This document shows, piece after piece, positions 1 to 35,622 of a stretch of DNA of 35,622 nt. This stretch comes from Gammaproteobacteria bacterium (GTDB lineage Bacteria > Pseudomonadota > Gammaproteobacteria > Steroidobacterales > Steroidobacteraceae). The position numbers and the translations under genes were made by a program. The stretch covers positions 1 to 35,622 of the forward strand of contig JAIBJL010000007.1 of assembly GCA_020029545.1 (NCBI GenBank), read 5' to 3'. Positions within the stretch are counted from its first letter, which is position 1. Each line of letters opens with the position of its first letter. The notes below the pieces were generated by a model, which saw only the letters and a program-made list of their open reading frames with translations, searched no databases and was not told the origin of the DNA.

Positions 1-79
1 CCGGGAACACCTCGCCGGTTTGCGGATTGACGCCGTTGGCCAGTGCCGACACGATGCTGAGCGCTTTGACTTCATCCAT
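1..79 (-). CDS. hypothetical protein, N-terminal part only (MDEVKALSIVSALANGVNPQTGEVFP...), runs off window
   Basis: Minus-strand ATG at 79-77 followed by an open frame to the window edge; protein-like N-terminus. Confidence 0.5.
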   Translation of the reverse strand, partial: MDEVKALSIVSALANGVNPQTGEVFP

Positions 80-244
80 GAATGACACCTCGCTAATAGC
101 TTTAAGAGCGAACCGGGCCCATGTGCTTCGCACTTCCCGGCTCTGCGCATCACTATATGCAGACCCGCACTGCACTACGTCACGCTAAACTGCGTATCCG
201 TCCATAAAATCGCCTGACAACACCGTGCGTATGAATTTCTGGCT

Positions 245-272
245 GTCGCCCGTAGCCCGTAGCCCGTAGCCC
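245..272. repeat. Heptad repeat arm H: gtcgccc-gtagccc-gtagccc-gtagccc
   Basis: Four consecutive 7-bp units read directly; ends 7 bp before the CPBP ATG. Confidence 0.9.
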
Positions 273-279
273 GCCTCCC

Positions 280-1164
280 ATGCGCATATTCCTGATGTTT
301 GTCGGACTGCTCGCCGGCTCGCTGCTGATTGCGGCGGCACTCACCTATCCCGCGTGGCTGCTCGTAAGCCTGGTCTCCATCGAGCCGGTACATCGGGTCA
401 TGCATCGCGTCGCCATGTTGCTGGCCCTCGTTGGACTGGTTGCGCTGACGCGACGACTCGGCTTGTCCAATCGGGAGTCGTTGGGTTTCGGCATGCCGCG
501 CACGCAGTTCCTGCGGCAACTGATGGCGGGCTGGATCGGTGGTCTGCTGCTCATGCTGCCGCTGGTGTCGCTGCTGCTGTGGCTGGACGTTCGCGAGATC
601 CGTCCCGACAAGCTCACGGAGCTCGGCAAGCTCATCGCCAGCGGCATCGTATCGGGGCTGACGATTGCGCTGATCGAAGAAATATTTTTCCGCGGCATCT
701 TGTTCACGGCGATCCGGCGCACTTCGAGCGCACTCGCGGCGGTGGTCGCACCGAGCGCGCTGTATGCTTCGCTGCATTTTCTCGGCGGCAAACTCAGCGT
801 GCCGGCGGCCCAAGTGAATTGGGAGCACGGCTTCATCGTACTCGCCCGTCTGTTCGAACGTTACGTGCAGCCGCTGGCGCTTGCGGATTCGTTTCTTGCG
901 CTGTTTGCGCTGGGTATCCTGCTGTCGCTGTTCCGCCTACGAACTGGCTCCATTGCGGCGGGCATGGGGCTCCATGCCGCCGGCGTGGCCGTGATCGCGG
1001 TATTGCGAGGATCGACGCACCTGAACGAACACGACGCGCAGGCATTTCTCGTCGGCAGCTACGATGGCGTGATCGGCTGGGCCGCGCTGCTTTGGTTTGC
1101 GCTGCTCATTGCGAGCTTTGTCTCCTACGAACGTTTGGTGCAGCGTCGGCTTGAAGGGATGTAG
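280..1164 (+). CDS. CPBP family intramembrane metalloprotease
   Basis: Hydrophobic protein with EExxxR-type motif (LIEEIFFRGILF) and later H-containing motif (SALYASLHF). Confidence 0.88.
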   Translation: MRIFLMFVGLLAGSLLIAAALTYPAWLLVSLVSIEPVHRVMHRVAMLLALVGLVALTRRLGLSNRESLGFGMPRTQFLRQLMAGWIGGLLLMLPLVSLLLWLDVREIRPDKLTELGKLIASGIVSGLTIALIEEIFFRGILFTAIRRTSSALAAVVAPSALYASLHFLGGKLSVPAAQVNWEHGFIVLARLFERYVQPLALADSFLALFALGILLSLFRLRTGSIAAGMGLHAAGVAVIAVLRGSTHLNEHDAQAFLVGSYDGVIGWAALLWFALLIASFVSYERLVQRRLEGM

Positions 1165-1179
1165 GGGTGCGATCCAGGA

Positions 1180-1283
1180 CCTGGGGCGCGGGGCCTGGGG
1201 CCTGGGTCGGAAACTCGAATCCATGCAACATGCGCCGACGCGATCCGCCTCCTCCTACCCAGGCCCCACGCCCCAGGCCCTAT
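1180..1283. repeat. Inverted heptad element A (CCTGGGG family)
   Basis: Left arm 1180-1207 cctgggg-cgcgggg-cctgggg-cctgggt; right arm 1256-1283 tacccag-gccccac-gccccag-gccctat; lies between convergent genes. Confidence 0.88.
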
Positions 1284-1295
1284 CTGCCTCCGGTT

Positions 1296-1889
1296 TCAAC
1301 CCGACATGCTGCCGGCAATCACCGGGATGCGTGCGCGCAAATATGCCAGGCGCGCCGGCGCATCGCTCATTTCCAGACAGCGCTGCCGGTCGCCGGGCAG
1401 CAAGGGCAGAATCTCCGCCAGGCGCATTGAAACCCAGACGGCATCGTCGTAGCGCGGTGTCGCGAGCCTGCGGCCTTCGGTCAGGCGCGGCCACAGTTCA
1501 CGCAGCACGCCGGCGAGATCCTCATGAACGGTCGGCACGTCGATGGGTGTCTCCGCAGCGATCCAGGTGACATCGGCGATATTCAGACCATCGGCTTGCC
1601 GACGCATGTCAACAACGCGAAAACGGCGGTCGCCCGTTGCCGTGATACCGAGCAGGCCATCGTCCAGTCGCTCGAAGTCGATGATGTTCGCGATCGTACC
1701 GACCGTGGTCGTCTTGACCTCGGTGCCAGCTTCCATGCCATCGAGAATCAGCACGACACCGAATCCCGCGCTATCGCGCAGGCAGCGGCTGATCATGTCG
1801 ACATAGCGCGTTTCGAAAATACGCAGCTTCAACGCGCCTTCAGGAAACAGCACCGTTCGCAACGGGAACAGGGGAATCGTGTCGGACAT
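1296..1889 (-). CDS. LON peptidase substrate-binding (LON N-terminal) domain protein
   Basis: IPLFPLRTVLFPEGALKLRIFETRYVDMI is the classic LON N-domain start; no ATPase/protease domain. Confidence 0.88.
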   Translation of the reverse strand: MSDTIPLFPLRTVLFPEGALKLRIFETRYVDMISRCLRDSAGFGVVLILDGMEAGTEVKTTTVGTIANIIDFERLDDGLLGITATGDRRFRVVDMRRQADGLNIADVTWIAAETPIDVPTVHEDLAGVLRELWPRLTEGRRLATPRYDDAVWVSMRLAEILPLLPGDRQRCLEMSDAPARLAYLRARIPVIAGSMSG

Positions 1890-1899
1890 AGGAATGACT

Positions 1900-1975
1900 G
1901 TGGGCGGTAGGCCGTAGGCTGTGGGAAATCAGGCAGCATTCTGCTCCGGCCTACAGTCTACAGCCCACAGCCTAT
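1900..1975. repeat. Inverted heptad element B (GTAGGCY/GTGGGCK family)
   Basis: Left 1900-1927 gtgggcg-gtaggcc-gtaggct-gtgggaa; right 1948-1975 ggcctac-agtctac-agcccac-agcctat. Confidence 0.88.
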
Positions 1976-3345
1976 GGCTTTGTCTTCAGCGCCGCGAGCA
2001 GCTTCAGGTGAATCCCGCCGAAGCCGCCATTCGACATGATCAGCACGTGATCGCCTGGGCGTGCTTCTTTTGCCAACGCGGCAATCAGCTGATCGAGATC
2101 TTTCGCGACGCTGGCCCGCTCGCCGAGGACAGCGACCGATTCGGCCACATCCCAGTGCACGCTCGGCCCCTGATACATCCATACCCGGTCGGCGTGACTC
2201 AGCGATTTTGCGATCGCATCGCGGTGCGTGCCGAGCTTCATGGTGTTCGAGCGCGGCTCCAGTACCGCAATCAGGCGCGCATTGCCGATGCGGCGACGCA
2301 GTCCATCGATCGTGGTGTCGATGGCAGTAGGATGATGCGCAAAATCGTCATACACCGTCACGCCGTTTTCGACACCGCGCACTTCCATCCGGCGACGCAC
2401 ACCCGTGAACGAACGCAGCGCCTCGATGGAGGTCGCGACATCTACCCCGGCATGGCGTGCCGCAAGGATGGCCGCAAGCGCGTTCTCGGCATTGTGACGT
2501 CCGAGCATCGACCACTGCACGGCACCGACCTCGCGCTCGCCCTCCATGATCAGAAAGGAGGAATAGTCGCCACCGGGTTCGATCACGGCGTACCACGCTG
2601 TGTCGCCGCTCGCGGTCGCGGCAAAGCGTTCGACGGGCGTCCAGCAGCCCTTGTCGATCACTTCCATGACGTGCACGTCAGCCGCGTTGGCGACCACCAG
2701 GCCATTGTGCGGCACCATCCGCAGCAGCTGATGAAACTGCCACTGAATGGCGGCGACGTCGGGATAAATGTCCGCGTGATCGTGCTCGAGATTGTTCAGC
2801 ACCGCGGTGCGCGGCCGGTAATGGACGAACTTCGCGCGCTTGTCGAAAAAGGCGGTGTCGTACTCATCGGCCTCGACGACGAAGTGCCGGCCGCTGCCCA
2901 GTCGTGCGGTGACGTTGAAATTACCCGGCACACCACCGATGAGGAAACCTGGATTCAATCCGGCATGTTCGAGCAGCCAGGTGAGGATGCTGGAGGTCGT
3001 GGTCTTGCCATGCGTGCCGGCGACCGCAAGCGTCCAGCGATCCGCCAGGATGTGACGCGACAGCCACTCGGGTCCGGATGTGTAAGGAATACCGCTGTCC
3101 AGCAGTGCTTCGATCAACGCATTGCCGCGACTCATGACATTGCCGATCACGACCACATCCGGCTTGAGCGCCAGCTGCCCCGGGTCGTAGCCGTCGATGA
3201 GATCGATGCCCAGCGCAGTGAGCTGATCCGACATCGGCGGATAGACATTCTGGTCGGAGCCGGTGACACGATGCCCTGCGGCACGCGCCAACGCCGCAAT
3301 GCCTCCCATGAAGGTGCCACAGACGCCGAGAATGTGAATATGCAT
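1972..3345 (-). CDS. mpl: UDP-N-acetylmuramate:L-alanyl-gamma-D-glutamyl-meso-diaminopimelate ligase
   Basis: MHIHILGVCGTFMGGIAALARAAGHRVTGSDQNVYPPMS, GTHGKTTTSS Mur-ligase P-loop. Confidence 0.95.
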   Translation of the reverse strand: MHIHILGVCGTFMGGIAALARAAGHRVTGSDQNVYPPMSDQLTALGIDLIDGYDPGQLALKPDVVVIGNVMSRGNALIEALLDSGIPYTSGPEWLSRHILADRWTLAVAGTHGKTTTSSILTWLLEHAGLNPGFLIGGVPGNFNVTARLGSGRHFVVEADEYDTAFFDKRAKFVHYRPRTAVLNNLEHDHADIYPDVAAIQWQFHQLLRMVPHNGLVVANAADVHVMEVIDKGCWTPVERFAATASGDTAWYAVIEPGGDYSSFLIMEGEREVGAVQWSMLGRHNAENALAAILAARHAGVDVATSIEALRSFTGVRRRMEVRGVENGVTVYDDFAHHPTAIDTTIDGLRRRIGNARLIAVLEPRSNTMKLGTHRDAIAKSLSHADRVWMYQGPSVHWDVAESVAVLGERASVAKDLDQLIAALAKEARPGDHVLIMSNGGFGGIHLKLLAALKTKP

Positions 3346-3357
3346 GCAGCAAGACCG

Positions 3358-3489
3358 GTGAGTGGTGAGTGGTGAATAGTGAATGGAAGGAAGGTCCCGA
3401 CGCTAGTCTCACACAGCCGGGGCCATTCGCGCTGGTGGTCATTCTGGCGGTTTCCCTCCACTATTCACCCCCTCACGACTTACACGACC
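3358..3489. repeat. Inverted heptad element C (GTGAGTG/GTGAATA family)
   Basis: Left 3358-3385 gtgagtg-gtgagtg-gtgaata-gtgaatg; right cctccac-tattcac-ccccctc-acgactt from 3455; between divergent mpl and rnd. Confidence 0.82.
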
Positions 3490-3498
3490 CATTCAACT

Positions 3499-4629
3499 GT
3501 GTCCCCCACACGTTACGCGCATACCGAATCCGAACTCGCACACGCACTGTCGCTGTTGGCCGCCAGCGATTTCGTCGCTATCGATACCGAATTCATGCGG
3601 GAGAGCACCTATTTCCCACGGCTATGCCTGGTGCAGGCGGCGACCGCGGAACATTGCGTGCTGATAGATCCGCTGGCCATCCAGGACCTGTCGGCATTGT
3701 GGGACTTTCTGCTCGACCGGCGCCGGTTGAAGGTGCTGCACGCTGCGCGACAGGATCTCGAGACGCTGACCATTGCGATGTCCCGATCGCAGCCGGGTGC
3801 GCCGACCAGCATTCCTGGTCCGTTATTCGACACACAGATTGCCGCGGGCCTGCTCGGGCATGCCGGACAGATTGGCTATGGGGGACTGGTCCAGGCGCGC
3901 CTCGATCATGTCCTGGTGAAAGGACACGCGCGCACCGACTGGACCCGTCGTCCGCTCAGTCCGGAGCAGCTCTCCTACGCCGCGGACGATGTGCGCTATC
4001 TCGTCCCGCTGTACCGCGATCTGCAGGCAGCATTGGCGGCGCGGGGCCGCACCGCGTGGGCCGACGAGGAGAATGCAACACTGGAAGATCCCAGTCTCTA
4101 TCGCACCGAACCCCAGGATGCGTGGCGTCGCTTGAAGGGGCTGGACCGCATGCAACCGGACCAACGCGCGATCATTAAGCTGCTGGCGCAATGGCGCGAA
4201 TCGCGAGCCATCGACAGCGACAAACCGCGTGGCTGGATTCTCGCCGATGAAGCCCTGCGGGAAGTCGCCGAACGTCGGCCCCAGTCGATCGACGATCTGC
4301 AGCGCATCCGTGGCATCCCGGAAGGCACGATCAAACGTCAGGGTGATGAGCTGCTGCGGCTGGTTCGCGAAGGACGACTGGCTGCCGGCAATGAAGCGGC
4401 TGCGACGATTCCGACCAAGCCAGATCCACAGCAGTTGGCGGAGGTTACGCGGCTGATGGCTGTGGTGCGGGCGCGGGCGCAGGCGTTACAGATTGCACCG
4501 GAACTGCTGGCGACCCGACGCGACGCCGAGCAGCTGGTATTTTCAGGCCACGCGGACCATGTCTTGCGTGGCTGGCGACGGCAAGCGATCGGGGACCAAC
4601 TCATCGCGCTCGCAGGACCGGCGAAATAG
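3499..4629 (+). CDS. rnd: Ribonuclease D (GTG start preferred over the ORF-track ATG)
   Basis: FVAIDTEFMRESTYFPRLCLVQ, HAARQDLETL, SYAADDVRYL DEDD exonuclease motifs plus HRDC-like C-terminus. Confidence 0.92.
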   Translation: MSPTRYAHTESELAHALSLLAASDFVAIDTEFMRESTYFPRLCLVQAATAEHCVLIDPLAIQDLSALWDFLLDRRRLKVLHAARQDLETLTIAMSRSQPGAPTSIPGPLFDTQIAAGLLGHAGQIGYGGLVQARLDHVLVKGHARTDWTRRPLSPEQLSYAADDVRYLVPLYRDLQAALAARGRTAWADEENATLEDPSLYRTEPQDAWRRLKGLDRMQPDQRAIIKLLAQWRESRAIDSDKPRGWILADEALREVAERRPQSIDDLQRIRGIPEGTIKRQGDELLRLVREGRLAAGNEAAATIPTKPDPQQLAEVTRLMAVVRARAQALQIAPELLATRRDAEQLVFSGHADHVLRGWRRQAIGDQLIALAGPAK

Positions 4630-4676
4630 TTCGACAACAGCGATCCCGACCCGCCGCTGACGGACCGGTTCGCGAA

Positions 4677-5588
4677 CTACTTCTTGCGTGCGGGCCGCTT
4701 CGCGGGGGCCTTTGCCTTGCGCTGCGCCTTCTTGCTGGCCGGCTTTGCTTTCGCCTTGGCTGGTACGGCCTTGCGCCTGGCAACCTTGCTTTTCGACTTG
4801 CTCTTTGCCGACCCCGAGACCGACTTGCGCTTGGCGGGTGCCTGCGACTTTGTAGACGGCTTCTTCGCAGCTGTCTTGCGCTTCGAGGATTTGCTCCTGG
4901 CGACCTTGCGGGCGCGAACCTTCACCTTGCCGGCCGGTGCTCCCCGCGTCAGTGCTGCAGATTCCATTCGCTGGAAGACATCTTCCAGCTCGCCCTCCCC
5001 GGCCACGGTCCGCAGCAGATTCAGCTTCGCGTAGTGCTGAACCAGCGGCCGTGTCTGTTGTTCATACACTTCGAGGCGCTTGCCGATCACGGCTTCCTTG
5101 TCGTCAGGACGCTGGAACAGTTCGGCACCATCCTTCGAACAACCGGTCGCACCGGGCGCCATGGAATGCACGTTGTACACAGTGCCGCACTTGGGACAGA
5201 TGCGACGGCCCGCCAGGCGCTCCATCAGCGTGGAATGGCGAACATCCAGCAGTAATACGGCGTCGAGCGGCTGACCGAGATCTTCAAGCAAGGCATGCAG
5301 CGAGTTCGCCTGATCGATGTTGCGAGGGAAACCATCGAGGATGAAACCCTTGGCCGCATCGGGCCGGCTGAGCCGCTGGCGGATCAAACCGAGCACGATG
5401 TCATCGGACACCAGCTGGCCCGCATCCATGACCGATTTGGCCTTCAGGCCCAGCTCCGTACCTTGTGCGACAGCCTCGCGCAGCAGATCGCCGGAGGACA
5501 CCTGCGGCACGCCATACTTGGCCTGCAGCCGCTGCGCCTGCGTGCCCTTACCCGAACCCGGCGCCCCCAGCAATACGATACGCATCAT
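4677..5588 (-). CDS. adk: Adenylate kinase with 84-residue Lys/Ala/Ser-rich C-terminal extension
   Basis: MRIVLLGAPGSGKGTQA P-loop, FILDGFPRN, Cys-containing LID (CPKC...GCSKDG); C-terminal tail of basic repeats. Confidence 0.95.
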   Translation of the reverse strand: MMRIVLLGAPGSGKGTQAQRLQAKYGVPQVSSGDLLREAVAQGTELGLKAKSVMDAGQLVSDDIVLGLIRQRLSRPDAAKGFILDGFPRNIDQANSLHALLEDLGQPLDAVLLLDVRHSTLMERLAGRRICPKCGTVYNVHSMAPGATGCSKDGAELFQRPDDKEAVIGKRLEVYEQQTRPLVQHYAKLNLLRTVAGEGELEDVFQRMESAALTRGAPAGKVKVRARKVARSKSSKRKTAAKKPSTKSQAPAKRKSVSGSAKSKSKSKVARRKAVPAKAKAKPASKKAQRKAKAPAKRPARKK

Positions 5589-5619
5589 TCGATTGCGACT
5601 CCCATTCGATTGCGACTCC
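5586..5619 (-). repeat. Perfect 17-bp tandem duplication spanning the SD and ATG of adk
   Basis: cattcgattgcgactcc at 5586-5602 and again 5603-5619. Confidence 0.95.
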
Positions 5620-5668
5620 CACGATAAAGAGGCGCTACCCTACAGAAAGACACTGCGAAGGGAAATGG

Positions 5669-5821
5669 GCGCGGGGCCCGGGGCGTGGGGCCTGGGCAAG
5701 AGAAGAGTTTAGAAGAATTATTAGAGCATCCGCTTGCCACGCATCATTACCGCGTGCTCGACGGATCGGCTCGGCTTCCTGTCCTGCCCGGGCCGGGCTT
5801 CGGGCCCCGCGCCCCAGGCCC
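5669..5821. repeat. Inverted heptad element D (GCCTGGG family)
   Basis: Left 5669-5696 gcgcggg-gcccggg-gcgtggg-gcctggg; right 5801-5821 cgggccc-cgcgccc-caggccc. Confidence 0.88.
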
Positions 5822-5873
5822 TTTCTCTGAGCTATCCTTCCCAACTCTCCCCAACTTCCCCCGGTAGCGACCA

Positions 5874-7145
5874 ATGGCCACGAGAATTCCTGTCCGCAAT
5901 GCCTTCTACGCGCAGTCCGGTGGCGTCACCGCCGTCATTAACGCATCGGCATGCGGCGTGATCGAAGCGGCGCGCAAGCAGAAAAAGATCGGCAAGCTGT
6001 ATGCCGGACGTCATGGCATCGTCGGCGCGCTCACCGAAGACCTGATCGACACCAGCAAGGAATCCGCGGCTGCCATCCGGGCGCTGCGCCACACGCCGGC
6101 AGGCGCATTCGGGTCGGCTCGCTACAAGCTCAAGAAATACGAAGACACCCCGGCACAGTACGAGCGCCTGATCGAAGTGTTCAAGGCACATGACATCGGT
6201 TATTTCTTCTACAACGGCGGCGGCGATTCGGCGGATACCTGCCTGAAGGTGTCGCAGCTGGCGGAAACATTGGATTTCCCCATCCAGGCCATCCATGTGC
6301 CCAAGACCGTGGACAACGATCTCCCCATCACCGACTGTTGCCCCGGTTTTGGCTCGGTCGCGAAATACGTCGCGGTATCGATCCGCGAAGCCGGCTTCGA
6401 TGTCGCCTCGATGGCCAAGACCTCGACGAAAGTCTTCATCATGGAAGTGATGGGACGCCATGCGGGCTGGATTGCGGCAGCCGGTGGGCTGGCGGCCGAG
6501 CAGGCGGGCGATGCGCCGCATATCATTCTGTTTCCCGAAATCACCTTCGACGAGGAAAAGTTCTGCGCACGCGTCAAACAATGCGTGGAGAAATACGGTT
6601 ACTGCGCCGTGGTCGTCTCCGAAGGCGTGCGTAACAGCGAAGGGAAATTTCTCGCCGACGCGGGTATTCGCGATGCTTTCGGTCATGCACAGCTAGGCGG
6701 CGTGGCGCCGGTGGTCGCGCAACTGGTCAAGTCGAAACTCAACTACAAGTATCACTGGGCCGTAGCCGACTATCTGCAGCGGGCAGCACGCCACATCGCC
6801 TCGAAGGTGGATGTCGAACAGGCTTACGCCGTGGGCAAAGCGGCCGTTGAATTCGCAATGAAAGGGCACAATGCAGTCATGCCCACGATCGTGCGGGTCG
6901 CGGACAAACCTTACCGATGGAAGATCGGCAGCGCGAATCTGGCGGAGGTCGCGAACCAGGAAAAAATGCTACCGCGCGACTACATTACTGCCGACGGCAT
7001 GCACATCACGGCGAAGGCACGGCGTTATCTGGCACCGCTGATCAAGGGCGAAGACTATCCGCCTTACAAGGATGGACTGCCGCAGTATGTAACCTTGCGC
7101 AACACGCCCGTAAAGAGCAAGACCGGCAAATCCTTTGTGGTATAG
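5874..7145 (+). CDS. 6-phosphofructokinase, probably PPi-dependent
   Basis: FFYNGGGDSADTCLKVS and PKTVDNDLP (ATP enzymes have PGTIDND); MGRHAGW substrate loop. Confidence 0.9.
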   Translation: MATRIPVRNAFYAQSGGVTAVINASACGVIEAARKQKKIGKLYAGRHGIVGALTEDLIDTSKESAAAIRALRHTPAGAFGSARYKLKKYEDTPAQYERLIEVFKAHDIGYFFYNGGGDSADTCLKVSQLAETLDFPIQAIHVPKTVDNDLPITDCCPGFGSVAKYVAVSIREAGFDVASMAKTSTKVFIMEVMGRHAGWIAAAGGLAAEQAGDAPHIILFPEITFDEEKFCARVKQCVEKYGYCAVVVSEGVRNSEGKFLADAGIRDAFGHAQLGGVAPVVAQLVKSKLNYKYHWAVADYLQRAARHIASKVDVEQAYAVGKAAVEFAMKGHNAVMPTIVRVADKPYRWKIGSANLAEVANQEKMLPRDYITADGMHITAKARRYLAPLIKGEDYPPYKDGLPQYVTLRNTPVKSKTGKSFVV

Positions 7146-7280
7146 TCCAGCGCCTTTCGCGCGTTGATATCGCACCAGTTGCTTGATTTTCAAAGCAATA
7201 AGCGGCGCCGTAGCGCTCGCGACAGTCAGCGCTCGTCCATAACATTTCAGACAACGAAAGCCCGTTCGGGAGGGAAATAC

Positions 7281-9326
7281 ATGTCCACAGATCTCGTGCT
7301 CTGGCTTGCTATTGGCGCCGGTGCGCTCGCCGTGCTCTACGGCGTGTTCGCGTTCAGCTGGATCAACAAGCAGTCCGCCGGCTCAGCCCGCATGCAGGAA
7401 ATTGCGGCCGCTATTCAGGCGGGTGCCAAAGCCTATCTGAACCGCCAGTATTCAACCATCGCGATCGTGGGCGTGGTCCTGTTCGTCGTGCTGGGCTTCG
7501 CGCTGGGCTGGGCGACGGCGGGCGGCTTCGCCGTCGGTGCCATTCTATCGGGCCTTGCCGGATTCATCGGCATGAACGTTTCGGTGCGTGCCAATGTCCG
7601 CACCGCTCAGGCAGCCAGTGTCGGCTTGAACCCCGCGCTGGCGGTTGCCTTCCGTGGCGGCGCCATCACCGGCATGCTGGTCGTCGGCCTCGGGCTCATG
7701 GGCGTGGCCGGCTACTTCGCGCTGATGCGCGGCCAGGTCGGCGATGCGCATGCGCTGCACTCGCTGGTGGGCCTCGCTTTCGGCGGCTCGCTGATCTCGA
7801 TTTTCGCGCGTCTGGGCGGCGGTATTTTCACGAAGGGCGCCGATGTCGGTGCCGATCTCGTGGGCAAGGTCGAAGCGGGGATACCCGAAGACGATCCGCG
7901 CAATCCGGCAGTCATCGCCGATAACGTCGGTGACAACGTGGGTGATTGCGCCGGGATGGCTGCCGATCTGTTCGAAACCTATGCGGTGACGATCGTGGCG
8001 ACCATGGTGCTCGGCGGCCTGATGTTCAAAGGTGTCGACGGCGGCCTGGATCTGCGTTACCTGCTGTATCCGCTCGCGCTCGGCGCGGTCTCCATCGTCG
8101 CATCGATTGTCGGGACCTTCTTCGTCAAGGCCTATGAAGGCGGCAAGATCATGAATGCGCTGTATCGTGGCACGGCAGTGTCCGGCCTCCTCGCTCTGAT
8201 CGCGTTCTACTTCGTCACACCGCTCGTGATGGGCGATGGCCACGAAAAATACTTCTACTGCGCCATCGTCGGACTGGTGCTGACCGCAGCGCTGATCTGG
8301 ATCACCGAGTACTACACGGCGACCGAATATGGCCCCGTGCGCGGTGTTGCCGCGGCCTCGCAGACCGGCCATGGGACGAACGTGATTGCCGGTCTCGCAG
8401 TGTCCATGCGTTCGACGGCATGGCCCGTGCTTGCGGTCTGCGCCGCCATCTTCGCCTCCCACAAGCTCGGCGATCTGTACGGTATCGCGATCGCCGCGAC
8501 TGCCATGCTGTCGATGACCGGCATGATCGTCGCCCTCGACGCCTACGGTCCGATCACGGACAACGGCGGCGGCATCGCCGAAATGTCCGGCCTGCCGAAG
8601 AATGTGCGCACGATTACCGACGCGCTGGATGCGGTGGGTAATACGACCAAAGCGGTCACCAAGGGTTATGCGATCGGTTCAGCGGGCCTCGCCGCCCTCG
8701 TGCTATTCGCCGACTACACGCACAACCTGGAAGCCGCCGGCAAACTGCAGGTGTTCAGCCTGTCCGACCCGGCCGTGATCATCGGCCTGTTCATCGGCGG
8801 TCTGGTGCCCTACCTGTTCGGCGCGATGGCGATGGAAGCTGTCGGCCGCGCCGCCGGTTCGGTGGTGATCGAAGTGCGTCGCCAGTTCCGTGAGATCAAG
8901 GGCATCATGGAAGGCACCGGCAAGCCGGACTATTCGCGCGCCGTCGACATGCTGACCAAATCGGCAATCCGCGAAATGATCGTTCCGTCGCTGCTGCCGA
9001 TCCTGGTCCCGGTAGTCGTCGCCTTCGGCATGAACTGGTTGATGGGTCCGGGCGCCGGCGTTCGCGCATTGGGCGGCCTGCTGATCGGCACGATCGTCAC
9101 CGGCCTGTTCGTCGCGATTTCGATGTGCACCGGTGGCGGCGCCTGGGACAATGCGAAGAAGTACATCGAAGAAGGCAACTACGGCGGCAAGGGTTCGGAC
9201 ACGCACAAGGCGGCCGTCACCGGCGACACGGTCGGCGACCCCTACAAGGACACTGCCGGTCCGGCGATCAATCCGCTGATCAAGATCATCAATATCGTCG
9301 CGCTGCTGCTAGTCCCGCTTCTTTAG
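7281..9326 (+). CDS. hppA: Membrane-bound proton-translocating pyrophosphatase, K+-independent type
   Basis: [45 protein letters not shown] catalytic motif; GNTTKA (Lys) signature; SD gggagg before ATG 7281. Confidence 0.95.
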
Positions 9327-9335
9327 AAGCGGGAC
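9312..9335 (+). terminator. Perfect 11-bp hairpin enclosing the hppA stop codon
   Basis: gtcccgcttct-tt-agaagcgggac; no T-tract. Confidence 0.6.
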
Positions 9336-9356
9336 GCGCGCAATGCGACTTGAACA

Positions 9357-9606
9357 GGGCTATCGGCTACGGGCTGCGGGCTGCGGCCAGAGGAAGAACA
9401 GCCCGATTTGAAGATGGATGAGATTTGATACCACGGCGCAGTTCACACTGCGCCGTTTTCTTTTGCGGCGAGGAGGATGACGTAGGAAGGGAGACGGTCA
9501 TCAAGCATCATGTAGAGATGCGCTCATCCGCTTGAGCCGCCACCACAACACTCTGGTGTCTTTCTCTGGCCGTCGCCGGTAGCCCGTTGCCCGTTGCCCG
9601 TAGCCA
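9357..9606. repeat. Inverted heptad element G (GTAGCCC/GTTGCCC family)
   Basis: Left 9357-9391 gggctat-cggctac-gggctgc-gggctgc-ggccaga; right 9572-9606 gtcgccg-gtagccc-gttgccc-gttgccc-gtagcca. Confidence 0.88.
9433..9465 (+). terminator. Rho-independent terminator downstream of hppA
   Basis: acggcgcagt-tcac-actgcgccgt followed by tttctttt. Confidence 0.85.
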
Positions 9607-9626
9607 GCCACCGCGCAGCGGTGGCT
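9606..9626 (-). terminator. Perfect 9-bp hairpin overlapping the GGDEF gene stop codon
   Basis: agccaccgc-gca-gcggtggct; minus-strand TAG is at 9627-9625. Confidence 0.5.
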
Positions 9627-11715
9627 AATACTTTATCAAGCCGCGTCCGAAGTCATCGAGCGCGAACTGACAGCCCATGCCGTGCAAGACGCCGATAAAG
9701 CGCTGGGCATGCTCAATATTGGTGATGACCGAGTTCTCGGTAACTTCGAAGCACACCTGATTGGCGTCGACGCCGGTGCGATCCAGACAGTCCACGACGT
9801 ATTCCAGGAACAGCGGATCGCCCAACGTCTGGCCGGACAGGTTGATCGCAAGGCTGCGGTTCGGGGGCAGCCGGATGTGGCCACGACTCAGCGCGGCCAG
9901 TGCAGCCTGCACGACCCAGCGGTCGACGTCGGCCATCAGGCGATAGCGTTCGGCCGCGCGCAGGAACTCCGCGGGCGAAATGCCTTCTGGAACGGTGTCG
10001 TCCTGCAGCCGCAGCAGGATCTCGAATGCCGGCCCCTGCTCGACTGTCGAGGTCGAGACAACCACCTGCGTCATCAGCGCGAAGCGGTTTTCCTTGAGTG
10101 CTGCCTGCAACCGTTGCAACCACTGAATCTCGCCGCGCTGGCGCGCCACAGCCTCATCGCGTGCCGAATAAACGTGGACGTGATTGCCCTGCTTCTTCGC
10201 CACATAGCAGGCCGAATCGGCGGCACTCATCAATTCTTCCGGCGCGCCGCTCTCGCGCGAGATTTCGATCAGCCCGACGCTGACGCCAATGTTGAAGATT
10301 TTATCTTTCCATACGAAGCGGTAGTCGGAGGTCTTGCGCACGACGTCATCGGCGATCTGCCGCGCCTTCTCGAGCGGACACCCCACCAGGAGCAGACCGA
10401 ATTCATCGCCGCCGAGCCGGCCGACCGTATCCGAGTCACGCACGGTTTCCTTGATGAGTGCCGCGACCTCGCGCAGCATGCTGTCGCCTGCGAGATGTCC
10501 GCAGCTGTCGTTGACCGTCTTGAAGCGATCCAAATCCAGGTAGCACAGCACATGGCGCGCCGTGTTGGAGTGAGCACTTTGCAGTGCTTCTTCCAGCCGG
10601 CGTTCGAATTCGCGTCGGTTGACCAGCCCGGTCAGCGCATCGTGACTGGCCTGGTAAGACATCTGGCGTGCAATACCACGCACTTCGCTGACGTCGCGCA
10701 CGACAATGACGGTACCCGTCAGATCGCCGCGCTGGCCCTTGAGCGGCGTTACGGTCAGCTCGACCGAGCGCTCTTCGCCGCCGTTACTGGAGACCATCAA
10801 GCCGCGCCGACCCACCGTGACGCGGCTCTGGGTGCTCAGGCACTGGCGTACCGGATCGCCCAGCGAGCGCCGGTCGGCTTCATCCAGCAAGGTGAATAGT
10901 TCGGCGATCGTCTTGCCGAGCGCGTCGACGCTTTGCACACCGACGATTTGCTCGGCCGCCTGATTCATATAATCGATCCGGCCGCTGACATCCGTGGTCA
11001 GGATGCCCTCGCCGAGCGAATCGAGCGCCTCCCAGGCGCTGGGCTGCGGACGCGCCAGAGAGGTCGTGCCCGACAGCGGTCGTGGCCCCATTTCCACTAT
11101 CGTCAGCAGCAGCGCCGGGCCGCCTTGATAGTCGATTCGCACGGCCGAGAGTTCGACACGCGCGGTCTGTTCGCCCACACCGAGCAATTCGACTTCCAGC
11201 CGCTCCAGGCCGGGAGCACCCGCCAGCGAGCGCCGCAGCTGTTCGCCGAGCAGCTCGACATAGTCCGGATGCACCAGCACCGACGTAGGCTTGCCGACCA
11301 GCGTGGTCGCATCCCGTGTGCCGGTCAGCGCCGCGAAGCGCGCATTGGCGAAGACGATGCCGTCGCGATAAACCGCAACTGCCTCATTCAATCCGCCCAG
11401 CAAGCTGGTCAGCGAGCGTTCGCGCTCCTGGATCATCAGCTCGCGAATGGCCATCTGCTCCAGCAACTGATTGGCACTGTCGATCAGCGGGCTACGGATT
11501 GCGCCGGCACGCAGCCGTTCCGCGAAGCGGCCACCGGCGACGATGCTGGAAAACTGGGCAACCGCTTGCATGAGCGCAGCAGCGCGCCGTTCGCGCCACA
11601 GCAACACCCCAAGTGCGATGACAGCGATCACAAGGCAAATAGTCAGGGTCGCCAGCAGGGCGCTCACATTGAACCGCCGATCTTGTTCGTCATTTCCCGT
11701 ACGCGTCCTCTGCAA
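9625..11715 (-). CDS. Membrane PAS-GGDEF diguanylate cyclase with truncated, degenerate EAL domain
   Basis: N-terminal TM; PAS-like regions; RDSDTVGRLGGDEF (I-site RxxD + GGDEF); EAL part reads EILLRLQ and stops at ALDDFGRGLIKY. Confidence 0.9.
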   Translation of the reverse strand: MQRTRTGNDEQDRRFNVSALLATLTICLVIAVIALGVLLWRERRAAALMQAVAQFSSIVAGGRFAERLRAGAIRSPLIDSANQLLEQMAIRELMIQERERSLTSLLGGLNEAVAVYRDGIVFANARFAALTGTRDATTLVGKPTSVLVHPDYVELLGEQLRRSLAGAPGLERLEVELLGVGEQTARVELSAVRIDYQGGPALLLTIVEMGPRPLSGTTSLARPQPSAWEALDSLGEGILTTDVSGRIDYMNQAAEQIVGVQSVDALGKTIAELFTLLDEADRRSLGDPVRQCLSTQSRVTVGRRGLMVSSNGGEERSVELTVTPLKGQRGDLTGTVIVVRDVSEVRGIARQMSYQASHDALTGLVNRREFERRLEEALQSAHSNTARHVLCYLDLDRFKTVNDSCGHLAGDSMLREVAALIKETVRDSDTVGRLGGDEFGLLLVGCPLEKARQIADDVVRKTSDYRFVWKDKIFNIGVSVGLIEISRESGAPEELMSAADSACYVAKKQGNHVHVYSARDEAVARQRGEIQWLQRLQAALKENRFALMTQVVVSTSTVEQGPAFEILLRLQDDTVPEGISPAEFLRAAERYRLMADVDRWVVQAALAALSRGHIRLPPNRSLAINLSGQTLGDPLFLEYVVDCLDRTGVDANQVCFEVTENSVITNIEHAQRFIGVLHGMGCQFALDDFGRGLIKY

Positions 11716-12051
11716 TACGAGAGTCGCCGCCTATAGTTCGATTGCCGTCAGTACGCGCCAACGACGTAATCCGGCGGCTGTCTGAATAACGCTTAACGCC
11801 TGGACTCCCGTGACGAGAGCATATAGGACGCTCAAATTTATACCTCGCGGATTGACCATAATGGTAAAGGGGATCGTGACGAATGACGCGCATGGTTTCT
11901 GCCGATAAGTGCATCGGGGTTCCCGCGTGCAAATCCTGCCGCATCGATGCGGTCCGCCGGTCCTGGCTGTACGGCAATACGCCTTCACCATAACCTTGTC
12001 TGGCGGAATCAAAGCCCGTACCCTTTGCCGCCCGGACCCACGTCAGCACCC

Positions 12052-12702
12052 ATGAATATCGAACTCGCGCGCCAGCAGATGATCGAACAGCAGGTTCATA
12101 CCTGGGACGTGTTCGATCAACGCATCCTTGATGCCATGCGGGAAGTGCCGCGCGAATTGTTCGTGCCGGAAGCCTTTCGCGATGTCGCTTTCGCCGACAG
12201 TCCGATTCCGCTCTCTCAGCATCAATGGATGCTGCCGCCAAAAGTTCACGGGCGGATTCTGCAGGCACTCGAACCTCAACCGAACGACGTCGCGCTGGAG
12301 ATCGGGACCGGCAGCGGCTATCTGTCCGCCTGCCTGGGCAAACTCAGCTCGCGCGTGCGCTCGCTGGAGATTGTGCCGGTGCTGGCCGAACAGGCACGCA
12401 GGCAACTGCTAGCCGCCGTCGTCAATAATGTCGCGGTGGAAACGGCTGATGGGATGCAACTGGCGGAAGAGGCCCGTTACGACGTCATCGCCGTGACCGG
12501 TTCTCTACCTCTCTACGACGAACGGTTCCAGCAGGCGCTTAAAGTCGGCGGACGCCTGTTTGTCATTGTCGGTTCGGCGCCGGTAATGGAAGCATGGAAG
12601 ATCACACGGCTCGGCGAGCGCGAATGGCAGCGTGAAGGACTGTTCGAGACGATTGTCGATCCGCTGGTCAACGCCGCGCGGCCCTCCGCTTTCATCTTTT
12701 AG
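12052..12702 (+). CDS. Protein-L-isoaspartate O-methyltransferase family
   Basis: ALEIGTGSGYLSACL SAM-binding motif, VPRELFVPE, DVIAVTGSLP, RLFVIVG. Confidence 0.85.
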   Translation: MNIELARQQMIEQQVHTWDVFDQRILDAMREVPRELFVPEAFRDVAFADSPIPLSQHQWMLPPKVHGRILQALEPQPNDVALEIGTGSGYLSACLGKLSSRVRSLEIVPVLAEQARRQLLAAVVNNVAVETADGMQLAEEARYDVIAVTGSLPLYDERFQQALKVGGRLFVIVGSAPVMEAWKITRLGEREWQREGLFETIVDPLVNAARPSAFIF

Positions 12703-12818
12703 CGAATCCGGCGAATCTTTTTTTGCCGCATCAGGCGGGACTGCGGACGTTTGAACCGTCTGTACCCCTAGCAGTCTCTCGGACTGTCTGTTACTCCACC
12801 CTTGTTGGTCCCACATTC

Positions 12819-13139
12819 ATGAACATCCGCGAAATAACTCCTGCTGAATTTATTGCACGGCGCGATGGCGGTGCCGCCCTGACGCTGCTCGATGTACGCG
12901 AAGGTTGGGAACTTGGCGTCGCCAGTGTACCTGGCATTCTGCACATCCCCATGGGCGAGGTCGCGCAGCGCCTTGGCGAAATCGATCGCCACAAGGAAGT
13001 CGTTGTGTTGTGCCGCTCGGGGCGTCGGAGCATGGAGGTTGCGAAATTCTTGCAACAAAACGGTTACCAGGCGGTCAATCTTGCCGGCGGGATTCTGGCC
13101 TGGTCGCACGATGTGGATGCAACCATTCCGACGTACTGA
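12819..13139 (+). CDS. Rhodanese-like domain protein
   Basis: LLDVREGWE..., active-site loop LCRSGRRS, NLAGGILAW. Confidence 0.93.
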   Translation: MNIREITPAEFIARRDGGAALTLLDVREGWELGVASVPGILHIPMGEVAQRLGEIDRHKEVVVLCRSGRRSMEVAKFLQQNGYQAVNLAGGILAWSHDVDATIPTY

Positions 13140-13244
13140 CACGTCCAATGGTCGCACTCGCGGCGAATCGAAATCGCGGCGTGTTAATGTTGAAGTCAAT
13201 GTTGAACAACAGTCACGCGCCAAGGCGTGAATGGGAAAGGACCA

Positions 13245-14666
13245 ATGACCTTACGTGCTCATATCCTGGCCATCCTGGGCCTGACGCTGGCAACGAGCAT
13301 CGCCGGCGCGGCCGATCTTCTGGAGGTGTACAAACGCGCCCAGGAAAACGATCCGCAGATTCGCGAGGCTGAAGCCAACCGTCTCGCCTCGCTGGAAGCC
13401 AAACCGCAGGCGCGCGCAGCCCTTCTGCCCACGCTGACTGCCACCGGCCAGCAGGATCGCATCGACTCGGAGTCGCAAAATACCCGGGCCGACGTGGGCC
13501 CGGATGGCAATTTCCTCCAAGTGGCCAGCACCACGAAGGTCGATGGCCTCAACTCACGCACCTACGGCTTTCGCCTGACTCAGACGATATTCCGCTGGGA
13601 CCGCTGGGCCGGGCTCGCACGGGCGGACAAACAGGTGGCCCAGGCGGAAGTCGACTACAAGGCCGCCGAACAGGATCTGTTGTCGCGCACGGCACAGCGA
13701 TACTTCGACGTACTTGCGGCCGCGGACACCCTCAAGGCGGCCCAGGCCTCGCTCGAAGCCTTTTCACGGCAGCTGGAGCAGGCAGACAAGCGCTTCGAAG
13801 TCGGCCTCATTGCCATCACCGACGTGCAGGAAGCGCGTGCCGCGCGCGACCAGGCGTCCGCCTCCGTCATCGCAGCCAAGCGATCCGTCGCTTCCTCGCA
13901 GGAATTCCTGCGCGAACTCACCGGTGAAGCCTTTCGCGATCTATCCGAACCCGGCGCAGACATGCCGTTGAAGAGCCCCGACCCTGCCAGCGAGGATCAG
14001 TGGGTCCGTGTCGCGCTGGAACAGAATCTGTCGCTGATTTCCGCGCGCCTGCAAACGGAGATCGCGAAGGAAGATGTGCGTGTGGCTCGCGCCGGACACC
14101 TGCCGACAGTGGACCTGGTCGCGCAGCGCTCCCGCGACCGCGACGACGGCGAAGGCGTCACCATCCGCGGCAGCACGGGCACGGTCATTCCGCTGAGTTC
14201 CGATGCTTACAGCAACACCGACTCGATCGGCATCCAGGTGAGTGTCCCGATTTTCGCCGGTGGCGCCACCCAATCGCAGGTGCGGCAGCGGGTTTACCTG
14301 CATCGAGCCGCACGCGAACGTTCGGAACGCACGGCCCGCGAGACCGAGCGCGCCACGCGCGATGCCTACCTCGGAGTGATCAGCGAAATTTCACGGGTCC
14401 AGGCATTGCGACAGGCACTGGAGTCATCCCAGACGGCATTGCAGGCGACCGAAGCCGGCTTCGAAGTCGGCACTCGCACCACGGTCGACGTGCTCGATGC
14501 TCGACGACGACTGTTCGATGCGCAGACCAACTACGCACGCAGCCGCTACGACTACATCATCAACGTCCTGAATCTGAAGGTGGCCGCAGGCGGCCTCAGC
14601 GAAACCGACCTGGCGGAAGTGAACAGCTGGCTGACGCAGAAGTCGACCACCGGGTTGACTCGCTAA
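13245..14666 (+). CDS. tolC: TolC family outer membrane efflux protein
   Basis: Signal peptide, DLLEVYKRAQENDPQIREAEANR, two repeated OEP halves, YNYxxxRYDYIINVLNLK-like end. Confidence 0.92.
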   Translation: MTLRAHILAILGLTLATSIAGAADLLEVYKRAQENDPQIREAEANRLASLEAKPQARAALLPTLTATGQQDRIDSESQNTRADVGPDGNFLQVASTTKVDGLNSRTYGFRLTQTIFRWDRWAGLARADKQVAQAEVDYKAAEQDLLSRTAQRYFDVLAAADTLKAAQASLEAFSRQLEQADKRFEVGLIAITDVQEARAARDQASASVIAAKRSVASSQEFLRELTGEAFRDLSEPGADMPLKSPDPASEDQWVRVALEQNLSLISARLQTEIAKEDVRVARAGHLPTVDLVAQRSRDRDDGEGVTIRGSTGTVIPLSSDAYSNTDSIGIQVSVPIFAGGATQSQVRQRVYLHRAARERSERTARETERATRDAYLGVISEISRVQALRQALESSQTALQATEAGFEVGTRTTVDVLDARRRLFDAQTNYARSRYDYIINVLNLKVAAGGLSETDLAEVNSWLTQKSTTGLTR

Positions 14667-14674
14667 AGGACTTG

Positions 14675-14813
14675 CCCTCTCGCGCCGGAAGAGGGAGATG
14701 AAATGGGTGAGGTGATCCGAAAGCGGGAGCGCGGGCGCGCACCGAACGACTGCGCGGGTTGAGACGGAAGCACCCCCTCACCTGCTTCGCTGTCCTCTCC
14801 CTTGGGAGAGGAC
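14675..14813. repeat. Intergenic composite palindrome between convergent tolC and TPR gene
   Basis: Hairpin ccctct...agaggg (14675-14695), gggtgagg/cccctcacc pair, perfect gtcctctccc-tt-gggagaggac (14792-14813). Confidence 0.75.
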
Positions 14814-14855
14814 ATGTTAAGAGATTAAGAGAGAGGATTCAGATCGAATCCGTTC

Positions 14856-16130
14856 TCAGGTAGCCGCGTCAGGCGATGCAGCTTTCTGCTCGGCGGCGAC
14901 CTGTCCGCTCAAATGACGCAGCCATTCGCCAGCCTGCTTGCGCGTTTCATCGAAGCCCACAGCCTTCTGCAGCGCCGTCACTGCGGCGGAGGTGTTCTTC
15001 AGACCGTACTGAGCAACCGCAAGACGCATCCACGCATCGCCCTGGCGTTTTAGACCACCCTTCTGCAGGGCTTTTTCCATCATGTCCCGCGAATCCTTCC
15101 AGCGCTCATTGTCGCCGTACATGGCACCGAGCTTGAAATAGTACTCACCCTTCTCGGACATCCCGGCCAGCTTCCTCAGCGTTGCCTCGGCTCGCGCCAG
15201 TTCGCGCGCATTGATCCAGGCATCGGCAATGGAATTGAGCGTTTCCTCATCGTTCGGTAGGCGATTCTTCTCGACCGCATCCTGCAGCAGCATCCCAGCC
15301 TTGAACGGCAGCTCCATCACCATATAAATGCTGTAGAGATTTTTGAGTTCGTTCGGTTTCTGCACGAAGCCCTGCCGCTCGGCGAGCGCCAGCACCGCAA
15401 CCGATTCGGCGTTCTGTTTCATTTCATAGAACATGCTCGACAGCTGCTTCCAGTAGTCGGCCTTCGCGGGCACCAGCCCGATCAGCTGCACCAGCGCATC
15501 GGCACAGCCTTGATAATTCTTCTGCTCAAAGCTGATGGCGAGCTTCATCTGCAGCCACAGTTCCTTCGGCTCCTTGACTTTCGACAGCGCGAGATCGATC
15601 TGCGGCAGCGCTTCGTCGTAACGCTTCTTCTCGGCCAGCGCATTGGCGAGAAAGATATGCGCTTCCGCAGGAATCGCACCGCAGGCACTCGCAATGTATT
15701 CCTGCAGCACCTTGATGCCGGCGTCGTGCTGCCCCGCCACGATGTACAACTGGCCGAGGTTGAACTGCAGCTGCTCGCTCTGCGTGCGCGGCAAGGCATT
15801 GAACGACAGAGCCTTCGCGAAAGCTTTCACCGCACTCGCGTGATCGTCCTTCGAACTGTAGGCGAAGCCGAGGTTGTAGTTGACCACCGCTTTTTCATAT
15901 GCCGAGCCCTTGTCGGCAATCTTGGTGAGCTTCTCGATCGCCTCCGCTGTCTTCTTGGCCGCCAGCAGCTCCATTGACGCCTGCACGTCCGCATACGTGC
16001 CTTCGCTCATGTCCGCTGTCTCCGCCTTCTGCGGAGTGCAGTCCGGTGCGGCGGATGCCAGCTGCGAATGCGTAGCGCACCACGCCGCCGTCAGGAGCAC
16101 CGCTCTGATGGTTCGTGACAGCTTGCTCAT
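14856..16130 (-). CDS. Exported tetratricopeptide-repeat protein of the TonB operon
   Basis: Signal peptide MSKLSRTIRAVLLTAAWCATHSQLASA; TPR-like helices throughout. Confidence 0.8.
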   Translation of the reverse strand: MSKLSRTIRAVLLTAAWCATHSQLASAAPDCTPQKAETADMSEGTYADVQASMELLAAKKTAEAIEKLTKIADKGSAYEKAVVNYNLGFAYSSKDDHASAVKAFAKALSFNALPRTQSEQLQFNLGQLYIVAGQHDAGIKVLQEYIASACGAIPAEAHIFLANALAEKKRYDEALPQIDLALSKVKEPKELWLQMKLAISFEQKNYQGCADALVQLIGLVPAKADYWKQLSSMFYEMKQNAESVAVLALAERQGFVQKPNELKNLYSIYMVMELPFKAGMLLQDAVEKNRLPNDEETLNSIADAWINARELARAEATLRKLAGMSEKGEYYFKLGAMYGDNERWKDSRDMMEKALQKGGLKRQGDAWMRLAVAQYGLKNTSAAVTALQKAVGFDETRKQAGEWLRHLSGQVAAEQKAASPDAAT

Positions 16131-16146
16131 CGACTCGTTCTCCACT

Positions 16147-16851
16147 TCATGACTTCGGCGCATTCAGATTGAACTCGATCTTCTGCGAACCCTTCTGTTC
16201 CACCGGCTTGCCATCCTGGATTTTCGGCTTGAACTTCCAACGCATGACGGCCTGCACCGCCGCAGCTTCGAAAATACCCTTGGGCTTCGCATCGGTCACC
16301 TTCGCGCCGCGCACCGACCCGTCGGCGTTCACCGTCACTTCCAACTGCACCCAGCCAGTCACTCCCGCACGAGCCGCGTCGCGGGGGTATTGCGGAGGAA
16401 TGCGTTGCAGAGGCAACAGATCGCCGTCGAACATTGCCGCGCCGCCGCCTTTGCCCATCGCGCCCGCCATGGGTCCGCCTGTGACGGATGCCGACAGGTC
16501 CAGCGACGGAATGGCCATACCCGACATGCTCTGGCTCGAAGCTTCTGCGACGACCTTCATCTTGGAAGGCGGAGGGGGTGGCGCCGGCGGAGGGGGTGGC
16601 TTGCGGCGCTGCAATGTTTCGGTTTCGGAATCGCGTCGCAGTCGCACGAAGTCGATGGTCTGCAATGCCTCGCTCTTGTCCGCAACGAACTTGCCGACAT
16701 GGATGGCGGAATAAAGAAGGCAGAACAACAGCAACGAAAACATGACTGACGCGGCGACGGCAGGCAGCATCCGCGTAGCGAAATCGCTCTTCGGTAGTTT
16801 TCCCGGCAGCATGGCCATCGGTCGGTTCGCGGTACTCGCAGCGGTGTTCAT
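16147..16851 (-). CDS. TonB family energy transducer
   Basis: N-terminal TM, Pro-rich RRKPPPPPAPPPPP, C-terminal RIPPQYPRDAARAGVTGWVQLEVTVNADGSV. Confidence 0.93.
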   Translation of the reverse strand: MNTAASTANRPMAMLPGKLPKSDFATRMLPAVAASVMFSLLLFCLLYSAIHVGKFVADKSEALQTIDFVRLRRDSETETLQRRKPPPPPAPPPPPSKMKVVAEASSQSMSGMAIPSLDLSASVTGGPMAGAMGKGGGAAMFDGDLLPLQRIPPQYPRDAARAGVTGWVQLEVTVNADGSVRGAKVTDAKPKGIFEAAAVQAVMRWKFKPKIQDGKPVEQKGSQKIEFNLNAPKS

Positions 16852-16927
16852 CGATAGTTCCTGAAATCTCTCTTGAAGTCGCCCGTGCTCAACCCAGTGA
16901 TCCGGCCGTCTTATCCTGGGCCCGTCT

Positions 16928-17338
16928 CTATCCAGCCATTGGCGCGGTCGCGATCGATACATCGCTGACACCGCCCGCCTTGACCTGGTCCATGACCTGC
17001 GTGAGTACCCGGGTATCGGATTCGCGATCTGCAATGATCACGACGGTGTCCTCGGGTCGCTCGACGTGCAGTCGTTCGATAGAGGGACGGACTTCCTTGA
17101 GGTCGACGCGACGCTTGTCCATCCAGATATCGCCGTTCGGACGAATCGCAATCAGGATATTGCCCGATTCCTTGCTCTCGGCCGTCAGCGCTTCCTGCTT
17201 GTTGACGGTGATGCCGGCCTCCTTGATGAAGGACGTGGTGATGATGAAAAAAATCAGCAGATTGAGAACGAAATCCAGCATCGGCGCGAGATCGATTCCG
17301 GTCTCGTCGCTTTCCTCGGCGTGACGACGCGATAGCAT
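16928..17338 (-). CDS. ExbD/TolR family biopolymer transport protein (copy 1)
   Basis: GIDLAPMLDFVLNLLIFFIITTSF. Confidence 0.93.
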   Translation of the reverse strand: MLSRRHAEESDETGIDLAPMLDFVLNLLIFFIITTSFIKEAGITVNKQEALTAESKESGNILIAIRPNGDIWMDKRRVDLKEVRPSIERLHVERPEDTVVIIADRESDTRVLTQVMDQVKAGGVSDVSIATAPMAG

Positions 17339-17438
17339 TTACTCAGCTCCTCGCCCGCACGATGCAGGCGGATTCCAATGGGCTCGTTGACACACAGGCC
17401 CGGCGAAAATTCGCGACGAGGCGGCTTGCCACTCTCGA

Positions 17439-17855
17439 TCAGCCCACTCGTTCGGAAGCGGCGATCGACACACTTTGAATGCCGCCCTGGCGCACCTGAT
17501 CGATGACCTGCACCAGCACCCCGGTATGGGCGCCCTTCTCGGCGACGACGACGACCGAATCGTCCGGCTTCTGGGCATGCAGTCGTTCGATGGCAGCGCG
17601 CACCTGGCGTACGTCGACGACTTTCTTGTCGATCCAGATGTCACCGGTACCGTCGATCGTCACCACGATGTTGCCGGCTTCCTTCTTTTCGGCATTGCTG
17701 GGATTGGGACGGCTCACCGTGAGCCCGATCTCCTTGGCGAAGACTGCGGTGATGATGAAAAAAATCAGCAGGTTCAGAACGAAATCCAGCATCGGCGCCA
17801 GATCGATGCCGGTCTCTTCCATATTGTGCCCGGCGGCGTTTCTACGTAGACGCAT
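17439..17855 (-). CDS. ExbD/TolR family biopolymer transport protein (copy 2)
   Basis: GIDLAPMLDFVLNLLIFFIITAVF. Confidence 0.93.
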   Translation of the reverse strand: MRLRRNAAGHNMEETGIDLAPMLDFVLNLLIFFIITAVFAKEIGLTVSRPNPSNAEKKEAGNIVVTIDGTGDIWIDKKVVDVRQVRAAIERLHAQKPDDSVVVVAEKGAHTGVLVQVIDQVRQGGIQSVSIAASERVG

Positions 17856-17918
17856 GGTCAGCAGTCACCTTGGTTGAAAGAGTCGTGTCGGCTGCAGGGC
17901 AATCGATCCGGTAGTGGT

Positions 17919-18443
17919 TCAATACGTAAACTTGTCCGCCAGCAGTTCGGTCTCGTGCCGCATGCGGCGGCGGAAGTAATACACCGGATACAGCCCGGTG
18001 ATACTCACCGCCAACCCCGTCAGCGTGCAGATCATCGCCTCAGAGATGCCGCTCGCCATCGAGCGGGCATCTGCCGAACCGCGAGCGGCCATGGAATCGA
18101 AGACTTCCAGCATGCCACCCACCGTGCCGAGCAGGCCCAGCAGCGGACACATCGGCACCAACACTCGCAGCACCTGCATGTTCGCCGCCATCCCGGCATT
18201 GAGCCGGGAAATCATTGCCCGCCGTACTTGATGCGAAGTCCAGCTGTGACGATTGGCACGAGCCATCCACTGGTCGAGCATTCGCTTCGTGTCGCTGGGC
18301 AGCACCGTGCGGTAGTACCAGTAACGCTCGATCACGATCGACCACATCAGCACACAGGCGAGGAAGATGTAGTTCACCACCGGGCCACCGAGCTCCCGCA
18401 TGTTGTGAAAGGTCTCCAGCGGCGAGGCGAACACCTCAAACAT
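17919..18443 (-). CDS. MotA/TolQ/ExbB proton channel protein (ExbB2-like)
   Basis: PLLGLLGTVGGMLEVFDSMA...GISEAMICTLTGLAVSI; ATG at 18443 overlaps upstream stop. Confidence 0.92.
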   Translation of the reverse strand: MFEVFASPLETFHNMRELGGPVVNYIFLACVLMWSIVIERYWYYRTVLPSDTKRMLDQWMARANRHSWTSHQVRRAMISRLNAGMAANMQVLRVLVPMCPLLGLLGTVGGMLEVFDSMAARGSADARSMASGISEAMICTLTGLAVSITGLYPVYYFRRRMRHETELLADKFTY

Positions 18444-19809
18444 TGGGCTTGGCCTCCAGTTTCTCAGCCAGCAGACCCGTGCTCTGCTCGTCGAGGATCT
18501 GCACGATGGCGCGCGAGATCGACGACAGCCAGGCGTTGGCGAACAGCAGCGGGATGGCAATACCCAATCCCAGCACCGTAGCGATCATGGCTTGCGAGAT
18601 ACCTGCAGCCATCAGTTTGGGATCGCTGGATCCGGATTCGGTAATGCTCTGGAACGTGATGATCATGCCGACCACCGTGCCGATCAGGCCCAGCAGCGGA
18701 CCGGCGGCGACGGCGAGTCGCAGGAAAGGCTGGAACCTCTCGAGCTTCGGCACTTCCTTCATCACCGCCTCGGAGATCCGCAGCTCCACCACTTCGGCGT
18801 CCTGCTCGAACTTCACGGCATCGCCCTTGAAGGTGGCCAGCACGCGGCCCAGCGGATTGTCGGTACCCGGATCGTTCGGGAAGCGCAGCTGATTTTTGAC
18901 GCGGCCACGAACAGTCACGAGGTAGAACAACTGGTAAGCGGCGAGCACGACACCCACCACACCGACGGTAATGATGATTGCGCCGACCAGTTCACCCTTC
19001 TCGATACGTTCGACGACGTTCGGGCGTTGCGCATAGATCGACAGCATCACGCCTCGCGTTGGATCGACGACTGCCTCGACATAGCCGCTCTTGGTGGCTT
19101 CCAGCGCGTTGGCCGGACCTTCGAACTGGTTACCTGGCTGACGCGGCATGATTGCCAGCTGTTGCTGACTCGGCAGATAGTTCAGATATTCGCCGCCGGA
19201 CACTGCAGTGAACGGACCGACGCGAGTGACGGTGGCATCGACCGCCTTGCCTTCGGGACTCACGACCTTGGTCTTGAACTTGGCGACGTAACCGGTCTCG
19301 GTCATTTCCCGCTGCAGTTCGAACCAGAAGCGCTCCAGTTCCTGCATGGAGGGTAACGACTTCGATTGCGCCAGCTTGGTCACGAAGGCTTCGCGATCCG
19401 GAAACTGCGCGCTAATAAGCGAGTTGTGCACGACGCTCGAGAAGTCGTTGGCGACCTGCCGCACGACGCCGAACATTTCACCAAGATTGCCGGCGCGCGA
19501 ATCCAGCTGCGCCTGCAGTTCGGTCAGCTTCTTTTCGTTGCCATCGAACGCTGCCGACAGCGCAGCACCGCGTCGCTGTTGCTCGGTGAGTTCCGCACGT
19601 GCGGCACCGGTCAGCTCAGCCTGCTTGTTACGCTCGGACAGGAATTTTGCTTCGCGCTCCTTGTTGGCCTGCGCCTCTTTCTCGCGCGCGGTTCGCGTCT
19701 GTTCGAGCAATTCGTCCAGACTCGCAGGCGCAGCGACGGCAACGTAAGTCACCAGCGGCGAGACGGCCACTGCCAGGGTCAGCAGTGCTGTGGGAATGAA
19801 CCTGGTCAT
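18436..19809 (-). CDS. Large MotA/TolQ/ExbB protein, TtpC-like
   Basis: Signal peptide, coiled-coil periplasmic N-half, C-terminal GPLLGLIGTVVGMIITFQSITESGSSDPKLMAAGISQAMIATVLGLGIAIPLL. Confidence 0.92.
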   Translation of the reverse strand: MTRFIPTALLTLAVAVSPLVTYVAVAAPASLDELLEQTRTAREKEAQANKEREAKFLSERNKQAELTGAARAELTEQQRRGAALSAAFDGNEKKLTELQAQLDSRAGNLGEMFGVVRQVANDFSSVVHNSLISAQFPDREAFVTKLAQSKSLPSMQELERFWFELQREMTETGYVAKFKTKVVSPEGKAVDATVTRVGPFTAVSGGEYLNYLPSQQQLAIMPRQPGNQFEGPANALEATKSGYVEAVVDPTRGVMLSIYAQRPNVVERIEKGELVGAIIITVGVVGVVLAAYQLFYLVTVRGRVKNQLRFPNDPGTDNPLGRVLATFKGDAVKFEQDAEVVELRISEAVMKEVPKLERFQPFLRLAVAAGPLLGLIGTVVGMIITFQSITESGSSDPKLMAAGISQAMIATVLGLGIAIPLLFANAWLSSISRAIVQILDEQSTGLLAEKLEAKPNV

Positions 19810-20588
19810 CAGCTGATCTCCTTCGGAGCACTAACCGCAACACGTATGAAATCTGGTGCCGCCTGTTTCTTGGCGACTTTGAGGCCGGCATGCATGGCGT
19901 CCTGATACTCCTTGTCGACCTTCCAGGTTTTTTCGCCGGCATCCCAGTAGCCGGTTTCCTTGCCATCCAGTGTCTGGTACATCAGCGATAGCCGGCCGGA
20001 GCGCAAAAAGTCCACCGTCTTCTCACCCACCTTTCCTTGATAGGCTTCGATGGTCCGACCGTATTCCATCTCGATCTGATAGGCCTCGACGATGCGGCGA
20101 TATTTCTCCGACGTCGACACGTCAGCGCGCGTCATCATCTCCTTGAGTTGCGCGACCCGATTGGTGCGCTCCTCAAGCAGGAACGGCACGTCGAGCTTCA
20201 CGAACTGGTCGAGCGTCGCGAGCATCTTGTCCATCATGGGCAGTACTTCCTTCGACGTCGTTTCGATCGTCGTGAGCTGCCCGGTCATTTCGGCGATCTG
20301 CTCTTCCTGCGACTTCACCTGCGCGGCCAGCTGCTCGTTGTAGGACTTGAGACTGGTGGTCTCCGCCAGCATCTGGCGATAGTCGGACAGCATCTTGGTC
20401 GCTTCTTCGTCGAGGGCTTCGACCTTCTTCTGCGAGGCTTTCGCCGCCTCTTCGGTCTTCACCTGTTCGCTGATGACGCTGTTGACTTTCGCCGTCTGAG
20501 CGACGCCCGCACCGGCACTGACGAGGGCTGCGATCGCGAGTGCGAGCGCCACCGACGTTGCCCGATGTTTTTCTTTGATCATGATCAC
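19809..20588 (-). CDS. DUF3450 family exported coiled-coil protein
   Basis: Signal peptide; KYRRIVEAYQIEMEYGRTIEAYQG, RLSLMYQTLDGKETGYWD; first gene of TtpC-type operon. Confidence 0.9.
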   Translation of the reverse strand: MIMIKEKHRATSVALALAIAALVSAGAGVAQTAKVNSVISEQVKTEEAAKASQKKVEALDEEATKMLSDYRQMLAETTSLKSYNEQLAAQVKSQEEQIAEMTGQLTTIETTSKEVLPMMDKMLATLDQFVKLDVPFLLEERTNRVAQLKEMMTRADVSTSEKYRRIVEAYQIEMEYGRTIEAYQGKVGEKTVDFLRSGRLSLMYQTLDGKETGYWDAGEKTWKVDKEYQDAMHAGLKVAKKQAAPDFIRVAVSAPKEIS

Positions 20589-20709
20589 TACCTGACTCCT
20601 GCCACGTGACGGCGCGGCTGTTCAAGAACCTACCAACGGAATCTGCAAATTTCGGTCCAGCGACGATGGGTGCTGTCGTTGATCCGCGGATAACTTTGCG
20701 GCGTCCGAG

Positions 20710-20728
20710 CACATGCCGGCGGCATGTG
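20710..20728. promoter_or_regulatory. Perfect inverted repeat in the intergenic space upstream of the DUF3450/TtpC operon
   Basis: cacatgcc-ggc-ggcatgtg. Confidence 0.4.
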
Positions 20729-20976
20729 TCGTGCGAGCTGGCAACGGCACGGTGCAGCGCACCGGAGGAACAAGTCACGGCTTGCCGCGCTCAACGCACC
20801 ACCCTGTTGCCGAAATCCCGAGCGTTGCCCCATCGCTGCGCTCCTTATCCTTACCTGCCGAACCACACGCCTCGCATCGATTCAGACGCGCAGTGGCGGG
20901 GGGACCCTACCTGGGCAGGAACCGCGAGATCGGCCACGGGTTCCGCGGGATTTGCACAGGGGATTTCCGGCGCCGC

Positions 20977-22947
20977 TTACTTCCCTTTGACTGGTCCGTA
21001 ACCGACCGGCGGCGTTCGATGATGCGTCGTACGCTCGTAGGCCGATGCAATCCGGAACAGCATGGGTTCGTCGAATGGCCGCGCCATGAAATCGACGCCT
21101 ACCGGAAGCCGCGCAGCAATCGGACCGACCAGCCGTGTCTTGCCTGGCGCATCGGCATCGGGCACCCGGTCGAACACCTGCGTCGTGAAGCCGGCAGGCA
21201 CCGTGATCGCCGGAAAGCCATTCGCACCCAGCAAAGTCCATGCATTGGAAGAGCGGCCATTGACCGTCGGCTCGGTGGGTGCGCCGAGTTTGGCCGCTGG
21301 AATGTTGCTGGTCGGATAGGTCAGCGCATCGAGATGGAGTTGTCCCATGCACTGCAAGGCAATCTGCTGCAGGGCGAAGCGATTCTGCAGTCGACTGCCA
21401 AGATCCAGCGTCTGGTCAGCCTGCTTGTTCTCGAGCCCCTTCTTCTTGTCGGAAAAGCCGCTTTCCTCGCGCACGTCGGTGAAGAACTTCGATTTGGCGA
21501 TCAGGTCGGCGGTGCTACGGATGTTTGCATCGCCGCGCTGCTGCAGATACAGATCCAGCACGAATTTCCCCTCACCCTCGGTCCGCTCCTGCGTCAACCC
21601 GCGAATACTCGGGCCGGCCGGCAACAATTGCGGATCGAGAGACATGCGTACCAGCAAAGGCATATGGTCCGCCGTCGGTTTGCCGCTGGCGTCGACCGGA
21701 AACAGTTGTGGAAATTGTCGCGTGAACAGCGCGCTGAGCGTGGATGGCGCGTACTTCGCAATGCATTCCTGAAACAGCGCACCGCCCGGACCCGGATCGA
21801 CAATGGTCGCGCCTGCCTTGCGCAAGTCGACGATAGCCTGCTCGACGATGTCGATGCTCTGTGCGTCCGCCTGCGTGAACAGCGCCTTGTTCATGTATTC
21901 ACGCACGACTCCGATGCGCACACCACTCAGCGATGGGTTCTGCGCGTAGCTGTAGTAGGGCTGGGCAGGCTTGCGCCCTACGCTGAATGCCGTCAGTTCA
22001 TCTTTGGGATCGTAACCGGCAATGACATCGAGCACTCGCGCCGTGTCCTCGACGGTGCGACACATCGGCCCGACACGATCATTCATGTACGAAGCGCGAA
22101 TCATGCCCGCCCGACTGACCAGTTCCTGTGTCGGCGCCAAGCCAACGATGTTGTTGTTCTTTGCGGGATTGCGTACCGATGGCCCTGACTCTTCACCGAC
22201 CGAGCACATCACCAGATTCGCCGCCACCGATGAACCCGAGCCGCCGCTGGACCGTCCCGGACTGCGTTCGGTGTCATAGGGATTGCAGAAGGTGCCGCCG
22301 AATGCGCTGCGATCGCCGCCCGCATACTCTCCCATGTTGGCCTTCGCGATGATGATCGCGCCGGCCTCGCGCAGGCGTTTGACAAACGTGGAATCCGCCG
22401 GCGGCCGGTCGTTGGCATACGGTGCATCGGCACCCGATGTAGTACGCATGTCGAACGTGTCGTACTGATCCTTGATCGAGATGGGAATGCCATGGAGCGG
22501 CCCAGCCAGTTTGCCTGTGGCCGCGAACTTGCGATCGAGTTCGGCGGCGACCTCCAGCGCATCCGGCATCGCCGGATCGCTGTCTTGCGCATCGGTCATG
22601 CTGCGCGCCTTGCGATCGTCGAAGCCGAGCGCCTTGCGCGTCCTGGGGCGCAAATTCAGCGTCGACAGCGCATTGACCTGCCCGGCGTTCGGAATGGTCG
22701 TCACTACGCCGAGCAATCCCTGCGGTTGCGAAACACAGGTCCCGTTGTAGGCCTTGATACGCGCCAGATACCCGCGGACCAGTTGCTCGCTGGTCAGCTG
22801 CTTGTTCAGATAAGCCTGATGCACCTGCGCAATCGTGATCTCATCGAGTTGCAACGGGGCCGGAACATCGGCCTGCGCGAGCGTGGCTACCAGCAATGAG
22901 GCGCCGAGCAATTCCAGCAGGACAGCCAGAGGCCGTAGATAGGACAT
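20977..22947 (-). CDS. Exported amidase-signature-family amidase
   Basis: Signal peptide; GPLHGIPISIKDQYDT, SPGRSSGGSGSSVAANL, PTQELVSRAGM; ends THHRTPPVGYGPVKGK. Confidence 0.93.
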   Translation of the reverse strand: MSYLRPLAVLLELLGASLLVATLAQADVPAPLQLDEITIAQVHQAYLNKQLTSEQLVRGYLARIKAYNGTCVSQPQGLLGVVTTIPNAGQVNALSTLNLRPRTRKALGFDDRKARSMTDAQDSDPAMPDALEVAAELDRKFAATGKLAGPLHGIPISIKDQYDTFDMRTTSGADAPYANDRPPADSTFVKRLREAGAIIIAKANMGEYAGGDRSAFGGTFCNPYDTERSPGRSSGGSGSSVAANLVMCSVGEESGPSVRNPAKNNNIVGLAPTQELVSRAGMIRASYMNDRVGPMCRTVEDTARVLDVIAGYDPKDELTAFSVGRKPAQPYYSYAQNPSLSGVRIGVVREYMNKALFTQADAQSIDIVEQAIVDLRKAGATIVDPGPGGALFQECIAKYAPSTLSALFTRQFPQLFPVDASGKPTADHMPLLVRMSLDPQLLPAGPSIRGLTQERTEGEGKFVLDLYLQQRGDANIRSTADLIAKSKFFTDVREESGFSDKKKGLENKQADQTLDLGSRLQNRFALQQIALQCMGQLHLDALTYPTSNIPAAKLGAPTEPTVNGRSSNAWTLLGANGFPAITVPAGFTTQVFDRVPDADAPGKTRLVGPIAARLPVGVDFMARPFDEPMLFRIASAYERTTHHRTPPVGYGPVKGK

Positions 22948-22999
22948 GACGGTCTGTACTCCAATCTTCAGGTGGACCAGGTCGGGCGGAACCGACAGG

Positions 23000-25900
23000 T
23001 CAAACGCTTAGCGGCGCCGCGTGCACTTCGGTATCCGAGGACGTCTTGCTCCTGGCCGCTGTGCGCCGGCTCAGCATCACGTACATCGCCGGAATGACGA
23101 AGAGCGTCAGAGCCCCTCCGCAAACCAGCCCGCCGATGACGGCAATGCCCATCGACATGCGGCTTTCGGAGCCGGCACCCAGCGCCAGCGCGATCGGCAG
23201 GATGCCGAGGATCATCGCCAGCGTCGTCATGAGAATCGGGCGCAGACGCGCGGCAGCGGCTTCCTGCACTGCCTCCCGCGGATCGGTCACACCGGCGGCG
23301 CGACGTTGATTCGCGAATTCCACGATCAGGATGCCGTTCTTCGTGACCAGGCCGATGAGCATGATCAGGCCGATCTGCGAGAAGATGTTCAGCGTCTGGT
23401 TGAAGTACCACAACGCCAGCAATGCGCCGGCAAGGGCGAGCGGCACCGTCAGCAGGATCACGAACGGATCGATGAAGCTTTCGAACTGTGCCGCGAGCAC
23501 GAGGTAGATCAGAATGATCGCGAGCAGGAACACCACGCCCAGCGATGAAGAACTCTCGACGAAGTCGCGCGCCGAGCCGGTCAGCGACGTGGTGAAGCGT
23601 TCATCGAGAGTTTTCTTTGCAATCTCGTTGAACGCCTTGATTCCCTGTTCCATCGTCACGCCGTTCGCCAGCGTGCCAGAGACGGTAGCCGCGGCGTACC
23701 GGTTGTAACGATAGAGTTCGGGCGGCGCGCTGCTCTCCGTCAGCGTGACGACATTGTCGATTCTGACCATGTCATCGCCGCTTGCGGTGCGCACGGCAAT
23801 GTTGCCGAGATCGCCCGGACGCGAACGGAAGTCGCGCGTCAACTGGCCGATGACGTCGTACTGCTTGCCATTCAGGATGAAATAACCGAAGCGCTGCCCG
23901 CTCAGGCTCGATTGCAGCGTCTGCGCGATGTCGAGCGTGCTGACACCGAGTGTCTGGGCCTTGTTGCGGTCGATGGTCACGCGAACTTCCGGCTTGCTGA
24001 ATTTCAGATCGCTGTCCACGAACGTAAACTCGTCGCGCTTGCGCGCTTCTTCGAGAAAGGCGGGTAATACTTCCTGCAGCGTGTCGAAGTCGGCCGCCTG
24101 AATCACGAACTGTGTGCCGCCCCCGCCGGACCGTTTCTCGCCGATGCTCGCCTCCTGCGTGATGTTCACGCGCGCGCCGTTGAACTGACGCGCGAGCCCC
24201 TGCAGGTCCGCAGCAATCTCGGCCTGCGAACGTTTGCGTTCGGACTTGTCTTTCAGGAACAAGCGCACGAAGCCGTTGTTGACCGGACCCTGGATGCCGG
24301 GAGCGCCGCCGGCACCCGGCACCTGCGTCATCATCAGACTTGCTTCGGGCACGCGTTGCGCCGTGGCATCGGCCAGGTCGTCCATGAAGCTCTGCATGTA
24401 TTCGTAGCCGACGCCTTCGGGCGCTGTCGCTCGTACCCAGATGCGTCCGCGATCTTCCAGCGGCGACAGCTCGCGGGGCAGCACGCCCACCATCGAAGCA
24501 ATCAGGCCCGCTGCAAGGCCGAGCACGATAAGTGCCGTACCACGATATTTCATGAACCCTGCGAGGCTGCGGCCGTAACCGCTCTCGAGCGAGTTGAAGA
24601 AGGGTTCGGTGCGCTGGAACAGCCAGTTATGTCCTTCGTGCTTGCGCAACAGCTTGGCACTGAGCATCGGCGTCAACGTCAATGCGACCAGCGCCGAAAT
24701 GATCACCGCGCCCGCTATCGTCATGCCGAACTCGCGAAACAGTTTTCCCGACATGCCGCCCATGAACAGCAACGGCAGGAACACGACGGCGAGCGTGATG
24801 GTCGTCGAGATCACGGCCAGGAAAATCTCCTTGGTGCCGGCGATGCCTGCCTCCACCGGCGCCATGCCCGATTCGATTTTCGCGTAAATGTTTTCCAGCA
24901 CCACGATGGCATCGTCGACGACCAGGCCGATCGCCAGCACGATGCCCAGCAATGTCAGCGTGTTGATCGAAAAGCCGGCCACTTGCATGACGGCAAAGGC
25001 CCCGACGATCGACACCGGAATCGCCAGTACCGGAATCAGTGTCGTGCGCCACTCGCGCAGGAACGCGAACACCACCAGCAACACCAGCACGAAAGCAATC
25101 AAGATCGTCTCGCTGACTTCGTACAGCGAGCGACGCACATACTCGGTGGTGTCGTACGCGATCTGCAAATGAATATCCGCCGGGAGTTCCTTCTTCACCT
25201 GCTCGATGCGCTGGCGCAGTTCATCGACGATTTCGATCTGGTTGGCGCCGGGCTGCTGCTTGAAGTACAGACCGGCCGTGGGGGTGTCGCCGATCTTGAG
25301 CGAGCCGCGTTCGTTCTGTGCCCCGAGCTCCGCATAGCCGATATCGCGGAAGCGCACGATGCTGTCGCCGCTGCGCTTGACAATGAGCGCGTTGAATTCT
25401 TCCGGCGTATTCAAGCGCGACAGCGTCTTGACCGGGAGTTCCACCGCTTCTCCCTCGATGCGCCCCGATGGCAACTCGATGTTTTCCCGACTCAGCGCCT
25501 GCCTGACATCGAGTGGCGTCAGCTGATAGGCTGCGAGCTTTTCCGGGTCCATCCACAGCCGCATTGCGTAACGTTTCTCCGCCGGCCGTTCGACTTCGGC
25601 AATGCCCGGCACCGTCTGCAGCCGTTCACGCATGCCATCCGCGAACGCATTGAGCTCCAGTTGATTGCGCCGTTCGCTGCTCAGCGAGATGCCGAAGATC
25701 GGAGTGGAGTCGGCATGCGCCTTGTTGAGGACCGGCGGATTGGAATCCGGCGGCAGATTGCGCACGGCCCGCGCCATCTGGTCGCGAACGTCGCTGGCTG
25801 CCGTATCGAGGTTGGTCTCCAGCGAAAATTCCGCCGAAATCTGGCTCGCGCCTTCACGGCTGGTGGATGTCAGCGTGCGAATTCCGGCGACTGCATTCAC

Positions 25901-26110
25901 CGCCTCTTCGAGAGGTTCGGTGATCTGCGCCTGCACCACTTCGGCAGCGGCACCGGGATAACTGGTCGAGATCGACAAGGTCGGTGGATCGACCGCGGGA
26001 TACTCCCTGACAGCCAGCTGCATCAGGCTGATCGTGCCGGCCAGCATGATCAGCAACGAGATGACGATGGTCAGTACCGGCCGCCGGATGCTGATCTCGG
26101 CGAAGCTCAC
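23000..26110 (-). CDS. HAE1/AcrB family RND efflux permease
   Basis: MSFAEISIRRPVLTIVISLLIMLAG, GLVVDDAIVVLENI, 1036 aa with two RND halves. Confidence 0.96.
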   Translation of the reverse strand: MSFAEISIRRPVLTIVISLLIMLAGTISLMQLAVREYPAVDPPTLSISTSYPGAAAEVVQAQITEPLEEAVNAVAGIRTLTSTSREGASQISAEFSLETNLDTAASDVRDQMARAVRNLPPDSNPPVLNKAHADSTPIFGISLSSERRNQLELNAFADGMRERLQTVPGIAEVERPAEKRYAMRLWMDPEKLAAYQLTPLDVRQALSRENIELPSGRIEGEAVELPVKTLSRLNTPEEFNALIVKRSGDSIVRFRDIGYAELGAQNERGSLKIGDTPTAGLYFKQQPGANQIEIVDELRQRIEQVKKELPADIHLQIAYDTTEYVRRSLYEVSETILIAFVLVLLVVFAFLREWRTTLIPVLAIPVSIVGAFAVMQVAGFSINTLTLLGIVLAIGLVVDDAIVVLENIYAKIESGMAPVEAGIAGTKEIFLAVISTTITLAVVFLPLLFMGGMSGKLFREFGMTIAGAVIISALVALTLTPMLSAKLLRKHEGHNWLFQRTEPFFNSLESGYGRSLAGFMKYRGTALIVLGLAAGLIASMVGVLPRELSPLEDRGRIWVRATAPEGVGYEYMQSFMDDLADATAQRVPEASLMMTQVPGAGGAPGIQGPVNNGFVRLFLKDKSERKRSQAEIAADLQGLARQFNGARVNITQEASIGEKRSGGGGTQFVIQAADFDTLQEVLPAFLEEARKRDEFTFVDSDLKFSKPEVRVTIDRNKAQTLGVSTLDIAQTLQSSLSGQRFGYFILNGKQYDVIGQLTRDFRSRPGDLGNIAVRTASGDDMVRIDNVVTLTESSAPPELYRYNRYAAATVSGTLANGVTMEQGIKAFNEIAKKTLDERFTTSLTGSARDFVESSSSLGVVFLLAIILIYLVLAAQFESFIDPFVILLTVPLALAGALLALWYFNQTLNIFSQIGLIMLIGLVTKNGILIVEFANQRRAAGVTDPREAVQEAAAARLRPILMTTLAMILGILPIALALGAGSESRMSMGIAVIGGLVCGGALTLFVIPAMYVMLSRRTAARSKTSSDTEVHAAPLSV

Positions 26111-27246
26111 GTCGCTTTCTCACCGATGATGCTGACGGACTGACCCGCGCGCAGTTGCTGCAAGCCGGAGGTGATCACCGTTTCGCCGGCCGCAAGTCCG
26201 GACAGGATGTGTACGGTGCTTTCCAGCCGCGTGCCGGTCTCCACCGCGCGCCGCTCCGCTTTGCCATCCTTAACAACGAAAACGTTCTTTTCATTCAGGC
26301 CGGGCACCACCGCGACGGCGGGAATCAGTACCGCCTCCTTGAGCTGACCGAGGATCACCTGCACGCTCGCGAAGGCCCCCGGTAACAACCGGCCATCCGG
26401 ATTGGGGCAGATCGCGCGTATGACGAGCGTGCGTGTGGCCGTGTCGATGCGAGGATCGAATGCGTAAATCTGGCCACCGAAATCGCGTTCGCCGCCGGCG
26501 ATGGTGAAGACGATCGGAGCGCCGACACGCACCCGGCCTGCATATTTTTCGGGGATGGCAAAGTCCACTTTGAGGCGATCCAACCGTTGCAGCGTCGCGA
26601 TGCGAGTGGCGGCGTTGACGAAAGAACCTTCACTGACATACCGCAGCCCCACGACGCCATCGAACGGCGCGCGAATCTCTGTCTTCGCGATCTGTGCCTC
26701 GGTCAGCTCGATCTCGGCATCCTGGATGTTGAGTTCGTTGAGTGCGGTGTCGTACTCCTCCTGGCGCGCCACGCCCTGCTTCAGCAGTTGCGCGAGGCGC
26801 TTTTCGCGCAGCATCGCCAGCTCCTTGCGAAACTTGGCGCGAGCATGAGTAGCAATCAGGTCGGCGTCATTCAGGCGGACCAGCAGGTCACCTTTCTTGA
26901 CGCGCGCACCTTCGGTAAATCCGATCGACACGACCTTGCCGTTGGTCTCGGCCTGCAGCTCGACACCTTCTTCCGCGATCAGCGTACCCGTCGACGTCAC
27001 CGATTCGGCAAACGGCGTCGTCTGCACCACGATGGCGGAAACGCGCAACGGCGCACGATCGCGAGGCGCCCCCGGCTTGCGCTTCGACTCAGCGTTGCCC
27101 GACTCCGCTTTGGCGGCGGATTCGCCCTGCGGTCCTTCTGTAGAGCGCAACATGGGCATCACCTTCGGCGCCGCCAGCGCGCTGACGACGACGAGCACCG
27201 TCAGGGTCCACAAGGTGGTCTTGATCAATGGCTTCAAGGCAATCAT
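26107..27246 (-). CDS. RND periplasmic adaptor (HlyD/MFP family)
   Basis: TGTLIAEEGVELQAETNGKVVSIGFTEGARVKKGDLLVRLND, APFDGVVGLRYVSEGSFV; 4-bp overlap with permease. Confidence 0.95.
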   Translation of the reverse strand: MIALKPLIKTTLWTLTVLVVVSALAAPKVMPMLRSTEGPQGESAAKAESGNAESKRKPGAPRDRAPLRVSAIVVQTTPFAESVTSTGTLIAEEGVELQAETNGKVVSIGFTEGARVKKGDLLVRLNDADLIATHARAKFRKELAMLREKRLAQLLKQGVARQEEYDTALNELNIQDAEIELTEAQIAKTEIRAPFDGVVGLRYVSEGSFVNAATRIATLQRLDRLKVDFAIPEKYAGRVRVGAPIVFTIAGGERDFGGQIYAFDPRIDTATRTLVIRAICPNPDGRLLPGAFASVQVILGQLKEAVLIPAVAVVPGLNEKNVFVVKDGKAERRAVETGTRLESTVHILSGLAAGETVITSGLQQLRAGQSVSIIGEKAT

Positions 27247-27508
27247 CCGGTGCGGCCGGCGGCCGGCAGACGTGAGTTGGGTTGTCCGGCGGTTCCAGGA
27301 GCATGAACCGCCGCGGCACGCGCGATCAATGTGCCGCCGGACGACACATGCGAAATTCCATGGTGCATGTTGCAGGGCAGATAAAGGAAAGGGTCACTGC
27401 TGATGCAGACGGACGGATACGGCGCGACCCCACCCTGGAACGCGTGATACCGACGTTACGAACGCTCGACGCGCTGCGCGGCTCGTGCGTCCATGGAGTT
27501 CTGCGACG

Positions 27509-28747
27509 TCACGCTCGATCGGACGCACCGAGAACTGATCGATCGAGACTCACGATTTCGAAACGGTTCAGATTGAGCACCGACGCGCGTATCGCATCGG
27601 CGGTCGCGCCAGGCAGCTTGGCCTCCAGCTGCGCCAATGTCAGTGCGCGCGAGCCGGCCAGCAACGTGACCAGCTGCGCACTCAGTTTGTCGAGCTGCAG
27701 CGCCGTACCGTTCACCATCAATGGCGCATCAGCAACCGGTGTGTAGCACGTGTTCAGCCGAACCTGCGTGGCCCCGCTCAATGCCGGCAGGCGCGGGCTC
27801 GCAAACAAGCCGACGTTGAACTCGGACGTGGTGCGTTCCCGCTGTACGATCTGCTGGTGAAATTCGCGGAGCAGATCAGGATCGCGTGCCGCCGCGCCCG
27901 CTGTTTCGAGCAGCGTCGCAAATATATCGGCCGTCCCTGTGCCAAGCGCCGGACGCGCGCGCAGATCGCGCGGCAATACTCGCGAACAAACCCACATCAG
28001 GTAGTCATGGACCGTTGGCGCATAGGTGCCGACCGACAGATGCAGGCTGCCCTCATCGAGCGGTAGGACGTGATGCCACCAGCCTCGGGGGATGTACAAC
28101 ACATCGCCAGCCTCGAGCACGCAATCGAGAGCGGCCACCTCGGGACACGTATGGCCACTGCTCTGGCTCATCTGATGGCTCAACGGCAAGGGCAGCGTCG
28201 GCGCAAACAAGCGCCAGCGTTTCCGGCCTATCAGTTGAATGGCAAACACATCGTGCGTATCCCAATGTTTGCCGAAGGTACCGTCGCCCCTGAAGCTGAC
28301 GTACGCATTGCTGGTCGCGGGCTGGCCGGAAAATCGCGACACTTCGGCACACAGACGCTGCGCCGCGACCCACTGCATTTCGACGCGATTCAATACCAAC
28401 GTCGCGCCGGCATTGAGGTGTCCGTAGAAACGGACCTTGTTCAATCTGCGGCGCTGCACACCGAAGCAGGGATAATCTTCGGTGTACGACGCATCATCGA
28501 TCAATCCATGATTGAACAGCTGCAAGCCCTGGGGCGTGGGCTCATTCTGCTGCAACAGATGATCGAGATCCTGCCACTCGCAGATCGTGTCGCGCAGCGC
28601 TTTGCGGAACAGCTGCACCGCTTGTTCGAAGTGCTGCTCGCGAAAGGCCTGCGGTGTGACGCCGAAGTTCAGCAGTCCGATGTCTTGCCCGGTTGCTTGC
28701 GATGGCTGGTATGGCCGGAGCTGCGGCTGCGTGCGAGCTTGCGTCAT
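27509..28747 (-). CDS. JmjC/cupin-type 2-oxoglutarate Fe(II) oxygenase with C-terminal winged-helix-like tail
   Basis: GKHWDTHDVFAIQLIGRKRWRLF (HxD), GDVLYIPRGWWHHVL (distal His); start MTQARTQ chosen over the 75-codon upstream extension. Confidence 0.88.
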   Translation of the reverse strand: MTQARTQPQLRPYQPSQATGQDIGLLNFGVTPQAFREQHFEQAVQLFRKALRDTICEWQDLDHLLQQNEPTPQGLQLFNHGLIDDASYTEDYPCFGVQRRRLNKVRFYGHLNAGATLVLNRVEMQWVAAQRLCAEVSRFSGQPATSNAYVSFRGDGTFGKHWDTHDVFAIQLIGRKRWRLFAPTLPLPLSHQMSQSSGHTCPEVAALDCVLEAGDVLYIPRGWWHHVLPLDEGSLHLSVGTYAPTVHDYLMWVCSRVLPRDLRARPALGTGTADIFATLLETAGAAARDPDLLREFHQQIVQRERTTSEFNVGLFASPRLPALSGATQVRLNTCYTPVADAPLMVNGTALQLDKLSAQLVTLLAGSRALTLAQLEAKLPGATADAIRASVLNLNRFEIVSLDRSVLGASDRA

Positions 28748-28875
28748 GGGTTGGTCTGGTTCGCGCGGCCGCCCAAGCTGAGCGCGAGCAGTCCGGCCGG
28801 TGGCGCAGCGACCGGATCGATCCCAGCAGTGGCGGCCAGGCTGTCGCCGGCCAGGCAGATCAGGCGAATCAACAT
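28744..28875 (-). CDS. Small ORF (43 aa; 59 aa if ATG at 28923) overlapping the JmjC gene start by ATGA
   Basis: MLIRLICLAGDSLAATAGIDPVAAPPAGLLALSLGGRANQTNP*; hand-counted GC3 35/43, GC1 30/43, GC2 25/43. Confidence 0.55.
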   Translation of the reverse strand: MLIRLICLAGDSLAATAGIDPVAAPPAGLLALSLGGRANQTNP

Positions 28876-29015
28876 GAGTTTCCCGGTGAGCCGCTGGCAG
28901 GGCCCCTCGACAGGACCTGGCATAGTAGCGGTACAGTGGAGACGGTAACCGACGCCCTGCCCCTACCACGCAAGGTCAATTTTCTTCAAGGCTGCGCAAT
29001 GACTGCTCTGACGAT

Positions 29016-30941
29016 CTAGGAACCCGTCCGAGCAGTTGAATCACTTATTTCAGATCCTGCCCGCGGTACGGTGAAAAAGAATGTGGCTCCGACGCCCACC
29101 TCGCCCCTAGCCCACAACTGTCCGCCGTGCCGTTCGATCAAGCGCTGCACGATAGCCAAGCCGATACCGCTGCCGGGGAATTCGCATTCGTGGTGCAGTC
29201 GCTGGAACATGGCGCCGAGCTTGTCGGCGTAGCGCATGTCGAAGCCCGCGCCATTGTCACGCACATAAAAAACGACCTCACCGTTCTGTCGCAACCAATT
29301 GACCTCCACCCGCGGCTGCGCTTGTCGAACCGAGAACTTCAGTGCATTGCCGATCAGGTTCTGCAACACCTGGCGCAGCATCGTGGAATCGCCCCAGACG
29401 CGCGGCAACTCGGCGACGCTGACCGTTGCATTGGGGTACTGCTCCCGCAGCTCGGCCGCCACCCCCTGAGCCATTTGCGCGAGCCCGACCGCGCGATGTG
29501 ATAGCTCCGCCTGCCCGGCTTGCGAGTAGCGCAGAATGTCGTCGATCAGATGACCGAGCTTCGAGCCTGCGGCGCAGATGCGTTTGAGCAATGCACGCCC
29601 CTGATCGGAGAGCTTGTCGCCTTCGTCCCTGTCGATCATTGTGGCGAAGCCGATGATCGCACGCAGTGGTGCTCGCAAATCATGCGATGCTGTGTACGCG
29701 AAGCTCCTCAAATCGCGATTTGCACGTTCCAGATCGCCGGCACGTATCGCCACGCGCTGTTCCAGTGTGGCATTGAGTCCGCGCAGATCGGCTTCGATCG
29801 CCTTGAGCTGGCCGATATCTCGTCCGATGGCAAGGACACTTTCGATCTGTCCGTCTGCGTCGCGTTCAGGAACCACGACATAGTTCATATAGCTGATGCC
29901 GTGGATAGAAGATGGATTGTGCCCGCGCATTTCAAATGACACGGGCTGTCCCTCCCGCAGGACTCGCTCGACGGCCTCGCGCATCGAAGCGACGATGTCT
30001 TCTCTGTCCCGCAAGTTGCGCCGCTCATGCAGCTCGCCAATCCTGTTACCGAGAAATTCTTCGACCGGAATACCGTAGAAACGCTCCAGCGTGGGATTGG
30101 CGTACATCATGCGTGTCTCTCGATCGTAGCGAAGAATGCAATCCGGAGAGTGCTCGGCAAGCGTGCGGAAATGCTGCTCGCTTTGACACAGCTTTTCCTC
30201 GGCCAGCTTGAGCGAGGTGATATCGCGTCCCACAGCAATGACGGAGATCATGTTGCCTCCCGCGTCGCGTTCCAGCGTGAGGCGGACCTGAAGCCAGATT
30301 CGACACCCGTCAGGCTGATCGATCGAGAACTCGGCTTCCTGCAGTGTCTGAATCTGGACGGTCTTGAGAACCGCGTCGTGGAACATCATTGCGCTACGGC
30401 TGTTGGGCCACAGTTCGGCGACTGTCTTTCCGAGCGGGTCCGAGCGGCCGATATCGAGCGTGCGCAGGCCTGGCGCATTGACATAGAGGACTCGCGCCTG
30501 TCGATCCAAGTAGGCGACGATGTCGGAGGTCTGTTCCAGAATGTCGTGGGAACAGCTACCTGGCGACAACGTCGCTGCTTCCACAGGCGATGCTCGAGCG
30601 ACCAGGATCATGCGGTCCACCTTCCCATCCGCTGTGTCCATCGGCAACAGCTTCCATACCTGAGTGCCGGCACCTGACACCGCAGTCATGTTCGTCTGCA
30701 GCTCGAGAGCGACGCCCGCACCGATGCAGCGCTCCCAACCGTGGTAGATTTCGACCACGACTCTGCTTGGAAAAGCGCACTCGATCGAGCGGGCCAGATA
30801 GTCGGCGCGAGAACAGTCAAAGAGACGTTCCCAAGCACGATTCACGTCCAGAACTTGAATGGGTTCACCAGGCTTCCGGCCAAGAACAGCGAGCGCATCG
30901 CCGATGGCATCGAAAACGAGGCGGTAATCGAGCGCATCCAT
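29016..30941 (-). CDS. Soluble multi-PAS sensor histidine kinase (copy 1)
   Basis: PAS repeats, FAYTASHDLRAPLRAIIGFA H-box, NLIGNALKFS, DNGAGFDMRYADKLGAMFQRLH. Confidence 0.93.
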   Translation of the reverse strand: MDALDYRLVFDAIGDALAVLGRKPGEPIQVLDVNRAWERLFDCSRADYLARSIECAFPSRVVVEIYHGWERCIGAGVALELQTNMTAVSGAGTQVWKLLPMDTADGKVDRMILVARASPVEAATLSPGSCSHDILEQTSDIVAYLDRQARVLYVNAPGLRTLDIGRSDPLGKTVAELWPNSRSAMMFHDAVLKTVQIQTLQEAEFSIDQPDGCRIWLQVRLTLERDAGGNMISVIAVGRDITSLKLAEEKLCQSEQHFRTLAEHSPDCILRYDRETRMMYANPTLERFYGIPVEEFLGNRIGELHERRNLRDREDIVASMREAVERVLREGQPVSFEMRGHNPSSIHGISYMNYVVVPERDADGQIESVLAIGRDIGQLKAIEADLRGLNATLEQRVAIRAGDLERANRDLRSFAYTASHDLRAPLRAIIGFATMIDRDEGDKLSDQGRALLKRICAAGSKLGHLIDDILRYSQAGQAELSHRAVGLAQMAQGVAAELREQYPNATVSVAELPRVWGDSTMLRQVLQNLIGNALKFSVRQAQPRVEVNWLRQNGEVVFYVRDNGAGFDMRYADKLGAMFQRLHHECEFPGSGIGLAIVQRLIERHGGQLWARGEVGVGATFFFTVPRAGSEISDSTARTGS

Positions 30942-30943
30942 CC

Positions 30944-32854
30944 CTAGCCTGCGCCTGCCGCCCGAACTTCAGGAACCGCACTCGGCACGGTGAAAAAAAA
31001 TGTAGCTCCCCCGCCCACCTCGCTGCTCGCCCACAACCGCCCGCCGTGCCGCTCGATCAAGCGGTGCACGATGGCCAGCCCGACACCGCTGCCCGGAAAC
31101 TCGTGCTCATGGTGCAGCCGATGAAACATGATGCCGAGCTTGTCGGCATAGCGCATGTCGAAACCCGCGCCATTGTCGCGTACGTAAAAAACGACTTCGT
31201 CGCCCTGTCGCAACCAGTTCACCTCCACCCGCGGCTGGGTCCGTCGAACCGAGAACTTCAGTGCATTGCCGATCAGGTTCTGTAATACCTGACGCAGCAT
31301 CGTGGAGTCGCCTTTCACGCGCGGCAACTCGGCGATGTCGACCATCGCGGTCGGGTATTGCTCCTGCAGCTCGGCCGCCACTTCCTGAGCCAATTGCTCG
31401 AGCGTGACCGGACTGCGCACCAGCTCCGCCCGGCCGGCATGCGAGTACTGCAGAATATCGTCGATCAGCTGATTGAGCTTCGAGCCTGCGCTGCAGATAC
31501 GTTTGAGCAGCCCGCGACCCTGCTCCGACAGCTTGTCGGCCTCCTGACCGAGCGTCGTGGCGAAGCCGATAATGGCATGCAACGGTGCCCGCAAGTCGTG
31601 CGACACGGTCTGCGCGAAACTCTGCAGATCGCGATTCGCAATCTCCAGATCGGCCGTGCGCGCAGCGACGCGTTCTTCGAGCGTTGCGTTCAGCATGCGT
31701 AAATCAGCCTCCACGGCCTTGAGCTGAGTGACGTCGCGACCTATCGAAAGAACGCTCTCGATCTCACCCGCAGCATTGCGTTCGGGGACGACAATGCAGC
31801 TAACATAGCGGACATCCCCTGAAAAACGAGGCTTGAGGTTTCGTACTTCGAACTCCTGCGGCTGGCCGTCGCGGAAGACACGCCCCAATATGGCAGGTAT
31901 CGAATCGGTGCTCTCGTTGACCTGGTAGTTCCGTGACTCAGGACTTTCACCCACCTTCAGGCCGATATGGTCCTGGAGGGATCTACCTGCATAGCGCTCC
32001 GCAGCCGGGTTGGCATATACAAGCCGCAACTCGCGATCGTGGCGAAGGATATGGTCCGGCGAGTGTTCGACCAACGTGCGGTACTGCCGCTCGCCCTTGC
32101 GCAACTTTTCTTGAGTCACTTTGAGCGTAGTGATGTCCCGGCCGACCGCAATCACGGAAACTACCGCGCCGTCCGCATTGCGTTCAGGCGCGAAATGCAC
32201 CCGATACCAGACCCGCTCCCCATCAGGCAGATCGAATGCATGCTCCGCCTCCTGTACGACACCCGTGTGCACCGTAGCGAGCACTGCCCTTTGAAGCGTC
32301 GGCGCCTGCGAGGCATCGGACCACACCTCGGTCGTCAGGCGCCCGGACCTGTCGGATGGACTGAGCGCGGACCCGCGCAGGGCTGATGCAGTGAAGTACC
32401 GGATGCGTCCGGTGAGATCGTAATGGCCGACCAAGTCCCACGTCTGTTCAAGGATGCTGCGCAACTGCGTGTCCGAGGACGATGTGAGCGCCTCGATGGG
32501 CGCAGCGCGAGCGAGCAGCATGACACCATCCGGGGCTGCGTTCGACCCGGAGATGGGTGACAACGTCCATGACTGAGTACCGACATTCGTCGCGAGGGGC
32601 ACCTGCACCGACAGTTCGACGGCGTCATGCGAGTCGATGCAGCGATGACACGCGTTGGCAATCTGGCCGGCGAGCCTGTTCGGAAAAACGCGCTCGAGCG
32701 GTTGCGCCAGATAGTCGGCGCGAGGGCGACCAAAGAGGCACGCCCAAGCATGATTCACGTTCAACAGTTGAAAGGACTCAGCGGACACCCGGCCCAGAAT
32801 GGCGAGCGCGCCATCCAAGCCATCGAAAACGCAGCGATAGTCGTCCGCATTCAT
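30944..32854 (-). CDS. Soluble multi-PAS sensor histidine kinase (copy 2, paralogue of copy 1)
   Basis: FAQTVSHDLRAPLHAIIGFA, NLIGNALKFS, DNGAGFDMRYADKLGIMFHRLH; 2-bp gap to next gene. Confidence 0.93.
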   Translation of the reverse strand: MNADDYRCVFDGLDGALAILGRVSAESFQLLNVNHAWACLFGRPRADYLAQPLERVFPNRLAGQIANACHRCIDSHDAVELSVQVPLATNVGTQSWTLSPISGSNAAPDGVMLLARAAPIEALTSSSDTQLRSILEQTWDLVGHYDLTGRIRYFTASALRGSALSPSDRSGRLTTEVWSDASQAPTLQRAVLATVHTGVVQEAEHAFDLPDGERVWYRVHFAPERNADGAVVSVIAVGRDITTLKVTQEKLRKGERQYRTLVEHSPDHILRHDRELRLVYANPAAERYAGRSLQDHIGLKVGESPESRNYQVNESTDSIPAILGRVFRDGQPQEFEVRNLKPRFSGDVRYVSCIVVPERNAAGEIESVLSIGRDVTQLKAVEADLRMLNATLEERVAARTADLEIANRDLQSFAQTVSHDLRAPLHAIIGFATTLGQEADKLSEQGRGLLKRICSAGSKLNQLIDDILQYSHAGRAELVRSPVTLEQLAQEVAAELQEQYPTAMVDIAELPRVKGDSTMLRQVLQNLIGNALKFSVRRTQPRVEVNWLRQGDEVVFYVRDNGAGFDMRYADKLGIMFHRLHHEHEFPGSGVGLAIVHRLIERHGGRLWASSEVGGGATFFFTVPSAVPEVRAAGAG

Positions 32855-33001
32855 CCCAGAAGCCGTGGTAATCCATACGTGCTAGTCCCGCTCCACCCAC
32901 CCTGCACCGTTCGGTGGTGGTCGTCAATCAGCGATTAGCCACAGTCGTCTGAGTTTGAACTGGCTCGTTGTGGACAGCCTTGCGCGCAGCGGCGCGGGTC
33001 A

Positions 33002-33050
33002 GATTCTTGATACCCGATCCTGAATCTCAGGCCCCGATTCCCGAATCCTA
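33002..33050. repeat. Heptad repeat arm F (GGATTCG/GGAATCG family on minus strand)
   Basis: Minus-strand reading ggattcg-ggaatcg-gggcctg-agattca-ggatcgg-gtatcaa. Confidence 0.65.
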
Positions 33051-33054
33051 CGGC

Positions 33055-33285
33055 TCATCCGGTAGCGGACCGAAATCCGTCGGCGGTTGGCGATGATTCG
33101 AGCGCGCCTTGAATGCTGGCAATCGTCGCTTCCTCCAGATGAAACTTGGCTGCCGCAGGCGTCGGCGCCTTGGCAGTGCCGGCGACAGGTTTCTGTCCGC
33201 ACCCTGCAATCGCCGTGATACCCAGCGTAGCGACGGCAACTGTCATGAACCGACGCAGTCCCGCACGCACAGTAATGTTCATCAT
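33055..33285 (-). pseudogene. Lipoprotein-like ORF resembling a truncated amidase N-terminus
   Basis: Lipobox ...TAIAGC; FHLEEATIASIQGAL resembles amidase starts (compare LQLDEITIAQVHQAY in the 20977 amidase), then loses similarity. Confidence 0.5.
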
Positions 33286-33336
33286 GGCTGTTCCTTTACG
33301 ATCCCGATCCGAATCATCTGCATTGTTGGTTGAGCG

Positions 33337-34365
33337 TCATTTGCCGAAGAGGGACTTCGGCATCATGGCGTGGACACCCTTGGTGCCATCGACCAGCTGC
33401 GTGACCTGCAGATTCATCGCCGCACTGGCAAGCATGTAAGCGGTCTCGCGAGTCAGGCCTTTCTTTTCGACCAGAAAGTCGAGCATCTCTGAAGTGGCTG
33501 CCTTGGCAGCGTCATCGAGATCCTTGTTGAGTCCCATCGTCATGTAATGAGTTGCTGTTTCCGCACGCGGCCATTTGAGCTTCTGGCCTTTGTGCAGGAA
33601 GACCTGAATCTCGCCCTTGAGCGAAGTTTCGATCGCGCCACCGCAGACCTCACCGTGGCCCTGTGCGGCATGACCATCACCGATCGATAGCAACCCTTGG
33701 GCATTGAACACCGGCAGATACAACGTGCTGCCGGCGCCCAGATCGCTGTTGTCCATGTTGCCGCCAAAGACATTCGGCGGGCCGCTGGCTACTCGTCCCA
33801 TCTCCGGCGGCGGCGCCGTGCCGATGACACCCCAGAAGGGCTTGACCGGCACTTCCACGCCCGGCGCGTACTCGACCGTGCGCTTCTTCATGTCGATCCA
33901 CAAAGCGCGGTCGAACTTGTATTCGAATTGCTCCGGTAAGGTACCGCGCCCGATATTGAAGCCCTGACCGGCGATCGGCAGCCGCACATCGACGGAGCGA
34001 ATGCGAATCTCCAGGGTGTCGCCCGGTTCGGCCCCGCGCACCGCAATCGGTCCGTTGAGCGTGTGATCGCCGCGCCCCTTGCCCTCGACGCCCTCGAACA
34101 CCGCGTAGAGTTCCGCAGGAATCTTTTCCTTGGGCACACCCAGACTTTCGAAATAGCGTGGATTGCCGGAGGCGGTCTCGAGCTTGACGATGTCCCCGGA
34201 ATCGATCGTCAGTACCGGCGGCAGCGTGGCATCGAAGAAGCTGCGATGAACCGTGGTCGGCGACGCTTTCAATTCATGCGTCCGCGGAGCGGCAAGACTG
34301 CTGACGCTGATCCCGGCGACCAGGACTGCACCGAGAGTGCGGGTAGCGATGGCCGACAATTTCAT
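33337..34365 (-). CDS. Acetamidase/formamidase family protein with signal peptide
   Basis: MKLSAIATRTLGAVLVAGISVSSLAA signal; GRGDHTLNGPIAVRGAEPGDTLEI, FWGVIGTAPP, NMDNSDLGAGSTLYLPVFNAQGLLSIGDGHAAQGHGEVCG. Confidence 0.93.
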   Translation of the reverse strand: MKLSAIATRTLGAVLVAGISVSSLAAPRTHELKASPTTVHRSFFDATLPPVLTIDSGDIVKLETASGNPRYFESLGVPKEKIPAELYAVFEGVEGKGRGDHTLNGPIAVRGAEPGDTLEIRIRSVDVRLPIAGQGFNIGRGTLPEQFEYKFDRALWIDMKKRTVEYAPGVEVPVKPFWGVIGTAPPPEMGRVASGPPNVFGGNMDNSDLGAGSTLYLPVFNAQGLLSIGDGHAAQGHGEVCGGAIETSLKGEIQVFLHKGQKLKWPRAETATHYMTMGLNKDLDDAAKAATSEMLDFLVEKKGLTRETAYMLASAAMNLQVTQLVDGTKGVHAMMPKSLFGK

Positions 34366-34385
34366 ACAGGTGTTTGTGTCCGAAA

Positions 34386-34609
34386 GTGAGTAGTGAGTAG
34401 TGAGTGGTGAATAGTGAATGGTTAAGAGCGCAATCTGTCTCGGAATGAAGTGATTCGCGATTGGAGATTGGGAATCGGGAATTGGGAATTCGCCGCAAGG
34501 CTGCGACCCGAACCTGATCCGTGTGGAACGCATCGTGACCCGGACCATTCAGACGAATCCCGGCTCCCGAATCCGGCGGCTCTTCCCGCTCACCACTCAC
34601 CACTCACTT
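34386..34609. repeat. Nested double inverted heptad element E (outer GTGAGTR family, inner GATTGGG/AATCGGG family)
   Basis: Outer 34386-34420 and 34589-34609; inner 34452-34493 and 34554-34574. Confidence 0.85.
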
Positions 34610-34616
34610 CCTCCAG

Positions 34617-34706
34617 TCACGGTTCACCCTTCAACGGCTTGAATCCGGACGGCGGCGTGCGATGCCGAGTAGCCGCCTCTGCTTGCGATTGGTGAACTGC
34701 GGATCG
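34617..34706 (-). pseudogene. Amidase C-terminal remnant
   Basis: Open stretch ending ATRHRTPPSGFKPLKGEP*, similar to the 20977 amidase end THHRTPPVGYGPVKGK; no start and a stop just upstream. Confidence 0.4.
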
Positions 34707-34725
34707 TCATAGAACGTGGACTTAT

Positions 34726-35622
34726 TCAACGTACGTCGATCGTTTCGCCTGCCAATGCAGGCGTGGTCACCGGCAGGCGCCGTGCGTGCGTGAGCTGTTC
34801 GAAGCTGTACCCCAGTGCCAACAGTGTCGGTTCGCTGAATGCCAGACCGAAGAACGACAGCCCCACTGGCAGGTCATCGCTGGTGAATCCCGCCGGCACG
34901 ATCAGGTCGGGAAAGCCGGTCAGGTTGGCGATGTTCGTTGCCGACATCGCTCCCGATCCACCCGCCTCAGGTGGCGCGGCAATCTGTCCGGGCCGTCGTG
35001 GCGACGTCGGATAAACAATGGCGTCGAGTTTTTCCTTGGCGACGATGCCCTCGACGACCTGCCGCATCATCGGCAGCGCATGGTCGCGGACCGACAGATA
35101 ACGATAGTCGTCGAGTTTGCCGCTGGCCGCCTCGCGCTTGAACAGGTTCCAGCGGCCTTCATTCGGTCCGGCACCGTCCGCACGCAGCGAGGTGACGCGA
35201 TTCGAACGCGCGATCAATTCGTCGATATTCTTGGGATACTTGGCTGCCGTGGTCGCCAGGTAGTCGGCGATCTGTGTGGCAAACTCGGGATTGCGAATGG
35301 CGCTGTAGAACTCGGCCTTGCCGTCCAGCAGCCATTTGGGATAGCGCACCTCGACAATCGTGGCGCCTGCCTGTTTCATGGTGTCGAGCGCGGCTTCGAC
35401 AATCCAGTCCACATCCGGATCGGCGCCGAGAAAGTCGCGTGCGATACCAATGCGCGCTCCTTTCAGTGCGTCCGACTTCAGGAACTTCGTGTAATCGGTG
35501 GCGAATTTGCCTTTGCTTTTCTGAGTCGCCGCATCGGCCGGATCCACGCCCGTCATAATGCCGAGCGATACCGCAATATCGTAGACGCTGCGCGCCATCG
35601 GCCCGCCAGTGTCGAATGTGAG
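34726..35622 (-). CDS. Amidase-signature-family amidase, C-terminal part, runs off window
   Basis: DTGGPMARSVYDIAVSLGIMTGVDPADAAT, TGFPDLIVPAGFTSDDLPVGLSFFG. Confidence 0.9.
   Translation of the reverse strand, partial: LTFDTGGPMARSVYDIAVSLGIMTGVDPADAATQKSKGKFATDYTKFLKSDALKGARIGIARDFLGADPDVDWIVEAALDTMKQAGATIVEVRYPKWLLDGKAEFYSAIRNPEFATQIADYLATTAAKYPKNIDELIARSNRVTSLRADGAGPNEGRWNLFKREAASGKLDDYRYLSVRDHALPMMRQVVEGIVAKEKLDAIVYPTSPRRPGQIAAPPEAGGSGAMSATNIANLTGFPDLIVPAGFTSDDLPVGLSFFGLAFSEPTLLALGYSFEQLTHARRLPVTTPALAGETIDVR

Follow-up and report, generated by a model that had tools for sequence, protein, structure and literature searches.

Inverted heptad-arm elements of several unit families in the intergenic DNA of a Steroidobacteraceae genus

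Introduction

What arranges short arrays of different seven-base units in one inverted layout within a single genome? The question is raised by a stretch of 35,622 nucleotides (the window), contig C397 of a 5.1 Mb draft genome in 619 contigs from a Steroidobacteraceae host (G000), for which a preliminary description had proposed that one format recurs with differing unit sequences. Extragenic, dispersed repeats with paired inverted arms of fixed polarity are known as REP, REPIN and BIME sequences, which come in several families and have lineage-specific sequence. The elements analyzed here resemble them in forming extragenic inverted pairs of fixed polarity, but their arms read as heptad arrays instead of short palindromes.

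Heptamers were the commonest intergenic tandem repeats in the SPADE survey of 7006 prokaryotic genomes, which gave no clear indication of what they do (PMC6344855). Many-copy intergenic arrays of seven-base units include the cyanobacterial STRRs and the TAACTGA heptamers of Beggiatoaceae (PMC4679880); unlike the repeats of our host, the latter are direct arrays of one main unit, with one inverted case in about 170 sets. The preliminary description had regarded the inverted format as one without a name, and here the literature contradicts it: Rehm et al. (2015; PMC4692102) reported GGGAATC heptamers of Xanthomonas in inverted convergent pairs (70 in Xcc, 75 in Xac) that prefer the vicinity of open-reading frames (ORFs), are under-represented between divergent genes and form G-quadruplexes (G4) in vitro. 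The inverted-heptamer format is therefore already known, and what we describe is a genus-wide set of inverted heptad-arm elements. In the literature searched, no version was found that combines many families, a common end and turnover of the unit.

Elements of the window

Judged by the PFK protein, the relatives of the window are Steroidobacter, Peristeroidobacter and Povalibacter, which have the gene order CAAX-lon-mpl-rnd-adk-pfk-hppA-EAL in common with it. Tandem Repeats Finder (TRF) placed period-7 arrays at or beside the locations named earlier, and the strong runs in the window are of period 7 (and its multiple 14) only, four against none in Markov-3 shuffles.

Element H (245-275, minus strand; identified by TRF, arm listing and eye) is a single GGGCNAC arm that reads GTCGCCCGTAGCCC... 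on the plus strand, with its inner end TTCTGGCT at its left side and no partner arm seen within 200 bp. Element A (1177-1287) belongs to the GGGGCNT family, with a left arm at 1177-1211, a 41-bp loop and a right arm at 1253-1287, and is flanked by convergent CAAX and lon-like genes at distances of 18 and 14 bp. Element B (1903-1972), of the GGCTGTR family, lies in the lon-mpl gap, its right arm abutting the mpl stop codon. Element C (3353-3484; left arm from 3358, right arm at about 3453-3484) is built of GTGARTV units between the divergent mpl and rnd genes, and D (5667-5816; arms at 5667-5701 and 5782-5816) is of GGGGCNT type, between divergent adk and pfk, where it is framed by conserved promoter-like boxes. 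Element G (9357-9606), of the GGGCNAC family, lies between hppA and the EAL gene; its left arm (9357-9391) ends in GGCCAGA, its right arm (from 9565) begins with TCTGGCC, and its 173-bp loop contains the hppA rho-independent terminator (CGGCGCAG..CTGCGCCGTTTTC; 9436-9461, plus strand), which was read from the sequence and compared with relatives.

Element E had been taken as a single element. Its inverted heptad arms stand, but it is in fact nested, with a GGGAWTC pair enclosed by a GTGARTV pair, an arrangement that recurs at locus L176. The outer arms lie at 34383-34425 (plus strand, terminal GGTTAAGA) and 34585-34610 (minus strand), both found by TRF and arm listing; the nested left arm (34467-34492, plus strand) was detected by TRF, and the nested right arm (34556-34575, minus strand) is a decayed GGGAWTC array (GAATCCCGGCTCCCGAATC) recognized by eye that pairs in the predicted fold. 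The earlier element-by-element list of units was right in that the families differ, and requires regrouping: the GGGGCNT family takes in A and D, GTGARTV takes in C and the outer pair of E, and GGGCNAC takes in G and H. The 22-mer said to be identical in C and E is indeed so (3365-3386 and 34400-34421), and elsewhere in the genome it recurs once more exactly and 71 times with one or two mismatches, against none for the reversed control. All six window elements fold better than shuffles in prediction (z -3.3 to -6.0), as inverted arms would give, and no Rfam family matches the window at gathering score.

Abundance, families and polarity

The period-7 signal well exceeds shuffled controls: 84 tracts were found in 573 kb of the host genome, a sample partly selected for hits (20 contigs or stretches were taken since they held them), against 5 in Markov shuffles. 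Periods other than multiples of 7 gave 0-25 tracts in the same 573 kb, multiples of three being highest, and 18 contigs drawn regardless of hits contributed 11 period-7 tracts in 159 kb. Genome-wide counts exceed those of reversed-pattern controls for two tandem GTAGCCC units (166 vs 5), a GGGGCNT 23-mer (190 vs 0) and three tandem GTGANTN units (317 vs 48). The host draft genome holds hundreds of heptad arms in five main families, distributed over the 114 arms of the host sample as GGGCNAC (39), GTGARTV (35), GGGGCNT (28), GGCTGTR (6) and GGGAWTC (6); Markov controls contained no arm of these five families. The presence of several unit families under one layout in one genome is new here.

Inverted partners are likewise far more frequent than chance, so that neither of the conditions named in the preliminary description as refuting it holds. 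Neighbouring arms less than 400 bp apart form 45 pairs, 38 of them convergent with the G-rich strand first (+-), five ++, two -- and none -+, and both arms belong to the same family in 34 of the 38 +- pairs. Nine +- and no -+ pairs occur in the relative G006, and a laxer, terminus-based detector turns up one -+ pair in the host. The typical element consists of two convergent arms of 3-6 heptads each, with the G-rich strand running inward and a loop that is usually not common to other elements.

Placement relative to genes

Against 439 genes called with a home-made codon model, 102 of the 114 arms are intergenic, 11 lie at contig edges and one falls within a gene. The median distance from arm to ORF is 20 bp at the outer end and 142 bp on the inner side. 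Among the 23 pairs outside the GGGGCNT family, outer distances have a median of 13 bp; when just the longer outer distance of each pair is taken, the median is 28 bp, compared with 72 bp under random placement (p<0.0005). Placement of GGGGCNT pairs is no different from random (p=0.24). Arms standing at about 13 bp from their neighbouring ORFs are also new here. By eye, the gene classes beside arms look unrelated.

Arms occupy 15 of 44 convergent, 39 of 154 tandem and 8 of 61 divergent gaps. This preference for convergent over divergent gaps and the strong predicted hairpins would suit bidirectional transcription terminators or 3'-end hairpins, a reading already raised in the preliminary description. 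It fits poorly, however, with C and D, which lie between divergent genes, with the separate, ordinary terminator in the loop of G and with loops that are often long, and we consider it very improbable.

The GGGGCNT family stands apart in a further respect. Its host copies have loops and flanks in common, forming a dispersed repeat of about 200 bp with similar inverted ends CAATGGYGCTKACTTA, so that most of the abundance of this family reflects hitch-hiking on an element resembling a miniature inverted-repeat transposable element (MITE). The loop of A resembles that of the 200-bp repeat, but A is without the repeat's ends. Only these host copies match the conserved interior and terminal inverted repeats of a MITE; the remaining families differ in having unrelated loops and flanks, save for other small dispersed repeats, and no target-site duplication (3.8 vs 3.7 expected, p=0.34).

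A shared inner terminus

On the side facing the loop, the heptads of the listed arms end in a common non-heptad sequence (GGCCAGA, GGTCAGA, GGTAAGA, GGCAAGA or GGCAGGA), with consensus GGYMAGA, or TCTKRCC on the other arm. Of 382 GGYMAGA occurrences in the host, 36 follow a period-7 tract, where three control motifs give 0-2; G002 gives 10 of 193, against 0-1 for controls; in distant gammaproteobacteria, GGYMAGA is never preceded by such a tract. Under a looser pattern, the terminus is carried by 52 of 58 GGGCNAC, 47 of 49 GGGGCNT, 27 of 41 GTGARTV, 5 of 8 GGCTGTR and 2 of 6 GGGAWTC arms, against a background deeper in the loop that is mostly below 20% and is higher for GGGGCNT because the loops of that family copy one another. 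The weakness of the terminus in GGGAWTC and in some GTGARTV arms counts against an explanation based on it. Ends of GGYMAGA type occur with other units in G002, G006, G012 and G013, and a search of 147 members of the order for GGCNRCT followed by GGCCAGA returned background numbers only. As read from these arms, most of them, across families and genus members, have GGYMAGA or a sequence very like it as their inner end, a feature that is new here.

Unit turnover at orthologous sites

Unit sequences change between species. Those of G002 (L031) are GGCNNCT and GGCNACA; G006 (L042) has GGGGCTT/GGGGCGT/GGGGCTC, GGTTGAC and GGGCTCT; G003 has GTGACTG-like arms; G012 has GGTTAGC and the period-8 GTGACGAN; and G013 has GGAGACT, GGCTGTA and GGGGCTT. 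Several units are without GGG.

The gap between hppA and the EAL gene contains an element in six genus members and none in at least six others. Its units are GGGCNAC in the host, GGCNACT in G002, of GGGGCTT type in G006, GCGAGCT in G007, of period 8 in G012 and of GGGCTTG type in G013. A strict 7-bp period, as claimed initially, thus describes the window but not the genus. The hppA terminator lies inside the loop in the host, G002, G007 and G012. Because a similar terminator also exists in relatives without arms, the loop in these four genomes is native DNA, and the element there therefore did not arrive as one block. In the adk-pfk gap, the promoter-like boxes that frame D also enclose a GGCNNCT element in L031, and L032 has no element; the lon-mpl gap that holds B measures 82 bp in the host, compared with 13-15 bp in three relatives. 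To judge from these sites, layout (order, direction and inner end) is kept while the unit sequence turns over between species, which is new here. The idea of a common format with different contents is borne out more strongly than first put, in that the families have their inner terminus in common and orthologous sites of other species show the layout filled with different units.

Variation within units

In GGGCNAC, variability is greatest at position 5 (1.59 bits), followed by position 1 (0.9), and does not exceed 0.32 elsewhere; the variable positions are 5 and 7 in GTGARTV and 6 and 1 in GGGGCNT, with the reservation that the family definitions let some free positions vary, whereas mismatches elsewhere are allowed yet rare. 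Every family, as its aligned units read, consists of fixed positions and one or two free ones, another feature new here.

These patterns bear on three alternatives. A mutational by-product, in which an array forms and grows by heptamer slippage and is duplicated opposite by quasi-palindrome template switching, with neither machinery nor function, would be consistent with period-7 arrays in neutral gaps, varying unit numbers, same-family arms, the existence of uniform arrays and a composition bias at the level of the array (p=0.004 for GGGCNAC). Neighbouring units, however, resemble each other no more than when units are shuffled within the array, and the two arms are unmatched at free positions (16 of 46 vs 14.5 expected), in tests on small samples of 8-23 pairs. 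Also against it are the confinement of variation to particular unit positions, the single terminus spanning families and species and the hundreds of unrelated loci that carry one unit. Identical variant strings, meanwhile, occur at different host loci more often than expected (14 pairs vs 4.3, p=0.0017; 48 vs 24.5, p=0.0007), an excess that stems in part from uniform arrays. Together, the null results at free positions and the excess of identical strings disfavour slippage and arm-to-arm copying and point to copying of arms between loci. Replication slippage, which had been offered as an origin, is not favoured by the unit-to-unit test, and the by-product reading as a whole seems to us unlikely. 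Arm-to-arm copying was also considered on the ground that arms of the same element at first looked more alike than those of separate elements; it was rejected as a family-level effect without correlation at the variable positions. Adenine-specific change of the kind made by diversity-generating retroelements was discarded as well: GGGCNAC varies at the sole A of its C-rich strand, but the As of GTGARTV are fixed.

A second alternative, proposed earlier for the repeats of Xanthomonas, is that G-tracts every 7 nt form a G4 on one strand and so modulate replication or transcription. GG starts nearly all units in the register of the terminus, arms have about four units, as in Xanthomonas, and GGGAATC forms a G4 in vitro (PMC4692102). 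Yet some units lack GG tracts (GCGAGCT in L041, the period-8 unit of G012), the non-G positions C4, A6 and C7 of GGGCNAC are conserved as strongly as the Gs, and arm pairing would compete with a G4; we find this reading improbable.

Thirdly, one or more proteins might read each heptad, the arms constituting an operator-like array of binding sites. Fixed and free positions within a unit, and free positions uncorrelated between arms, are what such sites might produce. Units that vary by species, with several unrelated ones per genome, would nevertheless demand several proteins or weak specificity, and the adjoining gene classes show no visible relationship, so that we hold this reading to be more improbable still.

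A REPIN-like reading

We lean, tentatively and at somewhat less than even confidence, towards the elements being non-autonomous, REPIN-like intergenic inverted repeats that are rewritten in trans, a reading we favour over slippage with template switching. Its observable side, taken from sequence, comprises abundance, polarity, same-family arms, the terminus, a restriction to non-coding DNA next to ORFs, unit turnover and a strong predicted stem. A trans-acting process would copy the arms of one unit family between loci; the shared terminus may be the anchor of that process, with the locus keeping its element and swapping its unit. When transcribed, a pair would enclose the intergenic core in a long hairpin, which might act like a REP or REPIN hairpin at transcript ends, and the element may be tolerated or kept since its arms end just before start and stop codons. 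The trans-acting process is probably not a REP-associated tyrosine transposase (RAYT): Y1_Tnp was not found in G000, G006 and G013 (all drafts), and five are present in G002. A RAYT driver was accordingly rejected on account of the three carriers without Y1_Tnp, a further difference from REP and REPIN systems.

It is doubtful, though conceivable, that a dedicated, previously undescribed machinery recognizes GGYMAGA/TCTKRCC and writes a heptad arm on either side of intergenic cores, with a heptad template that shifts between lineages. If it did, one mechanism would rewrite the same sites with new units, which would partly explain the dominance of heptamers among bacterial intergenic tandem repeats.

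Comparison with known heptamers

The host elements share with the GGGAATC/GGGGAYT heptamers of Xanthomonas and Nostoc (PMC4692102) the unit length, about four units per array and a dispersed, intergenic location near ORFs that is rarer between divergent genes; inverted convergent pairs are found both in Xanthomonas and here. They differ in having five main families, compared with one unit type per genome, and in belonging to a genus with same-site unit change between species and the GGYMAGA inner end. The genus supplies handles absent in single-unit cases (a shared terminus, fixed and free positions, orthologous unit swaps and arms ending short of ORFs), with which close-strain comparison and binding assays can separate the slippage, G4, protein-site and mobile-element models. 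VIPR guide RNAs, with their GGY/NN repeats (PMC13142463), were set aside as a match, having period 5 and phage loci. Units of the type described by Rehm et al. (GGGNATC/GGGAATC) are a minor component of the host, where GGGAWTC accounts for just 6 of the 114 arms, and the xanthomonad-like G404, whose scarcity of repeats limits the comparison, has few GGGAATC arms, which end otherwise than in GGYMAGA.

Results

In the host genome, a GGGGCNT heptad element is located mid-way in a dispersed repeat of ~200 bp, found at L153, L156, L166, L168, L176 and L226-L250, whose outer ends are inverted (CAATGGYGCTKACTTA); this larger repeat is probably a MITE. A second dispersed repeat, partly palindromic (..CGGCACTTCCTACCTCCGTGTAGGTCGG..), lies inside the loops of three heptad elements, each of a different family (L151 8132-8406; L153 14928-15108; L161 12072-12301).

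Comparison of relatives reveals that the adk-pfk gap, which holds GGGGCNT-type element D in the window, has a variable centre flanked by conserved promoter-like boxes, CTACCCTA (window 5625-5640) and GCTATCCTTC (5829-5842). A perfect 17-bp tandem duplication, CATTCGATTGCGACTCC, adjoins element D at the adk start (window 5586-5621).

Other repeats were observed in two further genus members. Genome G002 carries a REP-like inverted pair, CTGTGGGGCCGGCTTCAGCCGGCC ... GGCCGGCTAAAGCCGGCCCCACAG, directly before a heptad element and separate from its arms (L031 13448-13600); this genome also has Y1_Tnp (RAYT transposase domain) genes. Genome G007 contains a dispersed repeat family with an 8-bp period (GCCGGGTCGCGGGTTCGCGGGTT), with nine copies in 12 kb (L265 136-11601).
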